64,000 nt of DNA from Phytophthora quininea (taxonomy: Eukaryota > Oomycota > Peronosporomycetes > Peronosporales > Peronosporaceae). Both the position numbers and the translations under genes were made by a program. How positions within the stretch are numbered: the stretch's first letter is position 1; each line of letters starts with the position of its first letter. The notes below the pieces were generated by a model that was not told the origin of the DNA, searched no databases, and saw only the letters and a list, made by a program, of their open reading frames with translations. Positions 1 through 64,000 of this stretch are shown here, piece after piece. The stretch spans positions 62,001 through 126,000 of the forward strand of contig JAAVTG010000152.1 of assembly GCA_011947345.1 (NCBI GenBank), read 5' to 3'.

Positions 1-2197
1 ATTTTGGTCGCGGAACGAGTCTGACGCGCCATTCTTCGCGGCAGCCAGCGTTAACAGCGTTGCCAGTGGCGAGTCCCCGACATTGCCGTTGACTAATGAG
101 CTGTGCCGTCTATTTTTGTAGGTGGTGGTGCCTTTGCTGCTAAGTTTAAGTTTTGGGAGCTTTGATGAACTTGGCGATCAGCTCTCGAGTCTTCCTGCCT
201 TTCCAAATCTTTTGGATCGTTGCTGCTTGCTGGTTCATTTCAACCAGCCGAGACGTCTCCAGTTCTTGCAGTTGGACAATTGTGCGACTCTGAAGCCGGC
301 GATCGCTGTGGCCCACCACCAACAAAATAGCGGCATGCTCCACGACCCTCATGGCATGAATTCCGTGCGCGTCCATGTGGACGTTCAAGAGCGGCGTCAT
401 GGCCACAGGATCCCAGATTTTGACATATCCGTCGTAGCTGCTCGAAACCAACAGCGAAGTTTGCGTTGTCCACTGGAGCTCCGAAATGTTTCCAACATGG
501 GCAATGAAGCGCCTCCGTGAACATTTCTTGGTATTCACATTGACGATGGATATCCACGATTTCATGAACCCAGCCTCCGCTACGGCTACGAAGAAACCCA
601 ATGCGTCGAATGCTGCTCGGTGGACTGGGAATTTGAAATCGAGGTGGTGCTCTTGGAGGGTGCCCGATTTCGCTGCATCGGTTGAATCGTGAATCAACTT
701 GATGGACCGCTTGTTTCGGAATACCAGAGCAAACAAAATTGGCGATCCAGGGTGAGCAGCGATATGGCAGACGATGTCTTTGCCGACGCCAATCTTTGCT
801 TTGAGCGTGAAATGTGGCGACAGGTCGTAGAGAGCAACGTGATGCCTCATGTCTGAGATGATCAGCCGTCTCCCGCTATCGATGAATCCAGCAGCGTGGA
901 CATCAGCCACAGCTTCGATCGTTTGGACGTCAGCTAATTGAAACCTTGGTATGGTGCTCGCTTTTGGCTTCGTCGGCACGCCAAGGCCCAGTCTGCTGCT
1001 TTCGCGACGACGACTTCCACCATTCAGCGTCGTGGAAATGCCACTGCTGGATCCTGCGCTCGCATACGCTGCGGGATAAAGGAAAAGCTGAAGAGCTTGA
1101 TCACATTTGTCTGGTCGGTGGACAGAGCAGAACGCGGCGATGGTCTTTGATTGAGCGTCCCACGTGATTGTTTCCATGGGCGCAGGAAGTGTGGGAAAAG
1201 CTTTCGCTGGAACCAAAGTCTTCACGTCGTATAGTACGATTTTGCTGCCGACACAAGTTATTGCCATTTTCCCGTCACAGTCGTACAGAGGCGAAGAGGT
1301 GAGCGTGCCAAAGTCTCGACTTCCGAGGCGAGAAAGTCTCAGCGTCGCGATCCCCACGCGGCAAGTCGGCGTGCTCACGGCGCCTTCCTCGTTCTCGCAG
1401 ATGCAGTAATAGTCCCCGCTCGCCCGCTTAGAGAGTTTGGCGATCACGAGAGTGCAGCGATGGACACCAGACACAAGCTCCTCGACCTCTAGTGCTCGGC
1501 CGTTGAAATACCACTGGAACGTTTGGACGTATTTGACGTTGACTCGCAGCTCGAGCTGTGCTCCTTCTTTGCTGCTATAACGGCTGGAGGAGCGTCAAGC
1601 AGAATGGGAGGTCTCTCCACGGACGGGTCAAGCCCCATAGCGATCTTCTTCGCGCGCAACCGAGCTTTTTGGTGTTCTCCAGTGCTAGCAACCCCTCCCT
1701 GCGTTCGTCCTTCTTCTTCTGGAGGAGCGCTTGCTGGTCCAGCTCTTCTCGACGAAGATCCTCCTGTGCAGCGTCGTTGTCTTCTACAATCCAAGCACCC
1801 GTGGGCGTAAAGAGCTTGCGGATACTGATGAGATGTTGGACCAAGACATCGTCGTCTTTAGCCTGAGTCTGCAGGACGCGGATACTTTCCTTCACGCCCT
1901 CGATGCCCTCAGTGAACCCAAACCGGGAAACCACACGAGCGCACACGTCGATGGCAACTGGAAGGTAGCTCTGGCCAAGAAGGGCGTCAACAGACTCGTT
2001 GCAGTTTGGAAGACGAACAAGTGCAGCACCTATATGGCAAAGCCAACCCAGATCGCCTTGGGCTGCAGCAAAACAAGTTGTTATCGGTAAATCCTACATC
2101 AAAACATAACGAGAAAGCAATCACCTAGAGCAAGCGCATGCTTCAGCTTGGTCTTTGCCCGCTGATGAGAAAACGCATTTAAAATCTGTTCCGCCAT
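1..2197 (-). CDS. WD40-repeat protein with Ig-like domain and IQ motif (3' end outside window)
   Basis: The minus-strand gene starts at ATG 2197 (MAEQIL...). A 73-bp first exon ends at 2125 and a 62-bp GT..AG intron covers 2063-2124. The second exon encodes an armadillo/ankyrin-like helical N-terminus, a Lys/Glu-rich coiled coil (about 1700-1790), and an Ig-like domain (about 1385-1600) with the core Trp (FQWYFNG) and the ASGDYYC cysteine strand. Several WD40-type blades follow (for example VSSSYDGYVKIWD), then a calmodulin-type IQ motif (AATIQKIWKGRKTREL) near 170-220. The frame breaks at short homopolymers near 1666-1670 and 1565-1570, with continuous homology-like text on both sides. A stop at 146 also follows an A4 run (151-154). 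One base less there keeps the frame open to position 1, so the protein probably continues beyond the window. Likely a cytosolic scaffold; no enzyme domain was seen. Confidence 0.75.
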
Positions 2198-2240
2198 CGC
2201 TGCAAAATGCATCCACGTGAGTTTCTTGTGGCCACTAGGA

Positions 2241-2503
2241 CTACGACACGCAGGAATACTTTCCCTGAGCAGTGGCCTTGTTCAGTGGCGTGAAACCTTC
2301 CTGAATCCCTCGTTGTGACTTGTGCTGGTTGAAATCGGGGAGATGAGACTGCAACTTTGGCATTGAATCAACGGGCCGGGAGCCCGTCGAAAGTCGACAA
2401 CATTTCGACTGCCACACACGACGCAGTAGCTGTCGATCTCTTGTGGTTTGTCGCAAGGTTTGAGCGGGGCTGGGTGGAGTTTAGTGCGGCGTCGTCGAGG
2501 CAT
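2241..2503 (-). CDS. Possible small CxxC...CxxC protein
   Basis: From ATG 2503 (MPRRRRTK...) a short minus-strand reading frame has a basic start and two cysteine pairs, CVVC and CQSC, 17 residues apart, as in small zinc ribbons or half a PHD finger. The frame ends at 2282, but changing one base in a C4 run just after CQSC would continue it to 2241. It sits between the WD40 gene start and the divergent STI1-like gene start at 2578, so it could be a real divergent gene, or only the promoter and 5' UTR of its neighbours. I do not recognise a family, and no exon continuation was identified. Confidence 0.3.
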
Positions 2504-2550
2504 GGCGTCGCTTTCCAACAGTCGATGGAAATCTTTGTGCCGACGGTTGG

Positions 2551-2561
2551 TCACTTTGAAA
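2551..2561 (+). promoter_or_regulatory. Initiator-like element before the STI1-repeat gene
   Basis: TCACTTTGAAA lies 17 bp upstream of ATG 2578. It resembles the oomycete initiator core (TCAYTT followed by an A/T-rich step). The match is by eye and no transcript start is available. Confidence 0.4.
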
Positions 2562-2577
2562 GCCGACACGACGCGCA

Positions 2578-3820
2578 ATGAACCAGGACTGGGACGACGA
2601 TGAGCCACCGACGCTCGGTGAGGACGGCAACCAAACTGCAGACCACGAAACCAAGGTCGATGACAGCAACGTCATGGACGAAATGATGGCGATAGCCCAG
2701 CGCGCCAAAGAGGACAAGCGCAGACAGCAGGAGAAGGAGCGCAATCGCAGAGCCTTTGGACAGGGACTCAAGAAGGGGTTCTTCAACTCCCCGCCAGCGA
2801 CAAGAACCAAGCGAAGCCGACGAAGCGCACCACGACGTTGGAACCAGCTTTACACCAGTCGGTGCGGTGGTGGAGTGGGCCCTCCAAGTATTTGCCTCCT
2901 TCAACTAACTCTGTGAACTTGCAGCGAGAAGAGCGACTGCGCATCGTCAACCAAAACGAAGAGAAGACAGCTGATGCTGATAAGCCCAAGTTTGTGTTCC
3001 CAGAAGTGCAGGAGGCGATGAAGAGCATGCATCAACTGGACCCGAAAGGTTCGTGTCTGGATTCGGTTGAAGGAGTGTCATCTTGAAAAGCTGAAGTGTA
3101 TTGCTGTGGCGCCGATGGCAGAATGGATGAACGAGCGCTTCTTTGAAAAGCTTTCGCGTCACCCAAAGCTTGCCCAAGGTACGTGCATTCGTGTGAACAG
3201 CATTTCACTATGCTGTACTTTACCTTGTGTGTTGGCATGCCATTGAACCAGGACTACAAAACCCCGCCTTCACCTCGGCGATCGCGGAGATGCAGCAAGA
3301 CCCGCAAGCTGCGATACTCAAGTACCAGAAGGACCGGGCGGTCTCGACAATGCTGCGGGACTTTATGGAGTTCCTCGGCAGCCACTTCGAAGAGGTGGGT
3401 CTCGTCGGATGCAGGAGGATCGCTTTGCCTGGCTAACGCGGTGATCCCTTCCTATAGCTGGGCAAGGAACCGGAAGCTGCTGGCAAGAACGCTCAGCAGC
3501 AGCAACCAGACGAACCAGGACGTCGAGAGCCGTCACATCCCGTAAAACCCAACCAGCAGCAGCCGCCATCGATCGTTGATCTGGACGAGGCCCGCCGCAA
3601 AGCAATCGCCGACATGAAGCGCTCGCCCGAGGAGGAAGAGCAGGTGCAGCGCATCCTGAACAACCCGGAGCTGCTCACTGCACTGTCGGACGCCAAGCTC
3701 ATGCAGCGTCTGCAGCTGTGTCGGCAGTCGCCCGAGCAGTTGCAGCAGCTCGCGCTCGACCCAGAGCTCGGCCCGAAGCTTCGGCTACTCGTTCAGCATA
3801 ACATGGTGAAGTTTGCCTAG
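2578..3820 (+). CDS. STI1-repeat (heat-shock chaperonin-binding) domain protein
   Basis: Four exons: 2578-3048, 3122-3178, 3252-3394 and 3458-3820, with GT..AG introns of 63-73 bp, giving about 344 residues. The N-terminus is acidic and then highly charged. The middle exons encode a first STI1-type segment: ERFFEKLSRHPKLAQ, then LQNPAFTSAIAEMQQDP, then AILKYQKD. The C-terminus encodes a second DP-like helical segment with NNPELLTALSD and a terminal Leu/Gln-rich helix. Such segments, as in HOP/STI1 and ubiquilin, bind hydrophobic peptides or clients for Hsp70/Hsp90. No TPR or ubiquitin-like domain is seen, so this is not HOP itself. One frame break lies in the C4 run 2789-2792. A single added base restores a continuous 345-codon frame (including stop) across all exons. 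Confidence 0.8.
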
Positions 3821-3886
3821 TACCCGCACTTTGAAGAGTACTTCTTTTGGATACTGTAAGAAATACACTTTTGAGTGGATCGGAAC

Positions 3887-4465
3887 ATGGCGGAGCTCAA
3901 GGACCAGGTCGAGGCCGAGATGACGCGCTACCGGGCGCTGCAGGACGGTGCGTCTGCTGGTCTACTTTCTCTCTATCTTCTGTGTCTGAGGCCAAGCGTC
4001 CGCAGAGGTGCAAGTGCTGGCGACGCAGCGACAGACGTACGCGCAGCAGGCCAACGAGAACGACATGGTCAAGAAGGAGCTGGACCTGCTGGACGACGAG
4101 GCCAAAGTATTCAAGCTGGTGGGGCCCGTGCTGCTCAAGCAGGACGTGGACGAGGCCAAGACGAATGTCAACAAGCGGCTCGAATTCATCAACAACGAGC
4201 TGTACGCGCAGAACGCTCTGAGACTGCGAGGGGATCCAGAGACTGACACGTTTGATTGAAACAGGAGCAAAGTCAACACCAAGATCGAGGCCAAGGAGAA
4301 GGAGGCCGTCGGCATCCGGACCAATGTACGATACAGCCAAGCGGCTGCAAAATGGAAGCGATTGGTGCTGACAGAGTTGTGTGTGTGGCGCAGATCTCGA
4401 ACATGCAGATGGAAATGCAGAAGCGCGCGGCGGAGGCGGCCAAGAGCGCCGTCGCAGCGCAGTAG
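3887..4465 (+). CDS. PFDN6: Prefoldin subunit 6 (beta-type prefoldin)
   Basis: Four exons (3887-3947, 4006-4201, 4265-4325, 4394-4465) with introns of 58-68 bp join in frame without correction to about 129 residues, the usual size of prefoldin 6. The product is two coiled-coil helices flanking the family core DLLDDEAKVFKLVGPVLLK and the NVNKRLEFINNEL turn, followed by the second helix (NMQMEMQKRAAEAAK). Prefoldin is a jellyfish-shaped hexamer of two alpha and four beta subunits that captures unfolded actin and tubulin in the cytosol and hands them to the CCT chaperonin. The gene lies 66 bp after the STI1-repeat gene on the same strand, so two chaperone-related genes are adjacent. They need not be co-transcribed. 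It is convergent with the next gene, with 89 bp between stops. Confidence 0.93.
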
Positions 4466-4554
4466 AGCAGCCACAAATCAAATGACACCGTTGGGGATGA
4501 AATACGTGCTGGTTGTTATTGCCACTGATCTGTGCAAAACAAGCTGTCTAATAG

Positions 4555-6410
4555 TCAAAGCTCGAGAGCTCCAAGCGAATGCGTCCTAGCGCCAAGCAGC
4601 TCCGCTGGGACGAGGTCAGCGACTTCCTGCAGGGTTGTGCGTGCTACGGGCGTAGCGTGCAGAGTGTGCCGTCCTGCCTCGCGAACTCGTACCAGCACAT
4701 AGTCGCCTGGAGCTGCGTGGACGCTTTCCGAAGCGATACTTGGGAGGGGAGGAACTCGGACGCCAACTCGCCAGCCTGGTGGGTGAACGCGCGGAGCGAA
4801 CCTGGCATTTCCTGGTTTGGAAAGACGCAGCGCTTGCTGGTGTCTGTGAGGCCAGTGAGCTTCGGGTCTTCGTCTGTGGAGCGGCGGCTTGCTCCTTGCA
4901 CCAGGACAATGTGCAGTCGGTCGGTGTCCTCGACCAAATTCTTGCGGGTGACCACCTCGCTGAAGGTGTCGATCACTTCACGCAGACGTCGCAGCTTGTC
5001 CTCCTGGGGTACGTCGTCCTTCATGCGGTGGGCGGCGTGCGTGCGGGCACGAACCGAGTAGGCGAACATGAAAGCCTGGTCGTAGCATACCTGGCGCATC
5101 AGCGACAGCGTGTCCTGGTGTTCCTCTTCAGTTTCTCCACAGAAACCAGCAATGAAATCCGACGAGATGGCAACGCCAGGAATGCGGCTGCGCATGTTGT
5201 CCACCAAGGCAAGGTACGCCTCGCGGGAGTAGCCACGACGCATACGCTCCAACAGCGTGGTGCTTCCGCTTTGAGCCGGCATGTGGATCTGCTTGCAAAT
5301 GTTAGGACGCTCGTTCACCAGGTCCAGCACGTCGTCAGGGAAATCCTTCGGGTGAGGCGACGTAAAGCGCAGTCGCATCTCCGGGTCCACGCGCGAGACT
5401 TCATCCAACAAGTCGGCGAAGCGGAAGCCAGGGGCGTCTCGCGAGCGGAACATGTTGCCAAACCCTGCAGACGACACGTAGCCTCGCCCCTTTTCAGCCG
5501 CGCCCTCGGACTTCCTGTCGTGGTACGAGTTGACATTCTGGCCTAGCAGCACCACTTCCTTGACTCCTTGGTCGCTCAAGGCCCGCACTTCGTCCACGAT
5601 CGAGCTCATAATGCGGCTACGCTCACGGCCGCGCGTGAACGGCACGATGCAGTATGAGCACATGTTATTGCACCCACGCATGATGGACACGAACGCCGAG
5701 GGGCTGTGCGGGTCGGCGCGCACCGGCGCAATATCCGCGTACGTCTCATCGAGCGACAGCTGCACGTTGACCGCAGCCTCCCCGCTACCGTGCACCACAC
5801 GCAGCAAGTTGGGGATGTCGCGGTACGCGTCCGGTCCGACGACCAGGTCCACCATCTTGTCCGACTCGAGCAACTTGACCTTCAGCCGCTCGGCCATGCA
5901 GCCCAACACGCCGACGGTCGGCACCGTCTTCTGCTTCTTGCGCAGCAGCTTGGCCTTGACTTGACGCAACGACTCCAGTCGGTTCCAGATCTTGGCCTCG
6001 GCGTTGTCCCGCACTGCGCACGTGTTGATGAGCACCACGTCGGCCGCATCGGCAGCGGTCGCCGCTGTGTAGCCGCCGTCCAGCAGGATGGAGCGCACGA
6101 TCTCCGAGTCCGCCGAGTTCATCTGGCAGCCGTACGTCTCGATGAAGAAGGAGCGCTGCGTCTGCGTGGGCCCCTCCAGTTCCTCCAGTGACCGCACGCG
6201 ACTGGGCGCCGGGAAGTTCATCTCGCTGGGCTCGCGGGCCGCCTCGGCCACCTGGCTGTGGCTGTGGCCCTGGATAAAGTCGCCAAGCGCGGGGCCCTCG
6301 GGTAACCGCGAGCGCCGGACATTCACCTGGGCCTTCAGCTGCGTCTGCACATGCGCGTCGCCGGACTGGAAGCGAGCGGCGCCGGCCGCGAGGAGTCTTG
6401 CAGCTTGCAT
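4555..6410 (-). CDS. CDK5RAP1: CDK5RAP1/MiaB-type tRNA 2-methylthio-N6-isopentenyladenosine synthase
   Basis: Radical-SAM methylthiotransferase that thiomethylates isopentenyl-adenosine at tRNA position 37; eukaryotic CDK5RAP1 acts mainly in mitochondria. Starting at ATG 6410 (MQAARLLAAGAARF, Arg/Ala-rich and compatible with a mitochondrial presequence), the protein has the UPF0004 cluster-binding cysteines at about residues 95, 131 and 171. The radical-SAM CxxxCxxC (CNNMCSYC) is at about 247-254. A TRAM domain is at the C-terminus. An in-frame ATG 15 codons upstream exists but would add a non-presequence-like stretch. An uncorrected stop occurs at 4644 after a frame slip at the AAA/TTT run 4725-4727. 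With one base added, the frame runs through a good TRAM end (APGDYVLVRVREAG) to TGA at 4555, giving 618 residues. It shares a 60-bp divergent promoter with the RAD5-like gene. Confidence 0.92.
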
Positions 6411-6450
6411 GACCGATACTGGACCATCGAAATAAAACCCTTTCAAATTG

Positions 6451-6463
6451 ATCATTTGCCAGC
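6451..6463 (+). promoter_or_regulatory. Initiator-like element in the 60-bp divergent promoter
   Basis: ATCATTTGCCAGC ends 7 bp before ATG 6471. The opposite strand of the same gap carries TCAATTTGAAA, a similar motif for the divergent tRNA-modification gene starting at 6410. The whole intergenic space is only 60 bp. By-eye match only. Confidence 0.4.
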
Positions 6464-6470
6464 AATCGCG

Positions 6471-9400
6471 ATGGCGGGGACACCATGGAGCTGCTCGCGG
6501 TGCACCTTCGAGAATGCCGCTCCGCTCCGCCAGTGCGCCATATGCATGGGTCCTCGGACAGTAGAGAAGGATTCTTCGCGCTTTGAGCCAAAGAAGAGCA
6601 CGGCGCAGTCGCTGCTAGTGCGAGTGGGCAGCTCTGAGGCGCAGGAACAGCAGCGCGTTCGCAAAGCTGCAGCAGCTCACGGAGCTGGGGATCGAGCTGC
6701 CGTCCGACCAGCTCCTGGCGCTGCTGGAGAAGAATTGCTACAGTGTCCACGTGGCCGCCTGCGACTACTTCGAGCGCTTGGCCAAGAGCGAGCGCGTCGA
6801 TGCGGACAAGGACCAGGAGAGCAAGAACAAGATTGAAGAGACGCTGAGGATTCTGGAGCAAACGGATGCAGACTGGAGAGTGCTGGGCAAGACCACGATG
6901 GGCGCAACGGTCAACAGGTCCGGGGCCAAGCTGCAGGTTGGAGAGCAGGTGCTGCTACAGGCGGAGAATGCGGGCAAGAAGAGACTGAGACCGGGAATGG
7001 CAGCGGCGTCTGCTGCGTCGGGCGGCATTGTCCGAATTGCTTCGATGGAGCACACACAGATTGGGCGACTCGCAAGAGAGATGGAAGTGCTGCTGCATCC
7101 GCTAATGAAGAGCGGGCTGCTTCGACTGGGCGGAGTGTGCGAGATACCGCCAGCGTCGCGCATGTTTGCGTCTTTTGATGTAAGTGCTGGTCGTCCTGCA
7201 TGGGTTGTCTGGCGGTGCTGTACTGATGTTGTTGTTGCAGCTTACTGTCTTCGTCTACGTGAGCGAACTGGCTTTTGAGGTGTTCAAGGAGGGGCATACC
7301 AACTTCCACTTGTCCGACGCATTTTCTCCGTCTTTCAAATGCTCAACGCCTGCGAGATATCGGCCACAAGTACAGCAACGACTCGTGCAGCCTCCGAAGT
7401 ACTGGAGGATGTATCATCGCAAGTGAATCCCGAAGACTTGGACACACTTTTCTCCGAGTGCCTGGGTGCCGACGATCTACACAGTACGGCTGGCGGGTCA
7501 CAAACGGATCCTTCAACACAGTTGGCACCATATCTCAACGCTATCGAGCTGCGTAATCACCAGAAGCAGGCGCTAAGATGGATGCTGTGGCGTGAGAACC
7601 AGGCTAGAGACAGAAATGCAGGTAGCGAGCAAGAGGTCCACAACCCGGTACGTCCAATTGTTACAAGACCGATGATCCTCATGCAAATGCTAATGATCTT
7701 GTGCCCTTCATTTAGTTGTGGGAAGAGCGGCGCTTCCGATCGCAGGGCTCGTATTATGTGAATCCTTTCGAAAAGAGTGCTTCCTTGACTCGACCAGAGC
7801 CTCCAGCGCCGTGTCTTGGTGGGATCCTTGCGGATGACATGGGAATGGGTGCGTAGGTTGTGAGGGGTTTCGACTTGCATAGGCTAATACTCTCTGCGGT
7901 GTTCCGTCCCAGGCAAAACAATGATGATACTTTCTCTGATTGCTCACCAAAAGCATTTCGGCAAACTGGCACCAACAAATATGCACGTGTTGCCTTCACG
8001 AACGCGGGACGCAACAGGAAATACTCTGGTCGTGTGCCCATTGAGTTTGTTGCACCAGTGGAAGAATGAAGCGGAAGAACGATTTCTCTCGAGCACACTA
8101 AGTGTGTATGTATACTACGGCGACGAACGTAGCTCTGGATCAAGTGAACCTTTCGCCAACAGTGATGTAGTACTCACCACCTATGGCGTGCTCTCAGCCG
8201 AGCATGACAAGAATGGACTACTGGTGGTGACAGAGTGGACCCGCGTCATTCTTGATGAAGCCCACAGCATCAAGAACAGGTCCACAGGTTACTTTAAAGC
8301 GTGCTCGTCGATACGGGCAGCTCACAGGTGGTGCTTGACTGGCACACCCATCCAAAACTCGCTGGACGATATGTTTTCGCTTCTGAGTTTTCTTCAGTAC
8401 GAGCCATGGTCTCGGGTGGCGTGGTGGAAGCGAGTGATCTCCAAACCGTACGAAGACGGCGATGATGTGAACGCACTTGGTCGTCTGAAAGTTATCCTGA
8501 CGCCGATGCTTCTTCGTCGGACGAAGCACTCAAAGGACAAGGAAGGGAATATGATTGTCCAGCTGCCACCGAAGCACGTCCAGCTTGTGAAGTTGGACTT
8601 TTCTCCAGTTGAGCGTGCTTTCTACCAGGCCGTGTTTGACAAGAGTCGGGCAGAGTTCAATGGTTTTGTCGCGAGAGGCTCAGCCATGTCGAGTTATGTG
8701 GCCATCTTCGCGCTGCTTTTGCGCCTCCGTCAAGCTTGTGACCACCCGTTGCTGGCGCTTGGGAAGGATTTCGAACAGGCAGCAAAAGCCGACAATGCGA
8801 GTACGAAGACAGCTACAACGCCGCCAGTACGATCCAGTTTCCAGCCACAGCAAAACGAAACTTCTGAGGCCTACTACCAGCGCATTGCTGCGCGCCTGCA
8901 GCAAGATATGCAGGCCAGCAACCGGACCCAGCTCCTAGAAGACAGCAGCAGCGCTGGGGAAATGGAAGCAGCCAGCTCGTCAGGTGGAGGTTTGACCAAG
9001 TTGTACATCCAAAGCGTGATCGCTCAAGTCGAGGACGGTCTAGACTCGCAAGAGTGTCCTATCTGCTTGGACCCACCGCAAGACGCAATCTTGACACCGT
9101 GCGCGCATCTGTTGTGCGAGCCATGCCTGCGCGAGAGCCTTTCAAACGACCCGGACAACAGCTGCCCCGTGTGCCGCACCGTGGTGGATATGAACAAGGT
9201 ATTCAAACTGCCGCCTCCATCTACCTCAAACACTGCAAGTGGCGGCGACACAAACATAGTAGTAGAGCCGACGTCCGAAGAGCACATCAGCGAGAACAGC
9301 GTTACTGTAAATGACGATGGGACCGGCTTCGAGAGCGCCAAGCTGCAACAACTTTTGCGCGATTTGAAGGCCATCAAGCTGGAGAACGCCAATGCTGAGT

Positions 9401-9888
9401 CGCCGGGCCAGAAGCGCAAGGTGGTTGTGTTTTCGCAGTGGACGTCCATGCTCGAGATGGTGTCGCAGCTGCTAAAGCGCAATGGCTTTTCGCACTGCAT
9501 GTTCAACGGCGCGCTCAACCAGGAAGCTCGCGAGCGGGTGTTGACAAAGTTTGCGAAGGACCCGGACATGGAGGTTCTTGTGATCAGTCTGAAGGCAGGC
9601 GGCGTAGGGCTCAACCTCACGTGCGCGTCGGTGGTTATTCTCTTGGATCCGTGGTGGAACCCTGGCGTCGAAGAGCAGGCAATCGACCGCGTCCATCGCT
9701 TGGGGCAGACCCGAGATGTGCTGGTGAAGCGCTACGTGGTGAAGGACACGGTGGAGGACATGATCCTGCAGCTGCAGCAGCGCAAGGAGAAGCTCGCCAA
9801 GCACGTTCTGGTGGTGGCAAAGACTCACGACGACCGGCGCAGCGAGCGACTCAACCTCGACGACCTCCGAAGCTTCTTCCACAACTGA
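6471..9888 (+). CDS. RAD5: RAD5/HLTF-type SNF2 helicase with RanBP2 zinc finger, HIRAN and RING domains
   Basis: Exons 6471-7179, 7241-7647, 7716-7848 and 7913-9888 give about 1074 residues. N-terminal RanBP2 zinc finger: WSCSRCTF...CAIC. Then a UBA-like helical segment, a HIRAN domain (split by intron 1; binds 3' ends of stalled forks in HLTF), and the SNF2 ATPase with motif I DDMGMGKT (split by intron 3), DEAH box (LDEAHSIKNR) and motif III LTGTPIQNS. A C3HC4 RING is inserted between the helicase lobes (CPICLD...CAHLLCEPC...CPVC), followed by the C-terminal lobe with IDRVHRLGQTRDV. This order is that of Rad5/HLTF, which polyubiquitinates PCNA and reverses stalled forks in the nucleus. Two frame slips, at AAA 6663-6665 (one base too many) and TTTT 7322-7325 (one too few), cancel in length. 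Orthology to RAD5 versus RAD16-like paralogues rests on the HIRAN domain. Confidence 0.92.
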
Positions 9889-11096
9889 TTGTCAATAGGC
9901 ACTGTATGAACATTGGACACTTACGTACTTGACAAAACCTAGAGCTGCGAACAAGGTCGTTTATCGAAGACCTTGTCTGGACGGCAGCAGGTAATGCTGG
10001 TCGATCCATCCCGCCGTCACCTTCTTGGCGTCGTTGAGTTTGAAGGGGTCGTTGAGTTTGAAGACGCCGAACTTCCCATGTTCAAACCTCCGGGTCCACA
10101 CCACTACCGATGGAAGACGTGGAAGGACTCGGGCGAGCCATTCAAGGACTGGAAGGTGGAGCGAAGGGGGGCTTGACCGTGTGCTATAGGAAAGTACAAA
10201 CAGCCGAACCACGCCGACAACTGACGAGATATCTTGCATAGTCGGAGATCAAAATCTAAACAAGGCGGCCATCGTCAGGAGAAGCTGGCGCTGCGAGCTC
10301 CTGCCTCCTACACGTAGCTGATCGAGATGAGCACCTCTGCTGTTGAAACCGGTGTCCTGCTGGAGTTTTTGCATGAGTGAGGTGCACGATGTGATCGCTG
10401 CTTGTTGCTGTGCAACGGACTGCTGTTGTTGCTGTCTGTAGATACAGTGGGAACCTTTGCTGTTTGGGCCACATCCCCGTTTGCGAGTTTAGCAGCTCGC
10501 GCAGCTTTTTGACGGGCTGCGTCGCTGGTTGTGCAGTGCTTGTAGCTACTAGCAAGGCACCTTGCGCACCATCACCAAGCGCTACTACGGATGTTGCGAC
10601 GACGGGCTATGTGGGCATAAGCTTGCACCTGAGCGCATTTTCTGTGAGCGTCGCTCCTGGATGGCGTCGTAAGTATTCTGCACGGAGAGCCGACCATTTC
10701 TTTCGAATGTATTTGGCGTTTACTGACAATGTCCTTAGGTAAGCAATGGTGTCTGCGTCCGGGGTTGCCAGCTTCCGAAACTCTGCAGATAATATTGATT
10801 GTCGCCGAAACGTTGGCAATATCTTGGAGTTTGTATGCAGTCGTAGGAAATTCGGCGGAGAAAACAACAACATTGCCAATGTTTGTACGTTCTTCGCAGT
10901 TTGGTTTGTATACACGTTTTGATGAGATGCACATGAGCACGCTTTCGTCGCCGAAGATTCCGACACAAAGCCAGTTCACACGATTGGCTAAAATGTTAAC
11001 TTTGCCAACGACAACTCAAGAACCAAAGTCACGCCCTCTCGCAGCAGATGAAGCCCTCAACCCCCCACGAAGAGCTGTCATCCGCAGCCCTCAGTC
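9889..11096. other. Gene-poor interval with only short open frames
   Basis: No conserved gene was recognised. A 67-codon plus-strand frame at 9973-10176 has a coding-like C-terminal half (FKPPGPHHYRWKTWK) but no family match I can name. It contains an exact-start 18-bp tandem duplication at 10030-10047 and 10048-10065 (GTCGTTGAGTTTGAAG core). Minus-strand frames of about 100-135 codons near 10256-10555 and 10572-10979 lack recognisable motifs. They may be transposon relics or chance. Confidence 0.5.
9973..10176 (+). CDS. Possible small hypothetical protein
   Basis: A 67-codon frame starting at ATG 9973 ends in a charged, Trp-containing segment (HHYRWKTWKDSGEPFKDWK) that looks more like protein than random sequence. 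An 18-bp tandem duplication duplicates six codons (GVVEFE). No signal peptide or domain is seen. It could equally be the last exon of a longer gene. Confidence 0.25.
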   Translation: MSGRQQVMLVDPSRRHLLGVVEFEGVVEFEDAELPMFKPPGPHHYRWKTWKDSGEPFKDWKVERRGA

Positions 11097-11330
11097 ACGA
11101 GCACGACCGTCACGACAAGAAGCCGCACCAAGAGCTCGTCACGCACGGAGGCCACCACGACAAGTAGCGATTCGTCACGCACGACGGCCACTACGACCAG
11201 AAGCCGCACCAAGCGCTCGTCATCAGTGGCGGCCGCCACGACCAGAAGCCGCACCAAATGCTCATCCTCCGCGAAGGCCACCACGGCGCCCAGTAGCAGC
11301 AAGAGCTCCGGCGCAACTACCATGATGCCC
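11097..11330. repeat. Imperfect tandem repeat, about 45-bp unit, roughly five copies
   Basis: Units built on CACGACCAGAAGCCGCACCA followed by a GCTCGTCA-type segment and GGCCGCCAC recur from about 11097 to 11330 with many differences. The DNA reads as Ser/Thr/Arg/Lys-rich in one frame and His/Lys/Gln-rich in another. No clear gene covers it. It lies just upstream of the Crypton coding region. Confidence 0.5.
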
Positions 11331-11518
11331 TCGACCGCGCGCAGTATGCACAGATCCTCGTCCTCGACAAGACGAGCGAAGGCATCAACCACGGGCACGG
11401 AATTGGACGACAGAAGCTTAGCCTTGGTGGACCAGGAAACCAGCGCCAGCGACTTGGCTGCGATGCATTCGGATATGGATCACAGGAACCGCGCCACGGG
11501 CATGGAGGTCGAGGAGCG

Positions 11519-13529
11519 ATGCAGTTAAGCACAGACAGCAATAATTTGGACAGCGCAGTGGTTAATGGCAGCACCATGTCGTCAACTGAAGAGTCTGACC
11601 AACCACAAGACTACTGTGATCGAGTCGTTACTGCGCAAGATGTCAGGGATGCATGCGTGTCCTCCAAAACGCAGAGTGCCTACCGTGGCAGCTTGCGAGT
11701 GATATCGCGATGGATTAAGGAGCAAAAACAGGAAGCTGCTGCAGAGTTCTTTGACGGTAAGGGGCAGATTAACCTGGACAAGTTCACGGCCGCTGACTTC
11801 GAGGAGTTTTGTTGGAGAAAAGGAAGTCTGTCAGCGTTGGTACCTTGAGTGGGTATCGAAGCGCGATGAAAGATTTATATCGCAGGAAGGAGAGGCCTTT
11901 ACCTGCCGCCTACGAAAAACGTTAGCCACTTTCTTTTCGGGTTTGAAGCGCATGGAAGCATCGAAGTTCCAATCGGGCTCGCCAAAGAGTCTGGTAAAGA
12001 CCCGCTGCCGTTCTCATTGTATCGTGAGCTGTGTAGATCTACTTTGACGCGTCAGGATGGTGGATTCGCGCATCTTTTCCTTACGACTCAATGGAATTTG
12101 ATGTGCAGGTCCGAGTCGGTCCAGACAATCTGCACGGAGCACCTCACCATCCATGATGACAGTATCGGTTGCATGCTGTACAAAACGAAGACGAACCAGG
12201 AAGGCAACGGACCAAAAGATCCTCGTGACATGTACGCTAACGCTCTTAGCCCAGAAACTTGTTGGATTACATCGCTACCTGTCTACCTGGCATGTAGACC
12301 TACTCAACCGCCGGGACCAATTTTTCCTGGCTCTGAGCAAAGTCTCGGTTCGGCAGCATTCTTCGCCAACTGATAAGTCAGTATAATCACCAAACACACT
12401 ATGGAACGCGCTCAATTCGCAAAGGTGTTGCCACGTTCGCGTGCAGTGGATCTACGGGAGGCCCATCTATTGCGAGCGTTTGTCTACGAGTGGGGTGGTC
12501 ACTTGGCGGTGTCCAAGACCGCTATATCCGATACGAATCTGCTGGGGATCAGTATCTCGGCCGGGTCGTGGCTGGCCTGCCATTAAATCGTGCAGAATTT
12601 TCGCTATTGCCACCCCATTTTGCAGACAACCAAGACCCGGTGGTTTGTGCGTGTGTCCGTCAAATGTATCCATCGCTGTACACAGTTAGCAGTCTTGGGG
12701 ACATTCTGAAGCTGTGTGTAGCTACACTAGTCACCCACTCGGTCTACCTGCGGGAGACCTTACCACCATCACACCCACTGTTAGCTACGTCACTGTTCCG
12801 CAATGGCACGATGATCTGCAACCTTCAAGCTGCCTTGGTGGCAGGAGACTCACCGTGGATGAAATCCACTGGGATTCCACCGCACATTGAGTTCTAAAAG
12901 CAACTGCAAGGTATTCAAAACTCTATTGACAGCTTGCCTCCTGTTCTTTTGGATGGAATGAGCGCTCTGATCGAAAAAAAGGGATCGCCGCTGGTAACAT
13001 CACCAAAGACCTATTGGAATCTACAATTGAGTCTTTACTGGAGCGAGCTGGTTTAAGTAGTGGGAATGGCGCGAGAAATGTGGCAGCATCACCTTCAGCG
13101 GGCCAAGGGTGGACCGATACAGCTCACTATTATGACGGAAAGTTTCATATGCTGCCGAAGACATTCGAATTCCCGAAGACTGGAGCGTTCGGAGCGTGGA
13201 TGCTCTGGTGGTTCGGTGATAAAGCTAGAGGGTACCCACCATTAAAGCGTATCGGCACACACGACCTCCCTGATGAAAGTATGCGCAAGACGTTCTCAGA
13301 TTGGACCAACCTGGTTCGCCGCATCGCTGATGTAGCAGCCGAGGCAGGCTGCAAGGTTTCATCGAGCATGACAGAAGAAAAGGCCGAGCGAGTTTTTACA
13401 GTAGGACTAGATCATCTGCCTTTATTACCATCGACTCGTAAGCGCAGAGTCTCGGAGCTGTCTGTCGGGACCACACTTCGACTAGCGCGAGAAGCCGCCA
13501 AGAAGAGCTCACGCAGCACGATCTCGTGA
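11519..13529 (+). mobile_element. Crypton-type tyrosine-recombinase DNA transposon (coding region)
   Basis: The coding region encodes an intronless tyrosine recombinase with a C-terminal GCR1_C-like domain. That pairing is characteristic of the Crypton group with fungal and oomycete members, which move by recombination through a circular form and lack terminal inverted repeats. Element ends therefore cannot be set from structure, and the limits given are those of the open frame. No second copy is present in this window. Confidence 0.8.
11519..13529 (+). pseudogene. Crypton tyrosine recombinase, interrupted frame
   Basis: Order of domains: an N-terminal SAM-like core-binding region (TQSAYRGSLRVISRWIKEQ), the catalytic domain with box I Arg (LMCRSES), box II (GTRSIRKG), a GGVQDRYIRY segment carrying the likely Tyr, and a GCR1_C-like DNA-binding domain at about 13135-13320 (GAFGAWMLWWFGDKARGYPPL, then FSDWTNLVRRI). 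Frame slips occur at T4 11807-11810, A5 11915-11919, CC 11969-11970, AAA 12339-12341 and A7 12974-12980. One missing base at each makes exactly 672 codons. An in-frame TAA at 12895-12897 remains. Box II is normally H-x-x-R; here codon 12409-12411 is CGC (Arg) instead of His, which would damage catalysis if real. The start could be ATG 11519 or the in-frame ATG at 11576. Confidence 0.8.
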
Positions 13530-15080
13530 TTGGGTATAATTCCACATCATCCAACCAATAGAAGGCTCAGCTCTAATGTCCGATCAATGTCCTAAGTTTT
13601 TCCTAGATAAGTGAATGTTCGTGTGCTGACTGTACTGCTTGAGTGGGTGCAGAATCTGATGTTTGATCCGACCGAGTTGTGGTGTAGGAATTACTCCACT
13701 TGGGAACGTAGCCTTAATATAGTAGTCCCTGCCCACAGCAGCAAGTCTCGCCCTCTTGCGAAGGTTCGACGAGAGCTGAGGCTTCGCCTGAAGGATGTCC
13801 AACTCAACTCACCCAGAGCCAGTCAAACGCACTCTTCTGCGATGTTTAGGCTAGCCAAACAGCGCCACTAGCCCCGATCTTTGGCTAGGACGCTTAACAC
13901 ACAATACACTCACTCGAACTCCGGGGTTCCTCTAAAGAGAGGAACCCACGCCTGGGGAAAGCGCTTCCGGGGCCGCCGCAGCAGAGCCACGACTAATAGG
14001 GGTTAGGCGGAGGCGAATAGGCCATCCTTGGCAATATAGCGGCTTAGCACGCGCCGCGAATCAATCCCTTTGGAAAACACACTTCTTGCCCTTGTCAACG
14101 AACGCTCGCACACACTGCTCACCGGGTTCGTCGAACTGGCATAATACAAATCACACACACACAAGTCTTAACTCTGGAAGTCCAGGAACTTGTGCGGCTT
14201 GAGTAGTCGGTGGAAAATACTGTTCTGTTTAGTGTGGCCCTTCGGCCTTATCGTTTCTATGTCTTTCAGTATGCCCTATGCAAATATACAGTGAACGAAG
14301 GTTCGTTTCGGATCTCGGCGACCCTCTGCGAAGACTCGAGCGGTCGCCGTCCACGGGAGTTGCGCAACCTCGCGAGAGCCTATAGTAGGTCCGCCTAGCC
14401 TAGTATATCCTGGTTTCAGACTAGTCTAGGTGTTTGCTAGGGTAGGCCATCCAGTCATCGCATAGCCTTAGACTCAGCGCTGACTTGACTTAGTTTCAGT
14501 ATGGGCACCAAAGCGGAACCACAGTTGCTGTAGCTGTCGATTCTGCGCAGATTGCTGGTGACGCAGAAAAAGTTGCAGTCGCTGAGGCTGAGGCTACGGG
14601 CTCTGTATAAATACATAACCACTCAGCTGATGATGCCGTGAAAAATTGTGTAGGGGCAGTCTTTGGGACCCCACTTCTGCTCCGACGACAAGTTGCTGAC
14701 GTTCTTCTCCGGGACCGTTCAATATTCGGTGTTTTCGAGATTTTCATGGCAGCAGCATCGCTGCTGTTGTTTTTGTTGTCTCGGTTCTGGGTACGTTTAG
14801 GGCGATCCCACGTGTCCTGCAAAACTTGCCGCGCTTTGGTGTGATCCCGCTACAAACAGAAGCAGCGAAATTAAACACGATCCCATACACTTTTTCTTAC
14901 ACTTCAACAACGATGTGCTCACCATCGCGAACAGCTTGATGGACGGTCCTTTAAACTGCGAGCGGCGACCTCTCTCCAGACATATTTCGTCGGTTGATAG
15001 GACACTGCTCGCTCCTTCGACAGCGTGTCGTCGTCGATAGATAGCTTGTCATTGGGCTCTTTCCTCTCAACCACAATGAC
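13530..15080. other. Gene-free interval downstream of the Crypton
   Basis: About 1.5 kb with no convincing gene. An 86-codon frame at 13611-13871 and a 62-codon frame at 14210-14398 lack recognisable motifs. A perfect 10-bp hairpin lies at 13924-13947. The A/T-rich, CTAG-rich stretch at about 14385-14480 could be the flank of a solo LTR or of the Crypton, but I found no paired terminal repeat. The segment 14510-14590 reads as an Ala/Val-rich open frame ending at TAA, too short to assign. Confidence 0.5.
13924..13947. repeat. 10-bp perfect inverted repeat (hairpin)
   Basis: GGGTTCCTCT and AGAGGAACCC are separated by the 4-base loop AAAG. It lies about 400 bp after the Crypton stop. It is not followed by a T run, and its function is unknown. 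Confidence 0.6.
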
Positions 15081-15634
15081 TCAAGCGCTGCTGCGAGTCA
15101 TTGTCATTTTCTCGAGCTGTGCATCAATTCCTGGCAAACGTCGTGAAATAGCGCAAAAGCTGCGCTTCTTGATTTTGAGAGATGGGTTATCGAGACGCTG
15201 TACTGCACTGTTAAACAGTATGGTTGCCGCGATCTCGCTCTTTGCCCACGGCATTTTTTCACCGAGCTATTCTCGCAGAAGCTCTCTTAACAACGCGAAC
15301 TCGTGTGTCGAAAACTCCGCCGCGCTCTCATACCCAGGCTCGAGACCCAATAAGTCGATGAAGTTAGTTTTGCTTACGCTCGTACGAGGCTGATGTCCAC
15401 AGGACAGCAGTTCTCGGATATCAGCTCGGTAGGCAGGTTTCTTAAGAAGCCTGGCCTCAATGTAATCCGATCGAAGATCGATCATTTGGTATAATTCCTC
15501 CCATGAACGATGACGTGGGACATCAGTAGTACTTGATCGATAATTCGGTGTTACATCCTGTGATCGCCACGTTTTTCGAGAAGGTTCTTCATGAACTCGG
15601 TTTGCTTGAAGTCTGGAAGCTTCTCCTGCCACAT
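15081..15634 (-). pseudogene. Decayed hypothetical protein gene
   Basis: A minus-strand frame starts at ATG 15634 (MWQEKLPDFKQTEFMKNLLE) and slips at the A5 run 15572-15576. It then continues in one frame through SWEELYQMIDLRSDYIEARLL and FIDLLGLEPGYESAAEF to a TAG at 15267. The same frame stays open past that stop for 61 further codons (MPWAKSEIAATILFNSAVQRL) to TGA at 15081, so the TAG looks like an internal nonsense change. The protein is charged and mostly helical. I do not recognise the family. The neighbourhood suggests a transposon-associated gene, but this is inference. Confidence 0.4.
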
Positions 15635-15751
15635 TACCGCACTAAGACAAACAGCTCGGAAGTCGGCTGCTGCAAATTTGGGATTTCTTTGTGCTTGGCC
15701 CCAACAGAGGAAAAGTGGGAGCACGAATCTTAGACTACTACTAGAGACTTG

Positions 15752-15787
15752 CTGTCTGTCCGTTTGTCTGTCGGTCGGTCGGTCCGT
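15752..15787. repeat. Tetranucleotide microsatellite (GTCT/GTCG)
   Basis: A run of GTCTGTCC/GTTTGTCT/GTCGGTCG-type tetramers. On the opposite strand it reads as alternating Thr-Asp-Arg codons. Confidence 0.6.
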
Positions 15788-16017
15788 CGCCGAGTTTCGA
15801 TGGACAAGATCCGGCGCTGCCATTGGCTGCCGAGCGCCAGCGACGGCGGCGCCCATTCGCCGAAAAGAGTTTCGGCCAATCGCTGCCGAGCGGAGCGAAG
15901 GCGGCCCGAGACGTGGACCACACCAATAGTAGGGTGGTCCACACCAAACGTACTTAATGAAGACGTCGACAGTAGTCCCCCACACACATAGTCCACACAC
16001 AACCAAAACCAAACGCG

Positions 16018-16389
16018 ATGGAGCGTGGGAACGTTACCTGCGCTCGCTGCTCTGCCGAGGTGACGCGTGCGCCGCTCGACCTCGACGGCCTTGGCCACCA
16101 GTGCCTCCGCTGCGTTTGCTGCGAGGAGCTCCTCGAGTGGGATGCCTTCGAGAGGCCACGCGCCAGGAGCGCATCGCGGCGGTGTCGGGCGTGCGACGGC
16201 CAGCGCCGCTTCTGGCACAGCACCGCCGCCGAGCAGCCGCTGCCACGGTTGGACCGGCGGCAGGAGACCATGGCCCTGGTGGCGGTCACCATCGGCCCAC
16301 CGCCGCTGTCGCCGCCACTACCACCTCGCGAAGCTCGCCACCGTCGTCGACGCCGTCGCTACCGCCAGGGCCAGACCATTGGCTGTTAA
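16018..16389 (+). CDS. Small protein with one divergent LIM-like zinc-binding domain
   Basis: ATG 16018 opens a 123-codon frame. Residues 8-59 hold cysteines at 8, 11, 29, 32, 35, 56 and 59 with His at 27. The spacing C-x2-C-x15-H-x-C-x2-C-x2-C-x20-C-x2-C is one residue away from the LIM consensus (H-x2-C). The segment GHQCLRCVCCEELLEW matches the LIM pattern around the central zinc knuckle. LIM domains bind protein partners. The rest is Arg/Pro-rich and low in complexity. The gene sits between transposon relics, so it may be a captured or decaying gene, and GC content is high. Confidence 0.45.
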   Translation: MERGNVTCARCSAEVTRAPLDLDGLGHQCLRCVCCEELLEWDAFERPRARSASRRCRACDGQRRFWHSTAAEQPLPRLDRRQETMALVAVTIGPPPLSPPLPPREARHRRRRRRYRQGQTIGC

Positions 16390-16507
16390 TAGCCTCCGTC
16401 AATACATGCGTTTTCATTTCAGCCAAGTCGGTTAAATTTGTGTTATATTGTGTATTGATCCAAAAACAGTGGTAAAACGGGCAACAGCGTAAAGTTCGGA
16501 TAGGACC

Positions 16508-17468
16508 GTGATGACGATCGTGGTCGTGGTCGATCCAGGTGATAGTCGCCCGTTGGCCCGCCCGCGCGAGGAACCAAACGATGAGGATATCTTCTCCTTC
16601 TCTGATTTTGTGCTTGCCGTTGGAGAGGGTCGGCATGAAAACCGTGCTGATCTTGGCAATGACTACATCAAGATTCCAGCTGATATGCTGATCCCAGATC
16701 CTCCTGTAGAAGACGACGAGGACGAGGAAATAGCTCCAGGGGCAATACCAAGGGTATGACCCGCATCATTGACGCAATGTATGCCGACGTTGCCAATCCG
16801 GAGGTTGCGAGTGATGATTATTTTGCCAGTCGGACGATTTTGACGACTACGAATGAGACGGTACGGAGAATCAACGAGGCAGTCGCAGCTCGACTTCCGG
16901 AGACAGCGCGGGAGTATTTGTCGGTGGACTCGGTGGAGGATGATGACGGAACGTTTTTCGAGCAGGAGTTCCTCCACTCGGTGAACATGAACGGGATTCC
17001 ACCTCACAGACTGCTGCTTAAGAAGGGCATCCCCATCATGATGATGAGAAATCTGAACCCGGATCTTGGACTGTGCAACGGAACGCGTCTGCGAATCGTC
17101 GACTTGAAGGACCACGTCATTAGAGCAACAATTATGACTGGAGAACGAACAGGCCAAGAAGTACTCATCCCGAGAATTATGTTCGTGAGCGACGACGACA
17201 GCTCCGATTTCCCCTTCCGGCTACGACGAAAGCAGTTCCCCGTGCAACCAGCATTCGCCATGACGATTAACAAGGCCCAAGGTCAGACGGTGTTAAACTT
17301 GGGGCTGTACTTGGCTTCCCGTGCTTTTCCCATGGCCAGTTGTATGTGGCGTTGTCTCGCGTGACCTCTCGAAGCAAGTTCAAGGCGTTGATTGAGTATC
17401 CAGAGTTCGTAGACCCGGACGGAGGAGTGTACACGAGAAACATCGTGTACACGCAGATTTTTGATTAG
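16508..17468 (+). pseudogene. C-terminal part of a Helitron PIF1-like helicase
   Basis: The frame encodes the end of a Rep-helicase protein: FSFSDFVLAVGEG, RTILTTTNETVRRINEAV, LLLKKGIPIMMMRNLNP, GLCNGTRLRI, then motif V/VI-like AFAMTINKAQGQTV and GQLYVALSRV, ending at TAG 17466-17468. Frame slips at GGG 16752-16754 and TTTT 17325-17328 are each explained by one missing base. Upstream of about 16508 the helicase sequence stops abruptly. The Walker A region and the whole Rep domain are absent, so the copy is 5'-truncated or internally deleted. Helitron helicases unwind DNA during rolling-circle transposition. This fragment cannot act alone. Confidence 0.85.
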
Positions 17469-17715
17469 GAGTCGAGGTGCATTTCTAGGCTAGATGTAGT
17501 AGCTTGCCACTGCGAACTAGAACCTAGCTTTATTTCGGACAAATGCCACTTGGCAATTTTCATGAAACATTTTATACGCCTGTATGTTTTAGATTGCACT
17601 ACTTAGTAGTTCGTGTAAAAGCTAAATCATCCCGCCGGAGCGTAGCGGAGGCGGGCAGTCCACACAGCTGCATCCAACCATAACCCACCGCCGCGTAGCG
17701 GCGGCGCTCGGCTAG
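16508..17715 (+). mobile_element. Helitron 3' part with terminal hairpin and CTAG end
   Basis: Downstream of the helicase fragment, on the same strand, lies a 7-bp GC hairpin, CCGCCGC-GTA-GCGGCGG (17688-17704). After 7 more bases comes CTAG (17712-17715), directly followed by T. A 3' hairpin shortly before CTRR, with insertion before T, is the defining Helitron terminus. A second, imperfect stem (CCCGCC...GGCGGG) precedes it at about 17631-17655. The 5' TC end was not located, so the left limit is only the start of recognisable helicase. Confidence 0.75.
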
Positions 17716-17725
17716 TGAGTAACAA

Positions 17726-17992
17726 TTATGAATACACCTGTAAAATGAAGGTATCCAAAATGCGCAGACCGATTTCGACGGACACCATTCTGTTCAGCAG
17801 TTTCCGAAGCTTTGAACGGATAGCTTCCAGCTGACTTGTATAAATGACGTGAATAGAGCCATCATCACCATGATACTGGTTTTCGTCGCTGAACAAGTCG
17901 CCTCGACGAATCTGACTCAAGTTGCTAGCAATGCAGCCTTCCCACTTCTCCAGCTTCACACTCACGCACACCATGTTAATCCCACGAAGCAC
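17726..17992 (-). CDS. Hypothetical protein fragment next to the Helitron end
   Basis: An 88-codon minus-strand frame (with internal Met choices) contains a coding-like helical stretch (SQLEAIRSKLRKLLNRMVS, then GLRILDTFILQ). Just before its stop the DNA reads CAG/GTGTAT, which could be an exon end and splice donor. If so, the 3' part of the gene lay where the Helitron is now, 11 bp away. No family is recognised. It is divergent from the membrane-protein gene starting at 18113. Confidence 0.3.
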   Translation of the reverse strand: MLRGINMVCVSVKLEKWEGCIASNLSQIRRGDLFSDENQYHGDDGSIHVIYTSQLEAIRSKLRKLLNRMVSVEIGLRILDTFILQVYS

Positions 17993-18112
17993 TTCCTCGA
18001 ATTAGTCGAGCTTTGCGTCATCATTTGGGTCGACCCAATTGGCCCAAAATAATAGGCGAACTGGCCCAGAATAACTCGATCGAGCTGGAGCAAGCAAGAA
18101 ACTGCGGCGGCG

Positions 18113-19447
18113 ATGCTGACGCGGTCTCGCGCCCTGGCCACCAAGCAGCCGGTGTTCATCGACGACAAGTGGAATGACGCCTACATCCAGGCCAAGGACG
18201 AGCAGATCGACGCCATGCTGGCGGCCGACGCGTCGCAGCGCGGCTGGGACGAGCTGGAGGAGGAGAACTCGGACAACGAGAGCGCCGACGACAGCGACGC
18301 CGACGTGTGGCGGTCGGACCAGGAGGACTCGGAGGACGGCGAGGACGACTGGGAGCTGGCGCCGAGGCCGCAGCTTACGCTCAGCGAGCGCTGGCTGGCC
18401 GGAGGCGGCCTGCTGGAGAACGTCTGGTGGACGGCGGCCACGCTGCTGGTGCTACCCCTGGGCATCTACGCCACGCTGCCACGCAGTAGCGACCAGCTGA
18501 GGCCGCTGCACAGTCTGGGTCTGGCTGGGACGCTCGCCAAGGTGCTGCTGAACGTGCTGACACTCACTGCGGCCTTCTTGATGCTGTATGGAGCCTCCTG
18601 CAATCTTGCGCCGCTGTCAGGGGCCAACGGACTGCTCCGGACACAAGTGGAGATGGAGACGCCGACGCAGTGCGGCAACAGGCTGCTGGAGGGAAGCCGC
18701 CGAGCTGGGCAGGCCGTGGTGGATGCAGTGACGAGAGCGACGAGTCCCGACGCGCCACTGCGTCGCCTGGATGAGGATGTGTGGATGCTGGTCGAGAGTC
18801 TGGACTGGTCGGCTGTGCGTGAACTCGCTGTTGTGCTGCTCGGGGCGCTGGTTACCGCCACCTGCTTCCACCGTGTGTGGGCGAAGACGCTGGTGCTGCT
18901 GACGGCTGCGAGTTTCCTTGCAGTGAACGTGGTGACTGAGCTCCAGCTGCAGCAACGTGCGGCCGTCGACATTTTCTCGTTGGACCCCACCTTCGCCTTC
19001 ATTAACGAGAGCATCTTTGTAAGTGGTCACCGTTACCAATAGCATAGCAACTTGCTATGGCTAATGTCTTGTACTTTGTGCTTCGTGTGACTCAGATCGC
19101 CATCGACGGACAAAACCTCGAGCAGAGGGTTTGTTGCCTGGGCTCCCTACTGGGGTGGGATCCAGCAGCAGCACGCCAAGTCCTGCCCGAAGCGCTTCCC
19201 GCAGCAGCTTCGTAATGGTGGCGTGCTAGTCACGTTTGGCCAGGTGAACGAGTACGTGCCGTGCTACCTTAGCGCGAGCGACTCTGCCTCCGCGGTTGTC
19301 GTGGAAGGTGAGATTCGACCAGCCGAGAGATTCCAATGCTTTGAAGACATCCGACTGCGTGTCAAGGACCAGAAAAGTGTGCCCGGTTGGTCTTTGAGTC
19401 GCCAGCACGAGGACGAGTCATTAACAGCGGAGAAGGTAAAACTGTAA
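18113..19447 (+). CDS. Multi-pass membrane protein, unknown function
   Basis: Exons 18113-19018 and 19096-19447 flank a 77-bp GT..AG intron. One G too many at GGG 19127-19129 breaks the second exon. Corrected, the gene has 419 codons including stop. The N-terminus is cytosol-like and very acidic (residues 35-80, Asp/Glu/Ser-rich). Hydrophobic segments lie near residues 105-125, 140-165, 240-262 and 263-280. After them comes a folded, non-hydrophobic C-terminal domain containing FVAWAPYWGGIQQQH. Instead of ending at 19447, the gene may splice from GTAAAA (19435) to a last exon ending at TGA 19586. That stretch encodes a further clear membrane segment (LLFAFLVAIASFVLGMQLG), but a frame slip would be needed. 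No family is recognised. Confidence 0.65.
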
Positions 19448-19728
19448 GGTGGCGCGTTGCTTGATAGGTGAGCCAAAGTTTGAATCCCTATTACACGTTT
19501 TGTGAATCGCTCCTACATTGCTCTTCGCTTTCCTCGTGGCTATTGCCAGCTTCGTACTCGGCATGCAGCTTGGCTTGGTCTGCTGAGGGGAGATCCGAGC
19601 CCGGGCCACGTGGTTCTTTCCATCTACGCAATATGTATTATTTGCCACGAAACTAGCTAGCTAGTTGAGTTACTGCATGCCTTACGCAGACGTCGTGGGG
19701 CTGCCCTTGGTGGCGTGGCGTGAGGTCG

Positions 19729-20310
19729 TCACGTGCTTGGTGCCTCGCGGGAGATTACCTCTTCCGTGATCACCGTGTACCCTCCCGCCACAGAGATTTG
19801 GCGCTTCGTCGTCGACCCCGGCGAAGTGACCGGCAACGAACTCGTCGTCGTCTTAGTCGTCACGGGTGAAGAGTACGACGTCGTCGTGGTCGAACTCTTG
19901 GTCACTGTCGGGGAAGCGTAGCCGGCTGCACCCGCGCTGCTGCTCACCGATTTCTTCGACTCGGGCGACGAGTACGAGGTGATCCTCATACTACGCGTAG
20001 CCTTGCCCGATTGCGGGGACACAAAGCCTACCGGTGAACGGGGTGGCGATTTAGTCGGAGACCCCTGCGCAAAGCGGTGCTTGAGCTGGCGCCGCAGTGG
20101 CGAGTACGACGTACTCAACCTGGCAGTGGAGCTGCTGCGCATGGGACTGCCAACAGGGGTGCTCGATCGAGACGGACCACCAGCGCCAGGGGCGCCCGTG
20201 ATCATTACCATATCATCGGCGAACTTCATCAGGCCGGTAAACATGCGGCTGCGGCGGAGCTGTCGCTGGTTGTTGAACCCTTGGATCATTGTCACTTGGT
20301 GGTGGACTTG
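19729..20310 (-). other. Ser/Thr/Pro-rich C-terminal tail of the giant protein
   Basis: About 190 codons, low in complexity: RSSSTPVGSPMRSSS, repeated SYSSP and TKSPPRSP elements, a TTTTTSYSSP-like block, and a final ISVAGGYTVITEEVISREA. Many SP/TP pairs would suit proline-directed phosphorylation, which is inference. The tail ends in TGA at 19729-19731. It is open without a break from 20466. Confidence 0.65.
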
Positions 20311-23300
20311 TTGTTCCTCATTCAACTTGAGCAGGTAATCCGACATCGACAGACCCGAGGGCACACAAATCCGAGCTCTTGGAAGTATGCAATGAGAGAC
20401 TCGCCAGTGCCATGGAACAGCACTTCGCCGTTTTCGAGGATCAGAACGTCCTCGTAGTAGGCGCACTTCTTCGGAACAACCTGCAGCGCAGAGAGCACGA
20501 ATTCGACTTCCATCAACGGTTTTCCATCATGGCCATCGCGGCGGCGGCATACCTCGTCGATTAGCAGCGTTCGCTGGAACTTGCCAACTCCAAGGCCCAA
20601 TTCCTGCACAGCAACACCTGGATAGTGGAACGACAGTGAGCGAGCGATCGTCCACGTGGCTCGCTTTTCCTCGTACGTGCCAGAATTGAAGAACCCGTCC
20701 TCAAAGCTAACAAAGTTTTGGTCACAGAAGTCCCGAGCAAAGTTGAGTAGCTCCTTTCTCGGCATACTCTTGGAGAGCTTCCTGCCGCGACGTTGCACGT
20801 AGGACACGAACTGGGGCAACCACGTCTTGACAAGGCGACGACGTTTCATACGTGACCATGCCGAACCTTCACCGGTTCTTTCGGCGGTATTCACAGTCAA
20901 AGCAGATTTTTCCTCCAACATTTCCGAACAAGTCACAGACACCGACCGGCGACTACCGTCCGTACCCACAATACCTGAGACGTTGATCATACCAACAACA
21001 GCAGAGCTGTCCTCCACCTCCTCACGGGTCTCCGTGTTCGACGTCGTGCTCGTCTCGCCCGTAGGCGACTTCGTCACAGTCGTCGACACCACCGTGATCA
21101 GTCTCTTTACCACGCCCGTCGAAGTGGTCACCTTTCTGATGGTCGTGCGCACCGTCCTCGTGGTCACGCTTCCGTTCGCACCGGCCGACCGGAACACCTC
21201 CGTCTTCACCGTCGCGCCGGCCGCACCGTCCTCACCCTCTTCCTGTTCCATCGACGAGCTGACAAGAGTCTCGTTCGACATCGCCGGGGTCGTGGAAACA
21301 GCAGAGCTGTCCTCCACCTCCTCACGGGTCTCCGTGTTCGACGTCGTGCTCGTCTCGCCCGTAGGCGACTTCGTCACAGTCGTCGACACCACCGTGATCA
21401 GTCTCTTTACCACGCCCGTCGAAGTGGTCACCTTTCTGATGGTCGTGCGCACCGTCCTCGTGGTCACGCTTCCGTTCGCACCGGCCGACCGGAACACCTC
21501 CGTCTTCACCGTCGCGCCGGCCGCACCGTCCTCACCCTCTTCCTGTTCCATCGACGAGCTGACAAGAGTCTCGTTCGACATCGCCGGGGTCGTGGAAACA
21601 GCAGAGCTGTCCTCCACCTCCTCACGGGTCTCCGTGTTCGACGTCGTGCTCGTCTCGCCCGTAGGCGACTTCGTCACAGTCGTCGACACCACCGTGATCA
21701 GTCTCTTTACCACGCCCGTCGAAGTGGTCACCTTTCTGATGGTCGTGCGCACCGTCCTCGTGGTCACGATTCCGTTCGCACCGGCCGACCGGAACACCTC
21801 CGTCTTCACCGTCGCGCCGGCCGCACCGTCCTCACCCTCTTCCTGTTCCATCGACGAGCTGACAAGAGTCTCGTTCGACATCGCCGGGGTCGTGGAAACA
21901 GCAGAGCTGTCCTCCACCTCCTCACGGGTCTCCGTGTTCGACGTCGTGCTCGTCTCGCCCGTAGGCGACTTCGTCACAGTCGTCGACACCACCGTGATCA
22001 GTCTCTTTACCACGCCCGTCGAAGTGGTCACCTTTCTGATGGTCGTGCGCACCGTCCTCGTGGTCACGATTCCGTTCGCACCGGCCGACCGGAACACCTC
22101 CGTCTTCACCGTCGCGCCGGCCGCACCGTCCTCACCCTCTTCCTGTTCCATCGACGAGCTGACAAGAGTCTCGTTCGACATCGCCGGGGTCGTGGAAACA
22201 GCAGAGCTGTCCTCCACCTCCTCACGGGTCTCCGTGTTCGACGTCGTGCTCGTCTCGCCTGTAGGCGACTTCGTCACAGTCGTCGACACCACCGTGATCA
22301 GTCTCTTTACCACGCCCGTCGAAGTGGTCACCTTTCTGATGGTCGTGCGCACCGTCCTCGTGGTCACGATTCCGTTCGCACCGGCCGACCGGAACACCTC
22401 CGTCTTCACCGTCGCGCCGGCCGCACCGTCCTCACCCTCTTCCTGTTCCATCGACGAGCTGACAAGAGTCTCGTTCGACATCGCCGGGGTCGTGGAAACA
22501 GCAGAGCTGTCCTCCACCTCCTCACGGGTCTCCGTGTTCGACGTCGTGCTCGTCTCGCCCGTAGGCGACTTCGTCACAGTCGTCGACACCACCGTGATCA
22601 GTCTCTTTACCACGCCCGTCGAAGTGGTCACCTTTCTGATGGTCGTGCGCACCGTCCTCGTGGTCACGCTTCCGTTCGCACCGGCCGACCGGAACACCTC
22701 CGTCTTCACCGTCGCGCCGGCCGCACCGTCCTCACCCTCTTCCTGTTCCATCGACGAGCTGACAAGAGTCTCGTTCGACATCGCCGGGGTCGTGGAAACA
22801 GCAGAGCTGTCCTCCACCTCCTCACGGGTCTCCGTGTTCGACGTCGTGCTCGTCTCGCCCGTAGGCGACTTCGTCACAGTCGTCGACACCACCGTGATCA
22901 GTCTCTTTACCACGCCCGTCGAAGTGGTCACCTTTCTGATGGTCGTGCGCACCGTCCTCGTGGTCACGCTTCCGTTCGCACCGGCCGACCGGAACACCTC
23001 CGTCTTCACCGTCGCGCCGGCCGCACCGTCCTCACCCTCTTCCTGTTCCATCGACGAGCTGACAAGAGTCTCGTTCGACATCGCCGGGGTCGTGGAAACA
23101 GCAGAGCTGTCCTCCACCTCCTCACGGGTCTCCGTGTTCGACGTCGTGCTCGTCTCGCCCGTAGGCGACTTCGTCACAGTCGTCGACACCACCGTGATCA
23201 GTCTCTTTACCACGCCCGTCGAAGTGGTCACCTTTCTGATGGTCGTGCGCACCGTCCTCGTGGTCACGCTTCCGTTCGCACCGGCCGACCGGAACACCTC

Positions 23301-26300
23301 CGTCTTCACCGTCGCGCCGGCCGCACCGTCCTCACCCTCTTCCTGTTCCATCGACGAGCTGACAAGAGTCTCGTTCGTCGTTTCCTCCGTCGTGGTGGTC
23401 GGCGTCCTCGGTCGTCTCGAACGTCTCGGTGATCTCGGTGATCTCGGTCACTTCCGTGGTCTCCTCCACCTCCGTGGTCTCCTCAGTCGTGTCCTTGGTC
23501 GGCTTGCGCTTCGGCTTGCGGTGCTTCTTCGACTTGGGCTTCTTGCCCTCCGTCACGTCAGCCTCCTCCACCGTCACCTCCGTCTCCTCCACGGTCTCGG
23601 TCGTCTCGGTCGTCTCCTCCGTCGTGGTGGTCGGCGTCCTCGGTCGTCTCGAACGTCTCGGTGATCTCGGTGATCTCGGTCACTTCCGTGGTCTCCTCCA
23701 CCTCCGTGGTCTCCTCGGTCGTGTCCTTGGTCGGCTTGCGCTTCGGCTTGCGGTGCTTCTTCGACTTGGGCTTCTTGCCCTCCGTCACGTCAGCCTCCTC
23801 CACCGTCACCTCCGTCTCCTCCACGGTCTCGGTCGTCTCGAACGTCACCTCCGTCGTGGTCGGCACGTCCTCGGTCGTCTCGGTCGTCTCGGTCACTTCC
23901 GTCACCTCGGTCACCTCGGTCGTCTCCTCCGTCGTGGTGGTCGGCACGTCCTCGGTCGTCTCGAACGTCTCGGTGATCTCGGTGATCTCGGTCACTTCCG
24001 TGGTCTCCTCCACCTCCGTGGTCTCCTCGGTCGTGTCCTTGGTCGGCTTGCGCTTCGGCTTGCGGTGCTTCTTCGACTTGGGCTTCTTGCCCTCCGTCAC
24101 GTCAGCCTCCTCCACCGTCACCTCCGTCTCCTCCACGGTCTCGGTCGTCTCGAACGTCACCTCCGTCGTGGTCGGCACGTCCTCGGTCGTCTCGGTCGTC
24201 TCGGTCACTTCCGTCACCTCCGTCACCTCGCTCGTCTCTTCGGGCTTCGACTCGGTCACCTCGGTCACCTCGGTCGTCTCCTCCGTCGTGGTGGTCGGCA
24301 CGTCCTCGGTCGTCTCGAACGTCTCGGTCACTTCCGTCACCTCCGTCACCTCGGTCGTCTCCTCCGTCGTGGTGGTCGGCACGTCCTCGGTCGTCTCGAA
24401 CGTCTCGGTGATCTCGGTGATCTCGGTCACTTCCGTGGTCTCCTCCACCTCCGTGGTCTCCTCGGTCGTGTCCTTGGTCGGCTTGCGCTTCGGCTTGCGG
24501 TGCTTCTTCGACTTGGGCTTCTTGCCCTCCGTCACGTCAGCCTCCTCCACCGTCACCTCCGTCTCCTCCACGGTCTCGGTCGTCTCGAACGTCACCTCCG
24601 TCGTGGTCGGCACGTCCTCGGTCGTCTCGGTCGTCTCGGTCACTTCCGTCACCTCCGTCACCTCGCTCGTCTCTTCGGGCTTCGACTCGGTCACCTCGGT
24701 CACCTCGGTCGTCTCCTCCGTCGTGGTGGTCGGCGTCCTCGGTCGTCTCGAACGTCTCGGTCACTTCCGTCACCTCCGTCACCTCGGTCGTCTCCTCCGT
24801 CGTGGTGGTCGGCACGTCCTCGGTCGTCTCGAACGTCTCGGTGATCTCGGTGATCTCGGTCACTTCCGTGGTCTCCTCCACCTCCGTGGTCTCCTCGGTC
24901 GTGTCCTTGGTCGGCTTGCGCTTCGGCTTGCGGTGCTTCTTCGACTTGGGCTTCTTGCCCTCCGTCACGTCAGCCTCCTCCACCGTCACCTCCGTCTCCT
25001 CCACGGTCTCGGTCGTCTCGAACGTCACCTCCGTCGTGGTCGGCACGTCCTCGGTCGTCTCGGTCGTCTCGGTCACTTCCGTCACCTCCGTCACCTCGCT
25101 CGTCTCTTCGGGCTTCGACTCGGTCACCTCGGTCACCTCGGTCGTCTCTCCGTCGTGGTGGTCGGCGTCCTCGGTCGTCTCGAACGTCTCGGTCACTTCC
25201 GTCACCTCCGTCACCTCGGTCGTCTCCTCCGTCGTGGTGGTCGGCGTCCTCGGTCGTCTCGAACGTCTCGGTGATCTCGGTGATCTCGGTCACTTCCGTG
25301 GTCTCCTCCACCTCCGTGGTCTCCTCGGTCGTGTCCTTGGTCGGCTTGCGCTTCGGCTTGCGGTGCTTCTTCGACTTGGGCTTCTTGCCCTCCGTCACGT
25401 CAGCCTCCTCCACCGTCACCTCCGTCTCCTCCACGGTCTCGGTCGTCTCGAACGTCACCTCCGTCGTGGTCGGCACGTCCTCGGTCGTCTCGGTCGTCTC
25501 GGTCACTTCCGTCACCTCCGTCACCTCGCTCGTCTCTTCGGGCTTCGACTCGGTCACCTCGGTCACCTCGGTCGTCTCCTCCGTCGTGGTGGTCGGCACG
25601 TCCTCGGTCGTCTCGAACGTCTCGGTCACTTCCGTCACCTCCGTCACCTCGGTCGTCTCCTCCGTCGTGGTGGTCGGCACGTCCTCGGTCGTCTCGAACG
25701 TCTCGGTGATCTCGGTGATCTCGGTCACTTCCGTGGTCTCCTCCACCTCCGTGGTCTCCTCGGTCGTGTCCTTGGTCGGCTTGCGCTTCGGCTTGCGGTG
25801 CTTCTTCGACTTGGGCTTCTTGCCCTCCGTCACGTCAGCCTCCTCCACCGTCACCTCCGTCTCCTCCACGGTCTCGGTCGTCTCGAACGTCACCTCCGTC
25901 GTGGTCGGCACGTCCTCGGTCGTCTCGGTCGTCTCGGTCACTTCCGTCACCTCCGTCACCTCGCTCGTCTCTTCGGGCTTCGACTCGGTCACCTCGGTCA
26001 CCTCGGTCGTCTCCTCCGTCGTGGTGGTCGGCACGTCCTCGGTCGTCTCGAACGTCTCGGTCACTTCCGTCACCTCCGTCACCTCGGTCGTCTCCTCCGT
26101 CGTGGTGGTCGGCACGTCCTCGGTCGTCTCGAACGTCTCGGTGATCTCGGTGATCTCGGTCACTTCCGTGGTCTCCTCCACCTCCGTGGTCTCCTCGGTC
26201 GTGTCCTTGGTCGGCTTGCGCTTCGGCTTGCGGTGCTTCTTCGACTTGGGCTTCTTGCCCTCCGTCACGTCAGCCTCCTCCACCGTCACCTCCGTCTCCT

Positions 26301-29300
26301 CCACGGTCTCGGTCGTCTCGAACGTCACCTCCGTCGTGGTCGGCACGTCCTCGGTCGTCTCGAACGTCTCGGTCACTTCCGTCACCTCCGTCACCTCGGT
26401 CGTCTCCTCCGTCGTGGTGGTCGGCACGTCCTCGGTCGTCTCGAACGTCTCGGTGATCTCGGTGATCTCGGTCACTTCCGTGGTCTCCTCCACCTCCGTG
26501 GTCTCCTCGGTCGTGTCCTTGGTCGGCTTGCGCTTCGGCTTGCGGTGCTTCTTCGACTTGGGCTTCTTGCCCTCCGTCACGTCAGCCTCCTCCACCGTCA
26601 CCTCCGTCTCCTCCACGGTCTCGGTCGTCTCGAACGTCACCTCCGTCGTGGTCGGCACGTCCTCGGTCGTCTCGGTCGTCTCGGTCACTTCCGTCACCTC
26701 CGTCACCTCGGTCGTCTCCTCCGTCGTGGTGGTCGGCACGTCCTCGGTCGTCTCGAACGTCTCGGTGATCTCGGTGATCTCGGTCACTTCCGTGGTCTCC
26801 TCCACCTCCGTGGTCTCCTCGGTCGTGTCCTTGGTCGGCTTGCGCTTCGGCTTGCGGTGCTTCTTCGACTTGGGCTTCTTGCCCTCCGTCACGTCAGCCT
26901 CCTCCACCGTCACCTCCGTCTCCTCCACGGTCTCGGTCGTCTCGAACGTCACCTCCGTCGTGGTCGGCACGTCCTCGGTCGTCTCGGTCGTCTCGGTCAC
27001 TTCCGTCACCTCCGTCACCTCGCTCGTCTCTTCGGGCTTCGACTCGGTCACCTCGGTCACCTCGGTCACCTCGGTCGTCTCCTCCGTCGTGGTGGTCGGC
27101 ACGTCCTCGGTCGTCTCGAACGTCTCGGTGATCTCGGTGATCTCGGTCACTTCCGTCACCTCCGTCACCTCCGTCACCTCGGTCGTCTCCTCCGTCGTGG
27201 TGGTCGGCACGTCCTCGGTCGTCTCGAACGTCTCGGTGATCTCGGTCACTTCCGTGGTCTCCTCCACCTCCGTGGTCTCCTCGGTCGTGTCCTTGGTCGG
27301 CTTGCGCTTCGGCTTGCGGTGCTTCTTCGACTTGGGCTTCTTGCCCTCCGTCACGTCAGCCTCCTCCACCGTCACCTCCGTCTCCTCCACGGTCTCGGTC
27401 GTCTCGAACGTCACCTCCGTCGTGGTCGGCACGTCCTCGGTCGTCTCGAACGTCTCGGTCACTTCCGTCACCTCCGTCACCTCGGTCGTCTCCTCCGTCG
27501 TGGTGGTCGGCGTCCTCGGTCGTCTCGAACGTCTCGGTGATCTCGGTGATCTCGGTCACTTCCGTGGTCTCCTCCACCTCCGTGGTCTCCTCGGTCGTGT
27601 CCTTGGTCGGCTTGCGCTTCGGCTTGCGGTGCTTCTTCGACTTGGGCTTCTTGCCCTCCGTCACGTCAGCCTCCTCCACCGTCACCTCCGTCTCCTCCAC
27701 GGTCTCGGTCGTCTCGAACGTCACCTCCGTCGTGGTCGGCGTCCTCGGTCGTCTCGGTCGTCTCGGTCACTTCCGTCACCTCCGTCACCTCGCTCGTCTC
27801 TTCGGGCTTCGACTCGGTCACCTCGGTCACCTCGGTCGTCTCCTCCGTCGTGGTGGTCGGCACGTCCTCGGTCGTCTCGAACGTCTCGGTCACTTCCGTC
27901 ACCTCCGTCACCTCGGTCGTCTCCTCCGTCGTGGTGGTCGGCACGTCCTCGGTCGTCTCGAACGTCTCGGTGATCTCGGTGATCTCGGTCACTTCCGTGG
28001 TCTCCTCCACCTCCGTGGTCTCCTCGGTCGTGTCCTTGGTCGGCTTGCGCTTCGGCTTGCGGTGCTTCTTCGACTTGGGCTTCTTGCCCTCCGTCACGTC
28101 AGCCTCCTCCACCGTCACCTCCGTCTCCTCCACGGTCTCGGTCGTCTCGAACGTCACCTCCGTCGTGGTCGGCGTCCTCGGTCGTCTCGGTCGTCTCGGT
28201 CACTTCCGTCACCTCCGTCACCTCGCTCGTCTCTTCGGGCTTCGACTCGGTCACCTCGGTCACCTCGGTCACCTCGGTCGTCTCCTCCGTCGTGGTGGTC
28301 GGCGTCCTCGGTCGTCTCGAACGTCTCGGTGATCTCGGTGATCTCGGTCACTTCCGTGGTCTCCTCCACCTCCGTGGTCTCCTCGGTCGTGTCCTTGGTC
28401 GGCTTGCGCTTCGGCTTGCGGTGCTTCTTCGACTTGGGCTTCTTGCCCTCCGTCACGTCAGCCTCCTCCACCGTCACCTCCGTCTCCTCCACGGTCTCGG
28501 TCGTCTCGAACGTCACCTCCGTCGTGGTCGGCACGTCCTCGGTCGTCTCGGTCGTCTCGGTCACTTCCGTCACCTCCGTCACCTCGCTCGTCTCTTCGGG
28601 CTTCGACTCGGTCACCTCGGTCACCTCGGTCGTCTCCTCCGTCGTGGTGGTCGGCGTCCTCGGTCGTCTCGAACGTCTCGGTGATCTCGGTGATCTCGGT
28701 CACTTCCGTGGTCTCCTCCACCTCCGTGGTCTCCTCGGTCGTGTCCTTGGTCGGCTTGCGCTTCGGCTTGCGGTGCTTCTTCGACTTGGGCTTCTTGCCC
28801 TCCGTCACGTCAGCCTCCTCCACCGTCACCTCCGTCTCCTCCACGGTCTCGGTCGTCTCGAACGTCACCTCCGTCGTGGTCGGCGTCCTCGGTCGTCTCG
28901 GTCGTCTCGGTCACTTCCGTCACCTCCGTCACCTCGCTCGTCTCTTCGGGCTTCGACTCGGTCACCTCGGTCACCTCGGTCACCTCGCTCGTCTCCTCCG
29001 TCGTGGTGGTCGGCACGTCCTCGGTCGTCTCGAACGTCTCGGTCACTTCCGTCACCTCCGTCACCTCGCTCGTCTCCTCCGTCGTGGTGGTCGGCGTCCT
29101 CGGTCGTCTCGAACGTCTCGGTGATCTCGGTGATCTCGGTCACTTCCGTGGTCTCCTCCACCTCCGTGGTCTCCTCGGTCGTGTCCTTGGTCGGCTTGCG
29201 CTTCGGCTTGCGGTGCTTCTTCGACTTGGGCTTCTTGCCCTCCGTCACGTCAGCCTCCTCCACCGTCACCTCCGTCTCCTCCACGGTCTCGGTCGTCTCG

Positions 29301-32300
29301 AACGTCACCTCCGTCGTGGTCGGCGTCCTCGGTCGTCTCGGTCGTCTCGGTCACTTCCGTCACCTCCGTCACCTCGCTCGTCTCTTCGGGCTTCGACTCG
29401 GTCACCTCGGTCACCTCGGTCACCTCGGTCACCTCGGTCACCTCGCTCGTCTCCTCCGTCGTGGTGGTCGGCACGTCCTCGGTCGTCTCGAACGTCTCGG
29501 TCACTTCCGTCACCTCCGTCACCTCGCTCGTCTCCTCCGTCGTGGTGGTCGGCGTCCTCGGTCGTCTCGAACGTCTCGGTGATCTCGGTGATCTCGGTCA
29601 CTTCCGTGGTCTCCTCCACCTCCGTGGTCTCCTCGGTCGTGTCCTTGGTCGGCTTGCGCTTCGGCTTGCGGTGCTTCTTCGACTTGGGCTTCTTGCCCTC
29701 CGTCACGTCAGCCTCCTCCACCGTCACCTCCGTCTCCTCCACGGTCTCGGTCGTCTCGAACGTCACCTCCGTCGTGGTCGGCACGTCCTCGGTCGTCTCG
29801 GTCGTCTCGGTCACTTCCGTCACCTCCGTCACCTCGCTCGTCTCTTCGGGCTTCGACTCGGTCACCTCGGTCACCTCGGTCACCTCGGTCACCTCAGTCA
29901 CCTCGCTCGTCTCCTCCGTCGTGGTGGTCGGCGTCCTCGGTCGTCTCGAACGTCTCGGTCACTTCCGTCACCTCCGTCACCTCGCTCGTCTCTTCGGGCT
30001 TCGACTCGGTCACCTCGGTCACCTCGGTCGTCTCCTCCGTCGTGGTGGTCGGCGTCCTCGGTCGTCTCGAACGTCTCGGTCACTTCCGTCACCTCCGTCA
30101 CCTCGCTCGTCTCTTCGGGCTTCGACTCGGTCACCTCGGTCACCTCGGTCACCTCGCTCGTCTCCTCCGTCGTGGTGGTCGGCGTCCTCGGTCGTCTCGA
30201 ACGTCTCGGTGATCTCGGTGATCTCGGTCACTTCCGTGGTCTCCTCCACCTCCGTGGTCTCCTCGGTCGTGTCCTTGGTCGGCTTGCGCTTCGGCTTGCG
30301 GTGCTTCTTCGACTTGGGCTTCTTGCCCTCCGTCACGTCAGCCTCCTCCACCGTCACCTCCGTCTCCTCCACGGTCTCGGTCGTCTCGAACGTCACCTCC
30401 GTCGTGGTCGGCGTCCTCGGTCGTCTCGGTCGTCTCGGTCACTTCCGTCACCTCCGTCACCTCGCTCGTCTCTTCGGGCTTCGACTCGGTCACCTCGGTC
30501 AACTCGGTCACCTCGGTCGTCTCCTCCGTCGTGGTGGTCGGCACGTCCTCGGTCGTCTCGAACGTCTCGGTCACTTCCGTCACCTCCGTCACCTCGCTCG
30601 TCTCTTCGGGCTTCGACTCGGTCACCTCGGTCACCTCGGTCGTCTCCTCCGTCGTGGTGGTCGGCGTCCTCGGTCGTCTCGAACGTCTCGGTCACTTCCG
30701 TCACCTCCGTCACCTCGCTCGTCTCTTCGGGCTTCGACTCGGTCGCCTCGGTCGTCTCCTCCGTCGTGGTGGTCGGCACGTCCTCGGTCGTCTCGAACGT
30801 CTCGGTGATCTCGGTGATCTCGGTCACTTCCGTGGTCTCCTCCACCTCCGTGGTCTCCTCGGTCGTGTCCTTGGTCGGCTTGCGCTTCGGCTTGCGTGCT
30901 TCTTCGACTTGGGCTTCTTGCCCTCCGTCACGTCAGCCTCCTCCACCGTCACCTCCGTCTCCTCCACGGTCTCGGTCGTCTCGAACGTCACCTCCGTCGT
31001 GGTCGGCGTCCTCGGTCGTCTCGGTCGTCTCGGTCACTTCCGTCACCTCCGTCACCTCGCTCGTCTCTTCGGGCTTCGACTCGGTCACCTCGGTCACCTC
31101 GGTCACCTCGGTCGTCTCCTCCGTCGTGGTGGTCGGCACGTCCTCGGTCGTCTCGAACGTCTCGGTCACTTCCGTCACCTCCGTCACCTCGCTCGTCTCT
31201 TCGGGCTTCGACTCGGTCACCTCGGTCACCTCGGTCGTCTCCTCCGTCGTGGTGGTCGGCGTCCTCGGTCGTCTCGAACGTCTCTCCGTCACCTCCGTCA
31301 CCTCGCTCGTCTCTTCGGGCTTCGACTCGGTCGCCTCGGTCGTCTCCTCCGTCGTGGTGGCACGTCCTCGGTCGTCTCGAATGTCTCGGTGATCTCGGTG
31401 ATCTCGGTCACTTCCGTGGTCTCCTCCACCTCCGTGGTCTCCTCGGTCGTGTCCTTGGTCGGCTTGCGCTTCGGCTTGCGGTGCTTCTTCGACTTGGGCT
31501 TCTTGCCCTCCGTCACGTCAGCCTCCTCCACCGTCACCTCCGTCTCCTCCACGGTCTCGGTCGTCTCGAACGTCACCTCCGTCGTGGTCGGCGTCCTCGG
31601 TCGTCTCGAACGTCTCGGTCACTTCCGTCACCTCCGTCACCTCGGTCGTCTCCTCCGTCGTGGTGGTCGGCACGTCCTCGGTCGTCTCGAACGTCTCGGT
31701 GATCTCGGTGATCTCGGTCACTTCCGTGGTCTCCTCCACCTCCGTGGTCTCCTCGGTCGTGTCCTTGGTCGGCTTGCGCTTCGGCTTGCGGTGCTTCTTC
31801 GACTTGGGCTTCTTGCCCTCCGTCACGTCAGCCTCCTCCACCGTCACCTCCGTCTCCTCCACGGTCTCGGTCGTCTCGAACGTCACCTCCGTCGTGGTCG
31901 GCACGTCCTCGGTCGTCTCGGTCGTCTCGGTCACTTCCGTCACCTCCGTCACCTCGCTCGTCTCTTCGGGCTTCGACTCGGTCACTTCCGTCACCTCCGT
32001 CACCTCGGTCGTCTCCTCCGTCGTGGTGGTCGGCGTCCTCGGTCGTCTCGAACGTCTCGGTGATCTCGGTGATCTCGGTCACTTCCGTGGTCTCCTCCAC
32101 CTCCGTGGTCTCCTCGGTCGTGTCCTTGGTCGGCTTGCGCTTCGGCTTGCGGTGCTTCTTCGACTTGGGCTTCTTGCCCTCCGTCACGTCAGCCTCCTCC
32201 ACCGTCACCTCCGTCTCCTCCACGGTCTCGGTCGTCTCGAACGTCACCTCCGTCGTGGTCGGCACGTCCTCGGTCGTCTCGGACGTCTCGGTCACTTCCG

Positions 32301-35300
32301 TCACCTCCGTCACCTCGCTCGTCTCTTCGGGCTTCGACTCGGTCACCTCGGTCACCTCGGTCACCTCGGTCGTCTCCTCCGTCGTGGTGGTCGGCGTCCT
32401 CGGTCGTCTCGGTCGTCTCGGTCACTTCCGTCACCTCCGTCACCTCGCTCGTCTCTTCGGGCTTCGACTCGGTCACCTCGGTCAACTCGGTCACCTCGGT
32501 CGTCTCCTCCGTCGTGGTGGTCGGCACGTCCTCGGTCGTCTCGAACGTCTCGGTGATCTCGGTGATCTCGGTCACTTCCGTGGTCTCCTCCACCTCCGTG
32601 GTCTCCTCGGTCGTGTCCTTGGTCGGCTTGCGCTTCGGCTTGCGGTGCTTCTTCGACTTGGGCTTCTTGCCCTCCGTCACGTCAGCCTCCTCCACCGTCA
32701 CCTCCGTCTCCTCCACGGTCTCGGTCGTCTCGAACGTCACCTCCGTCGTGGTCGGCACGTCCTCGGTCGTCTCGGTCGTCTCGGTCACTTCCGTCACCTC
32801 CGTCACCTCGCTCGTCTCCTCCGTCGTGGTGGTCGGCACGTCCTCGGTCGGCTCGAACGTCTCGGTCACTTCCGTCACCTCCGTCACCTCGCTCGTCTCC
32901 TCCGTCGTGGTGGTCGGCACGTCCTCGGTCGTCTCGAACGTCTCGGTGATCTCGGTGATCTCGGTCACTTCCGTCACCTCCGTCACCTCGCTCGTCTCTT
33001 CGGGCTTCGACTCGGTCACCTCGGTCAACTCGGTCACCTCGGTCGTCTCCTCCGTCGTGGTGGTCGGCACGTCCTCGGTCGTCTCGAACGTCTCGGTGAT
33101 CTCGGTGATCTCGGTCACTTCCGTGGTCTCCTCCACCTCCGTGGTCTCCTCGGTCGTGTCCTTGGTCGGCTTGCGCTTCGGCTTGCGGTGCTTCTTCGAC
33201 TTGGGCTTCTTGCCCTCCGTCACGTCAGCCTCCTCCACCGTCACCTCCGTCTCCTCCACGGTCTCGGTCGTCTCGAACGTCACCTCCGTCGTGGTCGGCG
33301 TCCTCGGTCGTCTCGGTCGTCTCGGTCACTTCCGTCACCTCCGTCACCTCGCTCGTCTCCTCCGTCGTGGTGGTCGGCGTCCTCGGTCGGCTCGAACGTC
33401 TCGGTCACTTCCGTCACCTCCGTCACCTCGGTCGTCTCCTCCGTCGTGGTGGTCGGCACGTCCTCGGTCGTCTCGAACGTCTCGGTGATCTCGGTGATCT
33501 CGGTCACTTCCGTGGTCTCCTCCACCTCCGTGGTCTCCTCGGTCGTGTCCTTGGTCGGCTTGCGCTTCGGCTTGCGGTGCTTCTTCGACTTGGGCTTCTT
33601 GCCCTCCGTCACGTCAGCCTCCTCCACCGTCACCTCCGTCTCCTCCACGGTCTCGGTCGTCTCGGTCGTCTCCTCCGTCGTGGTGGTCGGCACGTCCTCG
33701 GTCGTCTCGAACGTCTCGGTGATCTCGGTGATCTCGGTCACTTCCGTGGTCTCCTCCACCTCCGTGGTCTCCTCGGTCGTGTCCTTGGTCGGCTTGCGCT
33801 TCGGCTTGCGGTGCTTCTTCGACTTGGGCTTCTTGCCCTCCGTCACGTCAGCCTCCTCCACCGTCACCTCCGTCTCCTCCACGGTCTCGGTCGTCTCGAA
33901 CGTCACCTCCGTCGTGGTCGGCACGTCCTCGGTCGTCTCGGTCGTCTCGGTCACTTCCGTCACCTCCGTCACCTCGCTCGTCTCTTCGGGCTTCGACTCG
34001 GTCACCTCGGTCACCTCGGTCACCTCGGTCGTCTCCTCCGTCGTGGTGGTCGGCACGTCCTCGGTCGTCTCGGTCGTCTCGGTCACTTCCGTCACCTCCG
34101 TCACCTCGCTCGTCTCTTCGGGCTTCGACTCGGTCACCTCGGTCACCTCGGTCACCTCGGTCGTCTCCTCCGTCGTGGTGGTCGGCACGTCCTCGGTCGT
34201 CTCGAACGTCTCGGTGATCTCGGTGATCTCGGTCACTTCCGTGGTCTCCTCCACCTCCGTGGTCTCCTCGGTCGTGTCCTTGGTCGGCTTGCGCTTCGGC
34301 TTGCGGTGCTTCTTCGACTTGGGCTTCTTGCCCTCCGTCACGTCAGCCTCCTCCACCGTCACCTCCGTCTCCTCCACGGTCTCGGTCGTCTCGGTCGTCT
34401 CCTCCGTCGTGGTGGTCGGCACGTCCTCGGTCGTCTCGAACGTCTCGGTGATCTCGGTGATCTCGGTCACTTCCGTGGTCTCCTCCACCTCCGTGGTCTC
34501 CTCGGTCGTGTCCTTGGTCGGCTTGCGCTTCGGCTTGCGGTGCTTCTTCGACTTGGGCTTCTTGCCCTCCGTCACGTCAGCCTCCTCCACCGTCACCTCC
34601 GTCTCCTCCACGGTCTCGGTCGTCTCGAACGTCACCTCCGTCGTGGTCGGCACGTCCTCGGTCGTCTCGGTCGTCTCGGTCACTTCCGTCACCTCCGTCA
34701 CCTCGCTCGGCTCTTCGGGCTTCGACTCGGTCACCTCGGTCACCTCAGTCACCTCGGTCGTCTCCTCCGTCGTGGTGGTCGGCACGTCCTCGGTCGTCTC
34801 GAACGTCTCGGTCACTTCCGTCACCTCCGTCACCTCGCTCGTCTCTTCGGGCTTCGACTCGGTCACCTCGGTCACCTCGGTCGTCTCCTCCGTCGTGGTG
34901 GTCGGCGTCCTCGGTCGTCTCGAACGTCTCGGTGATCTCGGTGATCTCGGTCACTTCCGTGGTCTCCTCCACCTCCGTGGTCTCCTCGGTCGTGTCCTTG
35001 GTCGGCTTGCGCTTCGGCTTGCGGTGCTTCTTCGACTTGGGCTTCTTGCCCTCCGTCACGTCAGCCTCCTCCACCGTCATCTCCGTCTCCTCCACGGTCT
35101 CGGTCGTCTCGAACGTCACCTCCGTCGTGGTCGGCACGTCCTCGGTCGTCTCGATCGTCTCGGTCACTTCCGTCACCTCCGTCACCTCGCTCGTCTCTTC
35201 GGGCTTCGACTCGGTCACCTCGGTCACCTCGGTCACCTCGGTCGTCTCCTCCGTCGTGGTGGTCGGCGTCCTCGGTCGTCTCGGTCGTCTCGGTCACTTC

Positions 35301-38300
35301 CGTCACCTCCGTCACCTCGCTCGTCTCTTCGGGCTTCGACTCGGTCACCTCGGTCAACTCGGTCACCTCGGTCGTCTCCTCCGTCGTGGTGGTCGGCACG
35401 TCCTCGGTCGTCTCGAACGTCTCGGTGATCTCGGTGATCTCGGTCACTTCCGTGGTCTCCTCCACCTCCGTGGTCTCCTCGGTCGTGTCCTTGGTCGGCT
35501 TGCGCTTCGGCTTGCGGTGCTTCTTCGACTTGGGCTTCTTGCCCTCCGTCACGTCAGCCTCCTCCACCGTCACCTCCGTCTCCTCCACGGTCTCGGTCGT
35601 CTCGAACGTCACCTCCGTCGTGGTCGGCACGTCCTCGGTCGTCTCGGTCGTCTCGGTCACTTCCGTCACCTCCGTCACCTCGCTCGTCTCTTCGGGCTTC
35701 GACTCGGTCACCTCGGTCACCTCGGTCACCTCGCTCGTCTCCTCCGTCGTGGTGGTCGGCACGTCCTCGGTCGTCTCGAACGTCTCGGTCACTTCCGTCA
35801 CCTCCGTCACCTCGGTCGTCTCCTCCGTCGTGGTGGTCGGCGTCCTCGGTCGTCTCGAACGTCTCGGTGATCTCGGTGATCTCGGTCACTTCCGTGGTCT
35901 CCTCCACCTCCGTGGTCTCCTCGGTCGTGTCCTTGGTCGGCTTGCGCTTCGGCTTGCGGTGCTTCTTCGACTTGGGCTTCTTGCCCTCCGTCACGTCAGC
36001 CTCCTCCACCGTCATCTCCGTCTCCTCCACGGTCTCGGTCGTCTCGAACGTCACCTCCGTCGTGGTCGGCGTCCTCGGTCGTCTCGAACGTCTCGGTCAC
36101 TTCCGTCACCTCCGTCACCTCGCTCGTCTCTTCGGGCTTCGACTCGGTCACCTCGGTCACCTCGGTCACCTCGGTCGTCTCCTCCGTCGTGGTGGTCGGC
36201 ACGTCCTCGGTCGTCTCGGTCGTCTCGGTCACTTCCGTCACCTCCGTCACCTCGCTCGTCTCTTCGGGCTTCGACTCGGTCACCTCGGTCACCTCGGTCA
36301 CCTCGGTCGTCTCCTCCGTCGTGGTGGTCGGCGTCCTCGGTCGTCTCGAACGTCTCGGTGATCTCGGTGATCTCGGTCACTTCCGTGGTCTCCTCCACCT
36401 CCGTGGTCTCCTCGGTCGTGTCCTTGGTCGGCTTGCGCTTCGGCTTGCGGTGCTTCTTCGACTTGGGCTTCTTGCCCTCCGTCACGTCAGCCTCCTCCAC
36501 CGTCACCTCCGTCTCCTCCACGGTCTCGGTCGTCTCGAACGTCACCTCCGTCGTGGTCGGCGTCCTCGGTCGTCTCGGTCGTCTCGGTCACTTCCGTCAC
36601 CTCCGTCACCTCGCTCGTCTCTTCGGGCTTCGACTCGGTCACCTCGGTCACCTCGGTCACTCGCTCGTCTCCTCCGTCGTGGTGGTCGGCACGTCCTCGG
36701 TCGTCTCGAACGTCTCGGTCACTTCCGTCACCTCCGTCACCTCGGTCGTCTCCTCCGTCGTGGTGGTCGGCGTCCTCGGTCGTCTCGAACGTCTCGGTGA
36801 TCTCGGTGATCTCGGTCACTTCCGTGGTCTCCTCCACCTCCGTGGTCTCCTCGGTCGTGTCCTTGGTCGGCTTGCGCTTCGGCTTGCGGTGCTTCTTCGA
36901 CTTGGGCTTCTTGCCCTCCGTCACGTCAGCCTCCTCCACCGTCACCTCCGTCTCCTCCACGGTCTCGGTCGTCTCGAACGTCACCTCCGTCGTGGTCGGC
37001 ACGTCCTCGGTCGTCTCGGTCGTCTCGGTCACTTCCGTCACCTCCGTCACCTCGCTCGTCTCTTCGGGCTTCGACTCGGTCACCTCGGTCACCTCGGTCG
37101 TCTCCTCCGTCGTGGTGGTCGGCACGTCCTCGGTCGTCTCGAACGTCTCGGTCACTTCCGTCACCTCCGTCACCTCGCGTCTCCTCCGTCGTGGTGGTCG
37201 GCGTCCTCGGTCGTCTCGAACGTCTCGGTGATCTCGGTGATCTCGGTCACTTCCGTGGTCTCCTCCACCTCCGTGGTCTCCTCGGTCGTGTCCTTGGTCG
37301 GCTTGCGCTTCGGCTTGCGGTGCTTCTTCGACTTGGGCTTCTTGCCCTCCGTCACGTCAGCCTCCTCCACCGTCACCTCCGTCTCCTCCACGGTCTCGGT
37401 CGTCTCGAACGTCACCTCCGTCGTGGTCGGCACGTCCTCGGTCGTCTCGGTCGTCTCGGTCACTTCCGTCACCTCCGTCACCTCGCTCGTCTCTTCGGGC
37501 TTCGACTCGGTCACCTCGGTCACCTCGGTCACCTCGCTCGTCTCCTCCGTCGTGGTGGTCGGCGTCCTCGGTCGTCTCGAACGTCTCGGTGATCTCGGTG
37601 ATCTCGGTCACTTCCGTGGTCTCCTCCACCTCCGTGGTCTCCTCGGTCGTGTCCTTGGTCGGCTTGCGCTTCGGCTTGCGGTGCTTCTTCGACTTGGGCT
37701 TCTTGCCCTCCGTCACGTCAGCCTCCTCCACCGTCACCTCCGTCTCCTCCACGGTCTCGGTCGTCTCGAACGTCACCTCCGTCGTGGTCGGCGTCCTCGG
37801 TCGTCTCGGTCGTCTCGGTCACTTCCGTCACCTCCGTCACCTCGCTCGTCTCTTCGGGCTTCGACTCGGTCACCTCGGTCACCTCGGTCACCTCGCTCGT
37901 CTCCTCCGTCGTGGTGGTCGGCACGTCCTCGGTCGTCTCGAACGTCTCGGTCACTTCCGTCACCTCCGTCACCTCGCTCGTCTCCTCCGTCGTGGTGGTC
38001 GGCGTCCTCGGTCGTCTCGAACGTCTCGGTCACTTCCGTCACCTCCGTCACCTCGGTCGTCTCCTCCGTCGTGGTGGTCGGCACGTCCTCGGTCGTCTCG
38101 AACGTCTCGGTGATCTCGGTCACTTCCGTGGTCTCCTCCACCTCCGTGGTCTCCTCGGTCGTGTCCTTGGTCGGCTTGCGCTTCGGCTTGCGGTGCTTCT
38201 TCGACTTGGGCTTCTTGCCCTCCGTCACGTCAGCCTCCTCCACCGTCACCTCCGTCTCCTCCACGGTCTCGGTCGTCTCGAACGTCACCTCCGTCGTGGT

Positions 38301-41300
38301 CGGCACGTCCTCGGTCGTCTCGGTCGTCTCGGTCACTTCCGTCACCTCCGTCACCTCGCTCGTCTCTTCGGGCTTCGACTCGGTCACCTCGGTCACCTCG
38401 GTCACCTCGGTCGTCTCCTCCGTCGTGGTGGTCGGCGTCCTCGGTCGTCTCGAACGTCTCGGTGATCTCGGTCACTTCCGTGGTCTCCTCCACCTCCGTG
38501 GTCTCCTCGGTCGTGTCCTTGGTCGGCTTGCGCTTCGGCTTGCGGTGCTTCTTCGACTTGGGCTTCTTGCCCTCCGTCACGTCAGCCTCCTCCACCGTCA
38601 CCTCCGTCTCCTCCACGGTCTCGGTCGTCTCGAACGTCACCTCCGTCGTGGTCGGCACGTCCTCGGTCGTCTCGGTCGTCTCGGTCACTTCCGTCACCTC
38701 CGTCACCTCGCTCGTCTCTTCGGGCTTCGACTCGGTCACCTCGGTCACCTCGGTCACCTCGCTCGTCTCCTCCGTCGTGGTGGTCGGCACGTCCTCGGTC
38801 GTCTCGAACGTCTCGGTCACTTCCGTCACCTCCGTCACCTCGCTCGTCTCCTCCGTCGTGGTGGTCGGCACGTCCTCGGTCGTCTCGAACGTCTCGGTGA
38901 TCTCGGTGATCTCGGTCACTTCCGTGGTCTCCTCCACCTCCGTGGTCTCCTCGGTCGTGTCCTTGGTCGGCTTGCGCTTCGGCTTGCGGTGCTTCTTCGA
39001 CTTGGGCTTCTTGCCCTCCGTCACGTCAGCCTCCTCCACCGTCACCTCCGTCTCCTCCACGGTCTCGGTCGTCTCGAACGTCACCTCCGTCGTGGTCGGC
39101 GTCCTCGGTCGTCTCGGTCGTCTCGGTCACTTCCGTCACCTCCGTCACCTCGCTCGTCTCTTCGGGCTTCGACTCGGTCACCTCGGTCACCTCCGTCACC
39201 TCGGTCGTCTCCTCCGTCGTGGTGGTCGGCGTCCTCGGTCGTCTCGAACGTCTCGGTGATCTCGGTGATCTCGGTCACTTCCGTGGTCTCCTCCACCTCC
39301 GTGGTCTCCTCGGTCGTGTCCTTGGTCGGCTTGCGCTTCGGCTTGCGGTGCTTCTTCGACTTGGGCTTCTTGCCCTCCGTCACGTCAGCCTCCTCCACCG
39401 TCACCTCCGTCTCCTCCACGGTCTCGGTCGTCTCGAACGTCACCTCCGTCGTGGTCGGCACGTCCTCGGTCGTCTCGGTCGTCTCGGTCACTTCCGTCAC
39501 CTCCGTCACCTCGCTCGTCTCTTCGGGCTTCGACTCGGTCACCTCGGTCACCTCCTCGGTCGTCTCCTCCGTCGTGGTGGTCGGCACGTCCTCGGTCGTC
39601 TCGAACGTCTCGGTGATCTCGGTGATCTCGGTCACTTCCGTGGTCTCCTCCACCTCCGTGGTCTCCTCGGTCGTGTCCTTGGTCGGCTTGCGCTTCGGCT
39701 TGCGGTGCTTCTTCGACTTGGGCTTCTTGCCCTCCGTCACGTCAGCCTCCTCCACCGTCACCTCCGTCTCCTCCACGGTCTCGGTCGTCTCGAACGTCAC
39801 CTCCGTCGTGGTCGGCACGTCCTCGGTCGTCTCGGTCGTCTCGGTCACTTCCGTCACCTCCGTCACCTCGCTCGTCTCTTCGGGCTTCGACTCGGTCACC
39901 TCGGTCACCTCGGTCACCTCGCTCGTCTCCTCCGTCGTGGTGGTCGGCACGTCCTCGGTCGTCTCGAACGTCTCGGTCACTTCCGTCACCTCCGTCACCT
40001 CGCTCGTCTCCTCCGTCGTGGTGGTCGGCACGTCCTCGGTCGTCTCGAACGTCTCGGTGATCTCGGTGATCTCGGTCACTTCCGTGGTCTCCTCCACCTC
40101 CGTGGTCTCCTCGGTCGTGTCCTTGGTCGGCTTGCGCTTCGGCTTGCGGTGCTTCTTCGACTTGGGCTTCTTGCCCTCCGTCACGTCAGCCTCCTCCACC
40201 GTCACCTCCGTCTCCTCCACGGTCTCGGTCGTCTCGAACGTCACCTCCGTCGTGGTCGGCACGTCCTCGGTCGTCTCGGTCGTCTCGGTCACTTCCGTCA
40301 CCTCCGTCACCTCGCTCGTCTCTTCGGGCTTCGACTCGGTCACCTCGGTCACCTCGGTCACCTCGGTCGTCTCCTCCGTCGTGGTGGTCGGCACGTCCTC
40401 GGTCGTCTCGAACGTCTCGGTGATCTCGGTGATCTCGGTCACTTCCGTGGTCTCCTCCACCTCCGTGGTCTCCTCGGTCGTGTCCTTGGTCGGCTTGCGC
40501 TTCGGCTTGCGGTGCTTCTTCGACTTGGGCTTCTTGCCCTCCGTCACGTCAGCCTCCTCCACCGTCACCTCCGTCTCCTCCACGGTCTCGGTCGTCTCGA
40601 ACGTCACCTCCGTCGTGGTCGGCACGTCCTCGGTCGTCTCGGTCGTCTCGGTCACTTCCGTCACCTCCGTCACCTCGCTCGTCTCTTCGGGCTTCGACTC
40701 GGTCACCTCGGTCACCTCGGTCACCTCGGTCGTCTCCTCCGTCGTGGTGGTCGGCACGTCCTCGGTCGTCTCGAACGTCTCGGTGATCTCGGTGATCTCG
40801 GTCACTTCCGTGGTCTCCTCCACCTCCGTGGTCTCCTCGGTCGTGTCCTTGGTCGGCTTGCGCTTCGGCTTGCGGTGCTTCTTCGACTTGGGCTTCTTGC
40901 CCTCCGTCACGTCAGCCTCCTCCACCGTCACCTCCGTCTCCTCCACGGTCTCGGTCGTCTCGAACGTCACCTCCGTCGTGGTCGGCACGTCCTCGGTCGT
41001 CTCGGTCGTCTCGGTCACTTCCGTCACCTCCGTCACCTCGCTCGTCTCTTCGGGCTTCGACTCGGTCACCTCGGTCGTCACCTCCGTCGTGGTCGGCGTC
41101 CTCGGTCGTCTCGGTCGTCTCGGTCACTTCCGTCACCTCCGTCACCTCGGTCGTCTCCTCCGTCGTGGTGGTCGGCACGTCCTCGGTCGTCTCGAACGTC
41201 TCGGTGATCTCGGTGATCTCGGTCACTTCCGTGGTCTCCTCCACCTCCGTGGTCTCCTCGGTCGTGTCCTTGGTCGGCTTGCGCTTCGGCTTGCGGTGCT

Positions 41301-44300
41301 TCTTCGACTTGGGCTTCTTGCCCTCCGTCACGTCAGCCTCCTCCACCGTCACCTCCGTCTCCTCCACGGTCTCGGTCGTCTCGAACGTCACCTCCGTCGT
41401 GGTCGGCACGTCCTCGGTCGTCTCGGTCGTCTCGGTCACTTCCGTCACCTCCGTCACCTCGCTCGTCTCTTCGGGCTTCGACTCGGTCACCTCGGTCGTC
41501 TCCTCCGTCGTGGTGGTCGGCACGTCCTCGGTCGTCTCGAACGTCTCGGTGATCTCGGTGATCTCGGTCACTTCCGTGGTCTCCTCCACCTCCGTGGTCT
41601 CCTCGGTCGTGTCCTTGGTCGGCTTGCGCTTCGGCTTGCGGTGCTTCTTCGACTTGGGCTTCTTGCCCTCCGTCACGTCAGCCTCCTCCACCGTCACCTC
41701 CGTCTCCTCCACGGTCTCGGTCGTCTCGAACGTCACCTCCGTCGTGGTCGGCACGTCCTCGGTCGTCTCGGTCGTCTCGGTCACTTCCGTCACCTCCGTC
41801 ACCTCGCTCGTCTCTTCGCGCTTCGACTCGGTCACCTCAGTCACCTCGGTCACCTCGGTCACCTCAGTCACCTCGCTCGTCTCCTCCGTCGTGGTGGTCG
41901 GCGTCCTCGGTCGTCTCGAACGTCTCGGTCACTTCCGTCACCTCCGTCACCTCGCTCGTCTCCTCCGTCGTGGTGGTCGGCGTCCTCGGTCGTCTCGAAC
42001 GTCTCGGTCACTTCCGTCACCTCCGTCACCTCGCTCGTCTCTTCGGGCTTCGACTCGGTCACCTCGGTCACCTCGGTCACCTCGGTTGTCTCCTCCGTCG
42101 TGGTGGTCGGCACGTCCTCGGTCGTCTCGAACGTCTCGGTCACTTCCGTCACCTCCGTCACCTCGCTCGTCTCTTCGGGCTTCGACTCGGTCACCTCGGT
42201 CACCTCGGTCACCTCGGTTGTCTCCTCCGTCGTGGTGGTCGGCACGTCCTCGGTCGTCTCGAACGTCTCGGTCACTTCCGTCACCTCCGTCACCTCGCTC
42301 GTCTCTTCGGGCTTCGACTCGGTCACCTCGGTCACCTCGGTCGTCTCCTCCGTCGTGGTGGTCGGCGTCCTCGGTCGGCTCGAACGTCTCGGTGATCTCG
42401 GTCACCTCGGTCGTCTCCTCCGTCGTGGTCACTTCCGTCACCTCCGTCACCTCGCTCGTCTCTTCGGGCTTCGACTCGGTCACCTCGGTCAACTCGGTCA
42501 ACTCGGTCACCTCGGTCACCTCGGTTGTCTCCTCCGTCGTGGTGGTCGGCACGTCCTCGGTCGTCTCGAACGTCTCGGTGATCTCGGTGATCTCGGTCAC
42601 TTCCGTGGTCTCCTCCACCTCCGTGGTCTCCTCGGTCGTGTCCTTGGTCGGCTTGCGCTTCGGCTTGCGGTGCTTCTTCGACTTGGGCTTCTTGCCCTCC
42701 GTCACGTCAGCCTCCTCCACCGTCACTTCCGTCTCCTCCACGGTCTCGGTCGTCTCGAACGTCACTTCCGTCGTGGTCGGCACGTCCTCGGTCGTCTCGG
42801 TCGTCTCGGTCACTTCCGTCACCTCCGTCACCTCGCTCGTCTCTTCGGGCTTCGACTCGGTCACCTCGGTCACCTCGGTCGTCTCCTCCGTCGTGGTGGT
42901 CGGCGTCCTCGGTCGTCTCGAACGTCTCGGTCACTTCCGTCACCTCCGTCACCTCGCTCGGCTCTTCGGGCTTCGACTCGGTCACCTCGGTCACCTCGGT
43001 CGTCTCCTCCGTCGTGGTGGTCGGCGTCCTCGGTCGTCTCGAACGTCTCGGTCACTTCCGTCACCTCCGTCACCTCGCTCGTCTCTTCGGGCTTCGACTC
43101 GGTCACCTCGGTCAACTCGGTCACCTCGGTCGTCTCCTCCGTCGTGGTGGTCGGCACGTCCTCGGTCGTCTCGAACGTCTCGGTGATCTCGGTGATCTCG
43201 GTCACTTCCGTGGTCTCCTCCACCTCCGTGGTCTCCTCGGTCGTGTCCTTGGTCGGCTTGCGCTTCGGCTTGCGGTGCTTCTTCGACTTGGGCTTCTTGC
43301 CCTCCGTCACGTCAGCCTCCTCCACCGTCACCTCCGTCTCCTCCACGGTCTCGGTCGTCTCGAACGTCACCTCCGTCGTGGTCGGCGTCCTCGGTCGTCT
43401 CGGTCGTCTCGGTCACTTCCGTCACCTCCGTCACCTCGCTCGTCTCTTCGGGCTTCGACTCGGTCACCTCGGTCACCTCAGTCACCTCGCTCGTCTCCTC
43501 CGTCGTGGTGGTCGGCACGTCCTCGGTCGTCTCGAACGTCTCGGTCACTTCCGTCACCTCCGTCACCTCGCTCGTCTCTTCGGGCTTCGACTCGGTCACC
43601 TCGGTCACCTCGGTCACCTCGGTCGTCTCCTCCGTCGTGGTGGTCGGCACGTCCTCGGTCGTCTCGAACGTCTCGGTGATCTCGGTGATCTCGGTCACTT
43701 CCGTGGTCTCCTCCACCTCCGTGGTCTCCTCGGTCGTGTCCTTGGTCGGCTTGCGCTTCGGCTTGCGGTGCTTCTTCGACTTGGGCTTCTTGCCCTCCGT
43801 CACGTCAGCCTCCTCCACCGTCACCTCCGTCTCCTCCACGGTCTCGGTCGTCTCGAACGTCACCTCCGTCGTGGTCGGCACGTCCTCGGTCGTCTCGGTC
43901 GTCTCGGTCACTTCCGTCACCTCCGTCACCTCGCTCGTCTCTTCGGGCTTCGACTCGGTCACCTCGGTCACCTCGGTCACCTCGGTCGTCTCCTCCGTCG
44001 TGGTGGTCGGCACGTCCTCGGTCGTCTCGAACGTCTCGGTGATCTCGGTGATCTCGGTCACTTCCGTGGTCTCCTCCACCTCCGTGGTCTCCTCGGTCGT
44101 GTCCTTGGTCGGCTTGCGCTTCGGCTTGCGGTGCTTCTTCGACTTGGGCTTCTTGCCCTCCGTCACGTCAGCCTCCTCCACCGTCACCTCCGTCTCCTCC
44201 ACGGTCTCGGTCGTCTCGAACGTCACCTCCGTCGTGGTCGGCACGTCCTCGGTCGTCTCGGTCGTCTCGGTCACTTCCGTCACCTCCGTCACCTCGCTCG

Positions 44301-47300
44301 TCTCTTCGGGCTTCGACTCGGTCACCTCGGTCACCTCGGTCACCTCGCTCGTCTCCTCCGTCGTGGTGGTCGGCACGTCCTCGGTCGTCTCGAACGTCTC
44401 GGTCACTTCCGTCACCTCCGTCACCTCGCTCGTCTCTTCGGGCTTCGACTCGGTCACCTCGGTCACCTCGGTCACCTCGCTCGTCTCCTCCGTCGTGGTG
44501 GTCGGCGTCCTCGGTCGTCTCGAACGTCTCGGTGATCTCGGTGATCTCGGTCACTTCCGTGGTCTCCTCCACCTCCGTGGTCTCCTCGGTCGTGTCCTTG
44601 GTCGGCTTGCGCTTCGGCTTGCGGTGCTTCTTCGACTTGGGCTTCTTGCCCTCCGTCACGTCAGCCTCCTCCACCGTCACCTCCGTCTCCTCCACGGTCT
44701 CGGTCGTCTCGAACGTCACCTCCGTCGTGGTCGGCACGTCCTCGGTCGTCTCGGTCGTCTCGGTCACTTCCGTCACCTCCGTCACCTCGCTCGTCTCTTC
44801 GGGCTTCGACTCGGTCACCTCGGTCACCTCGGTCACCTCGGTCGTCTCCTCCGTCGTGGTGGTCGGCACGTCCTCGGTCGTCTCGAACGTCTCGGTGATC
44901 TCGGTGATCTCGGTCACTTCCGTGGTCTCCTCCACCTCCGTGGTCTCCTCGGTCGTGTCCTTGGTCGGCTTGCGCTTCGGCTTGCGGTGCTTCTTCGACT
45001 TGGGCTTCTTGCCCTCCGTCACGTCAGCCTCCTCCACCGTCACCTCCGTCTCCTCCACGGTCTCGGTCGTCTCGAACGTCACCTCCGTCGTGGTCGGCAC
45101 GTCCTCGGTCGTCTCGGTCGTCTCGGTCACTTCCGTCACCTCCGTCACCTCGCTCGTCTCTTCGGGCTTCGACTCGGTCACCTCGGTCACCTCGGTCGTC
45201 TCCTCCGTCGTGGTGGTCGGCGTCCTCGGTCGTCTCGAACGTCTCGGTGTCTCGAACGTCTCGGTGATCTCGGTGATCTCGGTCACTTCCGTGGTCTCCT
45301 CCACCTCCGTGGTCTCCTCGGTCGTGTCCTTGGTCGGCTTGCGCTTCGGCTTGCGGTGCTTCTTCGACTTGGGCTTCTTGCCCTCCGTCACGTCAGCCTC
45401 CTCCACCGTCACCTCCGTCTCCTCCACGGTCTCGGTCGTCTCGAACGTCACCTCCGTCGTGGTCGGCACGTCCTCGGTCGTCTCGGTCGTCTCGGTCACT
45501 TCCGTCACCTCCGTCACCTCGCTCGTCTCTTCGGGCTTCGACTCGGTCACCTCGGTCACCTCGGTCGTCTCCTCCGTCGTGGTGGTCGGCGTCCTCGGTC
45601 GTCTCGAACGTCTCGGTCACTTCCGTCACCTCCGTCACCTCGCTCGTCTCCTCCGTCGTGGTGGTCGGCACGTCCTCGGTCGTCTCGAACGTCTCGGTGA
45701 TCTCGGTGATCTCGGTCACTTCCGTGGTCTCCTCCACCTCCGTGGTCTCCTCGGTCGTGTCCTTGGTCGGCTTGCGCTTCGGCTTGCGGTGCTTCTTCGA
45801 CTTGGGCTTCTTGCCCTCCGTCACGTCAGCCTCCTCCACCGTCACCTCCGTCTCCTCCACGGTCTCGGTCGTCTCGAACGTCACCTCCGTCGTGGTCGGC
45901 ACGTCCTCGGTCGTCTCGGTCGTCTCGGTCACTTCCGTCACCTCCGTCACCTCGCTCGTCTCTTCGGGCTTCGACTCGGTCACCTCGGTCACCTCGGTCG
46001 TCTCCTCCGTCGTGGTGGTCGGCACGTCCTCGGTCGTCTCGAACGTCTCGGTGATCTCGGTGATCTCGGTCACTTCCGTGGTCTCCTCCACCTCCGTGGG
46101 CTTCTGTAGTGTGGTGTTTTGTGCCAGAATTGTCTTGTTTGGCGTTGTCGTGGATGTCCTTGGTTTTTATAGAGATCTTTCTTGATGGCGTCGTACTAAT
46201 GGTTCTCGACGAAGAGGACGTCTCCTTCGTCTTTTGGGAACGGTTCGCGATGAACTTCTCTCATCCTTCTTCTTTCCAGGTGTAAACAAGGCCATAAACC
46301 AATTGGGTTCCTCACTCGTGTCTTCAACCGATGAATCCGCCGTTGATATCATCTCCGTCTCGGTCGTCGTCTCCACTTCGATCGTCGTCACCAGCTCACC
46401 GGCCGCGGTCGTCTCCGTGCGCGTGGTCGTGCGCACCGTCTTGGTCACGATGCGGCCGTCGGCCTCCTCGGAGCGGAACACCTCCGTCTTCACCGTCTCG
46501 CCGGGCTCAACGCCAGCCTCCTCGGTCGAGCTGACCGCGATCATGCCCTCGGTGGACGCGATGTTCGACGTCGTCGTCGCAGCAGTCTCGGTGGCTGTCT
46601 CCGTCGTCGTCTCCGTCTCCACCGTCGTGCTCTTGTCGCCGCCCTTCGATTCCGTCTCGGTCGTCGTCTCCACTTCGATCGTCGTCACCAGCTCACCGGC
46701 CGCGGTCGTCTCCGTGCGCGTGGTCGTGCGCACCGTCTTGGTCACGATGCGGCCGTCGGCCTCCTCGGAGCGGAACACCTCCGTCTTCACCGTCTCGCCG
46801 GGCTCAACGCCAGCCTCCTCGGTCGAGCTGACCGCGATCATGCCCTCGGTGGACGCGATGTTCGACGTCGTCGTCGCAGCAGTCTCGGTGGCTGTCTCCG
46901 TCGTCGTCTCCGTCTCCACCGTCGTGCTCTTGTCGCCGCCCTTCGATTCCGTCTCGGTCGTCGTCTCCACTTCGATCGTCGTCACCAGCTCACCGGCCGC
47001 GGTCGTCTCCGTGCGCGTGGTCGTGCGCACCGTCTTGGTCACGATGCGGCCGTCGGCCTCCTCGGAGCGGAACACCTCCGTCTTCACCGTCTCGCCGGGC
47101 TCAACGCCAGCCTCCTCGGTCGAGCTGACCGCGATCATGCCCTCGGTGGACGCGATGTTCGACGTCGTCGTCGCAGCAGTCTCGGTGGCTGTCTCCGTCG
47201 TCGTCTCCGTCTCCACCGTCGTGCTCTTGTCGCCGCCCTTCGATTCCGTCTCGGTCGTCGTCTCCACTTCGATCGTCGTCACCAGCTCACCGGCCGCGGT

Positions 47301-50300
47301 CGTCTCCGTGCGCGTGGTCGTGCGCACCGTCTTGGTCACGATGCGGCCGTCGGCCTCCTCGGAGCGGAACACCTCCGTCTTCACCGTCTCGCCGGGCTCA
47401 ACGCCAGCCTCCTCGGTCGAGCTGACCGCGATCATGCCCTCGGTGGACGCGATGTTCGACGTCGTCGTCGCAGCAGTCTCGGTGGCTGTCTCCGTCGTCG
47501 TCTCCGTCTCCACCGTCGTGCTCTTGTCGCCGCCCTTCGATTCCGTCTCGGTCGTCGTCTCCACTTCGATCGTCGTCACCAGCTCACCGGCCGCGGTCGT
47601 CTCCGTGCGCGTGGTCGTGCGCACCGTCTTGGTCACGATGCGGCCGTCGGCCTCCTCGGAGCGGAACACCTCCGTCTTCACCGTCTCGCCGGGCTCAACG
47701 CCAGCCTCCTCGGTCGAGCTGACCGCGATCATGCCCTCGGTGGACGCGATGTTCGACGTCGTCGTCGCAGCAGTCTCGGTGGCTGTCTCCGTCGTCGTCT
47801 CCGTCTCCACCGTCGTGCTCTTGTCGCCGCCCTTCGATTCCGTCTCGGTCGTCGTCTCCACTTCGATCGTCGTCACCAGCTCACCGGCCGCGGTCGTCTC
47901 CGTGCGCGTGGTCGTGCGCACCGTCTTGGTCACGATGCGGCCGTCGGCCTCCTCGGAGCGGAACACCTCCGTCTTCACCGTCTCGCCGGGCTCAACGCCA
48001 GCCTCCTCGGTCGAGCTGACCGCGATCATGCCCTCGGTGGACGCGATGTTCGACGTCGTCGTCGCAGCAGTCTCGGTGGCTGTCTCCGTCGTCGTCTCCG
48101 TCTCCACCGTCGTGCTCTTGTCGCCGCCCTTCGATTCCGTCTCGGTCGTCGTCTCCACTTCGATCGTCGTCACCAGCTCACCGGCCGCGGTCGTCTCCGT
48201 GCGCGTGGTCGTGCGCACCGTCTTGGTCACGATGCGGCCGTCGGCCTCCTCGGAGCGGAACACCTCCGTCTTCACCGTCTCGCCGGGCTCAACGCCAGCC
48301 TCCTCGGTCGAGCTGACCGCGATCATGCCCTCGGTGGACGCGATGTTCGACGTCGTCGTCGCAGCAGTCTCGGTGGCTGTCTCCGTCGTCGTCTCCGTCT
48401 CCACCGTCGTGCTCTTGTCGCCGCCCTTCGATTCCGTCTCGGTCGTCGTCTCCACTTCGATCGTCGTCACCAGCTCACCGGCCGCGGTCGTCTCCGTGCG
48501 CGTGGTCGTGCGCACCGTCTTGGTCACGATGCGGCCGTCGGCCTCCTCGGAGCGGAACACCTCCGTCTTCACCGTCTCGCCGGGCTCAACGCCAGCCTCC
48601 TCGGTCGAGCTGACCGCGATCATGCCCTCGGTGGACGCGATGTTCGACGTCGTCGTCGCAGCAGTCTCGGTGGCTGTCTCCGTCGTCGTCTCCGTCTCCA
48701 CCGTCGTGCTCTTGTCGCCGCCCTTCGATTCCGTCTCGGTCGTCGTCTCCACTTCGATCGTCGTCACCAGCTCACCGGCCGCGGTCGTCTCCGTGCGCGT
48801 GGTCGTGCGCACCGTCTTGGTCACGATGCGGCCGTCGGCCTCCTCGGAGCGGAACACCTCCGTCTTCACCGTCTCGCCGGGCTCAACGCCAGCCTCCTCG
48901 GTCGAGCTGACCGCGATCATGCCCTCGGTGGACGCGATGTTCGACGTCGTCGTCGCAGCAGTCTCGGTGGCTGTCTCCGTCGTCGTCTCCGTCTCCACCG
49001 TCGTGCTCTTGTCGCCGCCCTTCGATTCCGTCTCGGTCGTCGTCTCCACTTCGATCGTCGTCACCAGCTCACCGGCCGCGGTCGTCTCCGTGCGCGTGGT
49101 CGTGCGCACCGTCTTGGTCACGATGCGGCCGTCGGCCTCCTCGGAGCGGAACACCTCCGTCTTCACCGTCTCGCCGGGCTCAACGCCAGCCTCCTCGGTC
49201 GAGCTGACCGCGATCATGCCCTCGGTGGACGCGATGTTCGACGTCGTCGTCGCAGCAGTCTCGGTGGCTGTCTCCGTCGTCGTCTCCGTCTCCACCGTCG
49301 TGCTCTTGTCGCCGCCCTTCGATTCCGTCTCGGTCGTCGTCTCCACTTCGATCGTCGTCACCAGCTCACCGGCCGCGGTCGTCTCCGTGCGCGTGGTCGT
49401 GCGCACCGTCTTGGTCACGATGCGGCCGTCGGCCTCCTCGGAGCGGAACACCTCCGTCTTCACCGTCTCGCCGGGCTCAACGCCAGCCTCCTCGGTCGAG
49501 CTGACCGCGATCATGCCCTCGGTGGACGCGATGTTCGACGTCGTCGTCGCAGCAGTCTCGGTGGCTGTCTCCGTCGTCGTCTCCGTCTCCACCGTCGTGC
49601 TCTTGTCGCCGCCCTTCGATTCCGTCTCGGTCGTCGTCTCCACTTCGATCGTCGTCACCAGCTCACCGGCCGCGGTCGTCTCCGTGCGCGTGGTCGTGCG
49701 CACCGTCTTGGTCACGATGCGGCCGTCGGCCTCCTCGGAGCGGAACACCTCCGTCTTCACCGTCTCGCCGGGCTCAACGCCAGCCTCCTCGGTCGAGCTG
49801 ACCGCGATCATGCCCTCGGTGGACGCGATGTTCGACGTCGTCGTCGCAGCAGTCTCGGTGGCTGTCTCCGTCGTCGTCTCCGTCTCCACCGTCGTGCTCT
49901 TGTCGCCGCCCTTCGATTCCGTCTCGGTCGTCGTCTCCACTTCGATCGTCGTCACCAGCTCACCGGCCGCGGTCGTCTCCGTGCGCGTGGTCGTGCGCAC
50001 CGTCTTGGTCACGATGCGGCCGTCGGCCTCCTCGGAGCGGAACACCTCCGTCTTCACCGTCTCGCCGGGCTCAACGCCAGCCTCCTCGGTCGAGCTGACC
50101 GCGATCATGCCCTCGGTGGACGCGATGTTCGACGTCGTCGTCGCAGCAGTCTCGGTGGCTGTCTCCGTCGTCGTCTCCGTCTCCACCGTCGTGCTCTTGT
50201 CGCCGCCCTTCGATTCCGTCTCGGTCGTCGTCTCCACTTCGATCGTCGTCACCAGCTCACCGGCCGCGGTCGTCTCCGTGCGCGTGGTCGTGCGCACCGT

Positions 50301-53300
50301 CTTGGTCACGATGCGGCCGTCGGCCTCCTCGGAGCGGAACACCTCCGTCTTCACCGTCTCGCCGGGCTCAACGCCAGCCTCCTCGGTCGAGCTGACCGCG
50401 ATCATGCCCTCGGTGGACGCGATGTTCGACGTCGTCGTCGCAGCAGTCTCGGTGGCTGTCTCCGTCGTCGTCTCCGTCTCCACCGTCGTGCTCTTGTCGC
50501 CGCCCTTCGATTCCGTCTCGGTCGTCGTCTCCACTTCGATCGTCGTCACCAGCTCACCGGCCGCGGTCGTCTCCGTGCGCGTGGTCGTGCGCACCGTCTT
50601 GGTCACGATGCGGCCGTCGGCCTCCTCGGAGCGGAACACCTCCGTCTTCACCGTCTCGCCGGGCTCAACGCCAGCCTCCTCGGTCGAGCTGACCGCGATC
50701 ATGCCCTCGGTGGACGCGATGTTCGACGTCGTCGTCGCAGCAGTCTCGGTGGCTGTCTCCGTCGTCGTCTCCGTCTCCACCGTCGTGCTCTTGTCGCCGC
50801 CCTTCGATTCCGTCTCGGTCGTCGTCTCCACTTCGATCGTCGTCACCAGCTCACCGGCCGCGGTCGTCTCCGTGCGCGTGGTCGTGCGCACCGTCTTGGT
50901 CACGATGCGGCCGTCGGCCTCCTCGGAGCGGAACACCTCCGTCTTCACCGTCTCGCCGGGCTCAACGCCAGCCTCCTCGGTCGAGCTGACCGCGATCATG
51001 CCCTCGGTGGACGCGATGTTCGACGTCGTCGTCGCAGCAGTCTCGGTGGCTGTCTCCGTCGTCGTCTCCGTCTCCACCGTCGTGCTCTTGTCGCCGCCCT
51101 TCGATTCCGTCTCGGTCGTCGTCTCCACTTCGATCGTCGTCACCAGCTCACCGGCCGCGGTCGTCTCCGTGCGCGTGGTCGTGCGCACCGTCTTGGTCAC
51201 GATGCGGCCGTCGGCCTCCTCGGAGCGGAACACCTCCGTCTTCACCGTCTCGCCGGGCTCAACGCCAGCCTCCTCGGTCGAGCTGACCGCGATCATGCCC
51301 TCGGTGGACGCGATGTTCGACGTCGTCGTCGCAGCAGTCTCGGTGGCTGTCTCCGTCGTCGTCTCCGTCTCCACCGTCGTGCTCTTGTCGCCGCCCTTCG
51401 ATTCCGTCTCGGTCGTCGTCTCCACTTCGATCGTCGTCACCAGCTCACCGGCCGCGGTCGTCTCCGTGCGCGTGGTCGTGCGCACCGTCTTGGTCACGAT
51501 GCGGCCGTCGGCCTCCTCGGAGCGGAACACCTCCGTCTTCACCGTCTCGCCGGGCTCAACGCCAGCCTCCTCGGTCGAGCTGACCGCGATCATGCCCTCG
51601 GTGGACGCGATGTTCGACGTCGTCGTCGCAGCAGTCTCGGTGGCTGTCTCCGTCGTCGTCTCCGTCTCCACCGTCGTGCTCTTGTCGCCGCCCTTCGATT
51701 CCGTCTCGGTCGTCGTCTCCACTTCGATCGTCGTCACCAGCTCACCGGCCGCGGTCGTCTCCGTGCGCGTGGTCGTGCGCACCGTCTTGGTCACGATGCG
51801 GCCGTCGGCCTCCTCGGAGCGGAACACCTCCGTCTTCACCGTCTCGCCGGGCTCAACGCCAGCCTCCTCGGTCGAGCTGACCGCGATCATGCCCTCGGTG
51901 GACGCGATGTTCGACGTCGTCGTCGCAGCAGTCTCGGTGGCTGTCTCCGTCGTCGTCTCCGTCTCCACCGTCGTGCTCTTGTCGCCGCCCTTCGATTCCG
52001 TCTCGGTCGTCGTCTCCACTTCGATCGTCGTCACCAGCTCACCGGCCGCGGTCGTCTCCGTGCGCGTGGTCGTGCGCACCGTCTTGGTCACGATGCGGCC
52101 GTCGGCCTCCTCGGAGCGGAACACCTCCGTCTTCACCGTCTCGCCGGGCTCAACGCCAGCCTCCTCGGTCGAGCTGACCGCGATCATGCCCTCGGTGGAC
52201 GCGATGTTCGACGTCGTCGTCGCAGCAGTCTCGGTGGCTGTCTCCGTCGTCGTCTCCGTCTCCACCGTCGTGCTCTTGTCGCCGCCCTTCGATTCCGTCT
52301 CGGTCGTCGTCTCCACTTCGATCGTCGTCACCAGCTCACCGGCCGCGGTCGTCTCCGTGCGCGTGGTCGTGCGCACCGTCTTGGTCACGATGCGGCCGTC
52401 GGCCTCCTCGGAGCGGAACACCTCCGTCTTCACCGTCTCGCCGGGCTCAACGCCAGCCTCCTCGGTCGAGCTGACCGCGATCATGCCCTCGGTGGACGCG
52501 ATGTTCGACGTCGTCGTCGCAGCAGTCTCGGTGGCTGTCTCCGTCGTCGTCTCCGTCTCCACCGTCGTGCTCTTGTCGCCGCCCTTCGATTCCGTCTCGG
52601 TCGTCGTCTCCACTTCGATCGTCGTCACCAGCTCACCGGCCGCGGTCGTCTCCGTGCGCGTGGTCGTGCGCACCGTCTTGGTCACGATGCGGCCGTCGGC
52701 CTCCTCGGAGCGGAACACCTCCGTCTTCACCGTCTCGCCGGGCTCAACGCCAGCCTCCTCGGTCGAGCTGACCGCGATCATGCCCTCGGTGGACGCGATG
52801 TTCGACGTCGTCGTCGCAGCAGTCTCGGTGGCTGTCTCCGTCGTCGTCTCCGTCTCCACCGTCGTGCTCTTGTCGCCGCCCTTCGATTCCGTCTCGGTCG
52901 TCGTCTCCACTTCGATCGTCGTCACCAGCTCACCGGCCGCGGTCGTCTCCGTGCGCGTGGTCGTGCGCACCGTCTTGGTCACGATGCGGCCGTCGGCCTC
53001 CTCGGAGCGGAACACCTCCGTCTTCACCGTCTCGCCGGGCTCAACGCCAGCCTCCTCGGTCGAGCTGACCGCGATCATGCCCTCGGTGGACGCGATGTTC
53101 GACGTCGTCGTCGCAGCAGTCTCGGTGGCTGTCTCCGTCGTCGTCTCCGTCTCCACCGTCGTGCTCTTGTCGCCGCCCTTCGATTCCGTCTCGGTCGTCG
53201 TCTCCACTTCGATCGTCGTCACCAGCTCACCGGCCGCGGTCGTCTCCGTGCGCGTGGTCGTGCGCACCGTCTTGGTCACGATGCGGCCGTCGGCCTCCTC

Positions 53301-56300
53301 GGAGCGGAACACCTCCGTCTTCACCGTCTCGCCGGGCTCAACGCCAGCCTCCTCGGTCGAGCTGACCGCGATCATGCCCTCGGTGGACGCGATGTTCGAC
53401 GTCGTCGTCGCAGCAGTCTCGGTGGCTGTCTCCGTCGTCGTCTCCGTCTCCACCGTCGTGCTCTTGTCGCCGCCCTTCGATTCCGTCTCGGTCGTCGTCT
53501 CCACTTCGATCGTCGTCACCAGCTCACCGGCCGCGGTCGTCTCCGTGCGCGTGGTCGTGCGCACCGTCTTGGTCACGATGCGGCCGTCGGCCTCCTCGGA
53601 GCGGAACACCTCCGTCTTCACCGTCTCGCCGGGCTCAACGCCAGCCTCCTCGGTCGAGCTGACCGCGATCATGCCCTCGGTGGACGCGATGTTCGACGTC
53701 GTCGTCGCAGCAGTCTCGGTGGCTGTCTCCGTCGTCGTCTCCGTCTCCACCGTCGTGCTCTTGTCGCCGCCCTTCGATTCCGTCTCGGTCGTCGTCTCCA
53801 CTTCGATCGTCGTCACCAGCTCACCGGCCGCGGTCGTCTCCGTGCGCGTGGTCGTGCGCACCGTCTTGGTCACGATGCGGCCGTCGGCCTCCTCGGAGCG
53901 GAACACCTCCGTCTTCACCGTCTCGCCGGGCTCAACGCCAGCCTCCTCGGTCGAGCTGACCGCGATCATGCCCTCGGTGGACGCGATGTTCGACGTCGTC
54001 GTCGCAGCAGTCTCGGTGGCTGTCTCCGTCGTCGTCTCCGTCTCCACCGTCGTGCTCTTGTCGCCGCCCTTCGATTCCGTCTCGGTCGTCGTCTCCACTT
54101 CGATCGTCGTCACCAGCTCACCGGCCGCGGTCGTCTCCGTGCGCGTGGTCGTGCGCACCGTCTTGGTCACGATGCGGCCGTCGGCCTCCTCGGAGCGGAA
54201 CACCTCCGTCTTCACCGTCTCGCCGGGCTCAACGCCAGCCTCCTCGGTCGAGCTGACCGCGATCATGCCCTCGGTGGACGCGATGTTCGACGTCGTCGTC
54301 GCAGCAGTCTCGGTGGCTGTCTCCGTCGTCGTCTCCGTCTCCACCGTCGTGCTCTTGTCGCCGCCCTTCGATTCCGTCTCGGTCGTCGTCTCCACTTCGA
54401 TCGTCGTCACCAGCTCACCGGCCGCGGTCGTCTCCGTGCGCGTGGTCGTGCGCACCGTCTTGGTCACGATGCGGCCGTCGGCCTCCTCGGAGCGGAACAC
54501 CTCCGTCTTCACCGTCTCGCCGGGCTCAACGCCAGCCTCCTCGGTCGAGCTGACCGCGATCATGCCCTCGGTGGACGCGATGTTCGACGTCGTCGTCGCA
54601 GCAGTCTCGGTGGCTGTCTCCGTCGTCGTCTCCGTCTCCACCGTCGTGCTCTTGTCGCCGCCCTTCGATTCCGTCTCGGTCGTCGTCTCCACTTCGATCG
54701 TCGTCACCAGCTCACCGGCCGCGGTCGTCTCCGTGCGCGTGGTCGTGCGCACCGTCTTGGTCACGATGCGGCCGTCGGCCTCCTCGGAGCGGAACACCTC
54801 CGTCTTCACCGTCTCGCCGGGCTCAACGCCAGCCTCCTCGGTCGAGCTGACCGCGATCATGCCCTCGGTGGACGCGATGTTCGACGTCGTCGTCGCAGCA
54901 GTCTCGGTGGCTGTCTCCGTCGTCGTCTCCGTCTCCACCGTCGTGCTCTTGTCGCCGCCCTTCGATTCCGTCTCGGTCGTCGTCTCCACTTCGATCGTCG
55001 TCACCAGCTCACCGGCCGCGGTCGTCTCCGTGCGCGTGGTCGTGCGCACCGTCTTGGTCACGATGCGGCCGTCGGCCTCCTCGGAGCGGAACACCTCCGT
55101 CTTCACCGTCTCGCCGGGCTCAACGCCAGCCTCCTCGGTCGAGCTGACCGCGATCATGCCCTCGGTGGACGCGATGTTCGACGTCGTCGTCGCAGCAGTC
55201 TCGGTGGCTGTCTCCGTCGTCGTCTCCGTCTCCACCGTCGTGCTCTTGTCGCCGCCCTTCGATTCCGTCTCGGTCGTCGTCTCCACTTCGATCGTCGTCA
55301 CCAGCTCACCGGCCGCGGTCGTCTCCGTGCGCGTGGTCGTGCGCACCGTCTTGGTCACGATGCGGCCGTCGGCCTCCTCGGAGCGGAACACCTCCGTCTT
55401 CACCGTCTCGCCGGGCTCAACGCCAGCCTCCTCGGTCGAGCTGACCGCGATCATGCCCTCGGTGGACGCGATGTTCGACGTCGTCGTCGCAGCAGTCTCG
55501 GTGGCTGTCTCCGTCGTCGTCTCCGTCTCCACCGTCGTGCTCTTGTCGCCGCCCTTCGATTCCGTCTCGGTCGTCGTCTCCACTTCGATCGTCGTCACCA
55601 GCTCACCGGCCGCGGTCGTCTCCGTGCGCGTGGTCGTGCGCACCGTCTTGGTCACGATGCGGCCGTCGGCCTCCTCGGAGCGGAACACCTCCGTCTTCAC
55701 CGTCTCGCCGGGCTCAACGCCAGCCTCCTCGGTCGAGCTGACCGCGATCATGCCCTCGGTGGACGCGATGTTCGACGTCGTCGTCGCAGCAGTCTCGGTG
55801 GCTGTCTCCGTCGTCGTCTCCGTCTCCACCGTCGTGCTCTTGTCGCCGCCCTTCGATTCCGTCTCGGTCGTCGTCTCCACTTCGATCGTCGTCACCAGCT
55901 CACCGGCCGCGGTCGTCTCCGTGCGCGTGGTCGTGCGCACCGTCTTGGTCACGATGCGGCCGTCGGCCTCCTCGGAGCGGAACACCTCCGTCTTCACCGT
56001 CTCGCCGGGCTCAACGCCAGCCTCCTCGGTCGAGCTGACCGCGATCATGCCCTCGGTGGACGCGATGTTCGACGTCGTCGTCGCAGCAGTCTCGGTGGCT
56101 GTCTCCGTCGTCGTCTCCGTCTCCACCGTCGTGCTCTTGTCGCCGCCCTTCGATTCCGTCTCGGTCGTCGTCTCCACTTCGATCGTCGTCACCAGCTCAC
56201 CGGCCGCGGTCGTCTCCGTGCGCGTGGTCGTGCGCACCGTCTTGGTCACGATGCGGCCGTCGGCCTCCTCGGAGCGGAACACCTCCGTCTTCACCGCTGG

Positions 56301-57994
56301 GTCCGGTTGTGCAGTTCGGTGGACTTTGGCGCTTGACCAGTTGGAAATGATTTTTTCGCGGCTGCCTTTGTTGTCAATGGTGGCCCATCGGATTGCGAAG
56401 CAAACCAAGACATGAGCCAATGTCCTGCGTCGAAATCATTCACATCTTCATTTTCGTCGCTGTCAAACGTATCGCCGTCCGGATGTAGATGATACATGAA
56501 CGCGCCAGGAGCAGGTTTATCGGATGCCTCTGCCTTTCTTGCAGATGACTGTGCGTTGCTAAAGCATCCGATGTTCATCAAGTGATTGTCGCTCTCGTCG
56601 ACAATGGGCGATTTAGATAGCATCACGACTTCGTCAGCCATTCTAAAGAGCACGGTTGGTTTGGTAACCGCTTCTCGTTTATCAAACAGCGCAGCCGACA
56701 CCTTCTGCGACCCATATTTATTGCTGAGGCACACGGCCACATCTTTCTCTGAAGGACACGCAACACCAAGTTCTTGGACGTACTTAATGACCTCTTGCCA
56801 TCTTCCACTATACACAATTTCTCCATCATTCAGCACAATGGCATTCTCCGCACCCGTGCAGTTGTCAGACGACTCCTGCAACAGCGAAATCACAATCACC
56901 TTGCGCAACCACTTAGACATACGACGATGAATCGAGATGAACTCAAACGACGACTCATTGCCCACAGGGACTTGGTCCATGAGGATCATGTTGGTTCTGC
57001 TGAACCGCAGGCCACGACGACAGATACGAAACTCGGGGTAGTACAGCGTGAAGGCGCGGGAGAGCCCCAGGCCGCTTTCCGCTCCTTGGCGCGACGCTCC
57101 GCAAGGAAAAGCGCACGCTCTGCCTGACTTTTTCTTGGTCTTTCTCTTCGTCCACATCGTAAGACAACACTCGATAGCGGCAAAACGCACGCGCAAAAAT
57201 GAAGAGCTCCACGGCTGTCACCGCCTTGGAGTGTCGGCTGTGGCTCATCACATACTCGAGGAAGGCAGGTAGCCACTGCTTAAAGTCCTCCTTCGTCATC
57301 TCTCCAGCTTCGCTGGTGGTCACGATGCCACTCTTCTTGGAGTGGCGGTCCGGCGACACGACAGTGCTCGTGAACAACACGCCTGAGGTATCTCCTAGAC
57401 TGCGTAGCGAGGGATCACGCTCCGTACTCTTAATGCCCATGGCGGCGGCAATGGCGCTACCGCTCCAGGCGTGCCACGCGAGCTCCTCCTCGAGGCTCTG
57501 CGCGCTTTTTCTGCTCGCTCACGAGCTCAAAGTCTGCGACGGCACTGGCAGCGGCTACTGCCGTGGGGCTCGCAGCTTGCTGGGCAACGTCCAGCTCGGT
57601 CTCCGTGGTGGTGACGGTCTCGGTGGTCGTGGTGCTGGATCCATCCGGCTGGGTCACCACCGTGGTGATGGTACAGCCGTCGGCGCTGGTCGTGACGGCC
57701 GTCGTGGTGCCGTCCTTGGCGGTGGTGACAACCGTGTTGGGGGAGCCCCCTTTCCTGCTTGTCTTGCTTCTTGGCGCTGCTGGCCTCACGTGCCGGCGGG
57801 CTGCGGATGACCATGGGGTGCTGCAGTCGCGCGTCGTCCGCGGCGACCTCGTTGGACTCGGTGCCGCCCATGCTGGTCGAGGCTGTTTGCTCGGGTCTCT
57901 CGCTCTCGTCGCTCGGCTCTGCTTTCCTGGCACTTGGCGTCCGTGGAGCAAAAGCGATTGTGGAGCGGCAGGATCCAGAGAGCATGGCCTTCAA
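19729..57994 (-). CDS. Giant repeat protein gene with two degenerate PDR-type ABC folds (possibly several genes)
   Basis: Read on the minus strand from ATG 57994 (or 57985) to TGA 19729. Order: Ser/Thr-rich N-terminus, PDR-like fold A, 33.5 units of 99 residues, Ser/Thr linker, about 22.7 kb of Thr-Glu-Val repeats with Lys/Arg islands, eight 100-residue units, PDR-like fold B, Ser/Thr/Pro tail. Continuity is supported at both array junctions. At 46.1 kb the first array's frame, after its TAA, runs straight into TTLQKPTEVEETTEV. At 23.38 kb the Thr-Glu-Val array fuses to NETLVSSSMEQEE of the 100-residue units. No new promoter or ATG-led domain is visible between. If single, the gene has about 12,755 codons. 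Breaks include the G run 57732-57741, A5 near 57507, a region about 57060-57150, 56293, about 46.24 and 46.17 kb, GGG 20359-20361, and many 2-base variants in the middle array. Those last could mean pseudogenisation. No signal peptide or membrane segment is seen. Confidence 0.5.
20311..20985 (-). other. Degenerate ABCG/PDR nucleotide-binding fold B
   Basis: Directly after the 300-bp array, in the same frame, come INVSGIV and EKSALTV (where PDR proteins have NVSGVF and the GKS of Walker A), WLPQFVSYV...ELLNFARDFC, a SFHYPG and QELGLG segment, LLIDEV (Walker B-like), then VLILENGEVLFHG and FQELGFVCP. After a slip at GGG 20359-20361, SDYLLKLNEEQQ matches the PDR DYLLDLGTxQQ end. The signature motif is replaced by about ten unrelated residues, and the Walker A glycines and the D-loop are lost. 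The fold is thus retained without ATPase residues. It is similar to fold A, so the two are paralogous. Confidence 0.72.
20998..23376 (-). repeat. 300-bp coding tandem array, 7.9 copies
   Basis: Copies begin at 21001, 21301, 21601, 21901, 22201, 22501, 22801 and 23101, exactly 300 bp apart. The 100-residue unit contains MSNETLVSSSMEQEEGEDG, then VKTEVFRSAGANG and TRTVRTTIRKVTTSTG, and is open throughout in frame with the following PDR-like fold B. Variants are few. Copies 3-5 (21.6-22.5 kb) have ATT where the others have CTT on the plus strand (Ser to Ile), and one copy has a silent T at 22260. The last copy diverges at 23377, where it fuses to the Thr-Glu-Val array. Confidence 0.95.
23377..46104 (-). 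repeat. 22.7-kb higher-order Thr-Glu-Val coding repeat with Lys/Arg islands
   Basis: Two alternating blocks build it. Block A (77 codons) begins VPTTTEVTFETTETVEE, contains the basic island KKPKSKKHRKPKRKP, and ends EITEITETFETTED. Block B (44 codons, or a 27-codon short form) begins VPTTTTEETTEV and often contains SKPEETSEV. A plus B is 121 codons (363 bp). By eye I count about 53 basic islands. Block order, B length and EVTEVTE number vary along the array. The minus frame is broken repeatedly by a 2-base variant, GGCACGTCC to GGCGTCC on the plus strand, and by rarer single losses (for example near 25146, 30895, 36660 and 37178). The longest open minus-strand stretch is 24970-27480. Confidence 0.9.
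46105..46353 (-). other. Ser/Thr-rich linker between the 99-residue array and the Thr-Glu-Val array
   Basis: After the last 297-bp unit the frame encodes STADSSVEDTSEEPNWFMA and a Lys/Arg-rich segment, then reaches TAA at 46167 at the start of an A5 run. The other two frames each carry Ser/Thr-rich text in parts of this stretch (SSSSRTISTTPSRK; TSTTTPNKTILAQNTT). The second is in frame with the stop-containing ORF and with the next array. Two single-base slips, in the CCCAAAA run near 46235 and the A5 run near 46163, would join everything into one Ser/Thr-rich linker. I saw no clear core promoter here. Confidence 0.5.
46354..56296 (-). repeat. 297-bp coding tandem array, 33.5 copies
   Basis: The landmark ATCGTCGTCACCAGC recurs from 46381 to 56182 at exactly 297-bp steps (33 intervals). 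The 99-residue unit runs from VKTEVFRSEEADGR through TVRTTTRTETTAAGEL, a Thr/Glu block with SKGGDKS, NIASTEGMIAV and EAGVEPGET. All units translate identically, and I saw no base differences by eye. It is one uninterrupted minus-strand frame from about 56290 to 46167. The unit is acidic, Thr-rich and free of Cys and Trp. It is homologous in its first third to the 100-residue unit at 21.0-23.4 kb. Confidence 0.95.
56715..57350 (-). other. Degenerate ABCG/PDR nucleotide-binding fold A
   Basis: In order along the protein the region keeps landmarks of the first nucleotide-binding domain of oomycete PDR transporters. These are QWLPAFLEYV and ELFIFARAFC (after the Walker A helix), LYYPEF, a Walker B-like MILMDQV, the following RRMSKWLRKVIVISLLQ (H-loop strand region), and VLNDGEIVYSG...VQELGVACPSEKDVA. 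The VSGGERKR-type signature segment is missing, and upstream only KKSG remains where GxxGxGKS is expected. It therefore cannot be a working ATPase. Frame is lost around 57060-57150 and the alignment there is approximate. The PDR comparison is from family knowledge, not from a search. Confidence 0.7.
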
Positions 57995-58326
57995 GCCAGT
58001 AGCCTAGGGGCGGTACGGCTCGTCTGCGCCTTGGATGAGTGGGTTACACGTAGCATGAGTGCAACGAGACGGTAGCGGTAGTCATGTGAAGGATCAAGAC
58101 ACGGCGATTTCTCGCGCTATCATCCACGTGATCGAGGCATCGCCTCATCTTATCCGGCCCCCCAAATCAGCTCCAGCAACATCGAGTGGCGACCACGCCT
58201 GCCAGCATGTTGCCTCCTGCCTCCTGCTGCCGTCGCAATGGTATTTTTCCAGCGCTTTTTGCTGACCACTGCACCCAGCCGTCTGCCAACGTCAGACGCC
58301 CCGAGTGTGGACACCACAAACGGACA
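57995..58326. other. Upstream region of the giant gene
   Basis: About 330 bp between the giant gene's start and the left edge of the palindrome. I see no confident gene, TATA box or initiator match. Overlapping open frames on both strands (58150-58557 minus, 58238-58678 plus) extend into the palindrome but look like chance frames. Confidence 0.4.
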
Positions 58327-58693
58327 CCGAGGCGGCAATTTCTTGACGCCGTTTCCGCTTGACAAGGTTTCGCGTCCTGGCATGAAGAAAACACATGTGC
58401 ACACTACACTACCAGGCTTGCTTGTCGACAAGGAGAGGGCTGCCAGCACGCGAAGGAAGGTGTTGGCGAGCAAGGCAAAAAGTATCTTGTTGCGGCTGAA
58501 AAATGCGATTTTGACGAACGTTCGGAGATCACGCTTGACAAGATGGGTACATCCCACAGGTTACGCTGAGTGTAGCCTCATCTGTAACCGATACCCTTTT
58601 CTACAGCATAAACCTACAAACACGACTTCGACGAAGTTGGGCTGTCAGCAGCCCGCCGGCGCACCACCAAGGTGCTAAGCCGAGGAGGACCGC

Positions 58694-59216
58694 TCACTCC
58701 GAGCGCAGACGCCGGTATGTCTTGTGTGGAGTCGTCGTCCCAGTGGTGCTGCCAGCGATACTCGCTCCGGCCGCGGTCGGTGCGCCGGTCGCGGTGCCAC
58801 CAACACTCGCGCCGGTGCCCGTGCTGGTACTTTTGCTGAGCCCCGAGAGACCGCCGCCACCGATGCCCGATAATCCAGGAAGACCGCCGCCGGCGCTGAG
58901 CCCCGAGAGACCGCCACCACTGATGCCCGGTAATCCAGGAAGACCGCCGCCGAGCCCGCCACCAAGTCCAGGAGGCCGCTACCCAATCCAACGCCGCTCA
59001 CGCCAGCATTGGTACCGGAGAGACCAGGCATTCCGAAGCCAGCCCCACTAAGCCCTGGGAGGCCCCCGCTTAGAGCGGAAAGTCCGCCGCTGGCTCCACC
59101 GATGCCGGGCAGTCCCCGCCGAGCATGCCGAACGTCTCGGCGGCCTCCTTCTCGGCACGCACACCGCCTATGAGTGCCGCAGCGGCAAGGTACAGGATGG
59201 GGATCTTGCTGAGCAT
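58694..59216 (-). CDS. Secreted Gly/Leu/Ser-rich protein, left palindrome copy
   Basis: ATG 59216 begins a classical signal peptide (MLSKIPILYLAAAALIGGVRA, likely cleaved after VRA). A short acidic stretch (EKEAAETFG) follows, then repeats of the type GGGLPGLSGxxGG, and a Thr/Ala/Gly tail ending HKTYRRLRSE at TGA 58694. After the signal peptide the frame slips at the C4/G4 run 59114-59117. One more base gives the continuous Gly-rich frame. Further slips occur in the repeat region. The protein is about 175 residues, exported, with no cysteines in the mature part, consistent with a cell-wall-associated or extracellular structural protein. It is the mirror copy of the gene at 60257-60783. An initiator-like CTCATTTCCAAG lies about 70 bp upstream on the minus strand. 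Confidence 0.65.
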
Positions 59217-59719
59217 TGCTTTTCGAAGTTGTTTGTCGGGCGCTTGGTTCCGATGTGGCTTGTGCTCGATCGAGGAGACTTGGAAATGAGTTGCAGAAGT
59301 CGGGGCCCCGCGGAGGAGCGGCAACAGACTCGAGCATGCCAATGTGGTAGTCTCAGCAGGACGTCGTCAAAGCTGGTCAAGATGGCGGAGCTCTGACCAT
59401 CGAAGCAGATGGCCTCCTGGCGGCTCGAACAGCCAAATGGTTCGGTTGCGTTGGGCGTAATGACACGTTGAAGTGGTGCCAGTCAAGCGCGCGCTGCATA
59501 TGCGTGTCATCTGTCCCAGCAACGTGTCGTGTAGGAGCGCTTCGCCCGCCTCGCCCGCTGGGGATCCACACGTTCGCGGGCTCAGACGTGCGTGCAGGCT
59601 TTGCTAGCACGCTTCATGATGGCGGTGCTATTTGCTTGTTGTCAAGGTAAGATGTGGTCAGCAGACCAACCACGGTTTGAGCTACTTCGGTGCAAGACGG
59701 CTCGCGAATTGCGTCAAAT

Positions 59720-59753
59720 AAATATTCCAACATAACCAAATGTTGGAATATTT
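59720..59753. repeat. Central hairpin of the palindrome
   Basis: AAATATTCCAACA and TGTTGGAATATTT form a perfect 13-bp stem around the 8-base spacer TAACCAAA, exactly at the symmetry centre. A/T-rich, short-spaced centres are typical products of inverted duplication. Confidence 0.85.
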
Positions 59754-60182
59754 TTGTACACGTTTCGCGAGCAGTCTTGCCATCAAAGTAGCTCAACTAT
59801 GTTGGTTGCTAAAGACGAAAACTGCACCATCAACAAAGCAAATAGCACCGCCATCATGAAGCGTGCTAGCAAAGCCTGCACGCACGTCTGAGCCCGCGAA
59901 CGTGTGGATCCCCAGCGGGCGAGGCGGGCGAAGCGCTCCTACACGACACGTTGCTGGGACAGATGACACGCATATGCAGCGCGCGCTTGACTGGCACCAC
60001 TTCAACGTGTCATTACGCCCAACGCAACCGAACCATTTGGCTGTTCGAGCCGCCAGGAGGCCATCTGCTTCGATGGTCAGAGCTCCGCCATCTTGACCAG
60101 CTTTGACGACGTCCTGCTGAGACTACCACATTGGCATGCTCGAGTCTGTTGCCGCTCCTCCGCGGGGCCCCGACTTCTGCAA

Positions 60183-60194
60183 CTCATTTCCAAG
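60183..60194 (+). promoter_or_regulatory. Initiator-like element of the right secreted-protein gene
   Basis: CTCATTTCCAAG lies about 63 bp before ATG 60257 and closely resembles the oomycete initiator. Its mirror copy precedes the left gene at about 59279-59290. By-eye match. Confidence 0.45.
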
Positions 60195-60256
60195 TCTCCT
60201 CGATCGAGCACAAGCCACATCGGAACCAAGCGCCCGACAAACAACTTCGAAAAGCA

Positions 60257-60783
60257 ATGCTCAGCCTCAGCAAGATCCCCATCCTGTACCTTGCCGCTGC
60301 GGCACTCATAGGCGGTGTGCGTGCCGAGAAGGAGGCCGCCGAGACGTTCGGCATGCTCGGCGGGGACTGCCCGGCATCGGTGGAGCCAGCGGCGGACTTT
60401 CCGCTCTAAGCGGGGGCCTCCCAGGGCTTAGTGGGGCTGGCTTCGGAATGCCTGGTCTCTCCGGTACCAATGCTGGCGTGAGCGGCGTTGGATTGGGTAG
60501 CGGCCTCCTGGACTTGGTGGCGGGCTCGGCGGCGGTCTTCCTGGATTATCGGGCATCAGTGGTGGCGGTCTCGGGGCTCAGCGGCGGCGGCGGTCTTCCT
60601 GGATTATCGGGCATCGGTGGCGGCGGTCTCTCGGGGCTCAGCAAAAGTACCAGCACGGGCACCGGCGCGAGTGTTGGTGGCACCGCGACCGGCGCACCGA
60701 CCGCGGCCGGAGCGACTATCGCTGGCAGCACCACTGGGACGACGGCTCCACACAAGACATACCGGCGTCTGCGCTCGGAGTGA
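60257..60783 (+). CDS. Secreted Gly/Leu/Ser-rich protein, right palindrome copy
   Basis: The divergent twin of 58694-59216. A 6-bp insertion gives MLSLSKIPIL at the start of the signal peptide. The same G4 run (60362-60365) shifts the frame after FGMLGG, as in the other arm. The break therefore either predates the duplication or is a shared systematic basecall error. The Gly-rich part has a further 2-base loss at about 60573 relative to the left arm, after which the frame is open through SKSTSTGTGASVGG to TGA 60783. The two starts face away from each other across about 1.04 kb containing the palindrome centre. Confidence 0.65.
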
Positions 60784-61186
60784 GCGGTCCTCCTCGGCTT
60801 AGCACCTTGGTGGTGCGCCGGTGGGCTGCTGACAGCCCAACTTCGTCGAAGTCGTGTTTGTAGGTTTATGCTGTAGAAAAGGGTATCGGTTACAGATGAG
60901 GCTACACTCAGCGTAACCTGTGGGATGTACCCATCTTGTCAAGCGTGATCTCCGAACGTTCGTCAAAATCGCATTTTTCAGCCGCAACAAGATACTTTTG
61001 CCTTGCTCGCCAACACCTTCCTTCGCGTGCTGGCAGCCCTCTCCTTGTCGACAAGCAAGCCTGGTAGTGTAGTGTGCACGTGTGTTTTCTTCATGCCAGG
61101 ACGCGAAACCTTGTCAAGCGGAAACGGCGTCAAGAAATTGCCGCCTCGGTCGTCAACGGTCGGAAGTCGTGCTGGGGTCTGAGTTG

Positions 61187-61250
61187 GCGGACGGCGGGCG
61201 GCTGCAGCACCCTATGATCATCCGCAGCCCGCCGGCACGTGAGCACAGAC
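61187..61250 (+). pseudogene. Inverted fragment of the giant gene's N-terminal coding region
   Basis: CTGCAGCACCCTATGATCA and the bases through GGCACGTGAG match the minus-strand coding sequence at about 57786-57830, with two differences over about 40 bp. It translates to RLQHPMIIRSPPARE versus RLQHPMVIRSPPARE. It lies 40 bp beyond the right palindrome arm in the orientation expected for a longer inverted duplication. The stretch corresponding to about 57850-58326 is missing. Confidence 0.75.
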
Positions 61251-61892
61251 AAACTACCGTAGTAGCTGTCGCTGACGACAACACTAGATGAAGTGCGCAA
61301 TCGACGACGTTAGGGTCGTTCCCGGTGCTGCTGGTGGCTGAAGTTCACCACTGCATTGGCTGCCCCAGTGTTGGGGGTCTCTTGTTCGTCAACGAAGCAA
61401 TGGACATTGCTCTCTGGTACCCTCACACTTAGTTAAGTGCTTGACTGCGGTCAAGCAGGATGGCGGGGTGCATTTCTCGGGCAGAATTGCAGAATTGCGA
61501 GTTGATCTTGAAGTCACCGCGCGATAGTAGCGATCGTGTGAAAATACGCGGCACCAGAGGCTGCAGGGGGCGACCTAGCGAGAGTCCGATTTCCGGGTGT
61601 TCTTTTGACGCTCGCCCGGAGCAGCAAGACGACTACGAAGCAACAGAAGAGAGGAATGGACCTCTTCTCTACTGTGAGGTTGTCATCAACCTGCACAGAT
61701 GAAAACGAAACTGGGCATTGCTCTGAGCATTCACCGCTGCTTACTTCTGCTTCCGCTGTACAAGCAGTCCAATCTCAGAGAATTAGTCGTGGCAAGCTTG
61801 TGGTGGCCTTAGTGCGACGAGCTGTTCATGCTGGTTCAATATGGCGTCGTAACCATAAGATGAGACGCCAGTTTGGTTTAACAAGCGTTGAA
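61251..61892. other. Interval without recognisable gene
   Basis: About 640 bp between the palindrome flank and the fumarylacetoacetase promoter. Open frames (61460-61702, 61605-61958) carry no recognisable motif. No repeat was seen. Confidence 0.5.
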
Positions 61893-61908
61893 GCTCACTT
61901 CCGAAATT
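61893..61908 (+). promoter_or_regulatory. Oomycete-type initiator of the fumarylacetoacetase gene
   Basis: GCTCACTTCCGAAATT closely fits the oomycete initiator pattern GCTCATTYYNCAWTTT (differences at two positions) and lies 46 bp before ATG 61955, a usual spacing. Confidence 0.55.
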
Positions 61909-61954
61909 GCGCCGCGACCGCCAAGCCTCCTTCCGCCTCGATCCAGCCTTCGCC

Positions 61955-63478
61955 ATGAGCTTCGTGCCTGTCGCCCCCGAGAGCGACTTCCCCATCCAGA
62001 ATCTGCCGTACGGCGTCTTCTCCACCAAGACCAACGACAAGCGGCGCGTGGGGGTCGCCATCGGAGACTTTGTGCTGGACCTGTCGGTCGTGGAGATGGA
62101 GGGCCACTTCGAGGGCTTCGACGCCGCCTGCTTCCACGACGTACGTGGGCCTCCGTGATCGCTCTGTTCCTAGTGCCGACTAACGAGACTGCTGTCTGTT
62201 GTGTAGCCGTCGCTCAACCGGTTCATGGCCCAAGGCCCCAAGGCGTGGGCCACGGCGCGCGCCACTGTCCGACGCCTGCTCTCGGCTGACGAGCCCACGC
62301 TACGTGACGACCAGGCCGCGAGACAGCGCGCGCTCATCCCCATGGAGAACGTGCGCATGCATCTGCCGGCCAAGGTGGGCGACTACACAGACTTCTACTC
62401 GTCCCGCGAGCACGCCACCAACGTCGGCGTCATGTTCCGCGGCAAGGAGAACGCACTGCAAGCCAATTGGTACGTCGGATACAGCAGAGCTTGGTGTGTG
62501 CTTCACGCTAATGTGATTTCTCGGATAGGCTTCACTTGCCGGTCGGCTATCACGGACGCTCGTCGTCTCTCGTGACCTCAGGCACGGACGTTCGTCGTCC
62601 GTGTGGTCAATTGCAAGCTGACAAGGCGGATCCGTCAAAAGGATCCATCTACGGCCCATGCCGCGTTCTCGACTTTGAGCTAGAAATGGTAAGGAGTGTG
62701 GGGAATTGTTTTCTTCTTTCCTACTGACGAGGCATGTCATCAGGCATTCTTCGTTGGGCCGCCGAATAACCTGGGCGACCCCATTTCCATGAGCAAGGCA
62801 GAGGACCACATCTTTGGAGTTGTGCTCATGAACGACTGGAGTGGTAAGCTTTTTCTCCTTCTCTCCAGTAGTTGTTTAGACAGTCTGCTAACTAGCTTGT
62901 TGTGTTGCAGCTCGCGATATTCAAAAGTGGGAATACGTTCCGCTGGGTCCTTTTGGCGCCAAGAACTTTGCAACCACTATCTCTCCGTGGGTGGTGCCGC
63001 TGGCAGCCCTCGAGCCGTTCCGCGTCGAGCCAAGTTTTGGCCCCATTCAGAAGGACCCTACGCCGTTGCCGTACATCTCGGACCCCAACTACGCCAAGGG
63101 GACCTACGACATCAAGCTGCAGGTGGCGATCAAGCCAGAGGGTGCCAGCCACGCATACCCGGTGACCAAGAGCAACTTCCGCAACATGTACTGGAACATG
63201 AAGCAGCAGCTTGTGCACCACACCGTGACGGGGTGCAACATGCAGCCTGGTGATCTCTTGGGCAGCGGCACCATCAGTGGGCAGACAGATGATAGCTTGG
63301 GTTCCATGCTGGAGTTGAGTTGGCAAGGATCGCGGGATGTTGCGCTCGGAGACAGCGGAAGCACGCGCAAGTTCCTGCAAGACGGCGATACGGTGGCGAT
63401 CTCCGGGTTCTGCCAGGGCAACGGGTACCGGATAGGCTTTGGTCCGTGCGAGGGAAGATTTTGCCCGCTCACGAGTAA
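61955..63478 (+). CDS. FAH: Fumarylacetoacetase
   Basis: Five exons (61955-62140, 62207-62469, 62529-62688, 62744-62843, 62911-63478) with GT..AG introns of 55-67 bp give about 425 residues, the usual length. The enzyme hydrolyses 4-fumarylacetoacetate to fumarate and acetoacetate, the last step of tyrosine catabolism, in the cytosol. An N-terminal SH3-like domain ([14 protein letters not shown]) precedes the FAH fold. The metal and catalytic residues are present in [14 protein letters not shown] (Asp and His), LDFELEMAFFVG (both Glu) and [15 protein letters not shown] (Asp). One base is missing at GGG 63452-63454. With it, the end reads GKILPAHE and stops at TAA 63476-63478. Without it, a spurious tail runs to 63614. 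Total exon length plus one is divisible by three. Confidence 0.95.
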
Positions 63479-63605
63479 TGTAGCTTCGGGCCGAGTTAAT
63501 GCATACTTTTGCAGTGAACACCCTCGGCCGATTGAGGACACTTTCTACCCCAACACCTTCACATTCGCAGCTCCTCTTCTTGAGCTTGCATCAAATGTAG
63601 TGTCG

Positions 63606-63800
63606 TCAAGGTAGTCTTCGCACGACCGCCAGTTGCGCTCTAAGCGGGTACTGCCACTCGTCCAGCACCGTACGTGGGTTGGCCACAGCATTGCCTTCTG
63701 CGTCGTGCCCATAGCTTGTGGGAGTTGCTGCATTCTTCCGAAGTCGACATAGGCTCTGCTGCTGCCAACGCACTCACTACCGCCGTGGGTGGGAGAACCA
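63606..63800 (-). CDS. Possible 3' end of a minus-strand gene
   Basis: Ending at TGA 63606-63608, the minus strand reads [20 protein letters not shown] then [16 protein letters not shown], a well-formed, non-low-complexity stretch distinct from the other frames. Upstream the frame continues as LRKNAATPT without a recognisable start before the window edge. It is convergent with fumarylacetoacetase. Family unknown; the start is probably outside the window or in an unseen exon, so the upper limit is arbitrary. Confidence 0.3.
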
Positions 63801-63903
63801 CAACATGATGCTGCTTTCTCTTCTCCAGCGACGGCAGCTCGACTGCCTGAACAGTGTCAATTGCACGGTCGTCACTTTGTTGGCAACGTCGGCTAGGAAC
63901 GCC

Positions 63904-63933
63904 TAGTAGTAGTAGTAGTAGTAGAAGAAGAAG
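63904..63933. repeat. TAG/AAG trinucleotide microsatellite
   Basis: Seven TAG units followed by three AAG units, in noncoding sequence. Confidence 0.85.
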
Positions 63934-64000
63934 AGCGCTCCGCGAACGAGAGGCGACGAAGATGAAGATGTATCATGCACAATTCAATTTCCGTTTACAC

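Follow-up and report, generated by a model that had tools for sequence, protein, structure and literature searches.

A window of 64,000 nucleotides of Phytophthora quininea DNA (the whole stretch that was analysed) carries a locus that is probably a single conserved gene of oomycetes, encoding a giant protein that would be soluble and cytoplasmic. The locus covers ~38 kb and would comprise ~12,700 codons if read through, and its product may work as an anchored scaffold. Read on the minus strand, it begins with the start codon at 57871 and extends to about 19688, with its parts in the order pseudo-NBD1, 99-residue array, Thr-Glu-Val array, 100-residue array and pseudo-NBD2. This is the strand and the mirrored order proposed in an earlier note made from the letters of this DNA. 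The bounds given there move to the start codon at 57871 at one end and, at the other, past the stop at 19729, as homology of the C-terminal tail extends to 19688. The window as assembled has no continuous frame across the locus, and the family has so far been found in Peronosporaceae. The features are as follows.

57737..57871, minus strand: N-terminus, Met at 57871 (MGGTESNEV...); fits the N-myristoylation pattern; start common to 10 database proteins and the paralogue on contig C909
57496..57822, minus strand: Thr-rich N-terminal beta-hairpin block; 58-66% to P0007/P0026/P0014 by tblastn
56384..57512, minus strand: pseudo-NBD1, a degenerate PDR/ABCG nucleotide-binding domain spread over three frames, with a WLMSWF motif at its end
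46323..56294, minus strand: 99-residue Thr/Glu-rich array, 33 base-identical 297-bp units and one partial
46110..46322, minus strand: unique linker with a WFMALF motif, from the first array to the central array; one stop codon at 46167
23385..46110, minus strand: central Thr-Glu-Val array (polyampholyte), 52 basic KKPKSKKHRKPKRKP blocks; a recurrent motif in two length classes is the frame-change site
20997..23377, minus strand: 100-residue Thr/Ser/Val-rich array, 8 copies (7.9 by repeat analysis)
20361..21059, minus strand: linker plus pseudo-NBD2, the best-conserved stretch of the family among those examined; a Walker B-like LLIDE is retained
19688..20370, minus strand: C-terminal tail, Ser/Pro-rich and then a Thr-rich strand block; 56-78% to P0007/P0001, in frames that differ from that of pseudo-NBD2

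Repeat arrays are homogenised and probably coding

The 99-residue array lies inside a 3422-aa open frame (46167-56435). Its 34 unit starts delimit 33 full intervals, every one of 99 aa. A single DNA sequence is found in all 33 units. The 100-residue array has eight starts and seven intervals, with its DNA in three variants. A PDB sequence search with the 99-residue unit returned zero matches up to E 10, and a search for another copy of the central array turned up short dispersed fragments only. The earlier description of the protein as a polyampholyte fits the central array best; the outer arrays are Thr/Glu-rich or Thr/Ser/Val-rich, and the 100-type was modelled as beta-hairpins. The GC content at third codon positions of the minus frame is 0.92 and 0.82. 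Plus-strand ORFs longer than 3000 aa were therefore taken as shadows of this GC3-rich frame and rejected as genes.

Within most species the units are nearly identical, which is concerted evolution. Between species, the protein identity of the units is partly kept (means 0.72 and 0.82) and the turns are conserved. The DG turns of the N-terminal block recur every 11-12 residues in seven relatives, although one of these shows a gap of 23. In Peronosclerospora, Bremia and Plasmopara (P0011) the arrays are degenerate, suggesting that long uniform arrays are not essential everywhere. It is very improbable that the arrays are satellite-like DNA, with open frames as by-products and genes limited to the short domains. 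The 33 base-identical units here and 44 in a sister gene (below) do resemble molecular drive, but the GC content by codon position is coding-like, the unit protein and its turns are conserved to the extent just given, gene models of several species read through the units, and open frames reach 3422 and 4994 aa. Homogenised arrays of this kind (33/33 units identical in DNA, and 44/45 in the sister gene) offer a test case for concerted evolution within coding sequence.

Pseudo-NBDs derive from a PDR-type transporter domain

Pseudo-NBD1 has matches elsewhere in its own genome, the best with 36% identity and E 2e-14, and the two of these that were scanned are ABC_tran plus ABC2-membrane proteins with the NBD first, as in ABCG/PDR. 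Pseudo-NBD2 is matched (E 1e-8) by a protein of P. fragariaefolia that carries both ABC_tran and ABC2_membrane. With a joint pseudo-NBD profile, matches at E 1e-4 to 2e-3 were obtained to ABCG25, ABCG5 and 7p03, a pleiotropic drug efflux transporter, and sequence homology to PDR/ABCG was found for the C-terminal half of the NBD. The two domains are also paralogous to each other, with 30 invariant columns across nine aligned rows and pseudo-NBD2 proteins matching the pseudo-NBD1 of the window at E 2e-11 and 6e-14. These results bear out the reading of the folds as PDR-like, paralogous and descended from a transporter domain; the scaffold role proposed with it is one that we infer.

The folds had also been called dead. 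This holds for the ATP site: all nine rows begin past the Walker A position of P0016, so that Walker A is absent, and the stretch of the ABC signature motif is missing from 9/9. Decay of the domains is not supported, however. In the 160-residue core of pseudo-NBD2, mean identity to the other sequences is 0.83-0.94 in 20 of 21 (P0015, 0.68), and the window's own core, at 0.92, is not an outlier. Pseudo-NBD2 is conserved in Phytophthora, Nothophytophthora and downy mildews, and both pseudo-NBDs in many species. Pfam scans gave no ABC2_membrane match over its cut-off; a weak PF19055 match in P0013 (E 0.03) fell below its own. Peak 19-residue hydropathy was 1.14-1.49 in the 12 relatives tested, none of which has a transmembrane-like segment by this measure, compared to 2.10 in a PDR control.

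Two structure models had mean pLDDT of 53 and 44, with pseudo-NBD2 below 50 along most of its length. The N-terminal block of P0018 was predicted with five strands (pLDDT mostly 50-60), as was the 100-residue unit (mostly 50-78, dropping at unit joints). Foldseek returned zero matches at E <= 0.001 with both low-confidence models, and the ABC relationship thus rests on sequence. The VIA rows for these models were mostly beta-barrels and OspA, with CPAP among others for the N-terminal block, at middling Z (best 7.7 and 10.3). Tcp10/G-box gave no Pfam match in the window pieces or relatives scanned.

Evidence for a single gene

The earlier note asked for other proteins joining the PDR-like fold to either repeat unit, and such proteins are on deposit. 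P0007 (1345 aa, on a 13.7-Mb contig) and P0014 (1106 aa) hold pseudo-NBD1, repeats and pseudo-NBD2 in one protein; both are automatic predictions with few units, P0007 having no Thr-Glu-Val array and P0014 neither the front of pseudo-NBD2 nor 99-type units. These joined gene models come from Peronosclerospora sorghi and P. boehmeriae. Partial junctions occur elsewhere: pseudo-NBD1 continues into a 99-type unit in six of the ten fetched pseudo-NBD1 proteins (P0007, P0017, P0019, P0027-P0029), and Thr-Glu-Val sequence continues into 100-type units and pseudo-NBD2 in P0001-P0006, P0012 and P0014. Because the deposited models join the two halves, a single gene of fold, arrays and fold, as first proposed, is the best reading.

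We consider it unlikely that the locus is two or three adjacent genes, one of them made of pseudo-NBD1 and the 99-residue array and terminating at the 46167 stop, with the Thr-Glu-Val array, 100-residue array and pseudo-NBD2 in a separate gene. The array frame does stop there, after a unique linker that none of the aligned relatives spans; the annotated starts of P0003 and P0011 lie within the Thr-Glu-Val array, and most records hold a single half. On the other hand, P0007 and P0014 join the halves, and a sister gene on contig C909 with a like start reaches its pseudo-NBD. Many half records are marked partial and begin inside an array, as expected where assemblies break at repeats. One frame runs from the 99-residue array into the first central unit, interrupted by the single stop codon, and this cuts both ways on the one-gene question.

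Frame breaks mostly look like assembly errors

The array junctions had been judged readable with one or two base corrections. At 46 kb this amounts to the shared frame with its single stop, and at 23.4 kb to one frame change, at the recurrent motif of the central array. A further seven frame changes lie in non-repeat sequence, five in the N-terminal 1.6 kb and two in pseudo-NBD2 and the tail. The central array has 51 KKPKSKKHRKPKRKP intervals; the length is divisible by three in 22 of them but not in the other 29. The motif occurs in 94 full and 50 short copies, whose order is random (66 runs against 66.3 +/- 5.4 expected), and 11 shared 45-base contexts include 66 full and 36 short copies. 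The breaks in this array are thus mostly one recurrent two-base class, random over identical contexts. Some HSP90 copies in the assembly are split as well. This random order over shared contexts, together with the split HSP90 copies, suggests that the breaks are mostly artefact.

That the family is functional elsewhere and this isolate holds a locally decayed copy seems improbable to us. It would account for the seven non-repeat frame changes and one stop, where two adjacent 2-kb ORFs (picked for being long) have zero frame changes, and for the 29 of 51 intervals out of step. With those ORFs and four HSP90 copies (C379, C569, C568, C374) open, a poor consensus is not, by itself, an obvious explanation for the excess at this locus. 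Local decay sits poorly, however, with a pseudo-NBD2 core as conserved as in other species, with the single two-base class of break and with the split HSP90 copies. Moreover, just 13 of 103 other pseudo-NBD1 matches lie in open frames of at least 1200 aa (median 550), to which introns, contig ends and true pseudogenes may contribute.

A sister gene carries annexin modules

On contig C909 of this genome lies a sister gene of about equal size, which shares the MGGxES start of the window. It encodes 97- and 103-residue arrays, a pseudo-NBD and then nine annexin modules of ~413 aa each (Pfam, E 1e-195). One 4994-aa open frame covers the second array and the pseudo-NBD, with frame changes beyond this ORF too, and 44 of 45 array units are identical in DNA. 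Annexin repeats are also joined to a pseudo-NBD in P0015. In the seven window pieces, Pfam gave no annexin match at E <= 1. The sister gene, the conserved MGGxES start and concerted evolution were all beyond the reach of the earlier note.

Other Pfam matches were weak and fell on repetitive sequence: CCDC106 and PCSK9_C1 (both under cut-off) and FAF (30.4 bits against a cut-off of 25) in the window, DUF4124 (25.0, cut-off 22) in relatives, and Clenterotox, DUF3848, Cmr2_hel_dom1, Spectrin_6, VASP_tetra and RRG8 in the annexin ORF of C909. They were set aside; where a whole-protein cut-off was reached, it was only through summed repeated weak matches, with no single stretch passing.

The protein is predicted to be intracellular

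The N-myristoylation pattern that follows the start Met is G-{EDRKHPFYW}-x(2)-[STAGCN]-{P}. A start of this type is present in all ten fetched pseudo-NBD1 proteins, as well as in the window and the C909 gene; 34 proteins were fetched, of which 25 start with Met, and 15 of these are not pseudo-NBD1 proteins.

A secreted mucin-like surface or wall protein, with O-glycans on Thr-rich arrays forming a coat on hyphae or cysts, is quite improbable. The Thr/Ser content of the arrays would suit it, one review reports that the cell-wall proteomes of both P. ramorum and P. infestans include annexin homologues (PMC4656261), and repeat proteins are known from the Phytophthora surface (PMC4617103). Against this stands the MGGxES start, and in ten N-terminally complete relatives no signal peptide-like stretch was seen by hydropathy of the first 40 residues (peak <=0.64). 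NBD and annexin domains are also cytosolic types, though secretion by an unconventional route is conceivable. A flagellar or zoospore structure is disfavoured, since the family is kept in Peronospora, Bremia and Peronosclerospora, lineages that are not known to form zoospores.

Proposed function

For the intracellular protein, we infer an arrangement in which an N-terminal lipid would anchor the giant to a membrane and the Thr-rich arrays would form long beta-meander rods. The Thr-Glu-Val/basic array could act as an entropic spring or brush. The pseudo-NBDs would be binding modules, not ATPases, for each other, ABCG transporters or another partner, making the whole a long tether or cortical scaffold from membrane to partner. 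A second, calcium-dependent membrane contact may come from the annexins of the sister protein. Taken further, and only tentatively, Peronosporaceae might have built giant intracellular tethers from one truncated ABC domain: a titin-like system of paired ~12,000-residue giants with a myristoylated end, beta-rod arrays under concerted evolution, and either pseudo-NBDs docking on ABCG pumps or a cortical partner, or an annexin row closing a calcium-controlled bridge.

If made as one polypeptide, the protein would be, by our estimate, among the largest of oomycetes, and an ABC domain would have been put to a new, non-catalytic use that is conserved across a family of plant pathogens. Through its annexins, the sister gene would connect the family directly, and in a way open to experiment, with calcium-dependent tethering of membranes in tip-growing hyphae. 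The gene is cut or missed in gene sets, probably as a result of assemblies breaking at the arrays.

Comparison with known systems

Among the papers listed by the literature searches, none was seen to describe this architecture, and none names P. sojae 520947/536511 or PITG_08656-08658; the database searches likewise yielded no described family, in line with the earlier statement. The likeness to PDR/ABCG transporters lies in the sequence of the helical subdomain and the C-terminal half of the NBD. In contrast to those transporters, the pseudo-NBDs have no Walker A, signature motif or transmembrane domain and are fused to giant arrays. Annexins (PF00191) are represented by nine modules in the C909 sister and by repeats in P0015, whereas the seven window pieces have none; to our knowledge, members of that family do not ordinarily carry rows of annexin modules placed after repeat arrays. 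The single-layer beta-meanders of the CPAP/Sas-4 TCP (G-box) domain and of OspA are a candidate likeness, suggested by low-confidence models. Tandem repeats are shared with oomycete repeat-containing effectors and surface proteins (PMC4617103), but the present family has no signal peptide-like N-terminus, and the excerpts of that review name no such architecture. The sequences and the lineage differ from those of titin, and Pfam scans of the seven window pieces gave no titin/Ig family. The analogy with titin and its PEVK spring would be one of arrangement, with beta-rich arrays flanking a charged disordered segment.

Organisation of the probable giant-protein locus

The window corresponds to C100:62001-126000 of the source assembly (87 Mb, 993 contigs), and its protein relatives place it among oomycetes near Phytophthora. 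As the earlier note had claimed, the locus lies on the minus strand; all its parts, given below in order, have a single orientation.

Parts of the window locus
57871, minus strand: start codon; N-terminus opening MGGTESNEV
directly after the N-terminus, minus strand: Thr-rich DG-turn block
after the DG-turn block, minus strand: pseudo-NBD1 (degenerate PDR/ABCG nucleotide-binding domain), ending in WLMSWF
after pseudo-NBD1, minus strand: 99-residue array, 33 full intervals
between the 99-residue and central arrays, minus strand: linker with WFMALF
after the linker, minus strand: central Thr-Glu-Val/basic array
after the central array, minus strand: 100-residue array
after the 100-residue array, minus strand: pseudo-NBD2
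to 19688, minus strand: Ser/Pro- and Thr-rich C-terminal tail, end set by homology

Reading on from the 99-residue array into the first central unit needs no frame change but meets a stop codon at 46167. Among the relatives' proteins, P0007 (Peronosclerospora sorghi, 13.7-Mb contig) and P0014 (Phytophthora boehmeriae, 6.3-kb contig) each carry pseudo-NBD1, repeats and pseudo-NBD2 in one protein. P0007 has no Thr-Glu-Val array; P0014 is without 99-type units and misses the front of its pseudo-NBD2. Many other family records are partial, beginning or stopping within an array. We consider it likely that the window locus is one gene.

Its neighbours with long open frames are a WD40 gene (146-1594), a radical SAM/UPF0004 gene (4644-6614) and a SNF2-RING-helicase gene (7888-9888). 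A plus-strand ORF without Pfam match (10648-11325) includes a 45-bp tandem repeat at 11111-11285.

Origin and conservation of the pseudo-NBDs

The best other matches of pseudo-NBD1 in its own genome reached 36% identity (E 2e-14), and both of the two scanned were ABC transporters of the NBD-first kind. A joint profile of both pseudo-NBDs matched ABCG25, ABCG5 and a pleiotropic drug efflux transporter in PDB (E 1e-4 to 2e-3). In alignment with the PDR-type protein P0016, both domains start past the Walker A position and lack the signature-motif stretch; pseudo-NBD2 retains a Walker B-like LLIDE. These shared losses in sequence suggest that the two may have arisen by duplication of one already degenerate domain. 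Predicted structures had mean pLDDT of 53 and 44, and a Foldseek search with both low-confidence models gave no match at E <= 0.001.

Protein searches returned four matches for pseudo-NBD1 and 16 for pseudo-NBD2. Fifteen of the latter were family members, the matches coming from Phytophthora, Nothophytophthora, Peronospora, Peronosclerospora, Plasmopara and Bremia, plus the database protein P0015. The joint profile found 22 proteins among the 7996 candidates sharing most words, within protein length limits. Mean identity of the pseudo-NBD2 core to the others was 0.83-0.94 in 20 of 21 sequences, several of them from P. cactorum (window, 0.92; P0015, 0.68). The C-half of pseudo-NBD1 was looser (0.54-0.71, 11 sequences). 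The Bremia (P0013), Peronosclerospora (P0007) and Plasmopara (P0011) proteins have short, degenerate arrays and retain the pseudo-NBDs. The Nothophytophthora gene model (P0012) extends beyond the tail in a coiled-coil-like stretch (residues 850-1435; weak Cnn_1N, E 0.0014), perhaps a neighbouring gene joined by annotation.

Array uniformity and frame changes

All 33 full 99-residue intervals share one identical DNA sequence. Among sequences with at least two 100-type units, within-sequence identity over a 46-residue core was at least 0.986 in nine of ten, Bremia (0.70) being the exception; first units of different sequences averaged 0.72 (78 pairs, same-species pairs included), a pattern of concerted evolution. 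As an exception to the differences between sequences, P. fragariae and P. sojae have the same core, although their units are spaced 98 and 100 aa apart. Unit spacing overall ranges from 96 to 110 aa. Peronosclerospora 99-type units are degenerate (0.63). Consensus polishing may inflate the array uniformity seen in the assembly.

Short Thr-Glu-Val unit fragments, distant from the central array, are dispersed at C58:33048, C481:22495, C421:16409, C874:15438-19223 and C301:191960 (best pieces 83-92% identical). A degenerate 99-residue unit fragment lies at C89:346701-348700, where the frame is short (125 aa).

A locally decayed gene copy is a less likely reading of the window locus, whose non-repeat sequence has seven frame changes, compared with none in two neighbouring 2-kb ORFs, which were picked for being long. 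By eye, these changes frequently adjoin short homopolymers. However, central-array breaks fall mostly at one motif with two length classes (94 full, 50 two bases shorter) in random order (66 runs; 66.3 +/- 5.4 expected), and 11 common contexts include both classes (66 full, 36 short). Deletions that were inherited and multiplied as the units duplicated would be expected to form clusters, so consensus error is the likelier source of these breaks. A genome search with downstream context placed all 35 short forms in the central array, and the full form 57 times there and once on C481; with the motif almost confined to this array, the genome therefore offers no true outside control. HSP90 genes, behind 18 matches, served as assembly-quality control, and some are split too: those on C376 and C514 into overlapping same-strand pieces and that on C71 into several, whereas those on C379, C569 and C568, and one C374 gene, have open frames.

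A sister locus with annexin modules

Both the 99-residue unit and pseudo-NBD2 matched contig C909 in the genome search.

Parts of the sister locus
C909:13651-50900: giant locus with arrays of 97 and 103 residues, pseudo-NBD and nine annexin modules
13651: start, MGGAESTEM
after the start: 97-residue array in two DNA versions, its first long frame holding 26 intervals
after the 97-residue array: 103-residue array, 44 of 45 intervals DNA-identical
after the pseudo-NBD: annexin row, nine modules of ~1239 bp each

An open frame of 4994 aa spans the 103-residue array and ends in the pseudo-NBD. Compared with their window counterparts, the last repeat unit and pseudo-NBD show 33% identity. The C909 pseudo-NBD shares 38% identity with the one in P0015, a protein that likewise links annexin repeats with a pseudo-NBD, although its 3.9-kb contig may be a chimera. 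Because the start, first array and annexin row also change frame, we only infer that this locus is one gene. A stand-alone annexin gene (C909:77915-79105) is near-identical to the row modules, which suggests, at the sequence level, recent capture or conversion. A further long open frame of 2534 aa (C909:69176-76780) is possibly another repeat protein; close to its end it reads DGTYGIEYDDGD...

Proposed function and comparison with known systems

The N-myristoylation pattern is matched by the ten pseudo-NBD1 proteins, the window and C909; hydropathy revealed no signal- or membrane-like stretch in those ten proteins. AlphaFold modelled five strands per 100-residue unit (pLDDT mostly 50-78) and the Thr-Glu-Val part as disordered. 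The simplest reading would be a membrane-anchored tether or scaffold, in which a predicted N-terminal lipid would anchor the giant protein and the pseudo-NBDs would act as docking modules.

The earlier note knew of no described family of this kind, and in the open-licence PMC literature we found no description of this architecture. The component parts are of known kinds; their combination appears to be new. The DG turns of the N-terminal block, at intervals of 11-12 residues, resemble the PDG turns of the CPAP TCP domain, a single-layer sheet (PMC3776556), with middling VIA scores. In Saprolegnia, an oomycete annexin activates a glucan synthase (PMC4656261), so a connection with plasma-membrane wall synthesis is possible.
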